Below are positions 1 through 64,000 of a stretch of DNA of 64,000 bases, in pieces. The position numbers and the translations under genes are program-made. The notes below the pieces were generated by a model, which saw only the letters and a list, made by a program, of their open reading frames with translations, was not told the DNA's origin and made no database searches. This DNA comes from Bactericera cockerelli (lineage: Eukaryota; Arthropoda; Insecta; Hemiptera; Triozidae). The stretch is from contig CM044962.1 in NCBI GenBank assembly GCA_024516035.1, positions 2,913,027-2,977,026 on the forward strand, read 5' to 3'. Within the stretch, counting starts at the first letter, position 1; each line of letters starts with the position of its first letter.

Positions 1-767
1 TTTTAGTCACAATAGATCTAATAGAGGTCGTTGTGATATTTGGGACTTGTGATACTGTGATAATTTTACGGTCGGGATTATTGCCTAAGACAATCTCTTC
101 CACCCAACCTTAAGCACTTCTAGTAGTTACATAATTCACAAGACGCGCTTAGTTGTGACATATTGAGACAAAGAAACAACATTGTTATCAGCCATTAACC
201 ACAATCTGTACCTCTTGACTCACTAAATAGGTGGTTTATTTAATTGGCAGTTTAATAGCTTCTGGTATCTAATTAAGTAGTAATTATAATCTCAGTATCA
301 CACGCTTCGGCCACGGCTGGCTAGTGCAGATTTCAGATGTTCAGTGGCAAGGTCAGGGCATCTTAGTTATGACCTATCCTTGAATTCAAATCAGCAATTA
401 GAGCTATGATTTTAGATTAAATCTAACTTTGTTTCAACATCCTGGCTCTAAGTGATTTTTTTCTATCTCATTTTTTGTTTTTTACTCTATTTTTGGTGAG
501 GCTTTAAAAAAAGTTGGGTGGAAATGATATCGGAATAGATTTTTTGTAGTTCCAACGTATTTTTTTGTATTTTTTTGCCGAGTAATCGCGCTGGTTTACT
601 TGAAATGAGACACCCTGTAGATATTTTTTCTTTAAAATGTCATTGTATTTTACTGTAAATATTGTACTTAGTCTATACCAAATAAAGAGTTCCATAATAA
701 TAGTAGTAATGATGATGAATAAATTTCTTTTTAATCTTATACAAGTACAGAGAAATTTCGGGTGTAG
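1..767. other. No gene seen; low-complexity flank
   Basis: No coding region is supported here. A 125-codon minus-strand reading frame in the second half is built partly from the adjacent SINE and has no recognisable domain. A CACCCTGTA motif near 610 looks like the tip of one of the inverted-repeat families seen elsewhere in the window, but no partner end is visible. Confidence 0.5.
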
Positions 768-1033
768 GCACGAAACTATGAAACAGCAGCTACTGTAAAC
801 GCTTGTGGTCTGTGTTGTAGCTTGCCCATCCCGTAGTATGCCTCCCCTCTGATTGGCGAGAAGTGACACAATACTTCTCATTTAGGTGCTGGGTCAACAC
901 GAGCGCACCGGAAGGTATCCCTTACAAACAATTGTAACCAAATTAAGAATACAATTTTTTGTCGGCACGGGGGATCGAACCCGACACCTTCCGCATGGCA
1001 AGCGAGTGCTTAACCACTGAGCTAATCGCGCGC
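768..1033 (-). mobile_element. tRNA-derived SINE, family I (Gly-like head)
   Basis: Read on the minus strand, the right end carries a tRNA-like head. An A box (TAGCTCAGTGGTTA) is followed by an anticodon-arm-like stem whose loop would place GCC, then a B box (GTTCGATCCCC), so the head resembles tRNA-Gly. A conserved body of about 190 bp follows and is found at least eight more times in the window. The poly(A) tail of this copy is eroded. Confidence 0.88.
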
Positions 1034-1469
1034 TTTTTATGTTTCTCTTATATGCAGGTTCGACTGCAGATTATTTTTTTGCTTCATTTTAGATGTTTTA
1101 TATACTCGTACCTAGGTTGTAAATAAATCGTTTGAGCTGTCCGATAATGGAGATGTTTTCGTAAAAATGAACACGACAATTTTCACACGAGGAAGTGTTT
1201 TGTCCATAATTGTTTTTGAAAGCGTGTTTTAACTACTAGGACCTTCGAAAACACAGCTCAAGTGTAATATAATGTGTTTTTGAAATTTGAATGTTCGACA
1301 CATTAATTTTGAAAGATTGATCTAGAATTTTTTTAATTGAATGTCTACTCAAGTATTAGATAGCCAACTAATACTAGACCAACGAACATCTAAAATTCTG
1401 CTCCTGAAATTCTGAAAATTTCTGAAATTTTTCATTGAATTACTTGTTTCCTTTGACTAGATCTTCCTT
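1034..1469. other. Probable LINE 5' UTR or flank, boundary unknown
   Basis: Non-coding AT-rich sequence between a SINE and the LINE ORF1. The 5' UTR of the LINE must start somewhere here. No clear copy of the sequence following the LINE poly(A) tract (GATTTGATGTTGGG) was found, so the target duplication and the element's 5' end could not be set. Confidence 0.4.
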
Positions 1470-2216
1470 TTGATAACAATGACAAGAGCAGGAGCGAAAA
1501 AGGATGATGAAGTACTAAGCAAGCTTGCAAGTTTGGAAGAAAAGATGGATCAAATGTTGAGGAATGCTGAAGAACAGAAGATGGAAATTGTTGCACTTAA
1601 AAATAAAATGTCGTCAGTCATGGAAGAAAATCGAGGATTAAAAGAACAGCTGCAGGATATGAGGAACCATGTGGATGAACTACAACAAAGATCCAGAATG
1701 AACAACATCATCATCAATGGTATCCAGCAGACAAAGAATGAGGATATTTATAAGCTGGTTGAGCAGATAGGAATGAAACTGAAGATCTCGGATCCGCTGT
1801 CACACGTCCAGGTTGCCCACCGTGTGAACTCTACCAACAAAGACAAGTGCAAGCCGATCGTCGTGCGTCTCCTCAACACCAAGACGCGGGATCTGTGGAC
1901 GAGTGCCTACAGAAAGAACAGGATGTGGGAACAGAAGTTCTACGTGAATGAACATCTTACCAAAAAAAATCAGGATATCCTTTACAAAACAAAAGCGTTC
2001 AAGGAGAAAAATAACTGTAAGTATGTGTGGGTTCGAGATAACAAGATTTTCATCAGGAAAGAGGATAATTCGCGAGTGTTTGTCATCAGGAGCGAGCAGG
2101 ATCTGGAGCGTGTGTTGCAGACAAGAAGAGGAGCAAGAAATGAAGAGGACGAGACGCTGAGGGAAACAGATTCCGCCGACTCTTCAACCCTTTCTTTCAA
2201 ATCTTTTCCCAACTAG
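1470..2216 (+). CDS. LINE ORF1 protein (coiled coil, nucleic-acid binding)
   Basis: This is a 248-aa protein. Residues about 10-75 form a heptad-rich, highly charged coiled coil (LASLEEKMDQ, LKNKMSSVMEENRGLKEQ) expected to trimerise. Residues about 78-210 look like the RRM-like and C-terminal domains of LINE ORF1 proteins related to the FP25K C-terminal fold (NIIINGIQQ, VQVAHRVNS, PIVVRLLN, YVNEHLTKKNQDILYKTKAFK, VWVRDNKIFIR). The family packages the retrotransposon RNA and acts as a chaperone; here that is inferred from architecture. No CCHC zinc knuckle is visible. The in-frame ATG at 1479 is an alternative start. Short overlapping frames in this interval are shadows. Confidence 0.85.
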   Translation: MITMTRAGAKKDDEVLSKLASLEEKMDQMLRNAEEQKMEIVALKNKMSSVMEENRGLKEQLQDMRNHVDELQQRSRMNNIIINGIQQTKNEDIYKLVEQIGMKLKISDPLSHVQVAHRVNSTNKDKCKPIVVRLLNTKTRDLWTSAYRKNRMWEQKFYVNEHLTKKNQDILYKTKAFKEKNNCKYVWVRDNKIFIRKEDNSRVFVIRSEQDLERVLQTRRGARNEEDETLRETDSADSSTLSFKSFPN

Positions 2217-2507
2217 ATGTTCAAAAGATGAATAATTTGTTTTTGTTATTTTGTAATTTTTTTCTATTTTTTGATATTTTCCCGTTTGCTTCTCGAAATT
2301 TTCTCATGGCTTTCTGTCTGTCTTTTTCATCAATTTGCTTTTTCATCTGTCCTTATTTTAATTTCAAATTCTCACATGCAATATACAATAACATTAACAA
2401 CATTCACATTATTTTTTTACTCTTATGCATTCAAATAATTCCACTAAGTATTTTTATTTACAATTATCAAATATTTTTAACATATTATATTGAAATAAAG
2501 ACTTATA

Positions 2508-5504
2508 ATGATGAGTAATATTGCAGAGGTCATTCCAGATTTCCTACATCTGGAATGTAATGAATTTGATTTTTTTCATGAATTAAAAGAATTTTGGAAT
2601 AAACAAGGATTGTCCATTTTACATATGAATATTGCTGGTATTCGCAAGAATTTTAATGATTTTATTCTTTCAATATCACCATTTTTAACAAATATTGATA
2701 TAATTATTTTAACTGAAACACATTTTAATGATACAATGCCTTACTCTTTCTCTATTTCAGGATACACCAGCTATTTTACAACGCAGCAATTTAATGAATT
2801 CTCAGGTATAGCTATCTACGTACGAAATGACATTGACTCTAACGTACAAGAACTTACTGACTTTACTAGAACAAATAGTTTACGACTTGACATTAAGATT
2901 AAAGACAAAATACTGACAATACTGACTATTTATAGATCACCAAGCAATAGTGCAACACTATTTATTGAAGAATTAAATCAATTTTTGTCCCATATTACTG
3001 AACAAAAGTATATTATTATTGGTGATCTTAATATAAATATATTACAAGACAACATCACTGACATTGGACAAGACTATCTTGACACAATATACTCTTATAA
3101 TTTCTTACCCTACATTACAAAACCAACACGTATAAAAATTAACAACAGACACAACACTGATCAAACATATGTAACCTCATCATGCATCGACCACATACTA
3201 TACAGAAGTAAAAATCAAACTGAAGACATATGTACAAGTATTATTAAAACTCACATTTCAGACCACTATTCCATAGCAGCAAAATTAAACTTAGACTACA
3301 TTAGACCTGACGTAAGACAAGTGACTAAAACTTACAAATACATCAACTATGAACAATTAACTGAACGAATTATGAATACAGACTGGAAAAGAATAACAGA
3401 CTCTTCTGACGTAGAATATGCAGCTATGACTTTAACAACAATTATACAAAACACCATTGACTCTTGTAGTGAAACTAGGACTTACTCTAACAAATGTACT
3501 CCACTTAAACCATGGATGACTCAAGGTCTCCTGAAATCCATCAGACATAGAGACAAACTTGCAAGACAGACAAAAAGACACCCACATAACCTAAGACTTT
3601 TACATTACTACAAACGAGTTAGGAATATACTATCTACCTCATTACGAATAGCAAAAAATAACTACTACAAGACTAAAATTGACGAAAACAAAGAAGACAA
3701 ACACAAAGTATGGACAATTATTAATGACATAATTGACAAGAACAAGAAAGACAATATTATTAAAAACATTAAACATGATAACACTTTACATGACTGTCTG
3801 ACTAATACCCGACATTGTGCCAATATAATGAACAATCATTTCAAAGATGTTGGAAAAAATATCTCTGATAAAATTGAAAGACTCACCACTACTGAACAAT
3901 ATCACTTTAACGAATTAAACTTGACTCAAGACACTGAAAACAAATACTCTACTTTCTCACTGACAACTTCAACTGAAATTTACAAAACAATTATGAAATT
4001 GAAAAACAGAACTACTCCAGGTCAAGACGGACTACAAACAAAAACACTTAAACATATTGCACCATACATAACTGAACCACTTAAACACGTAATTAACTTA
4101 AGTTTAGACAGTAGTACATTTCCTTCTTGCTACAAATCCAGTATAATTGTTCCTATTTACAAGAAAGGAAACAGACAAGACTTGAATAACTACCGACCTA
4201 TTTCCTTACAGACAAACTTCAGTAAAATACTTGAAAAATGTGTACAAAACCGACTTGAATATTATTTGACAACAAACAACCTTTTAACTGACAAACAATA
4301 TGGATTTCGACGTGGCATAGGTACTGAAGATGCATTACTTGACTTAACAACATACTTACATAGTAACATAGACGACAATAAAAAAGTAATCGCCATTTTT
4401 CTTGACATTTCAAAAGCATATGACTCCATAAAACATTCGACATTACTGACACAACTAAAAAAATTAGGACTAACAGACAAAGTACTTAAATGGTTTGACT
4501 CCTACTTGACTGACCGAACACAAAAACTGAAATTGAATTCTCAGTTATCTGAGAGTGTAGAGTGTCGTGCTTTTTCAATTCCGCAGGGTACAATACTTGG
4601 TCCTTGTTTGTTTAATTGTTTTATTAATTCTCTTCCTGGAATAAGCAAGGGTCAAGTATTTTGCTATGCAGATGACACAGTACTATGCTACTCATCAAAT
4701 AACTGGGAAGAGACTCACCGACTCGCATCTACTGACCTGACAAACATTCAAAACTGGTATTTACAAATGTCCCTACAAATCAATCTTTCCAAGTCTCATT
4801 ACATGACTATTTCATCAGACAAAAGAGGACAACCATTAACATCAACAATACAATTAACTGACATTGAAAACAAAACAATAACATTACAAAAACTGACAAA
4901 CATACGTTACTTAGGTGTTATACTTGACGAAAACTTAAAATGGACAGCACATATTACTTCACTTAAAAACAAACTACGATACTTGACTTATGTTTTCTAC
5001 AACCTAAACCAAGTTTGTAATGATACACTACTTCGCGAAGTATATTTCGCGTTAGTTCAATCACTCTTACAATATTGTATCACAGCTTGGGGAGGGGCGT
5101 ATGAAAATATAAAGACTCAACTTAGAAGGACTCAAAATATACTACTCAGAACTATACTAAAAAAAGACAGACTTTTTCATACTGACCAACTATACGAACT
5201 ATTTAACGTTCCAACACTAGATGACATTTACATTTACAAAACAAGTACTTTCGCAATAAAGAAAAAACATACCTGGACTATAAACCCTAACACATACACC
5301 ACAAGACAGACTGGACAAATGATACAAACACTCAAACACAAATCACTGACAAAAAGACATTTTTCATACGTAGGTAGCAAAATTTTAAATGAGATACCTG
5401 AAGATATAAAGGACAATCCAATTTTAACAATTTTAAAATACAGACTGAAACAATGGCTGTCTATTAACAATAATAAAAATAAAATCTTAAATATTTTAAA
5501 ATAA
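2508..5504 (+). CDS. LINE ORF2: AP endonuclease plus reverse transcriptase
   Basis: This 998-aa polyprotein carries out target-primed reverse transcription. The endonuclease (about 35-260) shows its signature residues: LHMNIAGI with Asn41, LTETH with Glu70, IIIGDLNIN with Asp173 and Asn175, SCIDHIL with Asp228, and SDHYS with Asp252 and His253. The reverse transcriptase (about 500-810) shows TPGQDGL, IVPIYKKG, NYRPISL, KQYGFRRG, FLDISKAYD (631-639), IPQGTILGP (691-699) and the catalytic CYADDTVL with ADD at 721-723, followed by RYLGVILD. The C-terminal part (about 860-998) is typical LINE thumb and tail without RNase H. There are no stops or frameshifts, so it may be active. Short antisense frames inside are shadows. 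Confidence 0.96.
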   Translation: MMSNIAEVIPDFLHLECNEFDFFHELKEFWNKQGLSILHMNIAGIRKNFNDFILSISPFLTNIDIIILTETHFNDTMPYSFSISGYTSYFTTQQFNEFSGIAIYVRNDIDSNVQELTDFTRTNSLRLDIKIKDKILTILTIYRSPSNSATLFIEELNQFLSHITEQKYIIIGDLNINILQDNITDIGQDYLDTIYSYNFLPYITKPTRIKINNRHNTDQTYVTSSCIDHILYRSKNQTEDICTSIIKTHISDHYSIAAKLNLDYIRPDVRQVTKTYKYINYEQLTERIMNTDWKRITDSSDVEYAAMTLTTIIQNTIDSCSETRTYSNKCTPLKPWMTQGLLKSIRHRDKLARQTKRHPHNLRLLHYYKRVRNILSTSLRIAKNNYYKTKIDENKEDKHKVWTIINDIIDKNKKDNIIKNIKHDNTLHDCLTNTRHCANIMNNHFKDVGKNISDKIERLTTTEQYHFNELNLTQDTENKYSTFSLTTSTEIYKTIMKLKNRTTPGQDGLQTKTLKHIAPYITEPLKHVINLSLDSSTFPSCYKSSIIVPIYKKGNRQDLNNYRPISLQTNFSKILEKCVQNRLEYYLTTNNLLTDKQYGFRRGIGTEDALLDLTTYLHSNIDDNKKVIAIFLDISKAYDSIKHSTLLTQLKKLGLTDKVLKWFDSYLTDRTQKLKLNSQLSESVECRAFSIPQGTILGPCLFNCFINSLPGISKGQVFCYADDTVLCYSSNNWEETHRLASTDLTNIQNWYLQMSLQINLSKSHYMTISSDKRGQPLTSTIQLTDIENKTITLQKLTNIRYLGVILDENLKWTAHITSLKNKLRYLTYVFYNLNQVCNDTLLREVYFALVQSLLQYCITAWGGAYENIKTQLRRTQNILLRTILKKDRLFHTDQLYELFNVPTLDDIYIYKTSTFAIKKKHTWTINPNTYTTRQTGQMIQTLKHKSLTKRHFSYVGSKILNEIPEDIKDNPILTILKYRLKQWLSINNNKNKILNILK

Positions 5505-5680
5505 CAATTTTTCCCTAATTATTTGAATGTATAAGTACTCAATAAAACAGACATAACAATCAAAAACACTCCACACATAACATAAAAACATTTTTTTAAC
5601 ATCTTCAAAATTTATAATATATATATATTTTTTTTTTAAACTACAAGGACAGTTTTAAATAATAATATAATTATAATAAA

Positions 5681-5717
5681 AAGTGGCCTAACACATGCTT
5701 TGCATAATTGGCCACTT
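5681..5717 (+). other. Hairpin in LINE 3' UTR
   Basis: AAGTGGCC (5681-5688) and GGCCACTT (5710-5717) form a perfect 8-bp stem, with an inner ATGC/GCAT pairing in the loop. The same stem is intact in the truncated copy at 53850-53886 despite a loop change, so it may be a structure recognised by the reverse transcriptase. That role is inferred from CR1/L2-type elements. Confidence 0.6.
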
Positions 5718-5967
5718 AACTTGCCATGTTCCTAATTTTCGTTTTATTAATAAGTTATTTTTTACATTTAAATTTTATTTATGAAGATGAAAGAATTTGT
5801 TCAATAAAAAATAATCTTTTGAAAGTACAAAAAAAAAAAAAAAAAAAAAAAAAAAGATTTGATGTTGGGTATTCCATTAAACTATGATAGGGTAGAACAG
5901 GGCTGTATCAACAAGAAAAGAAAAATCTATCACAATTTTGGTTCAGTTCATCATATCACAATTTCAG

Positions 5968-6181
5968 TGCACTGGTACTCAAGTAGTTAACGCGCTAGTC
6001 TGGTAATCCAGGTAGCGAAAGGATCCGTAGGTTCGAATCACACCCAGTGCATGAAATTTTCCTCATTAATTCGAGTTTGTGACCACATAATAATAAGACC
6101 CTGAGGGTTAGGTGGTAGAAAATGCTTTGAGCATTAACCTCGCCTGGTGGTTACCTTCCACTAGAGAGTTTTATTATTACA
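5968..6181 (+). mobile_element. tRNA-derived SINE, family II
   Basis: The head has an A-box-like segment (TCAAGTAGTTAACGCG) and a B box (GGTTCGAATCACA). The body contains a recurrent TTAGGTGGTAGAAAATGC block and the tail ends in ATT repeats. Full or partial relatives occur at 9.4, 20.3, 30.7, 30.9, 36.7 and 38.8 kb. Confidence 0.85.
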
Positions 6182-6195
6182 AGAACTCGAGGTTA

Positions 6196-6302
6196 CAACT
6201 ACTCAAACTCGCTTTACTAAATCTACGCTGAAACCGGGACTTGAAACCACTGACCTCCAGGTTACAAGTCCGCCGCCTTTTCGATCAAGCTACTGAGGTC
6301 GG
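6196..6302 (-). mobile_element. tRNA-like SINE head, family III
   Basis: On the minus strand this reads CCTCAGTAGCTTGATCG (A-box region), then GGACTTGTAACC and a B box (GTGGTTTCAAGTCCC), ending GCGAGTTTGAGT. The same about 105-bp unit occurs at 13.5, 25.1, 26.8 and 33.4 kb. Confidence 0.75.
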
Positions 6303-6629
6303 TTAGTTTATCCAAAAAGACCCAATACCCCCAGTCTACTGTATGAATCTGAAATAATTAGTGCTATGAATTACCTATTTGGTGCTGAGAGTATTATCTA
6401 AGAACTTCGGATACAATATTGGATAAAGTGGTCTGTGCTAAGCTCGGGGCACTGTTTATAACTTTAATGCTGGGTATCGCTCGCTCGCTGGGTATAGGTA
6501 GCACTGTTTTTAAGTTTATTGGTTTCAAATAAAGCAACTGCCGGACTGTCATGAATTTTGATATTTATGTTAGTTTTATTTTTGTTACGCCTTGTTATGC
6601 TGTTCCAAAGTAGAATTACGACTTTTACG
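6303..6629. other. No feature seen
   Basis: AT-rich spacer without a reading frame or repeat that I could match inside the window. Confidence 0.5.
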
Positions 6630-6735
6630 AGCTGAAGTTAAGTGACGTCCAGGGAGATAAAGACTTCGTGATGCTGGCATTCCGGCCCAACCCAAGCTGG
6701 GTAAGGCTAATGTGGGTAGCCGGTTTAAGAGTATT
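6630..6735 (+). mobile_element. 5S-headed SINE, truncated copy (family VII)
   Basis: Starts inside the 5S-like head (GTTAAGTGACGTCCAG) and continues into the central domain (GCTGGGTAAGGCTAATGTGG). It stops shortly after the GGGTAGCCGGTT segment. Confidence 0.7.
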
Positions 6736-6744
6736 CTACTATTT

Positions 6745-6880
6745 AAAACAAATTTCAAGAAAATCGGTTCAGCAGTGTTGGAGGTACAAGTGATTTAGTA
6801 TATATAAAATCTCAAAATTGCCACCAAATTGTGTATAATGTGAAACAATCACGAGAAAGTATTGGGTCCAAAATGGGCAG
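6745..6880 (-). repeat. Fragment of dispersed repeat R (minus)
   Basis: Reverse-complement match to the first part of the repeat at 52928-53165, including the ATCGGTTCAGCAGT and CAATCACGAGAAAGTATTG segments. It lies between two 5S-headed SINEs. Confidence 0.6.
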
Positions 6881-6890
6881 TGCATTTTTT

Positions 6891-7118
6891 TTTCTTCTTC
6901 TTCTCTTTTTGGTTCAACGTTGTTTTCAACTGCAACTGATGACGGGAGTGTTACCCTTCATTCGCAGGAAACTCAAAAACCTGCTACCCACATTAACCTC
7001 ACCCAGCCTAGTTTGGGCCGAAATGTCAGCCTAACGAAGTCTTCATCTCGCTGTGGACGTTGCTTATGTTCGGTGATCCCATACGAGAACCGGTGCAGTC
7101 AACGCACCATCGACACTC
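6891..7118 (-). mobile_element. 5S-rRNA-headed SINE (family VII)
   Basis: The minus strand begins with a 5S-like head (CGATGGTGCGTTGACTGC, CGGTTCTCGTATGGGATC, then ATAAGCAACGTCC). It continues through the shared central domain (GGCTGGGTGAGGTTAATG) and ends at a run near AACGTTGAACC. The apparent plus-strand reading frames here are just this repeat. Confidence 0.82.
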
Positions 7119-7764
7119 AATAGTTCTAATCGAGTGTTATAAAAAAAAAGTAATAGGGCAATATTTATTATTCTGCAATCGCAGCATGCTTGTCGCGAAA
7201 CATAACTACCAGGTATCTCACTGCATAGCTACATAAGTGCATCTGGTATTTTGATTTGCAATTTTCCCATTCTGATTCTGTTTGAGACAAAGAAAGGTCT
7301 CACAATTACTTGCATGACTGTTATGCACGGCATATTCGCAATTTGTTTGCAAGACATTGCAAATCTTTCTTTCCATATTTTTTTTTCTTTTTTTTATAAG
7401 TGAATATTTTTTATTTATTTTTTTTTGAATTTTTTAACAACTTTCAAATATCAACATTCCCGCCCCATCTTCACAATCAACACCCCTCACTTTCTTCCTC
7501 ATCCCCCTCATTCTTATTGACACAGCTCTGATAATAGACATCTGGACTTTAACCCTCAACCATTCTAGTGTTTAGGAATATGGTTTGTTCCAGCGTTCGC
7601 ATAAACCACTTGACCACCAATGCACGTAAAACGGACAAAACTTTGCGTGATACTTCGCAAGAAAGGGTTTTGTTGAATGTTGATCTACTGGCGTGATCGC
7701 TGTGTCGAGTTGGCCAATGTGAGAACAGGATGTATGAATAGGATCGTAATGACTAATATAGTCG
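7119..7764. other. No gene seen
   Basis: T-rich low-complexity DNA (7378-7440) and unique-looking spacer. Nothing coding is supported. Confidence 0.5.
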
Positions 7765-8056
7765 TCACTGTGGCAGAGTGAGTTAGCGCGCTAGGCATTG
7801 CACACATGGTGACCTGGGTTCGATTCCCAGCGGGGGAGGATTTTTTCTGCTCTGTACTTGGATGTATGGGGTCCACTCATACCTCGTGAGGAAAAATGAG
7901 TAGCTGCTTTGATGTGAAGCAGCGAACAGTGGCAGAATCATAGGCAAAAAAAATAATACAAGATATTGTAAATTAAAGTGGTAAAGTCCTATGATTCTGC
8001 GCTACCCACTAAAATTGTGACATAATAACACAAAGAAAAAGCATTATTATTATTAT
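7765..8056 (+). mobile_element. tRNA-derived SINE, family V
   Basis: A tRNA-like head (GGCAGAGTGAGTTAGCGCG as A-box region, CTGGGTTCGATTCCCAGC as T arm) is followed by a body with CATACCTCGTGAGGAAAAAT. The 3' part pairs with itself: CATAGGCAAAA matches CCTATGATTCTGCGC. It ends near AACACAAAGAAAAAGCATT. Relatives lie at 8.6, 10.4, 31.1 and 34.0 kb. Confidence 0.82.
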
Positions 8057-8707
8057 TATTAAGAAGATCACTTTATTGAATAAAGGTAAGTTAATACATT
8101 ATGTGGGCTTAACAAAGCAACACATAATAATAAGTACATAAATTCAACTATCTCTCTCGATCTTCATATTTGGCTGCGCTATTGAGAATGCCAAATCAAA
8201 TATAATATTATATTATTATTATATTGACTAATATATTATAAGTGGTCAATTGGTTTAACGCACGGCAGTGGCGGAGATCCTGTTGGCGGCTGGCGAACTT
8301 TGGTGTTAACTTGGAGATATCGAAAATGTTATGGGAATTGATAACCCATAATTTATAGCTACAGCGTCATAACCAATCAAAATAAGAAAGGGGTTCCGGG
8401 GCACAACTATACCTTTGAAAAATAAAGATAAGAAAACCAATCAAAATAAATGTAAAAAGTCATTGTTAGAGCTCCTACGCCGGAATTAAAAATGACATTT
8501 TTTAGAAAAAACAGTTGATTTTCTTGTATAAAAATGATAAATAAATAAATAATAATTCAATAAATGTGTTTCTTTGTGTTACCTATTATATCAAAATTAT
8601 AGTGGGTAGCGCAGAATTATAGGAAGTTTCCGTATCGCCTCTCACGCACTCTACACCCTCTCCTAAGTAATTAGAGATTACCTTGTTTGTTACATACGTA
8701 TAGAAAA
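8057..8707. other. ATT microsatellite, then spacer with SINE V fragment
   Basis: Starts with an ATT run. The segment 8570-8625 is a reverse-oriented 3' fragment of SINE family V (TTTGTGTTACCTATTATATC, GTGGGTAGCGCAGAATTATA). No gene is supported. Confidence 0.55.
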
Positions 8708-8840
8708 CTTTAAAACAGCGGTTCCCAACCGGTGGGCCGCGGCCCACCAATAATTATTAAAATCGGGGTGGGCCGCAAAATTGTTTTAAAAATATTTTTG
8801 GGCCCCCAAGCTAAAAAGGTTGGGAACCGCTGCTTTAAAA
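8708..8840. mobile_element. hAT-type MITE with 8-bp target duplication
   Basis: The element at 8716-8832 (117 bp) has inverted ends CAGCGGTTCCCAACC and GGTTGGGAACCGCTG. It is flanked by perfect 8-bp duplications CTTTAAAA (8708-8715 and 8833-8840). An 8-bp duplication together with CAG...CTG ends is diagnostic of hAT elements. It is too short to code for a transposase. Confidence 0.95.
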
Positions 8841-9366
8841 CCAACCAATAAAACTTGAACAGTAATACTAATTTATCATGAGCATAGGTTGGTAATATAT
8901 TAAATTTCTTTCTCAAAGCATTACTAAAACAGGTGAATATCTATTAAACTACATCACGCGGACCTGACATTTCACTCTGTTTCACATAATTTTGAGTAGG
9001 TAATCTCAGAACATGTAATGGGCTCTAAGCATGAAATCAATAAGTAGGTAATTTAGGTATTTTTTTTATTATTTTTTATAGATGTTCATTTTACAACAGA
9101 GGTTTGTACTCAACAATTTAGAGGTATTACTTTTTATGTGTGAGGTACAACTGATTAAAACCGATTGAGATCGTAACTTTTTAACGAGCCTTTAGTATGC
9201 CCACCATTTCAATTACGTCAACTGTACGTTTCGAGATGGTTCCATTCAATTACGTGATATCCAGATTTACGTAAGCTTCAGATTTCTCCAAATCTCATTT
9301 ACTACGAAATCGACATTCACGCAGTTGCGATCTCTGGTGTTGTATTAGCTAATAAAAATAACACTT
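8841..9366. other. No gene seen
   Basis: AT-rich spacer. A phrase near 9280 (AGATTTCTCCAAATCTCAT) recurs near 9660, suggesting an unresolved local repeat that brackets the SINE between them. Confidence 0.45.
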
Positions 9367-9564
9367 TTTAGTGGAAGGTAACCACCAGGCGAGGTTAATG
9401 CTCAAAGCATTTTCTACCTCCTAACCCTTAGAGTCTTATTATTATGTGGTCACAAACTCAAATTAATGAAGAAAATTTTATGCACTGGGTGGGATTCGAA
9501 CCAACGGATCCCTACGCTACCTGGATTACCAGACTAGCGCGTTAACTACTTCACTATCAATGCA
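9367..9564 (-). mobile_element. tRNA-derived SINE, family II (minus)
   Basis: Reverse complement of the copy at 5968, with head, B box (GGTTCGAATCCCACCC) and the TTCTACCTCCTAACC body all recognisable. It interrupts a local repeat whose halves lie at about 9270 and 9650. Confidence 0.85.
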
Positions 9565-10025
9565 CGATGTTTGTAAACAAGCGGCGCGCAGCGTCTTTTT
9601 CATTGAATTACGTGAGATCTAGATTTACGTATATCTCTTGCGTTTACGTAAGATTCAAATTTCGAGATTTCTCCAAATCTCATCAACAATATATAGGTAT
9701 ACAAGGTGTCCCCGATTTTTTTGCTGTTGAAATTTTCAGAATCAATTCTAGGGGACACTACGAAGTTATTCTCGGCTCATTTTTCGAAAAATGCCGTCTA
9801 ACGGAGATATGAACAAAATAATGACTCAGTTTTTAATGCTAATATGTAGTATAGATACAGATTGTTGGGTATCAAACACCTAGGCCGAGGTGTGAAGAAA
9901 GCCCTATACAAATAAAGAGACAGCTCAGTATTCACTAGTAAGTTGATTACAGAAAGACATAAGAATCATTGATTTTTTTTTTCGTATTTCGAACAATATC
10001 ATGGATAATTTGGGACACCCTGTAT
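9565..10025. other. Fragments of inverted-repeat elements, no gene
   Basis: ACAAGGTGTCCCCGATTT (9700) and GGGACACCCTGTATTTTT (10010-10027) look like the two ends of a roughly 320-bp element of the GGGTG-tip type. The interior is not recognised. The small reading frame at 9567-9812 is within this and unsupported. Confidence 0.45.
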
Positions 10026-10316
10026 TTTTTTTTTTTTTTTTAAAGATGAGTGTTTCACAGTTTTTTTTATTTCGTAGCCATGAAACAGGAGCTACTGTAG
10101 ACGCTTGTGGTCTGTGTTGTAGCCTGCCCATCCCGTAGTATGCCTCCCCTCTGATGGGCGAGAAGTGACACAATACTTCCCATTTAGGTGCTGGGTCAAC
10201 ACTAGCGCACCGGAAGGTATCCCTTACAAACAATTGTAACCAAATTAAGAATACAAATTTTTGTCGGCACGGGGATCGAACCCGGGACCTTCCGCATGGC
10301 AAGCGAGAGCTTAACA
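10026..10316 (-). mobile_element. SINE family I (minus), head truncated
   Basis: T-run followed by the full body and most of the Gly-like head (GGGGATCGAACCCGGGACC). It is cut off at the D-arm end (AGAGCTTAACATCG). The 130-codon minus frame across it is repeat read-through. Confidence 0.85.
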
Positions 10317-10369
10317 TCGTATATTTACGAAGTGGCGTTCACTGGTGTTGTATTAACCATGTTTATACC

Positions 10370-10545
10370 TCGGGGTCCACTCAAACCTCGTGAGGAAAAA
10401 TGAGTAGCTGCTTTAATGTTCGCAGCGAGCAGTGGTGGAATTATAGGCGAAAATAAGATTTTGGAATATTAAAAATACGGAATCGTCCTATAATTCTGTG
10501 CTGTCCACTGGAAATGTGATAAAATAACACAAAGAAACACATTAT
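10370..10545 (+). mobile_element. SINE family V, 5'-truncated
   Basis: Starts at GGGGTCCACTCAAACCTCGT and matches the body and 3' end of the copy at 7765, ending AACACAAAGAAACACATT. The tRNA head is missing. Confidence 0.7.
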
Positions 10546-10891
10546 TTTTTTTATATCATTATTACTATTAGTTTCCAGTGAAGATTTTTCTGTGTTACAG
10601 AAAGAAAACCTAGCTTAAGAAATCCAATACGCACATGTGCTGCCTATCAGATGTTACGCCTGTGTCGCTTGAGTAATATTGATAACCACAGCCATCTGAG
10701 CTTAACCACATGGATTCATTGCTCAACCAGGCGCATCTACTTACCTTTGTAGGTAAGTGAGACGCGTGATTCTGTCAATAGGGCAAAGGGTGACCTTCAA
10801 CCGCCCGCCAGTGGCTCACACGGTCTCTCAATCGGGTGGTTGAAGTTTCGATCCAGTTCAACGGAAGAATTTTTTTTTTTAATTTGGAAGA

Positions 10892-11105
10892 ATCTGGCTG
10901 GGGGACTTTAAACAGGGTGACGTCATCGTGAACGATGGTAGCCAGACAGTGGAGGAATGACTCAGCACTTCTACCACTGTCTTTACAAGGAGGCTAATAA
11001 TTAACAAGGGCCCCCAGAACCAAGCCAATGCTAGTCTACTCTATATGTATAGTCCCCCAGCCAGACTGCTGGTCTACTCCCTGTTTATAGTCCTCCAGCC
11101 AGACT
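10892..11105. repeat. Inverted-repeat element, CTGGCTG family
   Basis: Left CTGGCTGGGGGACTTTAAAC and right GTTTATAGTCCTCCAGCCAG are inverted copies, and a second inward copy (AGTCCCCCAGCCAGAC) lies at about 11050. It is related to the retroposed copy at 56482-56758, which begins with the same motif. The class is uncertain. Confidence 0.55.
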
Positions 11106-11455
11106 AAATTGTAAATACGTGTATAAAATACCTATTTATATTTTTTATATTTAAATGGACAGGTTCGTTTTTTAATGGTTGCATCTTGAATGAACCAGAT
11201 ATTTAGTTAGAATAGAGAATATCTCATCGTTCAACACGTGCTAACTTGGAGATTATTGGGTCTACATATTTCAAATTAAAGAAGTTTTGTTTATGAAATA
11301 CCTGCCCAAAATCTGTTTTCGTAACATTCAACACGAAGAATTTATAATTAGTTATTATGAAAAATATCCGATTGAAACTGTCATCTTAATTCAACTGTTT
11401 TAAATGGTTCAAATAGGAGTTATTAATCAACATGTAAACCTAAATGGTTTACATA
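11106..11455. other. No feature seen
   Basis: AT-rich spacer immediately left of a foldback element. No coding or repeat signal was matched. Confidence 0.45.
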
Positions 11456-12358
11456 CAGTGTGTCCCACCGAAGTTGGACACCTCAAATTACTCGGCCCCT
11501 GAAAGAGTTTTTGAAAAATAAAAAATCCAGTGGTACAGTCCTAATTATGCGGTTTCAGTCACGAGCTTTTTTTTTATACAGGGTGGCTCAAAAATTAGAA
11601 ATTGAGGTGTCAACTTTCGATTTTTAAATGGATCGACCTGAATTTTATTTGATAATTTCACTTCTAAATGATTCCTGAGTACTTTTTTAAACTAAAATAT
11701 TACATACAGGGTGGTTTTTTTTACCAATTTTTTTCTAAATCTCGAATAACTTGATTTCGTTTAATTTTTTCGATAACAAGAATACCTAGATGGTTTTATG
11801 TAATGAAAACACGCACTTTCAATAGGTAGCAAAAAAAATTACAGGGTGGTTCATAAGTGATATAATGACTTGATTTTTTTTTAACTGAGTTTTTAAAATA
11901 AAATATTACGGATTAACAATGCTCGCCTAACTTTACACTTTTTTCGTTGGTCATATCGAAAAACAAAACTAAAGTGTTGTACAGGGTGACATAATTTTTT
12001 TAGCAACACCCTGTAAATGGGCAGTCAAAGAGATGTATATTGAACAAAAAGACTGAATATACAAGATTTTTTTTTGATTTTTAGTGAAATTAAAAAGTTA
12101 TGTTGTTTTAACTAGTATTGTCACATGGACCAACCTGTAGATATCCTCTTAAACTATCATGTGGGTACTCGAAGTTGTATAAAAATTAAACGAAGTCTTC
12201 GAATGGGGGGAAAAACAAGTAAAAAAACACGAATTTTAAAGCCAGTTTCAATTTTTTGTGCACAATGAATGATTTTAAGACTTGAAATAAAAAGTAGGTA
12301 GGTGTAGACACAAAATTGAATTTCGAGTACCCGTATAGTGGTTTAAGAAAAAAGTGGT
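11456..12358. mobile_element. Foldback element FB1, one arm plus centre
   Basis: Matches the left arm of the complete copy at 34481-36130: CAGTGTGTCCCACC tip, TCAAATTACTCGGCCCCTGA, then internal CAGGGTGG motifs at about 11580, 11707, 11843 and 11980 at 120-140 bp spacing. It ends in the central region (GTAGGTGTAGACACAAAATT). The right arm is missing. Confidence 0.8.
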
Positions 12359-12375
12359 TTACAAAAAATCACACC

Positions 12376-12510
12376 TAAATGAGAAGTATTGCGTCACTTC
12401 TTCCCCATTAGAGGGGAAGCATACTACGGAATAAACTGCATTACAGACCACAAGCGTCTACAGTAACTCCTGTTTCATGGCTACGAAATAAAAAAGGCTG
12501 TGAAACACTC

Positions 12511-12541
<31 letters not shown>
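12376..12541 (+). mobile_element. SINE family I, 5'-truncated
   Basis: Begins in the body (AAATGAGAAGTATTGCGTC), includes CTCCTGTTTCATGGCTACGA and ends in a long A run (12516-12541) followed by CAA-rich sequence. Confidence 0.85.
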
Positions 12542-12999
12542 CAACAACAAAAACAAAACAAATACCACATGTACTTTGCTGAGTCTTGTTTGAGACCGCT
12601 TGAGCGGATTATTTTTAAGATAAGAGAAGGCGTTTACAGTAAATTCACGAACTTTTATGATAATATTTATCTTAAGATTATATTATGCTAATATTATTAA
12701 AATTAATAATTTTACCCATGCTTTAGCGTTCTAGAATTATGAATAGGTAAAAAATTTACATGGTCAGTCCATGATGAACACGTTTTAGAAGGAACTAGCA
12801 AAACAATATACCTATCATAATCGGTTGTTGTAAACCTTGTTGTACACTACATCTGATAAAAAATTGTATATAAAAAATCTGGTGTGACACCACACGATTT
12901 TCCCTATCACTAATTCCGTCTCTGGTGCCTCAACAGTAACAGTTAACTAAAAATCAATGTCAAATTCGTGATCAGCACTTCAAAATCATTGGATTTGAT
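12542..12999. other. No feature seen
   Basis: AT-rich spacer. Nothing coding is supported. Confidence 0.45.
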
Positions 13000-13430
13000 A
13001 TGTCACAAACCCCATTCAAGAATAATGATCAAAAAGTTAGTCTCCAAAAAAAAATTGCTTCCGGGTTCCAAAAAGTTCAAGATATCAAAAAAATGATCAG
13101 AACAAACACCTCATATTCTAAGATAATGTTCTCTAACTTTTTTTGTATCTCTAACCAATGCGGCCGATTTGAATCAAAAGTTTCGTGGTTTGTGTGGTGT
13201 ATAGAATCAACTTCCATACTAAATTTCAAGTATCTAGCTCTTACCGTTCTCGATTTATCGTGTTCACAGACAGAGAAACAGACGGAGGGACGGACAAACA
13301 GACGCACGGATCAATGGCCAAAAATAACTCTTTTGGTATTTTTGGTATATTCGTCCAGAAATGTAAAAAACTGGGTAGGTCAAATTTTCGACGAATACAA
13401 TACTTTCCTTATTATAGGATAAGGGAAGTA
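13000..13430 (+). repeat. Dispersed repeat with CAGACAGA/GGACGGAC segment
   Basis: Contains CTTACCGTTCTCGATTTATC followed by an imperfect CAGA/GGACGGA run (13266-13310). It ends in a palindrome built on CTTTCCTTATTATAGGATAAG (13404-13428). A similar palindromic end (CTTTCC...GGAAAG) appears near 42486-42512. The overlapping frames on both strands show no protein family and look like repeat artefacts. Confidence 0.5.
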
Positions 13431-13502
13431 AAAAAATATAACAGATGCTCCTCAACAGGAACTAGGTAGTTATCATATTTGTGTTAATCACAATCGTGAA
13501 AT

Positions 13503-13612
13503 CACAACTACTCAAACTCGCTTTACTAAATCTACGCTGAAACCGGGACTTGAACCACCGACCTCTAGGTTACAAGTCCGCCGCGTTATCGATTAAGCTA
13601 CTGAGATCGGCA
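13503..13612 (-). mobile_element. tRNA-like SINE head, family III
   Basis: Near-identical to 6196-6302 on the minus strand, with B box GGTTCAAGTCCCGG. It is directly followed by a family I SINE in the opposite orientation. Confidence 0.78.
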
Positions 13613-13627
13613 CTGTACACGAAATAT

Positions 13628-13840
13628 TGGTTACAGTTGTTTGTAAGGGATACCTTCCGGTGCGCTCGTGTTGACCCAGCACCTAAATGGGAAGTAGTGT
13701 ATCACTTCTCGCCCATCAGAGGCGAGGCATACGACAGGATGGACAGGCTACAAGACAGACCACAAGCGTCTACAGTAGCTCCTGTTTCATGGCTACGAAA
13801 TAAAAAAGCCTGTGAAACACTCATCTTTAAAAAAAAAAAA
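13628..13840 (+). mobile_element. SINE family I, head lost
   Basis: Starts at TTGGTTACAGTTGTTTG just after the head, continues through the whole body and ends in an A run (13827-13840). The 145-codon plus-strand frame across it is repeat-derived. Confidence 0.85.
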
Positions 13841-14261
13841 CATCTCACAGAAAGCTGTCTCATAATCTATTTTCTTATGGAAAGAAAGCTCATCATCTCT
13901 ATCAACCAACCACCCTCTGAAAACCCGTACCTCATGGCCCTGCTCTGGAACTCACCTGAGTTTGATAGCTCACCGGTTTCTTCCTAAAGAAAGCAGTCCA
14001 GAATGTCGTCCGGTGATATTTACAGCTAAACCGGTTGAGACATAAAATGTCCACCTTTCTTGTAGGTATCTGTCTACATATCTGTACCATGTGCAAATGT
14101 ACATACATATTTAAAGCACTGTTGGTTATTCTACTCTTATGTAAAATAATTAAAATAAGGCTGAAAAAAATACGAACAACCATGCCGTAACACTTCAATA
14201 ATCAATATTGAGTATTACGATTGCTTTGACAAAATAAAATATCTTCTTTGCTCTTATAAAA
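13841..14261. other. No gene seen
   Basis: Unique-looking spacer. A minus-strand frame at 13932-14198 shows no domain and is not supported. Confidence 0.45.
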
Positions 14262-14480
14262 GGCAGCGTCGATGGCGCGTTGAATCCGCCGGTTCTCGTA
14301 GGATCACCGAAGTCAAGCAACGTCCAGCGAGAAGAAGACTTTGTGATGCTATCATTTCGGCCAAACCCAGGCTTGGTGAGATAATATGGGTAGCAGGTTT
14401 GTGAGTTCCCTGAGAATGGAGGGCGACACCCCCGTCATAATATGACCATGCTGTTGAAAGCGACGTTAAACCCAAATAAA
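14262..14480 (+). mobile_element. 5S-rRNA-headed SINE (family VII), best head
   Basis: The first 70 bp align by eye with insect 5S rRNA: GCGCGTTGAATCC, CGGTTCTCGTAGGATCACCG and AAGTCAAGCAACGTCCAGCG. A central domain follows (CTTGGTGAGATAATATGGGT, GAGAATGGAGGGCGACAC) and a tail GACGTTAAACCCAAATAAAA. This is the SINE3 type of organisation. A real 5S gene is excluded because the 3' half of 5S is replaced. Confidence 0.87.
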
Positions 14481-14816
14481 AGCTTCATAATAATACAGGA
14501 GATTTTATTTAACCTGTCCAATGCACAGGAGCAACAGTAAAATCGTCGTTCCGCATTAGTATATGGACATGGACAAGACAGGCTTATGAAATGTCACCTA
14601 GAAATAGCTGCCGCCTGATTCAAGAATTTTATGGCGCTGATAAACTGGTACAACAGGTCTTTTGTTGACCTGTCGGTTTGTTGACCTGTGCGAAGATGAG
14701 TTAACGGTAAGAAACTAAGCTTCCAGCTGGGTTGGTTAAAATTTGAACATTTTGTTTGGTTTCTCGTCAATTTATAGGTATAATATAATAAAAAAAATAT
14801 TAAGTTTGGGCATTCC
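14481..14816. other. No gene seen
   Basis: Spacer with a direct GTTGACCTGT repeat at about 14660-14690. Nothing coding is supported. Confidence 0.4.
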
Positions 14817-15002
14817 ATTCCCAGCGAATGGAGGGTAACACACCCGTCCTAATCAGGACGTTAAAACCAAATAGAATCGTTGGCGTTAGGAAGGGCATCC
14901 AGCCATAAAAAACGTGCTCCACCCTACCCACCTCAACCATGAGGTTACAAAATGCCGACCCCAATAGCAACATAAGCTAATATGGGATAAAGGCAAGGGA
15001 GA
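14817..15002 (+). mobile_element. SINE family VI, 5'-truncated
   Basis: Begins at TTCCCAGCGAATGGAGGGTA in the shared central domain. It continues into CGTTGGCGTTAGGAAGGGCA and ends in a degraded RTE-type tail. The tRNA head is absent. Confidence 0.78.
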
Positions 15003-15814
15003 TATACATATGTACAATTGTACATAATTATGTACCTAATTTTAAGTATATTATATGTATGAGCTTAAAATGTGACAGGTTGAAATTTCCGTAACGTCTA
15101 AAGAGACCTTATTCAAAAACTAATATTCTCGCTTGATTCTGTAGATTCTTAAAAAACTGAAAAGAAATTTGTAGGTATAAAACTGATGATTTATTTCATA
15201 TTGGGGACTTTTCTATTCTACTTTTTCTTTAAATAGATGAAAGTTTCTACATTAGCTACGTATGTACATTGTACATAACTACATATTAACCCCCCTAAAA
15301 TATGTACATCTGCCCCCCTAAAATACAACTAGAGCCGAATTTGTAATTTATTTAATTGTACAAAATATCTTTTGATGTGGTACAAAGTCATACATTATAT
15401 AAAATGAAAAAATATAAAATGCAATTTCAAATTAATAATAATAAAAATAAATAAAAATAATGAATCAGGATTAGATTTGAAAAAACAAAAATTAAGTAAA
15501 TGAAGGGGTTTTTAGACGGTAAAATACCTTCGCGCTGTCTCATATGAAATTACCTACACCCGTGTTTCATGCAAATTTTCCCCCTTCTCAAAAAAAAAGG
15601 TAGGTACAAAGCCCACCCTGTATAAATGGAATATATGGTAAGAGTCAGTTCCTACCCGGTACTCACTGTCCAGAGACCTTCTGGTACCCGGACAGTTCCT
15701 ATTGACCCAATGACCACATTACCTCCTCGTGACTTTGCCACAGGTTAAAAGTTACAGTGCCCAGTGACTTCGACAAAAGTTGAGATAAAACAGCATTGTA
15801 TAACTTGAATATTT
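15003..15814. other. No gene seen
   Basis: AT-rich spacer with runs of TGTACAT and a CACCCTGTATAAATGG tip-like motif near 15615. Nothing coding is supported. Confidence 0.45.
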
Positions 15815-15935
15815 AGTCAGCGTCGGTGGCACTTTGAATACACCCGTTCTCATTCAGTCACTGAAGTAAAGTAACGTCTAGTGAGGCAAGGACTTGGATG
15901 AGATCCTTGAGTGTACCGTTTTGAAACATTTCGCA
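15815..15935 (+). mobile_element. Isolated 5S-like SINE head
   Basis: GTGGCACTTTGAATACACCC, GTTCTCATTCAGTCACTGAA, GTAAAGTAACGTC and AGGACTTGGATGAG follow the 5S rRNA order further 3' than the other copies do. The central domain seen in the other copies is not present downstream. Confidence 0.7.
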
Positions 15936-16035
15936 AAGAAATTTGTGCGATAATTGTTTCAATAATAGAATGGCTTCTACCCCCAAATGCTTCACTCAGT
16001 GGGAATCTGGCCTTAGAACGGACAGCCCCGACCTC

Positions 16036-16178
16036 TAATACAAGAAGCACGGGAACTGGAACATGGTGGTCTTCCCATCTTTCACATCGTCCGTATCTCG
16101 AAGTAAAGCACTAAAGCCTTCTTCACACAACGGTCTGAGGCATAGCCGCAGTTGAAAGGGTCCTTCTACACCGTCCTA
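16036..16178 (-). pseudogene. Partial duplicate of the adjacent gene's 3' end
   Basis: Segments 16037-16090 and 16137-16178 repeat, with few changes, the last ~55 bases (16180-16233) and the preceding ~36 bases (16240-16275) of the neighbouring coding region. They are separated by an unrelated ~45-bp insertion. It lacks the upstream coding part, so it is a decayed tandem duplicate of the C-terminal codons. Confidence 0.7.
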
Positions 16179-16604
16179 TTAGTACAAGAAGCGCGGGAAC
16201 TGGAACATGGTGGTCTTCCCATCTTTCACATCGTCCGAGTCATAGCCGTAGTTGAAAGGGTCCTTCCACACGGTTTTCTTGTTCCAGCGGGCGGGCGGGG
16301 TGAGGAACTCCACCTTCTCGCGGGAGTAATCGTGATGCCAGGAGTTGTCGGTGGTGGAGTTGCAGCGCGCGCATGTGCAGTAGGTGCAGTAGGGGCCTCG
16401 CTTGTAGAACTGGAGCATCTGGTCGTTGTGATTGTCGTAGAAATCCGTCATGAGCGGATGTTCCGGAGTTGAGATGGTCCGATAAGTGAACCCTGTGGTA
16501 AGCTTGCGCCAATCGATTGTCGCGCAGCTCTGGTGCTTGACTAGTGTGAGGAATGAACCGAGGACTAGGAGTTTGGTGAATGAGTTGGAATGTTTTGAGA
16601 GCAT
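16179..16604 (-). CDS. Small secreted protein, unknown function
   Basis: The reading frame encodes 141 aa. Residues 1-28 look like a signal peptide (hydrophobic TKLLVLGSFLTLV, then HQSCA as a likely cleavage site). The mature part holds one compact cysteine cluster, CTYCTCARC (Cys73, 76, 78, 81), directly followed by an N-glycosylation sequon NST at 82-84. It is otherwise rich in aromatic and charged residues (WHHDYSREKVEF, WNKKTVWKDPFNYGYD). The base composition is clearly more GC-rich than the surroundings and codon use looks protein-like. I do not recognise the family. It could be a complete intronless gene or a single exon; no upstream splice acceptor forces a longer model. A partial copy of its 3' end lies immediately downstream. 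Confidence 0.7.
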   Translation of the reverse strand: MLSKHSNSFTKLLVLGSFLTLVKHQSCATIDWRKLTTGFTYRTISTPEHPLMTDFYDNHNDQMLQFYKRGPYCTYCTCARCNSTTDNSWHHDYSREKVEFLTPPARWNKKTVWKDPFNYGYDSDDVKDGKTTMFQFPRFLY

Positions 16605-17302
16605 TTGGTGTTCTTTTTGAACTTTTTACTGTGGACAGTGTGAAAGGACCTTTTAACTTCCAAGTATGAGATACTTATTTCGATATTGACTCTTTTGAAG
16701 ATGTGAATTTGATGTAAAGCTATTAGATGAAAAGGAAAGTGTTTTTTTTTAACAAACTGCGACGATTAGATTGTTTTGTTATCCTTTAACTTTAGATTTT
16801 GTATTGTGGCGGTATGAATATGAATTAATAATGTTGAGCGTTTAGATGTGAAAGAGGAGAATTGTTTTGTTTATTGTCACAACAAACTGGGATTGTTTTA
16901 TTATCAATGTCTTTTAAATGATGTTTTTTAAACACATTCAATATTATTTTACTGAAACTCTGACAACTATATTTTGAAAAAATTGAACAGACTAATATTT
17001 AAACTCAGCTTTAAATTTAAAAAGAAATTAACTAGGTAATAACCAGATGGTCATTTTCGAAAGTAAATTACATTTTTTTTTTTTTTTTCAATCACTGGCG
17101 AAGTGATTGAACTGCTCTCTCACTCTCAGCACAAAACAGTAGTGTTTCATTTTCATTGTTAACTGAGAGAATAGATGAGTTCTTTGATAAAGTTACTCTT
17201 TTTGTAAGAGTACCACTCTCAGCTCCCAGAGTCATGTAGTCATCAGAAATGGTCATGTATTTTTTCACAAGCTAATTTAACTCAAAGGGAATTTATTTTT
17301 GT
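16605..17302. other. Upstream flank of the secreted-protein gene
   Basis: AT-rich sequence with a T run (17073-17089) and no further coding signal. The promoter of the minus-strand gene should lie in the first few hundred bases, but no convincing TATA box or initiator was identified. Confidence 0.45.
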
Positions 17303-17505
17303 CCCGGTAGCTCAGTGCTAAAGGCGGCACTCTGTGAATCCAGAGATTCCAGAGATCCGCGGGTTCGAAACCCAGCCGGGACATGGCAAGTTATCCTCCC
17401 ATTTGGGATTTTTACCACATAATAATATGTCTTGGGCTTACTGCTGGAATAATGGGACTTGATAGTCCTAATCGGGCAGTATAAATAAGGCGATATTATT
17501 ATTAT
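17303..17505 (+). mobile_element. tRNA-derived SINE, family IV
   Basis: The head reads CCCGGTAGCTCAGTGCTAAA (A box), then a CTCTG/CAGAG anticodon-like stem with a duplicated GATTCCAGA, then GCGGGTTCGAAACCCAGCC (T arm) and an acceptor end CGGGAC. The body contains GTCTTGGGCTTACTGCTGGA and the tail is ATT-rich. Relatives lie at 31.5 and 38.6 kb. Confidence 0.84.
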
Positions 17506-17950
17506 TTACTTATTTTTTAAATGCTTAAATGCATTTTTCAAAAGAAGATAATATCATGGGTAGAACCTACTCCAAAGTTTATAGCCGTCCTGATGAAATT
17601 TTCACGCGATTTCAAGGGGATTTTCCTGTGCCGAACGGTCATACGTCAAGGAGATTTAAGATGGTCAGTGGTCGTACATAGAATACCAATAAGTCTAACA
17701 TAACTTGACGAGATCCAAAATGGGTCTGCAGTCTGCAGAGGAGGTAGTTAACCACACCTGTACGAGTCTCGTATGAATGTTCTGAGGTGTCGTGAGGTAA
17801 ACATGAGCTTTCCTGCCTTGTTGTATAATCCTCAATTAGATTCTTATAATAAAAAAAGGACGTTTATGATCGAAATATAATGCCGGGACATGACAGTGAC
17901 TATGGGTTCAATCACATTCAAAGAAGCCTCATTATTGGATCCATTATTAT
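17506..17950. other. No gene seen
   Basis: Spacer between a SINE and a LINE fragment; no domain is recognised in the short frames. Confidence 0.4.
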
Positions 17951-17998
17951 TAGTTGATTTTATTTTTATCAAGGATTTCATATTCATCATCATTATTC

Positions 17999-18230
17999 TC
18001 AATCCGAGGATTGGTCGGCAGCCCTCCACACTAATCTGTCTGTTGTCTTCTCCTTCATTTCTTCATAGCTTCTGCTCCCGGAGGATTTGATGTAATTGAG
18101 TCTTGGTCGACCTCGTCTCCGGTTGCCTTCCATTCTTCCTTCAATCATCTCGACCATAAATCTGTTTTGTCGGAACAAATGTCCCATCCACTTGTGTCTC
18201 CTTACTTCTAGTGTCTTTACACTAGAAGTA
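17999..18230 (-). pseudogene. LINE ORF2 C-terminal fragment
   Basis: The minus strand encodes [15 protein letters not shown], then [14 protein letters not shown] and [19 protein letters not shown] followed by a stop. The W-x-GH-x-x-R ... GRPR ... DR-x-x-WR pattern is the characteristic C-terminus of RTE-like reverse transcriptase polyproteins. Nothing of the catalytic domain is present, so this is a 5'-truncated relic. It sits 64 bp left of a TTAA-flanked element. Confidence 0.75.
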
Positions 18231-18289
18231 ATTAGTTTAAGTATGGCTCCAAAGCTACATACTAGAGATCAGTGATCACTATCAACACA

Positions 18290-18590
18290 TTAACACGTTC
18301 GTTACCAAGCCAATTTTTTCAAGTTTTACGTAGGGACCAGGCGGTAAAGTTGCAGTTGCATCCTGGGGACCAAATCTTGGTCCCCAGGTTTTTTTTTTGC
18401 ATATTTGGCATCGTATTTGTACAAGAATCGATCCTATATCTGTTCTAATACTAACAACCTACCTCCAAAAGGCCATATATGGATGTCCGGTTTCTCGTTA
18501 AAATTTTGATAACAGCCACATGTGTGTTTTCGGTCCCAAAGAAAAACACAAAAACATCCACATATGGCCGTTCGGTAACGAACGTGTTAA
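18290..18590. mobile_element. TTAA-flanked MITE, piggyBac-like, type a
   Basis: The element 18294-18586 is bounded by TTAA on both sides. Its ends CACGTTCGTTACC and GGTAACGAACGTG are perfect inverted repeats. TTAA duplication is the piggyBac (or Kolobok) hallmark. No transposase is encoded. Confidence 0.9.
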
Positions 18591-18659
18591 TATCTACTAG
18601 TATTTGTTCCTTATACCTTGGGAGCCCTGTCCGAAAGAAAAGAGTTGGATGAGATTTAT

Positions 18660-19655
18660 TTAACCTGTGAGTACACGCGCTAAAAATCCGAACGTCTGTA
18701 CACGCGCGATGAAAAAAATTCTCACACCTGATTTTGCTTTGTATTTCGTTCTGCTTGAAGAGTTATATAATATTTTTAAGATACATTAAGTTGACTTATG
18801 TATTTAAAGGATATTTAAAGTAATTTTAGCAACTTTTTTTCCAAATGGTTGCAGTTCGAACCCCTGATTTGAATTTGTTTTTTTTTCTCCAAAATTTGTT
18901 CATCGTAAGCTATACTGACATAAATTTGTAGGGCAATTCACAGTATATCTTATAATCAAGAATATTTTGTAATTATATTTGTTTAGGTACTTCTAAAAGC
19001 TAAAACCAGAAACGATAAAAAAATAAATGTACTTAGATTATACCAGGAGGTAAGTAGGTAGGTAGGTACCCATTATAGTAGGTGGAGAAAGATTACAAAG
19101 AATACTAATTATTTCAGTATCTAGCAAAAAAAGTGTAGGAAGGTACCTAACTACCTAATATTATTACAAAGAAATTTAATTAATGTTATTTAAAAATTTA
19201 TATTTTGTTAGTTAAAAATCATTATAATAATTATTATAACAATAGTGAACAATCACGAATTTAGTAGGTAAACACACTAATTTTCTTTTAAAAAATATAT
19301 TTTTTTATTTAAAACAATTGTTATTATTATATTAAATAATTATTAAAACTAATTATTATAAATAATTAATTAAATGAAACTAAATAGTTCGTAACAGAAA
19401 AAAAAAACTCTCAAAAAAAAAGTCTGTACACGCGCGATGAAAAAAAATCTCACATTTCAGACCGATCTGAACTTTTCGCCACGTCACGGGCAACAGAAAT
19501 TGAAAATAGCTCAAGAGACTGTGGATACATCTAGATAAACATATTATCAACAGCTACTCCAGGTCCCTACAGGTTAGGACCAATATCGATTAAGTTCTAG
19601 CGTTTTTGCCGAGCGTGTGAGAATTTTTCCCTATGTGCGTGTACTCACGGGTTAA
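18660..19655. mobile_element. TTAA-flanked ~1-kb element, type b, copy 1
   Basis: The element 18664-19651 is flanked by TTAA (18660-18663 and 19652-19655) with inverted ends CCTGTGAGTACACGC and GCGTGTACTCACGGG. A subterminal phrase built on GTACACGCGCGATGAAAAAA occurs near both ends in the same orientation. The interior is AT-rich and non-coding. A near-identical second copy lies at 49220-50211. Ends starting CCY with TTAA fit a non-autonomous piggyBac-like element. Confidence 0.93.
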
Positions 19656-20248
19656 TTTAAAATAAATCAGTATATATCTACTATTTGTTATTGAAATATT
19701 TTTCATATTTATTCCCTTGCTAATGTCTATGAAATAGACGAAACTCGAGTAGGGAAAGTAAGTCATCAAAATTTGAATCCTAGACATATGAAAATATTTT
19801 AATAATAATTTCACATTAGGATGTCTAATATAAACTCATGTTCAAAAAATTGTATATCTACTAATCGCACAATGCCCCTGTCTTGGTAATAATCGATTGG
19901 ATAAGTGGAAGTATTTGATCATAAACAAAGGTGCTAACTGCTAATAGATAGCTGACAGTCCCATGGGCTAATGAGTCAATTGAGTCATTCGTTGTACTAA
20001 CATGCTTCTGTCTACTAGAGTACATGATAAATCTGGAAGTGATAATAGATATATAACTGCTAATCGGCTATTAGTAATATATATTTATATGTACTACAGA
20101 TATTTCATAGGGTCAGTGACCTATGGGTTCAATCACTTTCTGGCAGTCCATTAGGCGGACATTCTAAACGTCATATTAAACAATCTGACGTGCGGACGGA
20201 TCATTTTAAACTGACAACCAGTCAAATAAGTCTGCCAATAATAACAAT
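19656..20248. other. No gene seen
   Basis: AT-rich spacer without recognised elements. Confidence 0.45.
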
Positions 20249-20449
20249 ACTCTTTAGTTGAAGGTAACTACCAGGCGAGGTTATAGCTCGAAGCATTTTC
20301 TACCACCTTACTCTGAGAGTCTTATTATTATGTCGTCACAAACTTAAATAATGAGTAAAAATTCATGCACTGGTGGGGATTCGAACCAACGGATTCCTAC
20401 GCTACCTGGATTACCAGACTAGCGCGTTAACCACTTGTCTACCAGTATG
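20249..20449 (-). mobile_element. SINE family II (minus)
   Basis: Same organisation as 9367-9564; the head shows GGATTCGAACCAACGG and CTGGATTACCAGACTAGCGC in minus orientation. Confidence 0.84.
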
Positions 20450-21374
20450 GTAAAGCTCCTATCACGAGCTGAATAACAACACCTAGGTATCTATTATTTA
20501 ATTATTTATTAGTTTTCTCGTATTGTCTGGGTCAGTACTTTGTATTCTGAATAAAATACCGTACTTCTGTATCGTAAAGTCTTTAATTTTACTGTAAATA
20601 AAATAAAAATAAACATTATAATTACTATCGTAATTATTACTATTGTCTGAGGGCAGTTACTACTTATCCCTCACATGAGAATGATACAGGTATTATTAGG
20701 GTGGCCCTTAGCTATAGAGGTGAGAAAAAAATCCGAGTATTTTTCTGAGCTCCCCCCCTCAAATGGTTCCAATTCATAAAAAAATGATACCTATAAAGTT
20801 TTACCTCGATCGGAAATTGTTAACACGTGCCGCCGGGAGCTTAAAGTTTAGATATGCTAATTGAAGGGGCAATATACGTTTTTCCGCACTTTTTGTTAAT
20901 TTTCTCTGTAATAGATCAACTTAGAATAAAAATTCAAAAAGTGATAGAATTGTAACAAAACTATCTAACAAAGTTACTCTCATCAAATTTCCTCTTAAAC
21001 CAACAGTTCCTTGGCAATTCAATAACAAAGGCAGATTTTTGCTCTACCCCTCTGTATCTCGCTAGCAAAACTGTAAAATACGTCTCGATAAAAGAAAATA
21101 TCCAAGATAACTAAAGAAAGCAGGTAAGTTCAATTATTTTATACAAACAAAATACAGTTCTTTCATATTTTTAATCAATAATAAGAACAAAATAATATTG
21201 AATAATATTATATTTACTAATATACCAATATCCGTTTCTTCCTGTCAAGATGCCTTGTTCTATAGTTTTTTACTATTTGAATAATGAACTGTTTTTGATC
21301 TACATCATTAGTAATATGTTATTACGTATTTACTCAATTACTCATCCAATAATTTCACCCCCTTTATAATTTTT

Positions 21375-21658
21375 GTGGTTAAGCACTCGCTTGCTATGCA
21401 GAAGGTCCTGGGTTCGAAATCCCACGCCGACTAAAATTTGTAATAAAAATTTGGTTACAGTTGTTTGTAAGGGATACCTTTCGGTGCACTCGTGTGACCC
21501 AACACCTAAATGGGAAGTATTGTGTCACTTCTCGCCCATTAGAAGGGAGGCATACTACGGGATGGACAGGCTTCAACACAGACCACAAAACGACTACGGT
21601 AGCTCCTGTTTCATGGCTACCAAATAACAAGGCTGTGAAACACTTGGCTTTCTTTAAA
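21375..21658 (+). mobile_element. SINE family I nested in the long-TIR element
   Basis: Nearly complete head (GTGGTTAAGCACTCGCTTGC, B box GGGTTCGAAATCCC) and body. The tail is short (CTTTAAATT). It is inserted in the interior and therefore younger than the host element. Confidence 0.85.
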
Positions 21659-22160
21659 TTACCTTCTCTTTTCTTATCATCAATCCAGTATCCGTTCTAG
21701 TTGATAATTCTTTCTTGAGTTCGTTTTTCAACCGCTAATGAAAGTGTTATTTTTTAAATTATAATTGATTTTTTATATTAATTTCTATATTATTTAATAG
21801 CATCTTTTTGTACAATAGAATATGTGCTAACGTTATTTCTAACACAAAAATAAATGTCTTTTTATCATGGCAGTATATGTTGAAGCTTGTTATAAAGCTC
21901 CCAAGGTAATTAAAGTACCAAAGGGAGATTTAACTTGTATAAAAAAAAAAATCATCAGCTTCCAAAACATAGATAAGGCTACTAAAAAGATTGTTAACCA
22001 TCTGTGGTAGATAGGCGCTGTAGGTCCAGCATTCTTTGATGAAGAGGTACCATCTAATACGAAACAAAGATGGTTATTGATTATGAGAAGGATACAAATA
22101 AAAATATGAATACAAAGTAACCGAACTTGCAACTTTAGTGAAAAAAAAAATCTAGATTTT

Positions 22161-22478
22161 TTGGTTTCACGAGAAACAAAAACTTTCTTCAAAAGATCAG
22201 ATCAAAACACATCATTCTTAAAGTACCCGCCAACATCCTGGTCAACGAATGAAGATTACCTTGAAGGAAAAAACTTCTTGAAACATCTCAAAGTTGTTAA
22301 TGATACAGCAGAAAGGGGAGTAAAATTAATGGATGAGTATAATAACATACTTCCTAAAAATGAAGATCAAAAACAGTTCATTATTAAAGTAATAATTATT
22401 CCGTGCCCGTGTGACAGGCAAAGATACCTATATCACGGCGGTGAGAGGAATATATGGACCCCCAGATCCAATGTTTAG
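22161..22478 (+). pseudogene. Decayed ORF inside long-TIR element
   Basis: An open frame of ~105 codons contains FLKYPPTSWS, LKHLKVVNDTAERGVKLMDE and NEDQKQFIIKV. I associate the NDTAERGVxL...NEEQKQ pattern with a group of uncharacterised, repeated arthropod proteins but cannot name the family from sequence alone. It has no proper start and is followed by a SINE, so it is a relic of the element's internal gene or captured sequence. It is not an independent gene. Confidence 0.45.
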
Positions 22479-22483
22479 GCTCC

Positions 22484-22741
22484 TTTCATGTCCATTGATT
22501 CTACTTGGTTTTAATGTCCTGATTTGAGATAGTCGGGACGGGGGTTTTACCCTTGATCGCTGGGAATCGTACCAGCTACCCACATTAACCTCACTCACCC
22601 TGGGTAGGGCTCGAAATGCCAACCTCTCGTGTTCGGAGGGATCAGGATTTTCTATGCAAAAATTCTGCCCAAACCGGGTATCAAACTAGGGATCTCTGGA
22701 CTACGGGAAGTAGTCATAACCGTTACGCCACAGAGGCTGGC
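22484..22741 (-). mobile_element. tRNA-headed SINE with shared core (family VI)
   Basis: The minus strand starts CCTCTGTGGCGTAACGGTTA (tRNA-like head), then CAGAGATCCCTAGTTTGATA (degraded B box). The central domain follows (GTGAGTGAGGTTAATGTGGG, CCAGCGATCAAGGGTAAAAC). The 3' RTE-type tail is missing. The right edge of the SINE abuts the inner end of the right TIR. Confidence 0.82.
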
Positions 22742-23321
22742 AAGTAGTAAATGACTACAGAACAAGGTATCCTGACAGCAAAAAAGCGGAAATCGGTATA
22801 TTGGTAAATATATCCATTATTCAATATTATTTTGTTCTTATTATCGATTAAAAAAATATAAGAACTGTATTTTGTTTGTATAAAATAATTGAAATTACTT
22901 GCTTTCTTTAATTATCTTAGATTTTTTTCATTATCCAGACGCATTTTACAGTTTTGCTAGCGAGATACAGAGGGATAGAGCAAAAATCTGACTTTGTTAT
23001 TGATTTGCCCAGAAACTGTTTGTTTGAGAGTTAATTTGATAGGAATAAATGTGCTAGATAATTTTGTTACAATTCTATTACTTTTTGAATTTTTATTCCA
23101 AGTTGATCTATTACAGAGAAAATCAACAAAAAGTGCGGGAAAACTTATATTGCCCCTTCAATTAGGACATCTAAACTTTAAGCTCCTGGCGGCACGTGTT
23201 AACGTTTTCTGATCGAGCTGAAACTTTTTAGCAATTTTTTTCTCATGAATTGGAACCACTTTGGGGGGGGAGCACCTTAGATTTCCGACCTTCGAAAATA
23301 AGGGCCACCCTAAGGTATTAT

Positions 23322-23689
23322 GTATTGTACTTCCAACTCATAACTTATGGGTCACTTGCAAATAGATTTTTCTTTTTCAATCACAACAATATTAGGATAG
23401 GTCAGAGTAAGACTAGCAGTGGCAATACAGCGTGCATCTAGTCTGTGTGTCAGAGGAGTGAGGAGAAGATGGAAGACATGGGATAGATTGCTGGGTTATG
23501 AAGATGGAATAGATGCGTGGAAAAGAGACTGATATATCATTTTATTTTAAAAGTTTTTTAAGATTATTATACAAGAAAAAACCATTTTCGAATTTCCACT
23601 GTTTGACGTAAATTTTAACTCCTGGGCTCGGGAAGAACCATAAAAATCCTTGCGATAAACCCTTTCGATGGGCTCAATAAAAAAATGCC
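23322..23689. other. No gene seen
   Basis: Spacer between the long-TIR element and repeat R; no feature was matched. Confidence 0.4.
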
Positions 23690-24040
23690 AATAATTGACA
23701 CAATAATTCCTCGTGATTGGTTCACAGTTTGGCAATTTTGAGATTTTATACTAACTCTCTTGTATTACTTTTTAACATTTTTTTTTTAATCTTTGTATTT
23801 ATTGACATTTTTATTGTTCACATTGTAAATAGGCCTATTCCCGTAAATATACTCCCGTACACCGGGTATTTATTATTATTTATCTCAAAAACTTTTTCAC
23901 CGATTTTCATCATATTTGTTTTGTATAGTAGGTAGTACATCGTTTTTAGTACGTTCTAGATCCTGCAAGAAAATCTGTATCGGCAAGTCGTAGACCTTAT
24001 TTTTGTACTTTTTTGTCCAAAATTTCGGTTTTTTTTTTAA
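23690..24040 (+). repeat. Dispersed repeat R, copy
   Basis: Aligns with 52928-53165: ATTCCTCGTGATTGGTTCAC, CTGTATCGGCAAGTCGT and TTTGTCCAAAATTTCGG are shared. Its origin is unknown; other parts occur at 6745, 37195 and inside 48162-48853. Confidence 0.6.
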
Positions 24041-24043
24041 ATA

Positions 24044-24790
24044 CAGGGTGTCCCATTAGAAACAAGACATTCAAATATCTCGAGAAAAATTATAGAAAAA
24101 ATCTGTTCAAGATCATTTTCATAGCTCTAAAGGGGACATATTTAATGTTGACCTCTAGAAGTTTCTCGGATGACCCTTGTAAGGTTATTTCAAGGTCAAA
24201 TTTGGAATTTTAAAAAGCACACCCTATTTATTATGAAAATTTTGAAATCTACACAAAATTTGAAGTTCAAAAAATTCTTGTAATTTTTGTCACACACAAT
24301 TTCACACTTTTTAGTGAGTGTTTTTCCATTTTAGACCATGAGTGGGGCATATCAAATCAATATAATTTTAAATGTCAAACACGATAGTAATGTAATATTG
24401 GTTTTTCATTTTACTTAACTGTTTAGGTCCCCTATATTAGAGATCAAACAAATTAAGTAAAATGGAAATACAATATTATTATCATGTTCAGCACCTGAAA
24501 TTAAATTGATATGATATGCCGCACTCATGATGTAAGATGGTAAAAAAAACCTCATACTACCTAAAATGAGAGTTTCCCCACCTTCAGCACAAGATTTTTT
24601 ATCTTTTGAAGGTGGGTATACCCTCATTATTTGTTGAAGATGTTTATTTGTGAAATATAAATACATGGAAAATTAGAAAAAGGTGTGAAACTGGGTGTGA
24701 CAAAAATTACAAGTAAGAATTGGTTTCAACCTAATATTTTGTGTTGATTTCAAAAATGACATAAAAAATTTCTCAGAAGTAAAACTAGGT
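24044..24790. mobile_element. Foldback element FB2, right end lost
   Basis: CAGGGTGTCCCATTAGAAAC tip at 24044. The left arm runs to about 24420 and the opposite arm follows immediately (shared words GATATGCCGCACTCA, GGTGTGACAAAAATTAC). The right arm is interrupted by a ~110-bp insertion with AATGAGGGTATACCC-type sequence and lacks its terminal tip. Related arms lie at 45925-46297 and 46609-46775. Confidence 0.65.
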
Positions 24791-25063
24791 GCAAGCGGTC
24801 CATTGTTGAGCATGCGCGTTAAAATACAAAGGTGTGAGGGAGCCTGGAGTCACAAGTTCTCAAAACATGCTGGTCAATAAATTAGTGCTGAACTGCTGGT
24901 ACTATACCGGTAAACTGTCAACAAACACCAGCCATAATAATAATTAGGTTTTCTTTTATTAGGCATAAAAATTAGAAGTATGACACACAAACACACATAA
25001 TTTACACCTATGTTAATGAATAGATAATATATTTTATCGAATTTGTGATAATCACTTTCTTCA
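24791..25063. other. No feature seen
   Basis: AT-rich spacer. Nothing coding is supported. Confidence 0.4.
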
Positions 25064-25242
25064 TGTCACAACTACTCAAACTCGCTTTGCTAAATTTTTG
25101 CTGAACTTGGGACTCGAACCACCGACCTCCGGTTACAAGTTCGCCGCCTTGTCAATGCAACTACTGAGGTCGTTACTTAAATGGGAAGTATGTTCCTTGT
25201 CTAGTCTCACTCATCAGAGGGAGACATAATACGAGATTTTGT
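25064..25242. mobile_element. SINE III head joined to SINE I fragment
   Basis: 25064-25175 is a minus-strand family III unit. It is followed directly by a short degraded piece of the family I body in plus orientation (CTTAAATGGGAAGTATGTTC, CATCAGAGGGAGACATAATA). Confidence 0.65.
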
Positions 25243-25315
25243 TCAGTAGTGGTAAGTCTTTCAATTTTATTAGAGATATTTTTTCCAACATCTTTGAAAT
25301 GATTGTTCATTACAT
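25243..25315 (-). mobile_element. Internal fragment of the LINE ORF2
   Basis: About 73 bp match, in reverse complement and with very few changes, the full-length LINE at about 3826-3898 (TTGTTCAGTAGTGGTAAGTC, CCAACATCTTTGAAATGATT). No other LINE sequence flanks it, so it is an isolated piece. Confidence 0.75.
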
Positions 25316-26099
25316 CTAATTCTGTTTCATAATTCGTGCCTATATAGACGTACGCACTAGGTAACTAACTCACATATTATTACAAAATAATATACTCGTA
25401 TCATGTCACATGACATGACCTATGTTTTTACTGCAGAAATAGTTCATTTAATTGCCCTGACAATGGTTTGTAATAGTTCAATCATAATAATATGGTAGGT
25501 TATTCTCATAGATATTTGGGTATTGTTCTACAATGCATTGAACCATACAAGGTATTCAAAAAATCTTGCGTCAAACGAATTAATAGGTAGGTGTATCTTA
25601 CTAGAATCTTTTTGTTTTCTTTCTTATTTGTTCATGAATTTAATAGGGCTGTGAGTTTTTTTCTCTCTTAATACATACTATCTTTCTCTTCATATCACGA
25701 TTTTAATAATATATAGAAAAAAAAAATACAATAATACTAAATACTCCCCCTTGGGCCATTCAGTCTTCTTTCTTCTAATCTTACATACAAAACAGAATCT
25801 TTAAGTGATTAATATTATATTTCATAGTACATAATATATCTGTATACAAATTAATTTATTCAAATAAATCTTTGAGTTCAATGCCCACAGTCGAGGAGAA
25901 ATATGTATTTTTCCTATGAGTTTTAAGTCGTTCGCTCCGATTCCGCTAGTTTTATATAAGGTGAAACATTTAATATGTTTTAAATGGGGCTTCGGTGTAT
26001 AGTATAGTTTTTGATAGTTTCTAGAAATTTGATGTAGATTATCATTGTTTCATCCCACATGAAAACATTCACATAAAATCTCTACTACTACTGATAGCT
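25316..26099. other. No gene seen
   Basis: AT-rich spacer. No repeat or coding region was matched. Confidence 0.45.
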
Positions 26100-26345
26100 G
26101 ACAGGTTGTCAAGTTCTTCTGCTTTTACTTTGTCTTTAATCCCGCTCAAGCGGGGTCGACATTTCTTACCACCTGTCTCCAGGCAGTCCCGTCAAGAACC
26201 TCATCGCCCGTTATTCCTTTTTCTCGTAGATCTTGATTTATTTTATTTTTCCATTTCTTCTTTGGTCTTCCTCTTTGTTCCTCAACTGCAAATCTCTCAA
26301 CTTTATTACCAATGTAGTTTTAGTCCTTCTTTTCACATGCCCAAA
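26100..26345 (-). pseudogene. RTE-like LINE, 3' end of ORF2 and tail
   Basis: The minus strand reads, across several stops and shifts, WFGHVKRRTK ... LRDLQL ... KRRPKKKWKN-type ... DLREKGI ... GTAWRQVVRNVDPA-like residues, which is the usual RTE C-terminus. The 3' tail then reads GTCGACCCCGCTTGAGCGGG followed by AAGACAAAGTAAAAGCAGAAG-like sequence. The same tail ends SINE family VI at 39077. It is a 5'-truncated relic. Confidence 0.75.
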
Positions 26346-26509
26346 CCACTGTACTTTTGTTTAATCTTTTTTGATATTTTCAACAAGTTCACCTTGTCTC
26401 TAATAACTTCATTTCTTATTCTACGAGTATATACACGAGTAACTAAACATTTAATCTAAACATAGGTTATTTAGTTAATCTGAGAAAAAAATACCTCCAC
26501 AAATATGTT

Positions 26510-26705
26510 AATCTTTGGTTGGAACAGATTGCCATAGGCAATAACCCCGCCCTTTAGTTAGGACATATGTTTTTATAATTTTTTCTATTCTTTTTCATTT
26601 TTATTGTATATATTGTTTCCATTTTTTTCATTGTTAAAATAATTATTTGTATTATACATTATGTCCATTTATATCTAATAAAGTGTAAAATAATAATAAT
26701 AATCT
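26510..26705 (+). mobile_element. LINE 3' UTR fragment with AAT tail
   Basis: GGAACAGATTGCCATAGGCA followed by ATAACCCCGCC, a T/A-rich stretch, then AATAAAGTGTAAAATAATAA ending in AAT repeats. This resembles 3' ends of CR1/L2-type LINEs; the assignment is from general pattern only. Confidence 0.5.
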
Positions 26706-26759
26706 TTTTTTGCATAGCTTTTGCACAGTTGATGGTTCCCGGAACAATATTTTTTTTAC

Positions 26760-26862
26760 AGGATTGGGGTTTAAACCCACTGCCTGACCTCCTAAAAAGG
26801 AGTAGAACCACCGAGCTCCAAATTACAAGTCCGCCCCTTTATCGATCAAACTGAGGTCAGTT
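26760..26862 (-). mobile_element. SINE family III copy next to receptor 3' end
   Basis: Degraded family III head on the minus strand (ACCTCAGTTTGATCGATAAA, then GGACTTGTAATTTGG). It lies only 26 bp beyond the receptor stop codon and so probably inside its 3' UTR. Confidence 0.65.
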
Positions 26863-26888
26863 TTTGGAAGGAACTGCAAAACATTAAA

Positions 26889-29120
26889 CTAAAAATTGTT
26901 TTTGACACTTTGAATTCTCAGAAGGTTAAACATGGAGTATCCTGTCTTGAGAATTGAAACCATGGAATTGTAACTGAAAGGCATCAGCCCTGCAACTGTA
27001 ATGTATCTATTCGTCTGATTCACCGGCATAATCAAAGGAATCATCTTCTGGGTTTCCCGGGAACACTTATACCAGTGGCTGTTCATCAGTCCTTGCTTGA
27101 AGGATACATTACAAGACGCATAAATTTCTCCCATGACGTACACAGAAGCAAAAGCCATGAAAACCAGCGAAATCTCGCCCATCAGTCTCCTTTTCTCCGG
27201 CGGTGACAGTAGTCCTGGCATACAAAAAGCATACAAGGTCATGCAAAATCCGCTGAGAAAGACGATGTTTAAGATAGCATAGTCGATTCTGATATGGCTC
27301 TCATACTGGAAAAGGAAAAAAAAAGAAGGAAATACTAAAAGTAAGGTCGTTAGTTGTTTTTAATAGTTTTGTAATATTTACCTTGTCAATTTTTACTTCC
27401 GAGAAATTTTTAATATTAGAATACGGAAGTATTGTATTCGTTTTTGTAACAAAAAAAATATTTTTTCTTTTCTTTTTTTGATCCTGTTGTTTATTGTTTT
27501 TCTAATTTCTGATACAATACATAGATTTCGTGTGATTTTGAAAGTTTAATGTAATTTGGATGCTTTTTCACTTTCTGAGCTAATATTATGACGTATTTAC
27601 AAGTGCATTTGTCCCAGTAGTCGTCGTGGTCTATTAATATATTTTGATAGTCTTACATAATTATGCCATTTAAGCATTGCAGTATTTATATCAGTGTTCA
27701 TTATTCTAACTATTTGCTAATTACCTTTCCTCTGATTTTTCTCAGATCTTGTTCAAACTGTACTATATTTTTTAAATAAAAATATTCGTAGTGGCCAAAT
27801 AAGACACTTTGGGCAGCCTTCCCCAATTGTATATTTCCTCCAGAAAAGTCTGCTTTCACTTGCTCTCTCCTTGAGATGTTTGTGTAGAAAATTCTCACTC
27901 CTTTTTCATCCAAGTGGTCTCTTCCCACTGCACTGACGTACTTGCTCAGCACATCATAGAGCATTTTGAAGTTATGGGCCATCAGTATGTAGTTGTACAT
28001 ACCAATGAATGCCTCGACTGAAAATAGTATACCCAGATATACTTCGCAGATGTACAATGCGATGAAGCATTTGGGATCAGATGGGTCCACAAATGGAATG
28101 TATAGAGGAACTGGCAGCATGTTCTCTGGATGTTTTAACTTGTAAATAGATTTAATTTTCAGATATTGTGATTCTGTTTGAGGCACCAAGGGATATACTA
28201 GTGTTACTCCAACTGGAAATTGAAATTAATCATGTGAGTAAAATCAAAATAGGTAGTCATAAATAACGTCATCGTCATCATTTGCAACACCTTTTTCTCG
28301 TTTAGACGGGTTTGGCTTTTCTCGATAGGCCGAAATAGGCCATTCAGGGCCGCATGGGGGCTGTTTCAGTGAAAATTGAAAACGATTTTTCTATTTTTAT
28401 TGAATAAAACAAGGCTTTTGAAATTTTGTAAAGTGATGAAAAAATATATTTTATAATCAGTAATAAAATTTCGTGATCTTTGACGCTAAAGGGGCTGCAC
28501 TGTGGTCAAAAAAAGAAAAACGTGGGCCGGTTGATAGAAAAATATTAAACCCCATCAACCATCAAGTGGGGTATCGAATGAATGGTCTCGATGTCCTGAA
28601 ACTTGATATGGCATTTATAATTTGATAAGAGGATCTGTGTGAGGTTTACAGTTCACATATCTTCCAGCAGATTAGTTTATAACTTACTTATTGTCATGGC
28701 AGTCTGTACTGCCAATGGAAAAATATACATGATTTCCCGTCTGTCATGAAGAAGCACCACGTCAACATTGCGATGGCTCCTCCAAGTGACTTCAAAGAAG
28801 TCATTGATTTGAAGAACATTCTTCAGATTGAACTTGAAATGAAATGCCTGTATCGTCAGAAGCAACAACACCACCAATTCCAGCAACCTGCTGCAACACT
28901 CAGCCGCGTCTGTGACGGAATATTTGAAGCAAGCAACCATCCAACTAATGAAGCTGGTGAAAAGCAAGGAGCTGACAATATTGGAGTAGACATTGTGAAC
29001 CTTATTCTTCCAGATGTTTTTGTAGAAGTGTGGCAAGCTGATGAGTCCAAGAATGTGCGAAATTTGCAGAATGATGACAGCAGCATGTCTGTTGTGCAGA
29101 TATTTGCGAATTTTACTCAT
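26889..29120 (-). CDS. Insect odorant receptor (7tm_6), three exons
   Basis: The exons on the minus strand are 29120-28688 (433 nt), 28212-27725 (488 nt) and 27305-26889 (417 nt), joining in frame to a 445-aa protein. Exon 1 ends at GTAAGT and exon 2 starts after TTTCCAG, splitting an Ile codon 1/2. Exon 2 ends at GTAATT and exon 3 starts after TTTTCCAG in phase 0. It is a seven-transmembrane ligand-gated cation-channel subunit of sensory neuron membranes that acts with Orco; this is known for the family, not shown here. Evidence includes hydrophobic segments, length near the family norm, and the C-terminal motif MPFSYNSMVSILKTGYSMFN, the standard receptor signature of TM7. The Orco-specific features are not seen, so it is a tuning receptor. 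Start Met is preceded by AAAGAA. No stops or frameshifts. Confidence 0.93.
27306..27724 (-). other. Intron 2 of the odorant receptor
   Basis: 419 bp, bounded by GTAATT and TTTTCCAG, AT-rich, with a polypyrimidine tract before the acceptor. No mobile element was recognised inside. Confidence 0.85.
28213..28687 (-). other. Intron 1 of the odorant receptor
   Basis: 475 bp, bounded by GTAAGT and TTTCCAG. Contains a GC-richer stretch (28330-28370) with no match elsewhere in the window. Confidence 0.85.
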
Positions 29121-30009
29121 TTCTTTAAAGAACTATTGTATCTCACATAATTAAGTTTTGATTATTATTTTTTTTATAAAAAAAGAAGCATGACGGTTTT
29201 CTTTTCTATTTTCCAGACGGTTTCCATAATGATGATTATGATGATGATGATGATCCCATTGACACCATTACTGGCAGGGATTTCCTTTATTAGCTAAAGG
29301 ATTGGTTGTTGGGAGTTCTGGACGTTTCACTCGTAGAATGATTGATTTAATAATCAATTATGTAGATAAAAAGTTTAGTAAATGATGCATCACGTCTGGA
29401 TCACGTCAAAAGTTTAGTAATCACGTCTGGATGTTAATCAACCAAATTATGGAACAAACTTGTGAAACGTTGATTTATTATTTTGTTAAATGAAAACGAG
29501 AAATGTTGAAACTATTGCTCTTGTCTGTTAACACCTGCCGAGGAAAATTAGGAAATAACTTGAACTCGAGAAACAGTGTAAAAGAACATTGATAATGTAT
29601 CTTCTATACGATGTAAACACTAGAATATTAAATATTAAATGAGGTATATAAAAAAATATTACGTCTCACTATCGAGGTAATATGATATTACCGACAGTAG
29701 TAAGAAAATCCTAACATGACTGTATTAATGACTGGATAACAAGACATTAATATTTCATTGGTCACGTGGCGTGTCCAAAATTTGAATAATTCAAGAATGT
29801 TTAAAGCTTTTTTAAGCTTTTTGAGAAGGTTTAACGTTCATTCCAACTGCGCCTTTAAACATTATAAAGTGCATTTTTTTAAATTCATTCAGCTTGTATT
29901 ATCGCTTTCATAATGACCGATAGATGTTTAATAAGATGCGTCGATCTTAAAATTGTAGTTGATTTTATTTTTATTTTACAAAAATTTAGAAGAAAATATG
30001 TGAATATTT
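29121..30009. other. Upstream flank of the receptor gene
   Basis: Expected promoter side of the minus-strand receptor. A GAT-rich microsatellite lies at 29228-29256 and a local duplication of the TCACGTCTGGAT phrase at 29388-29432. No clear TATA or initiator was identified. Confidence 0.5.
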
Positions 30010-30660
30010 TATTTTCTATTTATTTATTGGTGTACATCAAATTTACAATTTTTTTACGCAAGTCAAATACAGAAATGGGGTAGGAGAAGGAAAAAACACA
30101 ATAAAACTTAAGAAGTAACTAAGACAAACTAAGTAAATTGTAAGTTAAACTCAGATCCCTCAAGCTAAAGGTCAGGTTCGTCTAAAGAATGAAAAGCCTC
30201 CTTTAGAAGAAAATTAGTGATAAATGTTTTGAATAGCTTTAGTGGCATGTCCCTGATATGTGGGGGCAATTTGTTGAACAATATAGGTAATAGCATGATA
30301 ATTGGGACCGTTTCGAGCTGCCTTAACACGATTACATTATTAATGACTAAGTTATTTCTATGTCTCGCATTATGAGAATGGACAATTGGACATGTTCAAA
30401 TGAAGTACGAGTATTTTGGTCCCTATGCTTCTTTTAATGGGTTAGACACTGAATAATGAACATGAATGGAAGTGAATTTCCATTCTTATAAAAGCTGGTT
30501 TGGCAGGTTCATTATGTGGCAGTTTACCCAGGATACGGATTTCTTTTTTTGTAAAATGAACAATTTTATTTTCGGCTGTAAGTGGTATGGCCCCAGAGAA
30601 GCAATCCGTATGATAGTAAGGAATTTATAATAAGTCAAAATACGCATTTTTCAAAGTAGT
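30010..30660 (-). pseudogene. LINE fragment: RT C-terminus plus 3' UTR
   Basis: The minus strand, in shifting frames, reads FTKKEIRILGKLPHN, then NTRTSFEHVQLSILIMRDIE and LPILFNKLPPHIRDMPLKLF followed by TFITNFLLKEAFHSLDEP and a stop. The LFNKLPPxIR...FLxxxAFYS pattern is the C-terminus of LINE reverse transcriptases. The 3' UTR ends in AATAAATAGAAAATAAAAT. It differs from the full-length LINE of this window and is broken by stops. Confidence 0.75.
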
Positions 30661-30665
30661 GGGAG

Positions 30666-30787
30666 ATAACTCAAATTCCTACGGTACCTAGATTAGCAGA
30701 CTAGCGCGTTAACCACTTCACTATACCAGTACAGCACTTTTCAACCAAGTGGTAGTCAAGTGGTTAATCCCACCCAGTGCATGATTT
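30666..30787. mobile_element. Rearranged SINE II pieces (head to head)
   Basis: 30666-30735 is a minus-strand head fragment. 30750-30787 is a plus-strand head with an internal deletion joining AGTGGTTAATC directly to CCACCCAGTGCATG. Confidence 0.6.
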
Positions 30788-30870
30788 TAATTTTGATTTA
30801 CTCAAGGCATGTCTCGAGAACAAAATCAATTCTTGGAAGAACAATAATTATAATAACAAAATAATAAGGC

Positions 30871-31083
30871 AGTCAAGTGGTTAATGCACTAGTCTGGTAA
30901 TCTAGGTACCTTAGGGATCCGTGGGTTCAAATTCCACCCAGTGCATGAATTTTTTCTCATTAATTTGAGTTTGTGTCCACATAATTATAAGACTCTGAGG
31001 GTTAGGTGGTAGAAAATGCTTTGAGTATTAACCTCGCCTGGTGGTTACCTTCCACTAAAGAGTGTTATTATTATTATTATTAT
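30871..31083 (+). mobile_element. SINE family II copy
   Basis: Full head (GTCAAGTGGTTAATGCACTA, GGGTTCAAATTCCACCC), body and an ATT microsatellite tail (31067-31083). Confidence 0.86.
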
Positions 31084-31116
31084 AAAAAAATCAAGGTGAA
31101 AATGGTATTACAAGTG

Positions 31117-31310
31117 TAAGTCACCGTGGCCGAGCAAAGTAGATTAGGTATCAGACTTGCATGCACGGTGACCTGGGTTTGAATTCCGACCGGATAGAAA
31201 ATTGTCTGTTCTGGTCTCTGGATCACCGTCATGTATATTGAAAGTCCCGGGTCCATGCATACATTGCATACCTCGTGAGGAAAAATGAGTAGGTAGTTGT
31301 TCAAGGTACG
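31117..31310 (+). mobile_element. SINE family V copy
   Basis: Head GTCACCGTGGCCGAGCAAAG with B box CTGGGTTTGAATTCC, then body with CATACCTCGTGAGGAAAAAT. The 3' part stops near GTAGTTGTTCAAGG. Confidence 0.8.
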
Positions 31311-31341
31311 ACAATGCCAAATTATAAAACAGAATTAAATT

Positions 31342-31436
31342 TAAGATAAGCCAGACACGCCCTCAAGTCGGAGTTTCAACCAATCACAGCACACTATGGC
31401 CCGACTTGAGGGACAGACTGAGGGACGCTTATCTTA
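31342..31436. mobile_element. Short palindromic MITE
   Basis: Ends TAAGATAAGC and GCTTATCTTA are perfect inverted repeats. Inside, CCCTCAAGTCGG pairs with CCGACTTGAGGG. No transposase and no clear target duplication beyond TTA-like flanks. Confidence 0.65.
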
Positions 31437-31465
31437 TATTCAATCCTGCAACATAATTCTTATTT

Positions 31466-31650
31466 ATACTGCCCGATTAGGACTATTAAGTCCCATTATT
31501 CCAGCAGTAAGCCCAAGACGTATTATTATGTGGTAAAAATCCCAACTGGGAGGATAACTTGTCTTGTCCCGGCTGGGTTTCGAACCGCGACCTATGGAAT
31601 CTCTGATTCACACAGTGCCACCTTTACCACTGAGCTACGGGACAGACCTT
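31466..31650 (-). mobile_element. SINE family IV (minus)
   Basis: Reverse complement of 17303-17505, with head and T arm (GGCTGGGTTTCGAACCGCGA) and the AGCAGTAAGCCCAAGAC body intact. A shorter fragment of the same body sits at about 31725-31775. Confidence 0.85.
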
Positions 31651-32244
31651 TGGTTTTACAAATTATAGACTTTGTTTTACAAATGAAATTATATATTCGT
31701 AGATAGAATAGAAATTACCTGTTATACTGCCGAGTGAGACTCCTTTATTCAGCAGCCCAAACAAGTCTTATTATTTTCAAATTAAAACACATTGCACAAA
31801 ATAATAATCTAATATTAATACTGGCCCTTACCTGATAGAAGGTTAGATACAGGCAATAACTCGATCAAGCCACACCAATTCAGTCTGATCATGATCACAC
31901 CAAGAAGATAGCCAATATCATGTTTTCACGTGAACAATAATATGATGTCTAGTTTATGTTCACACGCCTCACACCAATATGATGGCTAAAATCAATCACC
32001 GAGTATACCAAAAATCTGACAAAGTCCGTCAAAATTGTTCTTTTTCACTAAAAATACACAATTTTTTGTTCAAAATGATAGTAATAACTATAATTAAGTC
32101 AAGTTAAATAATGTTCAACGTTTAGAAAGAAAAAAAATAACAGTCGATTCAATTTGAGAAAATACTTAGTGAAGTAATATTAATAATTAAGAATTGAAAA
32201 CTGAATAGAGATGTTAAATTAATGAACCGGAAATAATAATTATA
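31651..32244. other. No gene seen
   Basis: AT-rich spacer carrying only the short SINE IV body fragment at 31725-31775. Confidence 0.45.
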
Positions 32245-32415
32245 CCGACCGCCGTGGCTCATGTTAAGAGCAATGGTTTCTGACCCGAGTTGCAGTTCGA
32301 ATCCCGCCGGAGCGGAAAATTGTAACCGAGTTTTTCCATTTCTAGAATGGCATGGTTTGTAGAGATAAAGTGCCCTGAATTTTCGTAAGTGGTTCGGGCA
32401 CAACCACCCCAAAAA
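32245..32415 (+). mobile_element. tRNA-derived SINE, family VIII
   Basis: Head CGCCGTGGCTCATGTTAAGA (A-box region) and GCAGTTCGAATCCCGCCGG (T arm), body with AAAGTGCCCTGAATTTTCG, ending CACCCC plus an A run. Only one copy is seen in the window. Confidence 0.65.
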
Positions 32416-33398
32416 AAAAATAATTATGTAAATGATAGCTAAAAATGAATCAACAAAAAATTGTACGTATCACTTGAACGAAGCCTATTTTAAGCTCCTG
32501 ACCAAAATGTATTTTCATCATTTTTTTCCATTTTTACTTTACTTGTTTACCTAAGTACTATGTCAAGTCTTGAACAAAGCCAATTTTAAACTCCAGATTA
32601 AAATGTATTTAATTGCGGATTTTTTAGGTCAATCTTTACTTATTTGACGAATGGTCTAAACAAAATAATATAAATGACCTGTCGGAAAAAAAGAAACAGT
32701 TAGAAATTCAAGGGAGTAAAAAATAAATTTCTCTCGAGGTTATGTTTATGCAAAAAATTGTAAATTATTTTTTTATTTCTAAGTTATTTTTATTATTAAA
32801 GATGTATAGGTAATAATAATCTAGTTCTAAGCAATAGGTAGGTATAAGCATTTATCATTTCTTACTTTTAATTTAATTGATTAACATACATACTTGAACG
32901 AATTTTACATTACGTTCTAAATTTCAGATCCATTACAGACAATTGAAATTATTTTTTTTTTTTACTTTTTGATTTTGATATTCAATCTAGTTTTTAGAAA
33001 TTTTAAGAGACCTACTTCTTGAAAACTAAAAGCATTTATAATTTCTTTAATTTTTACTTTATTTATTTTAATTTTTCTTGTACAAATTGCTATTTTACTT
33101 GAACGAATTTTACATCGCGTTCTAAACTTCAGATCGATTCCAGATGGTTCGAGTTCCGAGGTTAGTTAATCAGAGGGGGCGAAGTTCCGTCCGATACTGA
33201 CTTACTGAATAAGTGACCGATCAAGAACCAGTTCACTGATTGAGTGACTGATCCTGAACCAGCTCACTAAGTTGACCGACATCACATCTGACCAGATCTG
33301 TTGACTGTCGTCATCATTATTCATCGTAAAATAGATAAATAAGAAGATGTTCTCATATCAATATCTTCATTATTTATAATAACACAGTCACCCGAACT
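32416..33398. other. AT-rich spacer with diverged direct repeats
   Basis: Two blocks are direct repeats: 32893-32945 and 33098-33150 share ACTTGAACGAATTTTACAT, GCGTTCTAAAC/ACGTTCTAAAT and TTCAGATC. A weaker pair (TTGAACGAAGCC...TTTTAAGCTCC and TTGAACAAAGCC...TTTTAAACTCC) lies at 32475 and 32570. No gene is supported. Confidence 0.5.
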
Positions 33399-33512
33399 CA
33401 GTAGATTGATCGATAAGGCGGCGGACTTGTAACCTGGAGGTCGGTGGTTCAAGTCCCGGTTTCAGGAAGATTTAGTAAGGCGAGTTTGAGTAGTTGTCAT
33501 ATCACGAAAATG
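33399..33512 (+). mobile_element. tRNA-like SINE III, plus strand
   Basis: ACTCAGTAGATTGATCGATA, GGCGGCGGACTTGTAACC and GGTGGTTCAAGTCCCGG, then GCGAGTTTGAGTAGTTG. This is the cleanest family III copy. Confidence 0.78.
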
Positions 33513-33579
33513 ATTAACACAGATATGATAACTTTAATACAGCGAAACCTGGATATAATAGGGATTTAATTGAAAATAT

Positions 33580-33716
33580 TGAAGTCCGAATTATTAAACA
33601 GGATTAGTGGATACTATCTACTGACTATAGAGCGCTGTGATTGGTTGAAACTCCCAATAGAAGGCATGATAGGGAAACTCATTTATCTAATCCTGTTTCA
33701 TAATTTGACCCTTAGC
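33580..33716. mobile_element. MITE of the AAACAGGATTAG family
   Basis: Left AATTATTAAACAGGATTAG and right CTAATCCTGTTTCATAATT are inverted ends. Relatives lie at 45605/47452, 48876-49097 and 49095-49210. Confidence 0.65.
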
Positions 33717-33735
33717 CAGGGGCCCACAAAAAATA

Positions 33736-33921
33736 GTTGGTTACAGTTGTTTGTAAGGGTGACCCAGCATCTAAATGGGAAGTATTGTGTCACTTCTCGC
33801 CCATTAGAGGGGAGGTATATGAGCAAGATGAGCAAGCTACAACACAGACCACAAGCATCTACTGTAGCTCCTGTTTCATGGCTACGAAATAATAAAAGCT
33901 GTGAAACACTCACTAAAAAAA
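33736..33921 (+). mobile_element. SINE family I, head lost
   Basis: Starts at GTTGGTTACAGTTGTTTG with a small internal deletion (GGGTGACCCAGC), then the full body and a short A-rich tail. Confidence 0.83.
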
Positions 33922-33989
33922 ATCCTTACTAGTCTGTATGTATGTGTAATGTGTATGTATGATTTTATTTGTGGTGAAGCTCAAGGCCT

Positions 33990-34170
33990 CTTCACAGTTT
34001 TTGTGGGTAGCGCAGTATTACTAAGAGCCTCCTTCACTTTTCAAATTCTATTATATTAATTTCTTTTTACTCTGGTAGTACCGCCACTGGTCATTACTCA
34101 TACAAGAAACTACTCATTTTTCCTCACGAGGTATGAGTGGACCCCGAACATCCAAGTACAGATCAGAAAA
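33990..34170 (-). mobile_element. SINE family V (minus), head lost
   Basis: Reverse of the family V body: CATTTTTCCTCACGAGGTAT and GTGGGTAGCGCAGTATTA are recognisable. Confidence 0.65.
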
Positions 34171-34387
34171 ATTCCTTACTAGTCTTTACCATTAATGTAT
34201 TATTCCATGAAAACTTTGAGTAAACACAATAATGTCAACATTAAAGCCACATTAACACCAAGTAACAAAATCAACATGCAAGCTGATTTTTAATTGTTTT
34301 TTAAAACTTGAATAAAAGTGTTAAGTCAACAATTTGGATACAGAAATTTAATTGTTTACTAATGACTTAATGGAAATTACTAATGAC

Positions 34388-36339
34388 TTAACCCTTTGAA
34401 GCACGCGACCTTAAATTTCTCAAATTTTTAAAAACAAATCAAAGTGTCTGGCTAAGATGGAAAAAAAATCCTGTTATATACAGGGTGTCCAACCAAACTT
34501 GGACACCTCAAATTACTCGGCCCCTGAAAGAGTTTTTGAAAAATAAAAAATCCTAGGGTTCATGGTCTAATTATGCGGTTTAAGACATGAAATTTTTTTT
34601 ATACAGGGTGGTTTAAAAGTCAGAAATTGAGGTGTCAACTTTCGATTTTTAAATGGATCGACCTGAATTTTATTTGATAATTTTACTTTTAAATAGTTCC
34701 TGAGTACTTTTTTAAACAAAAATTTTACATACAGGGTGATTTTTTGTCGACCAATTTTTTTTCTAAATCTCGAATAACTCAAGTTTGTTTAATTTTTTCG
34801 ATAACAAGAATAGAGAGTGTTTGTGTAATGAAAACACGCACTTTCAAATGGCATCAAATTTTTTTATACAGGGTGGTTCACAAGTGAAATAATGACTTGA
34901 TTTTTTTTAAAACTCAGTTTTTTTAATTTTTTATTTAGGATTAATAATTCTAACCTAATTTTACACATTTTTTGTTAGTCATATCGAAAAACAAAACTAA
35001 AGTGTTGTACAGAGTGAGACATAATTTTTTTGTGACACCCTGTATATGGGCAGTCAAAGAGACGTAAAATTAAATAGAAAAACTAAATATGCAAGAAAAA
35101 CTTCGATTTTTAATTATATAAAAAAGTTATGGTGTTTTAACTAATATTGTCACATGGACCACCCTGTAGATATTTTCTTAAAACATCATATGGGTAGTCG
35201 AAATTGTCTAAAATTCAACGAGGAGTCCAAATCTGAAAGAAAAAAATGAATTCAAAAAGCCATTTTCAATTTTGTGTCTACACCTACCTACTTTTTATTT
35301 CTAGTTTTAAAATCATTCAGTGTGTACACCAAATTGAAAATGGCTTCAAAATTCGTGTTTTTTACTTGTTTTTCCCCACAATTCGAGGTCTTCGTTGAAT
35401 TTTATACAACCTCGAGTACCCACATGATAGTTTAAGAGAATATCTACAGGGTGGTCCATGCGACAATATTAGTTAAAACAACATAACTTTTTGATATCAT
35501 TAAAAATCAAAGTTTTTCTTGCACATTTAGTTTTTATATTTGATTTTACGTCTCTTTGACTGCCCATATACAGGGTGTCACAAAAAAATTATGTCTCACC
35601 CTGTACAACACTTTGGTTTGTTTTTCGATATGACTAACAAAAAATGTGTAAAATTAGGTTAGAATTATTAATCCCAAATAAAAAATTAAAAAACTCAGTT
35701 TTAAAAAAAATCAAGTCATTATTTCACTTGTGAACCACCCTGTAAAAAAAATTTTGATGCCAATTGAAAGTTCGTGTTTTCATCACACAAACATTTTCTA
35801 TTCTTGTTATCGAAAAAATTAAACAAACTTGAGCTATTCGAGATTTAGAAAAAAAATTGGTCGATAAAAAACCACCCTGTATGTAAAATTTTTGTTTAAA
35901 AAATTACTCAAAAACCATTTAGAAGTAAAATTATCAAATAAAATTCAGGTCGATCCATTTAAAAATCGAAAGTTGACACCTCAATTTCTGACTTTTGAAC
36001 CACCCTGTATAAAAAAAAATTCATGACTGAAACCGCATAATTAGACCATGTACCCTAGGATTTTTTATTTTTCAAAAACTCTTTCAGGGGCCGAGTAATT
36101 TGAGGTGTCCAAGTTTGGTGGGACACCCTGTATATAAAAAAAAAACGACTCGCGTGATAAAAACAGTGATTAGAAAAAAAGTAAACAACTAATACCAAAA
36201 AGTTTCTTGAGTTCTCAATAGGGAACAGCACCAGTATCGTATTCGGAATGATTCCAGCATGATCAATAGACCTGTGTACCTCTGAACCGCTGCAGAAAAG
36301 ATGGTTACGCTTAGAAACCGGTATGCTTCAAAGGGTTAA
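34388..36339. mobile_element. TTAA-flanked element, type c, hosting FB1
   Basis: TTAA (34388-34391) then CCCTTTGAAGCACG on the left. On the right, GTATGCTTCAAAGGG is followed by TTAA (36336-36339). The 12-bp ends are perfect inverted repeats. Most of its 1944 bp is the later foldback insertion (34481-36130); the original element would be about 290 bp. Confidence 0.85.
34481..36130. mobile_element. Complete foldback element FB1
   Basis: Two ~800-bp arms are inverted copies around a centre near 35290. The tips are CAGGGTGTCC and the inverse, flanked by TATATA on both sides. Each arm carries internal copies of the tip (CAGGGTGG/GATTT/GTTC) at 34604, 34733, 34868 and similar positions, mirrored at about 35735, 35868 and 36000. 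No coding capacity. Partial relatives lie at 11456 and 63014. Confidence 0.92.
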
Positions 36340-36649
36340 TGGAGAACCTAGAGCCCTCAGTTTCCTCATGCAGAAAGAAGATCAGCATAGACATTTAGAG
36401 AGGAAACGCGGGTTCTGTCATGGGTACAATTCCCAAATCCCTATCTATGGACGAGATATTTTACTTGTGATAACTTTAAGTAATAAATACACTTAATGGA
36501 AATCCAAGTTCACCTCTTGATAGCTTCTTGGTTTACAGCTTGTGTCGCCTTGAACAAACCTTGCCTAAGTTATTAGAAACTTTCCCAATAGTAAAATACC
36601 AAAGGAACTACAGGAGGAAGTAATTTGGGAATACTCGTAAGACAATTAC
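36340..36649. other. No gene seen
   Basis: Unique-looking spacer right of the TTAA element. Confidence 0.4.
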
Positions 36650-36722
36650 CAGACTCGCACGGATCCCTACACTACCTGGGTTACCAGACTAGCACGTTAA
36701 CCACTTGACCACCAGGGCACGG
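36650..36722 (-). mobile_element. SINE II head fragment (minus)
   Basis: CACGGATCCCTACACTACCT and TTACCAGACTAGCACGTTAA identify the head; the body is missing. Confidence 0.65.
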
Positions 36723-37194
36723 GAGTATGGTTTCATTGGATCGACATTTGTCATTCTCTATCCCATCTATGTATTAGGTATGTAAGACTTGCTAAAAGAC
36801 TTGATGATAACTTTAAACTGATATGATAACACAAATATGATAACTTTTAAACTTTTTTTACATTAAAATGCCAGGTTTAAGACCTTCACAATTTGAATGG
36901 TGTCGAGTTTTTTCCTACGGTTTAGCTTTTATAGCAGAACCAAAGTTATTCAGAAAAAAATATTCTACCTGAGGAGGAAAAAATATATGTCACTAAAAAA
37001 CGATCATTTTTTACACCAAAATTATTTTACAAACAAGGTCAGTATTTTGACAAAAAAATATCTTACTGAAAAAGATATCAGTAAGATATATATTTTTTTT
37101 TTCACATTCGAGAATATTTAAGATATCAGAAGTATTTTATTGTGTTGGTTTTTCTAAAAAAAAATATTTTTTTGCACCGATTACAAAAAAAATC
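36723..37194. other. No gene seen
   Basis: AT-rich. A 74-codon frame at 36897-37121 is lysine- and phenylalanine-rich and has no supporting feature. Confidence 0.4.
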
Positions 37195-37625
37195 ATATTT
37201 CTGAACATGACGTAACTTAACCTCCTGAGCAACTTTGGTATTGTGTCTGTCCGCTTTTTGCATTCCTTGCAACGCGCAAATCTCAGAAACTGCTGAAGAG
37301 ATTTCAACGAAACAGTTGCAATTTTTATTGAATAAAAATTATGCTTGTGCTATTATATTAGGAAAATCCGAAAATTTGGACCAAAAAGTGCAAAAATAAG
37401 GTCTTCTTGCCGATACTCATTCTTTTTCGAATCTAGAATATAGTTAAACGGCTAGCGGCTGTTCTTCAATGTTTGACAAATTTGAAGAGAATCGTATAAG
37501 AAATTTTGGAGATACAAGTGCTTTAGTAAAAAAATTCAAAATAAAGTAAAAGTGGAAATTTGATGAAAATTTATTGCTAAATGTATATATGTGAACCATT
37601 CACGAGGAAGCATTGTGTTCATAAT
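37195..37625 (-). repeat. Dispersed repeat R (minus)
   Basis: Reverse-complement match to 52928-53530: AACCTCCTGAGCAACTTTGG, ACGCGCAAATCTCAGAAACT and CCATTCACGAGGAAGCATTG are shared, with an internal deletion relative to that copy. Confidence 0.62.
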
Positions 37626-37628
37626 GTG

Positions 37629-37865
37629 CTTTCAATTGTATGATCATATCACGACGGGGGTGTTACTCTCCATTCGGTGGCAACTCACGAACCAACAACT
37701 CGAATTAACCTCACCAAGCCTGAGTGGGGCCGGATATAGACAGCAACTCGAGGGTTCGAATGTGAATGGTCATTAGTCACCCATCCCAGTCCTTGTCTGG
37801 ACGTTACTTAACTTGAGTGACAGAACGAGAACTGGTGTATTCAACGTGCCTTTGTCACTGGCTAA
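37629..37865 (-). mobile_element. 5S-headed SINE (minus), long 5S head
   Basis: The minus strand opens GCCAGTGACAAAGGCACG, TTGAATACACCAGTTCTCGT, AAGTTAAGTAACGTCC, GGACTGGGATGGGTGACTA. This covers the 5S rRNA region up to the internal control region and beyond. The central domain (GGCTTGGTGAGGTTAATTCG) follows. Confidence 0.82.
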
Positions 37866-37964
37866 TGATAACAGTGTTTTTTTTAGGAATCATCATACAC
37901 AATTAACACAGTATAGTACTAGTTTCAACATGGCTATGACAATAACCTTTTTAATCTTTTGTAA

Positions 37965-38174
37965 GCCAGCGTTGATGGCCCGTTGAATGCACCGGTTTTT
38001 GTGGGATCACCGAAGTTAAGCAACGTCCAGCGAGACGAAGACTTCGTGATTATGGTATGGGGACCCAAGTGGCTAGCAGGTTTGTGAGTTTTCTGCGAAT
38101 GGAGGGTTATACCCCCGTCGTGATATGGCCATCCAGTTGAAAGCGATGTTAAACCCAAAAAAAAAAAAAAAAAA
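37965..38174 (+). mobile_element. 5S-headed SINE (plus) with poly(A)
   Basis: GCCAGCGTTGATGGCCCG, TTGAATGCACCGGTTTTTGT, GGATCACCGAAGTTAAGCAA head; central domain shortened; tail GCGATGTTAAACCC plus an A run to 38174. It lies 100 bp from an inverted relative. Confidence 0.85.
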
Positions 38175-38562
38175 TGTATTCAACTGTGTTGCATCCAATC
38201 AGTTTGTGTAAATACATATTTAACCTGCTAAATTAGCTTGCTTCTATGATAAACTCAACACCGTTATGTAGAGCACTGACTTACATAAGCATTAAGTTTG
38301 TAATACTGAACTACCAAATTTTCAGGGCCAAATTATAAAAAAACGGAAACCAACACGCGCAAAAAAATTACCGTTAAGATTTCAATTTTAAAACAAGTTT
38401 TTTGTAACTTGTGTCCGCAAAAAATAATACTCGTTTCACAAACAACAATCACAAGAGGTGTTTGCAAAAACTTATTGCATAGTATTTCAGTCAGGGGGCA
38501 GGTAACTTGGGGTAAAGCGTTCACTTCCAATCATGTTGGATTATAATAATGACATCGCCTTC
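38175..38562. other. No gene seen
   Basis: AT-rich spacer; the small minus-strand frame has no recognisable domain. Confidence 0.4.
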
Positions 38563-38950
38563 TTTTTACTGACCGATTAGGTCTAATGAGTCCCATTATT
38601 TCAGCAGTAAGGCCAAGACGTATTATTATGAGGTCAATCACAATTATTATTTTTTATTTAAATATGAGTGTTTTACAGCCTTTTTTATTTCGTAGACATG
38701 AAACAGGAGCTCTTGTAGACTCTTTTGGTCTGTGTTGTAGCCTGCCCGTAGTCAAGTGGTTAACGCACTACTCTGGTAATTCAGGTAGCGTAGGGATCCG
38801 TGGGTTCCAATCCCATCCGGTGTATGAATTTTTTCTCAATAATTTGAGTATGTGACCACATGGTAATCACTAATCAATCATAAGTGGTTAGGTGGTAGAA
38901 AATGCTTTGAGCATTAACCTTGCCTGGTACCTTCTACTAAAGATTACTAT
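38563..38950. mobile_element. Three SINE fragments fused end to end
   Basis: 38563-38645 is a minus-strand family IV body. 38661-38747 is a minus-strand family I 3' part. 38748-38950 is a plus-strand family II copy with head (GTGGTTAACGCACTACTCTG) and body. The I/II junction is abrupt at 38747/38748. Confidence 0.75.
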
Positions 38951-39076
38951 TGAAATTATTAGTATAAGAAAATAGCTTTACAGTTAACGTGCTAAAGTTC
39001 TGAATGATTTCGAGATAATTTTCTATGTGCGCCTGATTAATATCAAATTATGCAATGTGCAATATACTACAACATA

Positions 39077-39425
39077 AATTCTTCTTCTTCTTTTGCTCTG
39101 TCTTATCCCGCTCAAGCAGGGTCGACGTTGTTCAACCTCATAATTGAAGTTGATTGGTTTTGGGACATTTTTTACGGCTGGATGCCCTTCCTAACGCCAA
39201 CGATTCTATTTGATTTAACGTCCTGGATTTGGACGGGGGTTTTACCCTCCATTCGCTGGGAATCGTACCAGCTACCCACATTAACCTCACCCAGCCTGGG
39301 TAGGGCCGGAAATGGCAGCCTCACGTGTTTGGATGGGACAGAATTTTCTTCGAAAAGTCTGCCCCAGCCGGCAGTTGAACTCGGGAACTCTGGACTACGG
39401 GCAGTAGTCACAACCATTACGCATA
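39077..39425 (-). mobile_element. tRNA-headed SINE VI, most complete copy
   Basis: The minus-strand order is: tRNA-like head (GCGTAATGGTTGTGACTACT, B box GAGTTCAACTGCC), spacer with GACTTTTCGAAGAAAATTCT, shared central domain (GGCTGGGTGAGGTTAATGTG, CGAATGGAGGGTAAAACCCC), GTTAGGAAGGGCATCCAGCC, then an RTE-type tail (CCCTGCTTGAGCGGGATAAG) ending in GAAGAA repeats. Plus-strand frames over it are artefacts. Confidence 0.88.
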
Positions 39426-40039
39426 CTACAACATAAATTGCTAGCTTTTTATTTATTTTATTTTACAGACTTCAGTCGAATTTAGATGTACCTAAAAGAA
39501 TGATTTCCAGGTTAAAATTACCTTTCACTAAATGATAATAATATCTTTAAAAGAGAAACCTGCATATAGGAGAGAAAAATTCCGGTTCCTTGGAGTCTTT
39601 TTTATCCAGGTTCTACTGTTTTATTTGCCTAGTGAATTGTATCTTCCTCCTAATAAAAATAATATTTTTCAATTTCTAGGTAAATTATTGGCAAATACCT
39701 TGTTTTAGTGAACTCGTTTTACTGATTTCGAAGATCATTGTACGAAATGCTCTCCACAATCTTTGAAACTGTATTATGCTAGGAAATGATAGACAAATGT
39801 TTTTTGGTTTTGATTCGAGTAGAAAAAGTTGGCGTGTTAAATTCTTTCCTGTGATGCGTCATTTTGTTGTCATTAGGATATACACATGGGATATACGCGT
39901 CGTGACGGCCCTCAAAGGGAAAAGTTAACTACTGAATTGCATGATGTTTTTAGAGTGGATCAAATTGAACAGCAAATGTGTCTGTCCCATTTCCTAGCAA
40001 GTCTTTGTGAAAAAAATTAAAGCTAAACCCCTCCCGTCA
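39426..40039. other. No gene seen
   Basis: AT-rich spacer without recognised features. Confidence 0.45.
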
Positions 40040-40985
40040 AATATAGACAGTAGCTTCACCCTCCATTCGCTGAAAAAATACCAACTATCTAGTACCTAGA
40101 TTACGCGTGTTTTTTTATGTAACCAGACTTAACCAGAATTTACATTTTGGAAGATTTCTGTTTTTTTATTGGATTAGGAAATTTCCCCTCCTTTCTGGTA
40201 AATTCTAGTAAAAATTATTCCCGTTTTCGGGGAAGAGAAAAAATCTCTCTTCCTTAGATTTTTACCAGAGTTTACTAGGAAATCGCCATTTTATTAATTT
40301 GTTTTTGTTTGTGTTGTGATTTGTAATTTGTTGATGTCGCGTTATTTTTCAGTTCTATTATTTTATGTTTTAAAATTGTTGATCTTTTTATTACTTTAAG
40401 TTATTCTGTATTATTTCCCGATTTACTTATAAATATTGTGTATAATAATTTACTTATAAATATTGTGTATGCAATAATAATAAATATGTAATAAATAAAT
40501 TAATCATTTGTTTTATTTTTCTTTTCTCTTTTACAGAGAACCCATCCTAAGCCATTTTTAATTATACATATTAGATATTAGGACAAAATCATTCAGAATT
40601 TTATTTTATATAATCATATAATGTTTTGAAGAAAATCAGAAATTTATTGAATTGTAATTGAGAATGTTTACTTCCCCGAATGTTCTTTTAAATATTGGTA
40701 GCATTCAGAGCGCACTCTCGTTTGACTTGAGTAAGTTATAAAAAATTGTGGTGGGGGTAACTAGATTTTACCAGAATGGATTAGGATTTGGATTCTAGTA
40801 AACTTTAGTTACATAAAAAAACACGACTATTGATAATATCATCAAGCCTGGGTTTGGACGCAAAAAGTGAGCCTAACGAGGTTTCAAATTTGAATCCTTT
40901 TGCCAGTGACGGAATGAGAAGTTGAGTTGAGTACCTACCTATTCAAATTGACGTGCTGTCGACGCTGGCTGTTCTGGCTATGAAA
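40040..40985 (-). mobile_element. 5S-headed SINE split by a TIR element
   Basis: 40040-40105 holds the 3' part (TTCACCCTCCATTCGCTG) and 40830-40985 the remaining core and degraded head (CAAGCCTGGGTTTGGACG, TTTTGCCAGTGACGGAATGA, GTGCTGTCGACGCTGGC), in the minus orientation. The interruption is the element 40106-40825. Confidence 0.65.
40106..40825. mobile_element. 720-bp element with 18-bp perfect TIRs
   Basis: CGTGTTTTTTTATGTAAC (40106-40123) and GTTACATAAAAAAACACG (40808-40825) are perfect inverted repeats. Further inside, TTCTGGTAAATTCTAGTAAA and TTTACCAGAGTTTACTAGG-like words recur. No transposase frame. Target duplication is not clear. Confidence 0.75.
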
Positions 40986-41659
40986 CACAATAATGCTACT
41001 GCAAAAATAGGTGATTTTCCCATTGATATAGAAATATTTTCCCATGAATGAGGGGAATTTTCACGGGTGCAATTGGGAATTTTTATTTTTTAATAACTTC
41101 ATTTGGCAACCCTGTCTCCAGTACGGCAACTTGCACGAGTCGGCGGCGGCAACTGTCGTTAATCAGGAGAGGTTAGTGGTTAGTCAAGTCTGGTACTAAA
41201 GTTACTGTAAGCGGTTATCCTGACCTGAAAAGTGAAAGTTTAGTAACGCTTCGGAAGCTCTACAAAAATGAAATAAAGTCTGTGTCGTATAGAAAATAGA
41301 ATGAATCGTAAGCAAGACAGGAACAGCTAGAAATTAGGTATTCTACCTACCACTGAAACATGAAAGCAAAAAAATTGGATTCTTAGTAGCATTTTTTTCT
41401 ATGTGAAAGTGTTTTTCAAGTGAATTTTACAAGTCCATTGAGAATCCAGTGTTATCTCCACCGTTGGTTTTTTGTATGATGGAGGTCTTTGTATCACACA
41501 TTAGTGTATATAACTAGCACCTACCTGTAACTGTGTTGGCTTGGCCTCGATACAAATTAAAACCTCCATTAGCAAACCAATGCGCCTAGCTCAAGCTCAC
41601 TAGATCAACAGTGAACACTCAAAATTAAAAAGTGATTAGTTTTGAACTCTGTTGACAAC
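40986..41659 (+). promoter_or_regulatory. 5' flank of the zinc-finger gene
   Basis: Includes a GC-richer patch (41115-41160, GAGTCGGCGGCGGCAACTG) that stands out from the AT-rich surroundings and could mark a promoter or non-coding first exon. GAGAGGTTAGTGG at about 41170 could be a splice donor. No TATA box is evident. This is position-based inference only. Confidence 0.3.
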
Positions 41660-42405
41660 ATGTCGGAAGCAGGCCCTAGCACAACACTGGGCATGGAAGT
41701 CAGATGCAAAAGCGGTAAGGATTAATTATTTTACTCTTACAAAGATTTGATGTATGAAGACATTCTTGTGTACGGGATTGAAGATTTGATGTATGAAGAC
41801 ATTCTTGTCTACGGGATTGAAGATTTGATGTATGAAGACATTCTTGTCTATGAGATTGAAGATTTGATGTATCAAACAATCAACCATCAAAAATCCTGCA
41901 CACTATTAAAATAACAAGATTTTTCAGTAGTACTATAACTAAGTAAAATTCTACTATTGTTACTTATTACAGATAACCCTGATACAAATGTTGAGAGTGA
42001 CAACCTGGTTTCAGAAATCAAGCAAGAAAATTCAGATGACCTAGAGATAGATTTTGAAACAAACACTTTTGTGCCAAAAATCCAAGATGTTGCAAATGAC
42101 CCGGAGTCAGACATCAAAAGTGACAATCTGGCAGTTAAAATCAAACAACAGATTACACATGATCCAGAACCACACATTGAAAGTGACAATCTGGCATCAG
42201 AAATCAAGGAAGAGCTAACAAGTGATCCAGAAAGTGACACAGAAATCAAGCAAGAGACTGCGAGTGATCCAGAATCAGCCATTGAAAGTGACAACCTAAC
42301 ATCAGATATCAAGCAAGAGCTTACAGATGACTCAGATATGGACATTAGTGAAAAGCTGGAGGTGAACTTGGTTACTCCCCATGACACAGCAGGATCTTCC
42401 TCTAG
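41660..42405 (+). CDS. Shared N-terminal exons of a zinc-finger gene
   Basis: Exon 1 (41660-41714, from ATG) encodes MSEAGPSTTLGMEVRCKS and ends at the donor GTAAGG with one leftover base. Exon 2 (41973-42405) follows TTACTTATTACAG and ends at GTGAGT, leaving AG of a codon. Together they encode ~162 acidic residues made of diverged ~25-aa repeats (DPESxIESDNLxSEIKQE). Four IKQE/IKEE sites match the SUMO consensus. No BTB, ZAD, SCAN or KRAB domain is visible. The partial codon AG is completed by one base (G or A, giving AGG or AGA, Arg) at each of the three downstream finger exons. The role is probably a nuclear regulatory region. A 176-codon antisense frame mirrors exon 2 and is a shadow. Confidence 0.72.
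41741..41876 (+). repeat. 39-bp minisatellite in intron 1
   Basis: About 3.5 copies of a 39-bp unit (GATTGAAGATTTGATGTATG then AAGACATTCTTGTCTACGG). Being a multiple of three, it stays open in one frame and would read IEDLMYEDILVYG per unit, but retention of the intron meets a stop first, so coding use is unlikely. Confidence 0.9.
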
Positions 42406-44530
42406 GTGAGTTATCACATTTTATCAAAAACAAAGACAATTGAGGATTCTCATGAAAGATGGTTTATTTTGGTGATTCCGTTACTTTCCTTTCTATAAGA
42501 TAAGGAAAGTGATAAAAAATTGAATTAATTTATACACTAAAAAATATTTAAATTTTGTAAATCAAATAATTATTAACAAAGCTAAATTATACAAAATAAA
42601 ATAACATCTGGTTTTAATTTCATATGCTGTTCATGATGTCTAAAAACAAAATCCCCATTATGAGATATTTATTTATTAAATAGTATTGAGACATTTACTT
42701 ATGAAAATGAAACATTTCAAACATGCAGACTTTCCAATTTACGATTTATTTTGCTGTCTTACCTTTTAAATTATCTTTTATTTTAACAAATTCTATATCA
42801 CTTTAACCATTTTTTTATGAGAATTGTCAACTGTTTTTGTTTCAATTGTTCAAGACCAAATACCTACAGTGTAGCATGAGCACAATCATTCAAGGACAAA
42901 ATTAGTGTCCTTGGAATATTGGCACTCTTCACCACTTAGTGGGTACTTTTTATTTATTTGAAAAAAACTATCAATAAAACCATTGTATTCAGTGCCTAAA
43001 ATTAGACTAAATTCATATGCTGCTATCATAGTCCAAGATGGAAAAAATCTCACACTCCCCAATGTTTACATTTTATAGTTAATGTCTAAACTGTTCAAAA
43101 ACATAACTGTAATGTAGAATTGGTAAAAAGAAATTCGCAAAAAAGTAAATTTTATGCAAGAGTACAGTAAGAAAAACATGTCTTTAAATTAAAATAGCTC
43201 TCACTCAGTCTATTCTTAACCAAATATTATGATACTAAAAGTGAAATACAGAGCGCACTTCATTGTTAACAAAATCTGTTTTATCCAAAAAGTCCAAATT
43301 GCCCTTGCACCAACTCCTCAGTTGTCATCATTAAATTCTTGGTACCCTAAGAATGCTGACACACCAGAAAATCTTATACATTTAAATTTCAACGGCACAA
43401 AAGTCAATGCATTAGTGTGAAAAGGCATTTAATTTTATTACCAGGGTAATTGGTCTTGTTTCAATTCTTTCTCTTGTAGTTTAAAACAGAACCTCATTTG
43501 GGTATTAAACTCAAATCAAAGATAGGTTGGAATTTGACATTTATTTTGGTCTTATGTAATAATGTTACCTCATGAAATTTTGTAAAATGTTTATAACTCA
43601 ATATTTGATCTTGTTAACAAAATATTGCTGTTGTGAAAGCTTAGGCAACCCAAAAAATGCCTGAAATTTCCATAAATAAGTTGCTTAATATACAGGGCTT
43701 CCATTGTTCTTTGGAAATTCTGATTTTAATGGGATGGATGTTTCGATAGAGAGTCTAAACGTTCTGTCGGAAACCGTTTCTACAGCCTAAATGGTAACAG
43801 ATACTCAAATCCAATTCTAGTACACCATCTCTTAGACCCCACCCAAAATCAATCACTCTACTAAAAAAAACTGACAAGGTGAATTGCCTTCTGTAGAAAA
43901 GCTATGGACTGTCTTCCGAACTCTAGGATTCTTGCAACAAATCAAAGCATTTTTGTGGATAATAAAGGTTTTCCGCATAGAGCCTAGTCATCAGACCATG
44001 CCTCTAATGACTCTATTGAGTAGTGTGATTTATTCCGTACACACTTCAAGGGGGGTTGACTTGGGTCAGATTTTGTCTATCTGTTATCATTTTGACTGAA
44101 GCGGGGGCAGACCATGACCCAAGCTGAGAAAAGGCTATTCAATACTCTTTTTGATACTGGGGAAGCCAAAGAATGACTAGACTTGGGGCGGGAAAATACC
44201 TCAATCGGTTGCACAAGGAAGCCCTGAAAGTGAATATTAAAATCTGCACACACTGTGTTCATAAAGTGCAGCAACGGCAGATTAAACAAAATTTTCTCAC
44301 TCGGAGACCACCAGTTCATATGTTTATGCTAATTTGAAGAGGCAGCCATATTAAATTAGTAAGCAATAAACATTCCGGGTTTCTTGTAAAATTCTTCTGA
44401 AATGAAGATAGAAACATCCAGATGAAAATAATAGGTAACCTCATTTAAGATTTTGAAACTCACCTCTTTGGGTCACTCTTGATTATGTCCTTGAAATTTT
44501 AAATTTATTGAAAAACGTAATACAATTATA
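42406..44530 (+). other. Intron of the zinc-finger gene, proximal part
   Basis: AT-rich intronic DNA after the GTGAGT donor. A palindromic CTTTCC...GGAAAG motif at 42486-42512 and a diverged FB2-like piece at about 43010-43070 (CATATGCTGCTATCATAGTC, AAAAATCTCACACTCCCC) are the only matched items. Short frames at 43.2, 43.9 and 44.1 kb show no domain. Confidence 0.5.
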
Positions 44531-45591
44531 CAGGGTGATTCAGAAAAGTACCGTCAAACGTTAACCACATATTCTATGGGCTAGTTAAGGAGGGGTCAAC
44601 TCTATAAAAGAAAGTGCGCAAATGCCTCCTAACGGAGTTACACGCCCCTTAAGGTGTTTTTAAACAATCGAAATTTTCATTTTACGGCTTACTTATTTGG
44701 GATATCGCAATGTGGTAAAAAAATCACTCTCAATACTAGATAGCACCTTTCTTTTGGCACAAAATTTAACACCATTCCAATATCAGGGGCGGTCTCAGGA
44801 GGGTCAGATGGTAGAAAAAAGGTTCTAACTTTTTAGTCGTTGCTTGTAATTGAATTTAGTTTTCACCCTATTAAAACGTCTGTCATTGTCTACAAAAATG
44901 TTCTGAATAATTTTTTTCTCAAACCAACACAAACGCTTGAAAATTGAAATTGAAGATTTTAAAACCGCATTAAGTTTTGAAACCTATGCAACTAGCATAC
45001 AATTTTAGAACAAGAATTTTCAGCCAATTCATTATTTAACAAAGAAATACACCTGGAATATTTGAACGTGTTCGTCAATCTTTTCGAAGGCATATGGAGG
45101 TCTGCATTGAAGCCAGAGGAGCCCATGTGGAACATTTGCTGTAAATCTTATTTCGGCTTAAGCCCTTCAATTTCAATTTTCAAGCGTTTGTGTTGGTTTG
45201 AGAAAAAAATTATTCAGAACATTTTTGTAGACAATGACAGACGTTTTAATAGGGTGAAAACTAAATTCAATTACAAGCAACGACTAAAAAGTTAGAACCT
45301 TTTTTCTACCATCTGACCCTCCTGAGACCGCCCCTGACATTGGAATGGTGATAAATTTTGTGCCAAAAGAAAGGTGCTATCTAGTATTGAGAGTGATTTT
45401 TTTACCACATTGCGATATCCCAAATAAGTAAGCCGTAAAATGAAAATTTCGATTGTTTAAAAACACCTTAAGGGGCGTGTACCTCCGTTAGGAGGCATTT
45501 GCGCACTTTCTTTTATAGAGTTGACCCCTCCTTAACTAGCCCATAGAATATGTGGTTAACGTTTGACGGTACTTTTCTGAATCACCCTGTA
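44529..45591. mobile_element. Foldback element FB3 with near-perfect long arms
   Basis: The element 44531-45589 has tips CAGGGTGATTCAG and CTGAATCACCCTG flanked by TA (TATA on both sides). The arms of about 430 bp are nearly identical inverted copies around a ~200-bp centre (44965-45160). It has no transposase. TA flanks suggest a Tc1/mariner-type mobiliser, as inference. Confidence 0.93.
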
Positions 45592-45646
45592 TAGGCGTAC
45601 ATTTAAGGCTGAATTATGAAACAGGATTTGTTAATCTTAGTATCCC

Positions 45647-45881
45647 TTAACACATATGAGACGGGTCCTATTTTCTATAGTTTGTACGCTGGGACGGCTT
45701 CAAATTAGGGTATGTGTTCCAAATATGACAACAACAAAAAAAAATTGGGACGGGCGAGTACAAAAATATATTAATAATATCATTATCTGTGCCCACCGGT
45801 AGGTCACGTTACAAGGGAAATTGAAAAAAAAAAAAAAAAAAACGTGACCCACCAGTGGGCATGCCGTCTCATACGTGTTAA
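45647..45881. mobile_element. TTAA-flanked MITE, type d
   Basis: The element 45651-45877 lies between TTAA tetranucleotides. Ends CACATATGAGACGG and CCGTCTCATACGTG are inverted with one mismatch. The interior holds GCCCACCGGTAGGTCACGTT, an A run and the inverse AACGTGACCCACCAGTGGGC, so it can fold on itself. Confidence 0.85.
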
Positions 45882-45924
45882 CTTTCACCTTGACAACAAC
45901 TGTGGGGTCATACCCAAAAATTTA

Positions 45925-46297
45925 AGTAAAGTGAAAAACCAATATTAATATCATTTTCAGCATTTATTAGACTGATTTGATATGCCGCACTCAAAATCTG
46001 AGATAGAAAAAATCTCACACTCCCTAAAGTGTGTGAAACTTGGTGTGACAAAAAATACAACTAAGAATTTTATTGAACTTAGAATTTTGTGTGGATTTAA
46101 AAAATGGCATAAAAAATAGGGCATGCCATTCAAAATTCCAATGTTGACCTTGAAGGGGTCATCCAAGAAACTTCTAAACTGTTCTAAAGGACACCATGTG
46201 TACCTTTTAAAGCTATGAAAATAATCTGTGAACAGATTTTTCTAGCGCCAGTAGTTCTCGAAATATTTGAATGTCTCGTTTATAATGGGACACCCTG
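45925..46297. mobile_element. FB2 arm with terminal tip
   Basis: Inverted match to 24044-24420 ending ATGGGACACCCTG at 46297. Shares GATATGCCGCACTCAAAATC, TGACCTTGAAGGGGTCATCC and ATATTTGAATGTCTCG with that element. Confidence 0.7.
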
Positions 46298-46301
46298 TAT
46301 A

Positions 46302-46608
46302 ATTCCAGGGGTTCTAAAGTTGAGGGAATATGAATGGAAGATAGAGCCCAATGAACAATATCATTGAGTTCCACATGACGAGGGAAGCAACCTTTCCCTT
46401 TATAACAAATTAGACCATGTAAACCATCTTCCTTGTTTTCTGTTCCACACACTCACACATATGACACTTGAAAATAGAATAACCCAGGTGAATACCAACA
46501 CACATTTTAAATGATAAATTTTCCATCAAAGTTCCCATATTTTTAGATGAATATACTTGAAGCCAAGCTCCAGATTCTTTTTCTTGAACATGATTTTTCA
46601 CTTTTTAG
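46302..46608 (-). pseudogene. Retroelement-associated protein fragment
   Basis: In two frames the minus strand reads ESGAWLQVYSSKNMGTLMEN, LGYSIFKCHMC, then CGTENKEDGLHGLICYKGKG and FPRHVELNDIVHWAL...LEPL. The ordered pattern GAWL, LGT, N-S, C-x-CG, G-HGL-C, RH-LND, RAL, LEP matches a conserved segment I know from reverse-transcriptase-linked hypothetical proteins in arthropod genomes. A frameshift near the cysteine pair and truncation at both ends make it a relic. It is flanked by FB2 arms. Confidence 0.6.
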
Positions 46609-46775
46609 GATCTCAAGTATAGGGGACCCAAAAATTTAAGTATTGATGTGACAAACCAATATTACTTTTGTGTTCAGCACCTCAAATCAGTCTGTTTGAT
46701 ATGCTGCACTCAAAATCTGAGATAGAAAAAAATCTCACACTCCCTAAAGTGTGTGAAACTGGGTGTGACAAATAA
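46609..46775. mobile_element. FB2 fragment
   Basis: Repeats part of 45925-46050 in the same orientation (ACCCAAAAATTTAAGTA, CACACTCCCTAAAGTGTGTG). Confidence 0.65.
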
Positions 46776-46830
46776 TACCATTGTTTTGGGTATGTATTTA
46801 ACTTCTGTGGCGTAACAAAGCAGTAGTCAG

Positions 46831-46832
<2 letters not shown>

Positions 46833-46864
<32 letters not shown>

Positions 46865-47153
46865 TGAGTGTTTCACAGCCTTTTTTGTTTCGTAGCCATG
46901 AAACAGGAGCTACTGTAGACGCTTGTGGCCTGTGTTGTAGCCTGTCCATTCCGTAGTATGCCTCCCCTCTGATGGGCGAGAAGTGACACAATACTTCCCA
47001 TTTAGGTGCTGGGTCAACACGAGCGCACCGGAAGGTATCCCTTACAAACAACTGTAACCAAATTTAGAATACAAATTTTTGTCGGCGCGGGGGTTCGAAC
47101 CCGGGACCTTCCGCATGGCAAGCGAGTGCTTAACCACTGAGCTATTCGTGCGC
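46833..47153 (-). mobile_element. SINE family I, full-length (minus)
   Basis: A 27-T run, complete body, and complete Gly-like head with clean boxes (GGGTTCGAACCCGGGACC, TAACCACTGAGCTATTCG). This is the best-preserved copy in the window. Confidence 0.93.
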
Positions 47154-48156
47154 TCATAACGATTCTAACATGAAGTCTAGAGAGTTTGATGCCCGGTTGG
47201 AGAAGACTTTTAACACAAATTATGTTCCCTATATTCAAATTTTCCTAAAAACTCACAAATATGTAAACCAACAGCCCCACGCACTTATACAACGAGTTCT
47301 ACGAAGACTGCACAGATTCGAGTAGTATTTCTTTTTCTGTGGGATTGGGGAAAAATACCGAGCAGCTGACTGTCATGAACAGCTGAAAAATCTAAGTGTT
47401 GGCTTGGATTTACTAATCCTGTTTCATAATACGGCCCTCAAAATTTCAACTTCCTATCTTAACTGTTCAAAAGTTAATCAGCTGTTGCAGAACTTTATGG
47501 ACACATTGTATGTGTATTTTGTGAATACCTTTGGCCAAGATGCTTTCGGTTAAACCCTCAAGTTAAACACTTGAGGGTGGGTTACTGCACACAGTAAATA
47601 AATTTCTGCAACCTCTGAAATTTCGAATATCATTTCAATGGACATTTTGTTTACTAAACAGATAACAGAGAGTTTTTTGTCATGTAAAATTACAAAGCTT
47701 TTTCGTATTTTAAAATAATTTTATCCCATGACCCTTTAAAGTGCCATAATATTGTGAATGGGTATCATCTCGAGCATATTATTATCTTTTTGCCCAAGAG
47801 GACACATGCTGGGCTTTGTTAATGTGTTTATGTTTTTTTTTTTTTTTAATTATGGTATAGTTATTTGAATGAAACCTGTGTTTTTTTTTTATTGTGAAAG
47901 TGATTGAAGAAGAAAATGTTCCTATGTATTTTCAAGTTGTGTTGAACTTGATTTTTTCCCCCCAATTTAAATTGTACTTATGGTGGTAAAGTGCAATTCT
48001 AGCGACCTTTCAGATGTTTGGGATAAGTAAGTTAATTATTATTCTTCTATTATTAGATATTGAAGGGTGTGTCTCAAGACAAGCTTAACCATGCTGCACT
48101 TGAGATGCCACATAGGTTAAAGAGCTTTAATAAAATTTTGTTCTGATTTTTGTAGC
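47154..48156. other. Intronic spacer, no gene
   Basis: Apart from the MITE end near 47420 and T runs at 47836 and 47880, nothing is recognised. Confidence 0.45.
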
Positions 48157-48858
48157 TTTAGCAGGGTGTCTACTGGTCAGGGAAAACCTGGAAAACCTGG
48201 AATTGTCAGGGAATTTTTCGAGACCAAAAAAGTCAGGGAAAAGTCAGGGAATTTTGTGAAAATATCAGAGTTTTATAATTAATAAAAAAAAAATTATAAT
48301 TAATTTAAAAATAAATAGCCTTTGTAAAACAATAATATTATGCATATACATACAAAATTTCATCAAAATCGGGTGTACCGTTCACGAGATATAAGCGTGT
48401 AAAAAATTAGTGGTCAGGCGCATGGTCTCTGTCACCCAGAACCGCTTGTAAGAATTTAAAATGGGACCATCTACAGAACGTCTCCTATATGTGTGCAAAA
48501 TTTCATCAAAATCCGTTGAGTAGTTTCTGAGATTTGCGCGTTACAAGGAATATTTTTAACAGATCGACGGACCGACAGACGGACATAAAACCAAAGTTGC
48601 TCAGGAGGTTATGAAACGTCCAGAAATATGAAAAAAATGAAATCGGAGCAAAAAAATATTTTTTTTTTTTACAAAAACGAACAAAAAACTTCCGATTTCT
48701 ATAATATTAGAAATTTCTCGGAAGTAATAGAAGTCTTAAATAATATACATATAATGTCTCCTTAAAAAAAGTAGACTGGAAAAACTGGAAAAATGGTCTG
48801 GAAAACCTGGAAAAGTCAGGGAATTTTACTTTGACCGCTTAGTAGACACCCTGTTTAG
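48157..48858. mobile_element. CAGGGTGTCTACT element with TTTAG direct repeats
   Basis: The element 48162-48853 has tips CAGGGTGTCTACT and AGTAGACACCCTG, flanked by TTTAG on both sides (48157-48161, 48854-48858). Subterminal sequence is built of short GTCAGGGAA and CTGGAAAA repeats. The middle (48260-48720) is an inserted piece of repeat R. The superfamily is uncertain. Confidence 0.8.
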
Positions 48859-48875
48859 ATTGTAGACTCCTAAGT

Positions 48876-49210
48876 CCACATTATGAAACAGGATTAGTAA
48901 ATCTAAGCCGACCCTTAGATTTTATCAGCTGACTGATAGGTTAATTCAAACAATAATTTCTACCACTAAGGCTGGCTCCGTTACGTCACAGAACTAATAT
49001 ACAGCTACAAAGCTTGGCTTACTACTGTTGTTGTCAGGATGAAAGTTAAGAGATAAATGTCCATTAATTTAACAAATCCCGTTTCATAAATCAGGCCTAG
49101 AGCCGAATTATTTAACAGGATTAAATATCTGAGATTTGTTAATCCAAGCTACTATCACTTATCAGTCAATAAAAATGTGCTATGGATTGGTTACAATTCC
49201 CATCAGAGGA
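48876..49210. mobile_element. AAACAGGATTAG MITE plus adjoining half copy
   Basis: 48876-49097 is bounded by ATTATGAAACAGGATTAGTA and TTAACAAATCCCGTTTCATA in inverted orientation. A second half copy starts at 49100 (CCGAATTATTTAACAGGATT) and runs to the TTAA element. Confidence 0.6.
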
Positions 49211-49215
49211 GCATG

Positions 49216-50215
49216 TTAACCTGTGAGTACACGCGCTAAAAATCCGAACGTCAATGCACGCGCGATGAAAAAAATTCTCACACCTGGTTTTGCTTTGTAT
49301 TTCGTTCTGCTTGAAGAGTTATATAATATTTTTAAGATACATTAAGTTGACTTATGTATTTAAAAGATATTTAAAGTAATTTTAGCAATTTTTTTTTCCA
49401 AATGGTTGCAGTTCGAACCCCTGATTTGAAATTTTTTTTACTTTCCAAAATTTGTTCATCGTAAGCCATAGTGACTTAAGTTTGTAGGGCAATTCGCAGT
49501 ATATCTTATAATCAAGAATATTATGTAATTATATTTGTTTAGGTGCTTCTAAAAGCTAAAAACAGAAACGATAAAAAAATAAATGTACTTAGATTATACC
49601 AGGAGGTAAGTAGGTAGGTAGGTACCCATTATGGTAGGTGGAGAAAGATTACAAAGAATACTAATTATTTCAGAATCTAGCAAAAAAAGTGTAGGAAGGT
49701 ACCTAACTACCTAATATTATTACAAAGAAATTTTACTAATGTTAGTTAAAAGTTTATATTTTGTTAGTTAAAAATCATTATAATAATTATTATAACAATA
49801 GTGAACAATCACGAATTTGGTAGATAAACACACTAATTTTCTTTAAAAAAATATATTTCTTTATATAAAACAATTGTTATTATTATATTAATTAATTATT
49901 AAAACTAATTATTATAAATAATTAATTAAATTAAACTAAATAGTTAGTAACAGAAAAAAAAACTCTGAAAAAAAAAGATACGTCTGTGCACGCGCGATGA
50001 AAAAAAATCTCACATTTCAGACCGATCTGAACTTTTCGCCACGTCACGGGCAACAGAAATTGAAAATAGCTCAAGGGACTGTGGATACATCTAGATAAAC
50101 ATATTATCAACAGCTACTCCAGGTCCCTACAGGTTAGGACCAATATCGATCAAGTTCTAGCGTTTTTGCCGAGCGTGTGAGAATTTTTCCCTATGTGCGT
50201 GTACTCACGGGTTAA
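49216..50215. mobile_element. TTAA-flanked ~1-kb element, type b, copy 2
   Basis: The element 49220-50211 (992 bp) is flanked by TTAA and has ends identical to the copy at 18664-19651. The interior is nearly the same throughout, differing by scattered substitutions and small indels. Confidence 0.93.
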
Positions 50216-51190
50216 GAGATAGTGTAGCATTAGTCATTCTATTGTTATACTTAATATTTTTCATATATTAAATAATATTAAATATAACAATACATACTTC
50301 GATTTCTAATATGAACAATATAACAAATAATTAGTTATTCTAATCATTTATATCATAATTTGGGACGTCATTATACAATCAGAGGTAAGCAAGCACATTA
50401 CAAAGCAAACATTTCCTCTAGTTCATTATTGAGCTGTTCATAGAGCTCGTCATCAAACTCTTATCCTTCGAGAAACTAGCTGTAGCTGTAGGACCTGTAA
50501 AAATTGGGCAAACTTGCATTGGAACTACAATAAAAAATTCAAATCCTCTTCAGCCGTTAAAAAGTTAAAAATGCGTTTCCGGACTTTTTGTTCACTCTAT
50601 GGAAGATACAAAAGTCGGTAAATTTTACTTATAGAATACAAAATGACACTAAATGTCCAACATACTTATTTTTCCGTGGCGGCGGCTTCAGCCACCTGTG
50701 CCTGTTCCAAGAGCTGAATACATGTTTATGTATCACTAACAATTTCTTCCCATTTGTCTGAATCAATAAAAAGCCTGTTTCTTCTTCATCCTTTCCTATT
50801 TTTTAATACAAAGAATTCTTCGTCTTCCTCTTGATCTTCCCTTTTACTTTCGATATTTTATTTTTCTTATTGTCATTTTATTTTTTTGTGTTAAAAAAAA
50901 TTCATTGTATACTTGACACCAGTTAATGAAACTTTGTTTAATCTGTGAGACTAAAGTCTATTGTGTTGATCGATGTCCTTCAATTCTTTTTTCCAAATGA
51001 TGTTTTTATTACAAAATAAGAAACCATTGATTTTTAATTCCTAATGAGAAAAACACCTACGGAAAGACTACCTGGCATTATCAAGTACCAAAATTAATGG
51101 GATACACACATAGATTAAACAATAAGTCAGGCTAATTTTAGACTTGGGGTGGTCATAAGATGTTGCACCCCCATTAGCAGCGATATAGAG
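50216..51190. other. Intronic spacer with element fragment
   Basis: 50560-50602 (AAAATGCGTTTCCGGACTTT, TTGTTCACTCTATGG) resembles the end of the family at 57566-58376. No gene is seen. Confidence 0.45.
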
Positions 51191-51193
51191 TGT

Positions 51194-51425
51194 CTATTAC
51201 ACTCTTATACAAAAGCATGTTCGATATTACACTCTTATACAAAAGCATGTTCCGTTCGAAATTAGAATATTGTTCTGCTCTATGGACTCCACAAACAAAA
51301 TCCCTCGTGATAAAAATTGAGGGGAGGTAACGAATTCTCTACCGTTGACCTTTTCTTCCATCTTTTGTAAGTTTACTTAACGAATTCACTCCTGAAAATA
51401 AGACCATGCTTTTTACATTAGGTGT
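51194..51425 (+). pseudogene. LINE reverse-transcriptase C-terminal relic
   Basis: Reads LYKSMFRSKLEYCSALWTPQ then KSLVIKIEG followed by stops. The Y-K-S-M-V-R-S-x-L-E-Y-CS-x-LW pattern is typical of the LINE thumb region. The first part is a 29-bp tandem duplication (TATTACACTCTTATACAAAA then GCATGTTC, twice at 51195-51251). Confidence 0.65.
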
Positions 51426-52045
51426 TTAAGAAAATGAAAACTAGATACTTGTGAGACAAATTCTAGTAATGTCCCCATTTTCCTGTTTTCTCATCAGTGT
51501 ACATATCTTACTTTTGTCACAATAACCTTTCTCCGTTTTACGTCTCCCTCCTGGTTCATTTTTGATCTAGTTTCGGCTTGAAATCCCTGTCGTACTTGAC
51601 CGCGTAAAACATCGAGACCTTGTTTTGGATCTCAGCCTTTGTTGGGAGACTAATGACCATACATATCATACTAATGATCATAAAAATAAAATAAAGAATA
51701 TTTTAATGTAAAGAAAAAGTGTGCAAGCTAAACTTTCTGGAATGCTTGAGTCGAATACCGAGAGAATCAGCTTTCAATAACAGTAAATTTAATCAAGCCA
51801 ATTCATGCGGTTGCGTCCCAGTGTAATCAGTTGTATATTTTTTTGGTAGAGATCAGTATAAACAGTTAAGTGAGAAGTTGTACTAGATGTACATGAATAT
51901 CTGGACAGCTGTAATAATTCTGAATATCCAGGCCATCAACTAACCTCTCTTTTTTAATCAGTATAAACAGAAAAGTGAGAAGTTGTACTAGATGTACATA
52001 AATATCAGAACATACCTGGACAGCTGTTTCGAGCTTTTTTTTTTA
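51426..52045. other. Intronic spacer with direct repeat
   Basis: AAGTGAGAAGTTGTACTAGA then TGTACAT occurs at about 51869 and again at 51973, with AGTATAAACAG before each, so it is a diverged local duplication of ~100 bp. No gene is seen. Confidence 0.5.
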
Positions 52046-52140
52046 AAGTTTCCATGTATTTATATTTCACAATAACATCTTCAACAAACAATGAGGGTAT
52101 GCCCACCTTCAAAAGATAAAAAATCTTGTGCTGCTCTCAT
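52046..52140. repeat. Piece shared with the FB2 insertion
   Basis: Reverse complement of about 24575-24670 (CAATGAGGGTATGCCCACCT, AAAAGATAAAAAATCTTG). Independent occurrence shows it is a separate repeat. Confidence 0.6.
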
Positions 52141-52239
52141 CAGCAAGTTCTGAGTATCCATTTATCAGGTAGTGGTTCAGATAAATTTGTTGTATCTATA
52201 TTTTTTCAGTTTTCTTGATTTTTTTTTTTTTTTTCTAGG

Positions 52240-52475
52240 GACATTTGATGTGGTATTAAACATTTAATAAAAATTATAATGTATGAGATCTACTATACAA
52301 TCCATTGACGAGAGTAGAACTATCTAATTTTAAGACAAATTTATTATTTTGTTTCTAAAGTATCAAAAAATATTCTTACCTAGTCGAAACTGGAAAATAT
52401 TCACAAAAAACCACACTGGGGAAAACCATAATCTGTGTGAAAAGTGTAACTTCTTATATTTTTTTTTTTTTTACT
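52240..52475 (+). pseudogene. Dead zinc-finger cassette, exon 5' part
   Basis: The intron end (TTTAAGACAAATTTATTATT, then TTGTTTCTAA) matches those before the three intact cassettes, but the acceptor TAG is mutated to TAA. The exon start GTATCAAAAAATATTC then GTCGAAACTGGAAAAT corresponds to the VS...ELEN leader, with an in-frame TAG at once. CACACTGGGGAAAACCA and CTGTGTGAAAAGTGTAAC are finger-linker remnants. Confidence 0.72.
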
Positions 52476-52927
52476 GAAACTTGTGAAATTAAATGTACGA
52501 TATCTCCGGCCCTGTTTTGATCAAATATCTCAAACTTATCTTAAAATTTATTTAATGTCAACTACTTTTTAGAAATGTTTTACAAATAGGGTGGTTCCAT
52601 TTATGATTCCAAAGTTGACCCCCCTGGGGCCGCCCCTGGTAATGATAAAAAATCTAAACTTAGTTAAAAAGGTGTCCCCCTTGATATTGTGGTACGATGA
52701 ATTGTTTTAGCTTTTCTCAAAATTTAAATCCACTCTAGTGGCTCCTTTTTTTGGCAGACCCAGTCTGTGTTTTATTCTTAATTTCTTTTAAATTTCATGG
52801 TAAATTATAAGATATTATTATTATAGTAAGCTTTATTGGTAGAACAAAAATATTTACAGTAAAATACAATGAAATTCTAAAGAAAAAACAAAAAGATTGA
52901 GCAAAGATACGAGAACAAAAAAAAAAC

Positions 52928-53620
52928 ACTGCCAATTATGGACACAATACTTCCTCGTGATTGTTTCACATTGTGTACACGTGCGAATTTTGAGTTTTTA
53001 TACTAAATTACTTGTATCTCCAAAACGGCTGAACCGATTTTCTTCAAATTTGTTTTATATGGTAGAAAACCGTTTTTTCTACATTCTAGATTCTACAAAA
53101 AATTCTGTATCGGCAAGTCGTGATTCTTATTTTTTGACTTTATTGTCCAAATTTCGGATTTTTTTAAATATCAGAGTCAAATTATAATTAATTAAAAAGA
53201 AAATATAAAAAACCTATGTAAAACAATAATATGCATATACATACAAAATTTCATCGAAATCGGGTGTACCGTTCACGAGATATAAGCGTTTAAGTAAAAA
53301 GTTAGTGGTCAGGCGCATGGTCTCTTTCACCCAGAGTCGCTAGTACGAACTCGATGAATTTAAAATGGGACCATCTACAGAATGTCTCCTAAATGTGTGC
53401 AAAATTTCATCGAAATCGGTCGAGTAGTTTCCGAGATTTGCGCGTTACAAGGAATCGTTTTAACAGACAGACCGACAGACGGACACAAAACCAAATTTGC
53501 TCAGGAGGTTATGAAACGTCCAGAAATATGAAAAAAATTGAAATCGGAGCAAAAAAATATTTTTTTTTACAAAAACGAACACAATACTTCCGATTTCTAA
53601 TATTAAATGAAGTAAAAGAG
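52928..53620 (+). repeat. Dispersed repeat R, longest copy
   Basis: Contains GATCCGATTTT-type phrases such as CAAAATTTCATCGAAATCGG twice, CGGTCGAGTAGTTTCCGAGA, and a CAGACAGACCGACAGACGGA segment, then GCTCAGGAGGTTATGAAACG. Other copies lie at 6745, 23690, 37195 and within 48162-48853. I cannot assign a class; the 101-codon frame inside is not a gene. Confidence 0.65.
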
Positions 53621-53718
53621 AATGAAGTTAATGTCCTAACTAAAGGGCGGGGTTATTGTCCGTGGCAATCTCTTCCACCCATCATCATCACATTGTGAAA
53701 AATACATGAAAGTTTTAG

Positions 53719-53924
53719 TTTTTTTTTTTTTTTTTTTTGTACTTTCAAAAGTATATTTTTTATTGAACAAATTCTTTCATCTTCATAAATATAATTTAAA
53801 TGTAAAAAATAACTTATTAATAAAACGAAAATTAGGAACATGGCAAGTTAAGTGGCCAATTATGCATAGCATGTGTTAGGCCACTTTTTATTATAATTAT
53901 ATTATTATTTAAAACTGTCCTTTT

Positions 53925-53961
<37 letters not shown>

Positions 53962-54071
53962 TTATAAATTTTGAAAATGTTAAAAAATGTTTTCATGTTA
54001 TGTGTGGAGTGTTTTTGATTGTTATGTCTGTTTTATTGAGTACTTATACATTCAAATAATTAGGGAAAAAT
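53719..54071 (-). mobile_element. 5'-truncated copy of the window's LINE
   Basis: Reverse complement of the full-length LINE from just past the ORF2 stop (about 5507) through its poly(A). It includes the intact hairpin stem (53850-53886) and an expanded A/T homopolymer. It starts with a 20-T run at 53719. A possible 7-bp target duplication (AGTTTTA) flanks it, tentative. Typical of aborted target-primed reverse transcription. Confidence 0.92.
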
Positions 54072-54329
54072 AAATAGTTTTATCAATTTTATTTTAGTTT
54101 GGTTATATTAGTTATTTAAATTTAATTATTTTTCTAAAAATAAATTTGTAGATGATGTTCAGTTTATTTTATTAATGTATTTTTTGTTTCTAGAGTAATT
54201 TGATGTGACAAATTTTGCACACTTGTTCATTGAATTGAAATAGATAATGTATACTAATAATATACTTTACTACACGTTGGTGACATAGTAAGAACTTATT
54301 TTAAGACGAATTTATTTTTTTGTTTATAG

Positions 54330-54804
54330 GGTATCAAAAAAAAAGCCTACCAAGAAGGAACTGGAAAAGACTACCCTCACTGTAGAAAAACCTTACAACT
54401 GTGATTATTGCAAAAAAACTTTTACTTCATCACATAACCGAAAGTTGCACATTAGGACACATACAGGAGAGAAACCATATGAGTGTAATGTGTGTGGAAA
54501 ATATTTTGCTCGACCGGACCATCTTAAGTGTCACATGAGAACTCACACGGGAGAAAAACCATACGCGTGTAATGTATGTGGGAAATGCTTTTCTCATTCA
54601 ACCGATTTAAAAAGTCACATGAGAACCCACACAGGAGAGAAACCATACTTGTGCGTTGTATGTGGACATTCTTTTTCTCAATTACAGCATCTTAAATGTC
54701 ATTTGAGATCACACACGGCAGAAAAACCATACAAGTGTGATGTATGTGAAAAATATTTTACTCAATCAAGATTCCTAAGAAAACATATGAAAACACACTG
54801 TTGA
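54330..54804 (+). CDS. Zinc-finger cassette A (5 C2H2 fingers)
   Basis: The exon starts after GTTTATAG with a single G completing the Arg codon left by the shared exon 2. A leader VSKKKPTKKELEKTTLTVEK follows, then five C2H2 fingers (YNCDYCKKTF...H-x3-H; YECNVCGKYFARPDHLKCH; YACNVCGKCFSHSTDLKSH; YLCVVCGHSFSQLQHLKCH; YKCDVCEKYFTQSRFLRKH), ending KTHC and TGA. Linkers are mostly HTGEKPY, typical of DNA-binding arrays. The joined protein would be 320 aa. AATAAA signals lie at 54978 and 55254. Fingers have distinct helix residues (RPDHLKC, HSTDLKS, QLQHLKC, QSRFLRK), so a specific DNA target is expected. Confidence 0.82.
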
Positions 54805-54960
54805 CAAACCATATAAATGTGATGTGTGTGGAAAATATTTTACCTAGTCAAACAATATAAAATCATTTGAGCACACACGGGAGACAAACCATACGAGTGT
54901 GATGTCTATGGAAAATATTTTACTGAATCAAGTATTCCAAATATGCTTACAGAGTGTCCA
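54805..54960 (+). pseudogene. Decayed fingers after cassette A
   Basis: After the stop, GACAAACCATATAAATGTGA, GTGTGTGGAAAATATTTTAC and a second unit (GACAAACCATACGAGTGTGA, TATGGAAAATATTTTACTGA) are finger remnants with stops and lost cysteines. The ancestral array was longer. Confidence 0.78.
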
Positions 54961-55389
54961 TCTCTTGAAAGCACCATAATAAATTAGTAAAAGCACCTTA
55001 ATTAATTCGAGTCTATTCCGTGTTCTTCGCTTCCCAATCAAATAATTTAAAGGGTGTTTTAGGGGTAAATTACCCGCAAAAAAGTTATGATATTATAGCC
55101 ACATTTCGACTTTGGTGAATGCAAATAGCATTTCTTAGCTTTTCTTCAATGTTCTCGACGGTTCCTCATAGTATAAAATGTGCAAACACAAAAAACTAAA
55201 AAAAAGAGATATACAAAATTTAGTTAAAATTAAATTATTTTGTATAGATACCCAATAAAGAAAATTTTCATACATCATTAGATTCAATAAGTTTATTTCT
55301 TTTAGGTTTTTTATTATTAATATCTGACCTGGTTGCAGGGTTTTCTATGAAACACTTACAATTAACACTGCGACCTAATTAGATCTATT
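54961..55389. other. 3' flank of cassette A
   Basis: Non-coding; holds two AATAAA signals (54978-54983 and 55254-55259) that could end transcripts using cassette A. Confidence 0.45.
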
Positions 55390-55630
55390 GTGACCAGTTG
55401 ATTCTATTTGGTTTTATCGTCTTGATTGAGATAGATTGTCAGGACGGGGGTTTTATCCTCCATTCGCTGGGAGTCGTACCAGCTACCCACATGAACTTCA
55501 CCCAGCCTTTGGGTAGGGCCGGAAATGCCAGCCTCACATGTACGGAGGTAACAGAATTTTCTGTTCGAAAAGTCTGCTCCGACCGGGGATCGAACTCAGG
55601 ATCTCTGGACTACGCCACGGAGGCTGGCTT
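55390..55630 (-). mobile_element. tRNA-headed SINE VI copy
   Basis: The minus strand: CCTCCGTGGCGTAGTCCAGA, B box GAGTTCGATCCCCGG, GACTTTTCGAACAGAAAATT, then core GGGTGAAGTTCATGTGGGTA, CGAATGGAGGATAAAACCCC. The head lacks a short segment relative to 39077. The RTE tail is missing. Confidence 0.83.
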
Positions 55631-56079
55631 CTTTTAGGTTAGTACTACTACGATTCCTGTATAAACCTTTGTACTGGCAACTTCTCTTTTGGTTTTTACA
55701 ATTTTTGTGTTTGGACTAATTTATCTGTGACCGTGATTTTCATAAAGTAATAATAAGTTTATGAAGTTTGCTACCTTAGTAAGTTAAACGGCATGGTCGA
55801 ATAAGTTTTTCCGTGGTATTAAATGCTCAGCTTAACTGATTTTATCAACACTGATTTAAGATCCAACCACTTGCCATTTTTCTATAAAATTGTGAATTTT
55901 TGAAATCCATCAACACAAAAAAATATATGTCCCTAGTTTTATGTCCAGTATGTCCCTGGTTTTATTTTTAGAAAATTTGTAATCAACTCCAGGAGACTTT
56001 CCAAGACTAAAAATGGTCGGTCTAAATCTAAATAAAAGACCTTCTACGAGTCCGGGTATGTGGACATTACCGCTGCTCC
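55631..56079. other. No gene seen
   Basis: Spacer left of a transposase relic; no feature was matched. Confidence 0.4.
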
Positions 56080-57540
56080 ATCAAATGTCTGGGCAACATG
56101 TTTCTGTCCAAACTGTAAATCATCAATTTCTCTCACTACGTGTGAGAATAAGGCACTCTGGACTCCAAACATTAGTTAAAAATAAATATCCATCTGCCCA
56201 CTTAATTCATTGTTATAGCTATCGCCTAAATTTAGTTTTATCTAAGTCATGTTGTTCAATCAAGGAGTGTAACGCTTTCAAACAGCTAGAAAGTATACCA
56301 AGTTTCTTTTCTCATTCTAAAGTACGGACAGAAATCCTTTCAAATTTAATAATTAAAAAGCTTCCAGATTGAGCGCCCACTAGGTGGAACTTTTCATCTC
56401 AACTAGTGAATTAATTAGTGCAAACTTACCGATCTCATTTCCTTGGGTTTTTTACATCAATGCATGACAATGTGGATGACTGGGGGACGTAGTCTGGCTG
56501 AGGGACGTTAAACAGGGAGAAGACCAGTGTCTCGCTAGAGGACTATAAACAGAGAACAGACTAGCCAACCCTTACAAGCCAGGCTAGCTTGCAGTTTCCT
56601 ATGGGTTTAATGGCTTATAAAGAAAAGTACAAGTCCTCATGATGGTAGATCGCATATAGAAATATATGGTTCAGGACGAGCCAACTTTGAAATAAAGTTG
56701 GCTGGAGACCATCACTCACCCCTCCAGCTTTAGCCAAGCTGGCTACAACAACAACAACATGTGGATGACTCATCCAGTGATGAAATAAATAGTGCTGTTG
56801 GTTTTGAAGTTTTTCTTTCTAAATTTGAAACTCAGTTTCTCTTTTTTCAACACAATTTTCAGCCATTCTGATAATTTGTTTGGTTATTTGAAAAAAGTCA
56901 CCGGACATTGCATACTGTATAAATGAAGTAAATGCTTTTTTAGAACGCATCAATAATATCCCTGAGAATTATTTCAAAAAACTTTGGGTCGATCTAGAAG
57001 AAGAAGTAGAGCACTACTATCAAAAATAGAGGATCTCCTGATAAAGAAAAAGTCAGATCTCTATTCAACAAAATACTTGAAACAATAGTCGAGCAGACAG
57101 AATTATGGTTACATCACAAAGCGCCTCGAAATTTGTATCTCTATTGGATCCAAACCATTTTGAAAATTATATGAGAAAATTTCCCGATGATCTACTGAAA
57201 CAATCTGACTATCATCAATTTGATTTTGTAAGATTAAAAAACGAACTCTCTCTTATTTACTTCAAAAAATCTACAAGAGACCAATTTATGAGCTTGTAAG
57301 TTCCGTGGAATCTCGAGAACTTGACATTGTTTTTACAGAAGTGTTTAAATTAGCAGTTTTGATTTCAACTTACCCGTCAACAACCACGAGCATAGAAAGA
57401 TCGTTCTCCGCTTTGAAACGTATCGACACAAAACCAATTCAGATCGACAAACCTGGCTACTCTTTCAATTGAAAAGATTTACTTTTGAAGTTAAAATCAA
57501 AAGAAGATTTTTACACCAAAGTGACCTCGAATTTTCTTGG
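56080..57540 (+). pseudogene. hAT/ZMYM-type transposase pseudogene
   Basis: Fragments in order: LVKNKYPSAHLIHCYSYRLN then LVLSKSC (the YP...HC-x-RLNLVL signature), FKQLESIPSFFSHSKVRTEI, LPDxAPTRWNFSSQLVN (R-W core), a helical region SKFETQFLFFQHNF, and near the 3' end LAVLISTYPSTTTSIERSFS then ALKRI-like residues, the hAT C-terminal dimerisation motif. The order and motifs match the DUF4371/hAT family that includes zinc-finger MYM-type protein 1. Many stops and shifts, plus an inserted element at 56482, make it non-functional. Confidence 0.8.
56470..56770 (+). mobile_element. Retroposed element with 12-bp target duplication
   Basis: The insert 56482-56758 is flanked by ATGTGGATGACT on both sides (56470-56481, 56759-56770). 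It starts GGGGGACGTAGTCTGGCTGA, has inverted AAAGTTGGCTGG/CCAGCTTTAGCCAAGCTGGC pieces near the 3' end and finishes in CAACAACAAC. The 12-bp duplication and simple-repeat tail indicate LINE-type retroposition. It interrupts the hAT relic, so it is younger. Confidence 0.85.
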
Positions 57541-57563
57541 AAAAGCAAGGCTGCTCGATATTA

Positions 57564-58378
57564 TACAGAGTGAACGAAAAGTCCCGAGACAGATTTTGTT
57601 TTTTTTTTTTAACCACTTGAGATTTTCTATTTTTTGGAGGAATTCGAATTTTTACAGGTTGTTTCAAAATTAATGAAGCACGCATCAACTTTCTATTTTA
57701 AAATATAAACCCCTATTTTTTATTAGATATTCGAAATTCACGTTGAATTCTACACATGATTGACCCATCACTAAATACTTTGATCAAACGGATCTTTGAT
57801 CAACTCAACGGAATCATGGACTTTTCTTCCGGAAGAAGTGTTAAAACCCTGAGTGTGATATATCAAATCAATGTAGTTTTTTTATGTCAAATCATTTGGT
57901 CGAATTGGTTTTTCCAAATTTTACACATCAGGTCCTAAAGCTGGTTTCGAACGAGATTCTCGGAGAACACCGGGATGATTACGAGCTGTATGAACAGACG
58001 TGTAAAATTTTGGAAAACCAAAGCCACGTGATTTAACATGAAAAATTACACTGTCTTGATGTATCATACTATGGGTTTTAACACTTAAATCCCAAATAAA
58101 AGTCCGCCAGGTTCATCGAAAATCCGTTTGATCAAAGTATCGAATGAGATCTCAATTGTGTGTAGAATTTGACGTAGATTTTGAAATGAAAAAGGGGGTT
58201 CTATTTAAAAAATTGAAAGTTGATGCCTGTTTCACTATTTTTGCAACAACCTGTAGGAATTCCAATTCCGCCAAAAAATGGAAAATCTTGCGTTAGAACT
58301 TCATACAAAAATTCTAGTCCCTATCTTGAGTCGTGAAAAAGCTAGAAATCTGTCCCGGGAGTTTTCGTTCACTCTGTA
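57564..58378. mobile_element. TIR element, CAGAGTGAACGAAAA family
   Basis: The element 57566-58376 has ends CAGAGTGAACGAAAAGTCCC and GGGAGTTTTCGTTCACTCTG flanked by TA. Matching inverted words continue inside (GATCAAACGGATCTTTGATC centre-left, TTGATCAAAGTATCGAATGA centre-right). No transposase. Confidence 0.83.
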
Positions 58379-58439
58379 TACGGATAAGATTAAGGTAAGA
58401 ATTTTTTCTATGGCACTTATTTATTCAGCTTGAGCTAGC

Positions 58440-58964
58440 CCAAGCTTCAAATGCACGCTACCCTACTAAAAAGTACACACAAAAGCACAAACGGGAGTGA
58501 CAAACCATACTAGTGTCATTTGTGTATGGAAAATCTTTTGCTCAATCAAGGACTCCTAAAAGCATCTGAGAACCCACACGAAAAACAAACTCTACGAGAG
58601 TGATGTTTATGGAAAATGTTGTATTCAATTAGGCAGCCTAAAATATTATTTTAAAACCCACACGAGAGACAAACCATTCGAGTGTAATGTGTGTGGAAAA
58701 TATTTTACTCAAACAGGGAATATAAAGAGTCATGTGAAAACACACGAGAGACAAGCTATATGAGTTTGATGGGTGTGGAAAATCTTTGTTCAATCAAGCG
58801 ATTTAAAGAAGTATATGAGAACCCCCACACTGGAGACAAACCATGAGTGTGTTAAGTGTTGGATTTTTTTTTGTTGCTCAATCATGCACCCCAAAGTCAT
58901 ATCAGAACACACACGGAGAAAATCATTCAAGTGTGTTGAGTATGGGAATTATTTTTGCTAAATC
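58440..58964 (+). pseudogene. Relic zinc-finger array between cassettes A and B
   Basis: About seven finger remnants at ~84-bp spacing, such as GACAAACCATACTAGTGTCA, GACAAACCATTCGAGTGTAA with GTGTGTGGAAAATATTTTAC, and GGAGACAAACCATGAGTGTG. They are riddled with stops and single-base indels. Probably the 3' part of another dead cassette. Confidence 0.82.
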
Positions 58965-59530
58965 ATGTCCACACTGCCCCAGTCAAAAAAAATTTCACTG
59001 CCCCAGTCAGGCTGAGCACGGGCCAACATTAAAATCTAAAATAGAATAGTATATTGTGTGGCATATTGTTTGAGAGGAAATCATTGCAACAAATTTCATT
59101 GAGCTACGACATTCCGTTCTTGAGATACAGGTTCGCCCATTCTGGCTAATATCCCAATAATCTGACCTATAACTTAATTTTCAGAAGTATAAGTTTTCTT
59201 CAAACAAGGTATAACTCGACGTGAATTTTAGTTTCTGGTCGGTTTCTTCAGCCAGCCTGACGACCAGTCGGCAACAGTTTTAACTAAAAAAACTTATCGA
59301 CTTATGCCTGAAACTTACGGTGATCAAGTTAAAGGTTAGAACATAGGGATATTAGCCAGGAAGGCCGACCCTGTATCTCGAAAACGGCATATTGTAGCTC
59401 ACTGAAATTTGTCGCAATGAACTTCTCTTAATAAGGCCATGAAAATAATATATCTCAAGACTTCGAATTTCATTAAAAAAAATAAAGTTGGTCCGTGACC
59501 AGACCAATCTGACTGGGGCATTGTGGGCAT
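58965..59530. mobile_element. TIR element with TGCCCCAGTCA ends
   Basis: Ends ATGTCCACACTGCCCCAGTC and GACTGGGGCATTGTGGGCAT are inverted with two mismatches. CACTGCCCCAGTCA is repeated directly near the left end. Arms pair over ~250 bp (CATTGAGCTACGACATTCCG with CGGCATATTGTAGCTCACTG). A related arm lies at 61380-61600. Confidence 0.75.
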
Positions 59531-59833
59531 TTTTTTTTTTTTTTTTTTGCTGAAACTTAATCCCCCAAAATATTAAGAAATACTTTTTGCTTGTTTCTAT
59601 ATTTTTAGTCGTTCTTGAGGGGGGTAGGGTGGGACTTTATGGAAACTCTGTAGATCATTAAAAAATCATTACTTTATGTAAAAGTATGTACAGTAGAATT
59701 ATTTCTAATGTATGTAACATTTATGCAATCTATTTATTATTTATTTTCAGTTATTTTTTAATGGAAATAAACGAAATCGCCTATAAGTATTATCTATTTT
59801 TAAGACATTTATTTTTATTTATTTTGTTTCTAG
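59531..59833 (+). other. Intron end before cassette B
   Basis: T run, then AT-rich sequence ending TTTTAAGACATTTATTTTTA and TTGTTTCTAG, the same acceptor context as the other cassettes. Confidence 0.6.
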
Positions 59834-60926
59834 AGTATCAACAAACATTCCTCCCAAGACGGAACTGGAAAATATTTGCTTGAAGACCGACTCTGGAGAA
59901 TACCCTTATGAGTGTACAAATTGTAGAATGTCGTTTATTACATCAGAGAACTTAAAGGTGCACTTGAGGACCCATACAGGAGATAAAATATATGAGTCTA
60001 ATATGTGTGGAAAACCTTTCTCTCGATCGAACAATCTAAAAAGTCATGTAAGAAAAACCACAGGAGACAAGCAACATGAGTGTGATGAGTGTGGAAAATC
60101 TTTTTCTAAATCAAGATATCTGATTCATTTGAGAACTCACATGAGAGACAAACCATTTGAGTGTGTTGTGTGTGGAAAATATTATAATGAATCTAGAAAT
60201 CTAAAAAATTATATGAGAACCCATACTAAACGATATGAGTGCGATGTTTGTGGGAAATCTTTAACTTTATCTAGCACTCTTAAAAATCATATGAGAATCC
60301 ACACGGGAGATAAACCATATGAATGTGATGTTTGTGGAAAATCTTTTGCTGTATCAAGCACTCTTAAAAATCATATGAGAACCCACACGGGAGACAAACC
60401 ATATGAGTGTGATGTGTGTGGGAAATCTTTTTCTTTTTCAAACGTTCTAAAAAATCATATGAGATCCCACACGGGAGACAAACCATATGATTGTGGTGTG
60501 TGTGGGAAATCTTTTTCTATATCAAGCACTCTTAAAAATCATATGAGAACCCACACGGGAGACAAACCATATGAGTGTGATGTGTGTGGGAAATCTTTTT
60601 CTATATCAAGCAATCTAAACATGCATAAGAGAACCCACACGGGAGACAAACCATATGAGTGTGATGCGTGTGGAAAGTATTTTCCTCGTTTGTACAATCT
60701 AAAACTTCATATGAGAACCCACACGGGAGATAAACCATATGAATGTGATGTTTGTGGAAAATCTTTTGCTGTATCAAGCACTCTTAAAAGTCATATGAGA
60801 ACCCACACTGGAGAAAAACCATATCCGTGTGATATGTGTGGTACATCTTTTACTAAAGCAGGTTATCTGAACAGTCATGTGAAAAAAAGACACCCGGAAG
60901 ACAAACTGTATGAGTGTGATGTGTGA
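59834..60926 (+). CDS. Zinc-finger cassette B (12 C2H2 units)
   Basis: The exon begins after TTGTTTCTAG with one A (completing Arg as AGA). A leader VSTNIPPKTELENICLKTDS follows, then 12 finger units at 28-residue spacing, mostly with the unusual linker HTGDKPY. Units 2-4 are degenerate: unit 2 has YESNMC with the first Cys lost and RKT instead of the last His, unit 3 is one residue short, and unit 4 has NYMRTH with the first His lost. Units 5-12 are intact. Units 6 and 11 share the helix AVSSTLK and almost identical DNA. A TGT-to-TGA change at 60924-60926 ends the frame at the next unit (YECDV). The joined protein would be 526 aa. A DNA-binding role is inferred. Confidence 0.83.
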
Positions 60927-61295
60927 GAGAAATCTTTTTCTAAATCAAGCCATCGAAAAATTCATATGAGAACCCACTGGGGAGACAAACCATATGAGTA
61001 CTTTGAGTGTGGAAATACTTTAATGTATCAGGTAATCTCAGAAATCTTATGAGAACCCACATTGGAGACAAACCATATAAGTGTGATGTATGTGGGAAAT
61101 CTTTTTCTCAATCAACTCATCTTAAAGGTCATGTGAAAACACACCGAGGAGACAAACCATATAAATGTGTTGGGTGTGGGAATTTTTTGCTAAATCTTGC
61201 ACATTAAAAAGTCATATGAAAACACACAGAAGAAAAACTAATGTGATGTGTGTATAAAAACCCTTTCTAATTAAAACAATTTAAAAATCCTAACG
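60927..61295 (+). pseudogene. Fingers lost downstream of cassette B's stop
   Basis: Translation past the stop gives [20 protein letters not shown], then after a shift [40 protein letters not shown] and further decayed units. At least four fingers were removed from the protein by the nonsense change and later shifts. A 66-codon open frame at 61007-61207 is part of this. Confidence 0.85.
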
Positions 61296-61379
61296 TATTA
61301 CAAGGTACTTTTACTATTACAAGTCGTTTCGTGGAACAGCTGAAAATATAGAAAAAACCCTAAAACCCATATTTCTCAA

Positions 61380-61600
61380 TTTTTAAGGACAAGCCCCACT
61401 TGGACTGGTCACGGATCAACTTTAAAATCTTAAATGGATTGTTATGTCTTGCGGCATATTTTTTTAAAAGTCTCCTTAAGAGAAGTTCATTGCAACAAAT
61501 TTCATTGAGCTACAACGTACCATTCTCGATATACAGGGTCGGCCGTCGTGGCTAATGTGCCTATGTTCAGACCTTTAACTCGTTAACCGTAAGTTTCAGA
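61380..61600. mobile_element. Arm related to the TGCCCCAGTCA element
   Basis: Shares GCAACAAATTTCATTGAGCT, CTCGATATACAGGGTCGGCC and CTTGGACTGGTCACGGATCA with 58965-59530; the other arm is missing. Confidence 0.6.
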
Positions 61601-62043
61601 AGGATCAAGTTTTTTGTTGATGTTAACACCCTCTAACGAGACCTTTCGAAGAAGGTTTAACTCCATATTTTTTTATTTTTCATTTTTAACTTTTGTCGGC
61701 TGTTATGTTACACATACTATCAAATAAAATTACATTCGGGCCAGAAAAGATAAATATCCTGTATGTTAATTACAGCCTTAGACGTAATTTATCTGTGTAG
61801 GTGTATTTTATTGTTTTTTTTTAAATCCTGTTTGTTAATTATAGCCTGGGACGTAATTTATTTGTCTAGGTGTAATTTTTTATGTGTATTTTTCATTATG
61901 GAGAAATTTGATGTGACATAGACATACTTGTTAATTGATTTGAGTATGATTTTGATTTTTGTCGATAAACTAAAATACAATACGACGGTGAATATATTCA
62001 GTTATATCTAATTTTTAAGACGCATTTATTATTTTGTTTCTAG
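61601..62043 (+). other. Intron end before cassette C
   Basis: Contains a local duplication (CAGCCTTAGACGTAATTTAT and TAGCCTGGGACGTAATTTAT, ~70 bp apart). It ends TTTTTAAGACGCATTTATTA, TTTGTTTCTAG as acceptor. ATTTGATGTGACATAGACA at 61906 matches the same relative position before cassette A (ATTTGATGTGACAAATTTT). Confidence 0.6.
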
Positions 62044-62581
62044 GTTATCAAAAAAAGTTCGTATCAAGACGAAACTGGATAATAATCACAAGACCCACAC
62101 TGGAGAAAAAAATTATGAGTGTGAATTTTGTAGAAAGTCTTTTACTACATCACAGAACCAAAAGTTGCACATGAGAACACATACTGGAGAGAAACCATAT
62201 GAATGTAAAATTTGTGGAAAATCTTTTTCTCAAGTAAATAATCTAAATAGTCACATGAGAACACATACGGGAGACAAACCATACAAGTGTGATATGTGTG
62301 GAAGTTATTTTACTCAATCAAGCATCCTAAAAAGTCATATGAGAACACATACAGGAGAAAAACCTTACAAGTGTGATGTGTGTGGAAAAGATTTTGTTCA
62401 GTCAAGCATTCTTACGAAGCATATCAGAACCCACACGGGAGACAAACCATACGTGTGTGTTTTGTGTGGAAAATCTTTTTCTCAATCAGCCCATCTAAAT
62501 CGACATGTCAAAACACACAGGGAAAAAAATTCTACGAGTGAGATGTATGTAGATAATGCTTTACTCGATCAAGCTTTCTAA
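62044..62581 (+). CDS. Zinc-finger cassette C (5 C2H2 fingers)
   Basis: The exon begins after TTTGTTTCTAG with G completing the Arg codon. A leader LSKKVRIKTKLDNNHKTHTG follows, then five intact C2H2 fingers ([95 protein letters not shown]) and a 23-residue tail NSTSEMYVDNALLDQAF-type ending at TAA. The tail comes from a frameshifted former sixth finger (STSEMYVDNALLDQAF reads where YECDVC was expected). Finger 1 closely matches finger 1 of cassette A (xxCxxC-KSFTTS-x-NxKLH), which supports cassette duplication. The joined protein would be 341 aa. Confidence 0.83.
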
Positions 62582-62614
62582 AAAATCATGAAAACACACG
62601 GGACACATGTAGCG

Positions 62615-62651
<37 letters not shown>

Positions 62652-63013
62652 GAAGCGGACCGAAGCTGACCTGGTCACTGAAATTCACTTTCTTTTCTTT
62701 GACCGGACCAAAAAATCCTGACAAGAGTGGACCGGCCCGTTCGTTCGGTCATGACTTCTGGTTCGGTAAGAAGAGGAAGAAGAAGTGAATGATTTCAAAT
62801 GTAAAATATAAACAAACACCAATATCTTGAATGTAAACAAACCAGAGTCCCAAAAATCACTTTTTTGACCAGAGCTGACCGTTCGGTCTTGTCCAGGCTT
62901 TTCGTTCAATAAAAAAAACTGCTTATAGCCTTTAAATGTTGTGAGTGTGGAAAATGTCTTACTGCATCAGGCGATCTAAAATTTTATATGAGAACCCACA
63001 TAGGAGACAAACT
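62582..63013 (+). pseudogene. Finger relic with inserted element after cassette C
   Basis: Finger remnants at 62582-62605 and 62940-63012 (GAGTGTGGAAAATGTCTTAC, ATGAGAACCCACATAGGAGA) are separated by an insertion of ~320 bp beginning with a long T run (62618-62648). It is rich in GACCGGACC/GACCGTTCGG words. The class of the insertion is unknown. Confidence 0.65.
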
Positions 63014-64000
63014 ACAGGGTGTCCCACTAAAGTTTGACACCTAAAATTACTCGGCCATGAAAGAGTTTTAAAAAAATAAAAATCCAAGGTTACATGTCCA
63101 AACTATGCGATTTTAGTCATGAAGTTTTATATACAGGGTGGTTCAAAAGTCAGAAATTGAAATTGAAGTGTCAACTTTCGATTTTTAAATGAATCGACCT
63201 AAATTTTATTTAATAATTTTACTTCTAAATGGTTTCTAAGTACTTCCTTAAACTAAAATATTACATACAATGTGGTTTTTTTATTGACATTTTTTTTTAT
63301 CTATCTCGATTTCATCATTTAGTGTGGACACCAAATTGAAAATGGCTTCAAAATTCGTGTTTTTACTGGGTTTTTCCCGCCGATTCGAAGTCTTCGTTGA
63401 ATTTCATATAACTCTGAATACCCACATGATAGTTTAAGAGAACATCTATCTACAGGGTGATTAATGCGACAATATTTGTTAAAAGACCATAACTTTTTAA
63501 TTTCACAAAAATCGATTTTTTTTGTTGTTGCATATTTAGTCTTTCTGTTCAATTTTACGTCTCTTTGACTGCCCACATACAGGGTGTTGCAAAAAATTAT
63601 GTTTCACCCTGCACAACACTTAGATTTTTGAAATGACGATAATAAAAAAAAAATGTGTAAAATTCGGCAAGGATTATTAATCCGCAATATTTTTTTCGAA
63701 CTCAGTTTTTTAAAATAATCAAGTCATTATTTTACTTCTGAACCACCCTATATAATTTTTTTTGCTACCAATTGAAAGTTTGTGTTTTCATTACATAAAT
63801 TGTACCTATTCTTTTTACGAAAAAATAAATGAAATCGAGTTATTCGAAAAATGGCAAAAAAATCGTCCTAAAAAAACGACTCGTATGTAATATTTTAGTT
63901 TAAAAAAGTACTCAGAAACCACTTAGAAGTGAAATTGTCAAATAAAATTCAGGTCGATCCATTTAAAAATCGAAAGTTGAATATAAAAAAAAATCATGAC
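63014..64000. mobile_element. Foldback element FB1, runs off the window
   Basis: CAGGGTGTCCCACTAAAGTT tip at 63014. The left arm is internally deleted: at about 63309 the sequence jumps from CTATCTCGAT into the centre (TTCATCATTTAGTGTGGACA). The right arm then continues to the window end with internal CACCCTG motifs. It is inserted in the finger relic. Confidence 0.85.

Follow-up and report, generated by a model that had tools for sequence, protein, structure and literature searches.

In Bactericera cockerelli, a tandem array of zinc-finger exons (cassettes), which begins in the 64,000-nucleotide stretch analysed here (the window) and continues past its end, probably supplies the alternative terminal exons of one gene. 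The original prediction had proposed one gene with alternative finger exons on the evidence of three of them. We keep it as the best reading, given six cassettes, one constant region and codon-position bias, and we add that the cassettes appear to be of PR/SET type. That their use would be mutually exclusive follows automatically, since they are terminal exons.

We propose the following model. A constant two-exon N-terminus, acidic and with four SUMO-acceptor-type motifs, would be followed by at least six alternative terminal exons in tandem. These each consist of a linker, a conserved first finger, divergent further C2H2 fingers and a private stop, probably with a private poly(A) site as well. 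Each transcript would link the exon 2 donor to a single cassette acceptor, always via a split Arg codon, so that one promoter and one effector region would serve several DNA specificities. If this splicing model is true, a variety of DNA-binding proteins could come from one gene. The array would have gained members as terminal exon and acceptor were duplicated together in tandem, and would have lost copies through decay.

The constant region and the array

The features are listed in Table 1. Constant exon 2 is acidic (D+E = 28%) and contains internal repeats of the form SDNL..EIKQE. The acidic constant region has four psi-K-x-E (SUMO-type) motifs, against 0.25 expected from shuffles, and the 162-residue constant region matches no Pfam family at E<=0.01 and thus shows no BTB/POZ domain and no KRAB box. 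The SUMO-type motifs named in the original prediction are genuine, as motifs. In the 565-Mb assembly, the constant region strongly matches nothing but its own locus: exon 2 finds itself at E 3.4e-82 and the next-best match is at E 0.73. For exon 1, the own-locus match covers residues 1-21 only (E 0.02). A protein database search with the constant region gave no match at E<=10 (2104 candidates), which counts against the model. Also against it, the position-3 bias among the internal repeats of exon 2 is slight (45, 26 and 51 by codon position), and the opposite strand of this exon is likewise open, for 177 codons.

Table 1. Exons, cassettes and relics of the locus, in window numbering also where they lie past the window end
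Feature	Position	Strand	Description
Constant exon 1	41660..41714	+	MSEAGPSTTLGMEVRCKS/D; phase 1 donor GTAAGG
Constant exon 2	41973..42405	+	acidic; terminates AG/GTGAGT, phase 2
Dead cassette head D	52328..52441	+	acceptor AG changed to AA; in-frame TAG
Cassette A	54330..54804	+	5 zinc fingers; head RVSKKKPTKKELEK
Decayed fingers behind A stop	54805..54941	+	
Dead cassette R	58466..58968	+	five finger relics, gaps and stops; head not seen
Cassette B	59834..60926	+	12 finger units (9 canonical); head RVSTNIPPKTELEN
Decayed fingers behind B stop	60927..61292	+	
Cassette C	62044..62581	+	5 zinc fingers; head RLSKKVRIKTKLDN
Single finger relic	62937..63012	+	further relic units past window end
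Cassette E	65035	+	past window; intact; same head, phase, split Arg
Dead head	near 70788		past window
Cassette F	70933	+	past window; intact; same head, phase, split Arg
Cassette H	78260	+	past window; intact; same head, phase, split Arg
Dead pieces	78837-79055 and 79565-79777		past window

All six intact cassettes have intact acceptors, open frames and joined lengths divisible by 3. Among the matches listed in a search with head residues 1-6 (150 of 2066 candidates scored), matches are found only at the own locus, where B, C, E and F are listed and A is not. In cassettes A, B, C, E and H, there is no in-frame Met ahead of the first finger. For A, B, C, F and H, an AATAAA follows the stop at a distance of 0.2-0.8 kb; for E, only ATTAAA is found within 1.2 kb behind the stop. 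An open reading frame at 73124-74236 (window numbering) was considered as a seventh cassette and is not counted, as it is without the shared head; it may nonetheless be one, since an acceptor at 73216 would open it for 340 codons.

The three intact cassettes beyond the window, which begin at C8:2978061, 2983959 and 2991286, and the dead copies were absent from the original prediction. Array ends are decayed, as are the early fingers of B, and this counts against the model. No finger array was found behind dead head D, and six relic units in all are located within 62900-64500.

Splice signals, reading frames and codon-position bias

The donors of exon 1 (GCG/GTAAGG) and exon 2 (TAG/GTGAGT) both outrank 99.5% of 3476 GT sites in a simple weight matrix, and the four acceptors outrank 97.9% of 3351 AG sites. 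Exon coordinates, donors, acceptors and joined lengths (963, 1581 and 1026 nt for A, B and C, stops included, all divisible by 3) are exactly as first described, as are the split Arg codon and the frame open to its own stop at 54330, 59834 and 62044. Cassettes A, B and C have a common acceptor and head, and the final 18 intron nucleotides before the cassettes show 84% identity across the six. The threefold agreement in length counts as one coincidence (about 1 in 3) and not as three, because the cassettes are paralogs and their phase is inherited. Among the 24 acceptors in 42406-64000 that are at least as strong as that of exon 2, those of the three cassettes extend the frame of exon 2 by 364, 179 and 158 codons (largest first), and the next best opens 44. 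Acceptors of lower strength past the window end open 60-86 codons, and at 54194, roughly 135 nt before the cassette A acceptor, an acceptor-like site would give three codons and then a stop.

A further point against the model is the span of the implied introns from exon 2 to the cassettes, 11.9-35.9 kb. Transcription of the cassettes from their own promoters, with trans-splicing onto the constant exons as in mod(mdg4), would leave anatomy that looks alike, and independent promoters drive the mod(mdg4) 3′ exons (PMC12692577, excerpt). However, all six cassettes lie downstream of the constant exons on the same strand. There is also little promoter room in the 1.1 kb from the B stop to the C acceptor, which consist mostly of finger relics, a palindromic repeat copy and shared intron sequence. 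In an eight-species insect survey, the conserved events described are mod(mdg4)-like only (PMC4667647, excerpt). We regard trans-splicing as the least probable of the readings weighed here.

Framework mismatches fall at codon position 3 in 200 of 412 cases in the six cassettes vs 36 of 148 in relics (P = 1.5e-7, Fisher's exact test). This bias is present in every cassette, weakly in E, F and H (P = 0.02-0.04), and absent in the relics tested; its weakness in these three counts against the model, as does the cassette head, which shows no position-3 excess (32, 37 and 21 mismatches by codon position). In simulations of neutral substitution, the finger units stay open in 3.2% (A), 0.5% (B) and 4.8% (C) of cases. 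Of 8855 sets of four positions, the set that contacts DNA varies most.

These observations bear on whether just one cassette, most simply A because it lies closest, truly serves as terminal exon and the rest are duplicates never or no longer used. Such a history would fit the abundance of dead copies (D, R, those in 62900-64500 and the three pieces past the window), the decayed finger tails of A and B, and the partial decay of B, which has broken fingers and whose units show the canonical pattern in 9 of 12. It is nevertheless unlikely in our judgment, as acceptors and frames are intact in six of six cassettes and each carries the codon-position bias that the tested relics lack. We therefore continue with several alternative terminal exons of one gene, among which the choice of cassette would set the DNA specificity.

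Likeness of the cassette heads to PR/SET zinc-finger exons

The head of the cassettes corresponds to the final strand of a PR/SET domain (V.K.IPP.TEL). At three PR-domain zinc-finger loci in the same genome, the terminal exon opens with a V.K.IPP.TEL-type motif in phase 2, followed by C2H2 fingers. Compared with the head of the C5 locus, the heads of B (27 of 37 nt) and F (26 of 37 nt) are the top two of 6155 AG-start 37-mers, and the best on the opposite strand reaches 22. A, C and E (22, 20 and 19 of 37 nt) are within noise, and H is shortened. The PR likeness is clear in B and F only, and A, C and E are linked to PR-type heads through their homology to these two.

The PR domain was not found at the locus. 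A profile search with PF21549 gave 35 matches in the assembly, none of them here; tblastn with PR-core peptides from C12 and C5 gave E 0.6 at best in the interval 41-80 kb; and no PR-core relics were found at the locus. We considered constant exon 2 as a homolog of the PR-core exon. Its flanking phases (1 and 2) and its donor AG/GTGAGTTAT are the same as those of the PR gene at C8:15.94 Mb, and shuffle tests gave P = 0.0065 and 0.0095. However, among 703 control windows taken from other zinc-finger proteins, 19 equal the acidic similarity (score 47), and we make no claim of homology. The C5 and C12 PR exons gave shuffle P values of 0.06 and 0.30 against exon 2.

Judged from sequence, the cassettes look like PRDM-type terminal exons without the PR domain, now placed behind an acidic SUMO-motif N-terminus. 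Their ancestor would be a terminal exon that belonged to a PR/SET zinc-finger gene, with the PR domain no longer in front.

The PR-type loci also supply an argument for separate genes, each cassette having its own unrelated N-terminal exon, since the C12 stretch pairs five finger arrays with five PR-exon matches. Separate genes are the usual form of zinc-finger clusters, and in Oncopeltus tandem clusters of 4-8 genes with pseudogenes are described (PMC6444547, excerpt). Furthermore, cassette F, with one in-frame Met in its head and a second upstream of its acceptor, could start by itself. On the other hand, the constant exons have no second good match in the assembly, and no PR match lies at the locus. 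No first-exon candidate of comparable donor strength was found between the cassettes, which is a weak argument, as the background rate (0.5-0.6 per 10 kb) would place only about one such candidate in the 20.5 kb concerned; a laxer donor cut-off gives one candidate, of 5 codons, between E and F. Separate genes are very unlikely on balance, and the alternative exons of one gene are again preferred.

Exon duplication and comparison with known systems

The growth of zinc-finger repertoires is usually described via whole-gene duplication. Here, the effector end seems to be single and only the DNA-reading exon multiplies, so that a new specificity would come with promoter and effector region already attached. 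The two growth modes are directly comparable, because the same genome has C12 PR-type clusters that multiplied as whole genes. As a tentative scenario, which we hold at somewhat less than even confidence, the locus goes back to a PR/SET zinc-finger gene from which the PR domain disappeared, in which an acidic N-terminus with SUMO motifs was retained or acquired, and whose terminal exon expanded into at least six alternative, fast-evolving cassettes, in a lola-like but independent manner, with new specificities arising through exon and not gene duplication. The product could be an adaptable repressor, its repression SUMO-dependent and its targets perhaps mobile elements.

No array of this type on PRDM-type exons was found in the open-licence PMC papers searched. 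A finger search of the protein database matched generic zinc-finger proteins and was uninformative on descent. By description, the locus resembles the ZF271-like/APEZ expansion of Hemiptera in its tandem C2H2 arrays, rapid turnover and pseudogenes (PMC6444547, excerpt). That expansion differs in forming separate-gene clusters without other domains, and the excerpted account mentions no shared N-terminal exon. KRAB zinc-finger genes differ by the KRAB box, which the constant region here does not have.

The logic of lola, mod(mdg4) and Broad, to which the locus had first been likened, holds for several same-phase finger exons behind one constant part and fails in that this is not a BTB gene. Insect Broad differs further, since each cassette here has at least five fingers and dead cassettes lie among live ones. 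mod(mdg4), with more than 30 isoforms, shares one constant part with alternative 3′ exons (PMC12692577, excerpt); it differs from the present locus in its constant BTB part, FLYWCH-type acceptor genes and trans-splicing, partly of exons from the opposite strand (PMC4667647, excerpt). In Drosophila lola, constant N-terminal exons are combined with a single member of a large set of C-terminal exons, the majority of which encode zinc fingers (PMC1947980, excerpt), as predicted splicing would do here; lola has BTB in its constant part, whereas the present locus has none, and its six terminal exons are paralogous, with 5-12 finger units each. PRDM genes share a terminal exon with a C2H2 array whose phase-2 start falls within the last PR strand; they differ in their PR domain, and at the present locus it is the terminal exon, not the gene, that has multiplied.

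Gene anatomy and extent of the array

Both constant exons and the first three candidate zinc-finger terminal exons (cassettes A, B and C) lie where the original prediction placed them, with the same phases and joined lengths. The two donors and the four acceptors score high relative to the other GT and AG sites of the window. Among the 24 acceptors in 42406-64000 that equal or exceed exon 2's own in strength, splicing from the exon 2 donor leaves 364, 179 and 158 codons open at the cassettes and 44 at the next best acceptor. The cassettes are paralogous, so their common phase is one piece of evidence rather than three. As far as its anatomy tells, the locus is probably one gene with alternative zinc-finger terminal exons to which exon 2 would be spliced; this proposal holds in form and was incomplete on the origin of the cassettes.

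With 49 kb past the window taken in, three further cassettes (E, F and H) were found, so that the array exceeds the window. In all six cassettes the joined reading frame is open and its length a multiple of three. Canonical fingers were looked for at 79.7-113.0 kb, and none was seen. Dead copies of fingers and of heads (the cassette start before finger 1) are also present.

Features of the locus and its surroundings (window numbering, continued past the window end)
Feature	Position	Strand	Description
Non-LTR retrotransposon	1461-5504		Open 1001-codon frame with RT and endonuclease domains
Probable odorant receptor gene	26889-29132	minus	7tm_6 on last exon, E 5e-5, under curated cut-off
Tandem repeat	41742-41872		39 bp, 3.4 copies, within intron 1
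Dead head D	52328-52441		
Dead fingers R	58466-58968		
Dead finger units	within 62900-64500		n = 6
Cassette E	65035-65707		7 fingers by pattern
Second dead head	near 70788		Directly upstream of F
Cassette F	70933-71539		6 fingers by pattern
ORF G	73124-74236		C8:2986150-2987262, within array
Cassette H	78260-78830		6 fingers by pattern
Dead finger pieces	78837-79055 and 79565-79777		

ORF G encodes three basic repeats of EWM.LY.ARKR type followed by five zinc fingers and does not carry the shared cassette head. Its basic part has no Pfam match above cut-off. ORF G could represent either a gene of its own or a cassette of unusual type. Another acceptor-like site, TTTGTTTCTAG/AGTAATTTGATG (window 54156-54230; slashes mark splice junctions), precedes the acceptor of cassette A by some 135 nt, and related sequence is present upstream of D, C and E; splicing to this site would yield three codons and then a stop. 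The nearest named relatives of the retrotransposon are from Diaphorina citri (60%) and Cyamophila willieti (48%), and three database proteins without names (58, 50 and 50%) rank ahead of them. With the weak odorant-receptor match close by, these relatives make the genome look like that of a psyllid.

Codon-position bias in intact cassettes and relics

In the six cassettes, 200 of the 412 framework mismatches to the consensus from the other cassettes are located at codon position 3, whereas the relics (decayed fingers), compared with the consensus of all live units, have 36 of 148 at that position (P = 1.5e-7, Fisher's exact test). The share per cassette ranges from 0.44 to 0.55 (P from 2e-5 in B to 0.04 in E), and these P values are optimistic because fingers of one array are not independent. 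Unit A5, containing the stop, was removed from the live set; the relics counted were R, the decayed tails of A and B, and 62900-64500; D, the head at 70788 and the pieces following H were left out, and the C tail yielded no unit. In an earlier version limited to A, B and C, the counts were 114 of 220 in cassettes and 38 of 135 in relics. Under neutral simulation, the finger units stay open in 3.2% (A), 0.5% (B) and 4.8% (C) of runs. The four DNA-contact positions rank top in variability among 8855 possible sets of four. The contacts of finger 1 are kept between cassettes (dN 0.23), whereas those of the other fingers are not (dN 1.05). Two observations count against live cassettes: the cassette head shows no position-3 excess, and exon 2 has an open frame on the opposite strand as well.

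A probable single start and PR-like heads

The window is C8:2913027-2977026 of an assembly of 565 Mb in 1032 contigs. When this assembly was searched in six frames, the constant region hit its own locus with E = 3.4e-82 (exon 2) and 0.02 (exon 1), and the next match has E = 0.73. With the C head and first finger as query (150 of 2066 candidates scored), residue-1 matches occur at this locus only (C, E, F and B) among the matches listed, from which A is absent, and those at other loci start at residue 7 or later. An in-frame Met ahead of finger 1 is missing from five of the six cassettes; in the exception, F, residue 17 of the head is a Met and a further one lies upstream of the acceptor. The five gaps between cassettes, 20.5 kb in all, contain no single-exon start whose donor is of comparable strength, though only about one is expected from background. 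The 1.1 kb from the B stop to the C acceptor contains finger relics, a palindromic repeat copy and an intron piece shared with A.

Terminal exons in arrays on contigs C12 and C5 start AG/A GTT, VVKPIPPGTELLVDY, and AG/A GTG, VTKTIPPKTELLV, respectively, followed by fingers, and the exons upstream code for a PR/SET core. The joined peptide of the first C12 gene scores 8.8e-18 to Pfam PRDM2_PR, with matches to the solved structures of PRDM16, PRDM12 and PRDM9; for the C5 peptide the score is 2.9e-10. The junction is in phase 2 in both, and the codons it splits are for Lys and Ile. In a third PR gene (C8:15.94 Mb, minus strand), the PR exon ends AG/GTGAGTTAT, like constant exon 2, and the terminal exon starts with a split Arg and STRTIPPKTELFV and has 11 fingers. 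The heads (R)VSTNIPPKTEL (B) and (R)VSKSVPPKTEL (F) carry the motif of PR-gene terminal exons in identical phase. Compared with the C5 head on DNA, B (27/37 positions) and F (26/37) are the top two of 6155 AG-start 37-mers. A (22) and C (20) rank next and are on their own within noise, because the other strand reaches 22; they are linked to B and F through homology among cassettes. None of the 35 PR-domain matches of the assembly lies at this locus. The cassettes thus resemble terminal exons of PR-type genes that lack the PR domain. For a possible remodelling of a PR exon into constant exon 2, phases and donor are in agreement, and the acidic similarity is no higher than in controls.

Tandem PR/SET zinc-finger genes are found at C12:12.15-12.22 Mb, on C209 and at C5:6.86-6.95 Mb, with finger arrays of up to 19 units. 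Numerous finger matches occur at C12:19.0-20.4 Mb on both strands, with open frames up to about 1100 codons. The 35 PR matches are many for an insect. Compared with the 0 to 6 PRDM genes in 10 hemipteran genera (Diaphorina 1, Pachypsylla 2) in the available text of PMC5459927, they point to a PR-gene expansion in this genome, although each match is an exon and duplicate haplotypes may be present among the contigs.

Expression model and known systems

One promoter would drive a pre-mRNA that spans the array; splicing would join the exon 2 donor to one cassette, and cleavage behind that cassette would terminate the transcript. AATAAA follows the stop codon at 0.2-0.8 kb in A, B, C, F and H; E has ATTAAA only, within 1.2 kb. 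The predicted protein would combine the acidic part and its four SUMO-type motifs with a cassette-specific finger array. Among the 120 matches listed in the finger search, 12 insect proteins were recognised by name, and 8 of these have at least one SUMO-type motif before the first finger, so an N-terminus of this kind is ordinary. We infer that the protein might exert SUMO-dependent repression on its putative targets.

According to the available portions of the sources, mod(mdg4) is trans-spliced (PMC12692577, PMC4667647), hemipteran zinc-finger expansions form tandem gene clusters with pseudogenes (PMC6444547), the description of a human KRAB cluster includes no shared first exons (PMC2865497), and isoforms without the PR domain are known for PRDM2, 3 and 16 (PMC2082429). 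In lola and Broad, one of several zinc-finger exons is joined to constant exons, as described in the accessible parts of PMC1947980 and PMC6444547. Because no BTB domain was found here, the locus is not a member of the lola and Broad kind; it resembles them in its constant part and alternative zinc-finger exons, known here from anatomy.
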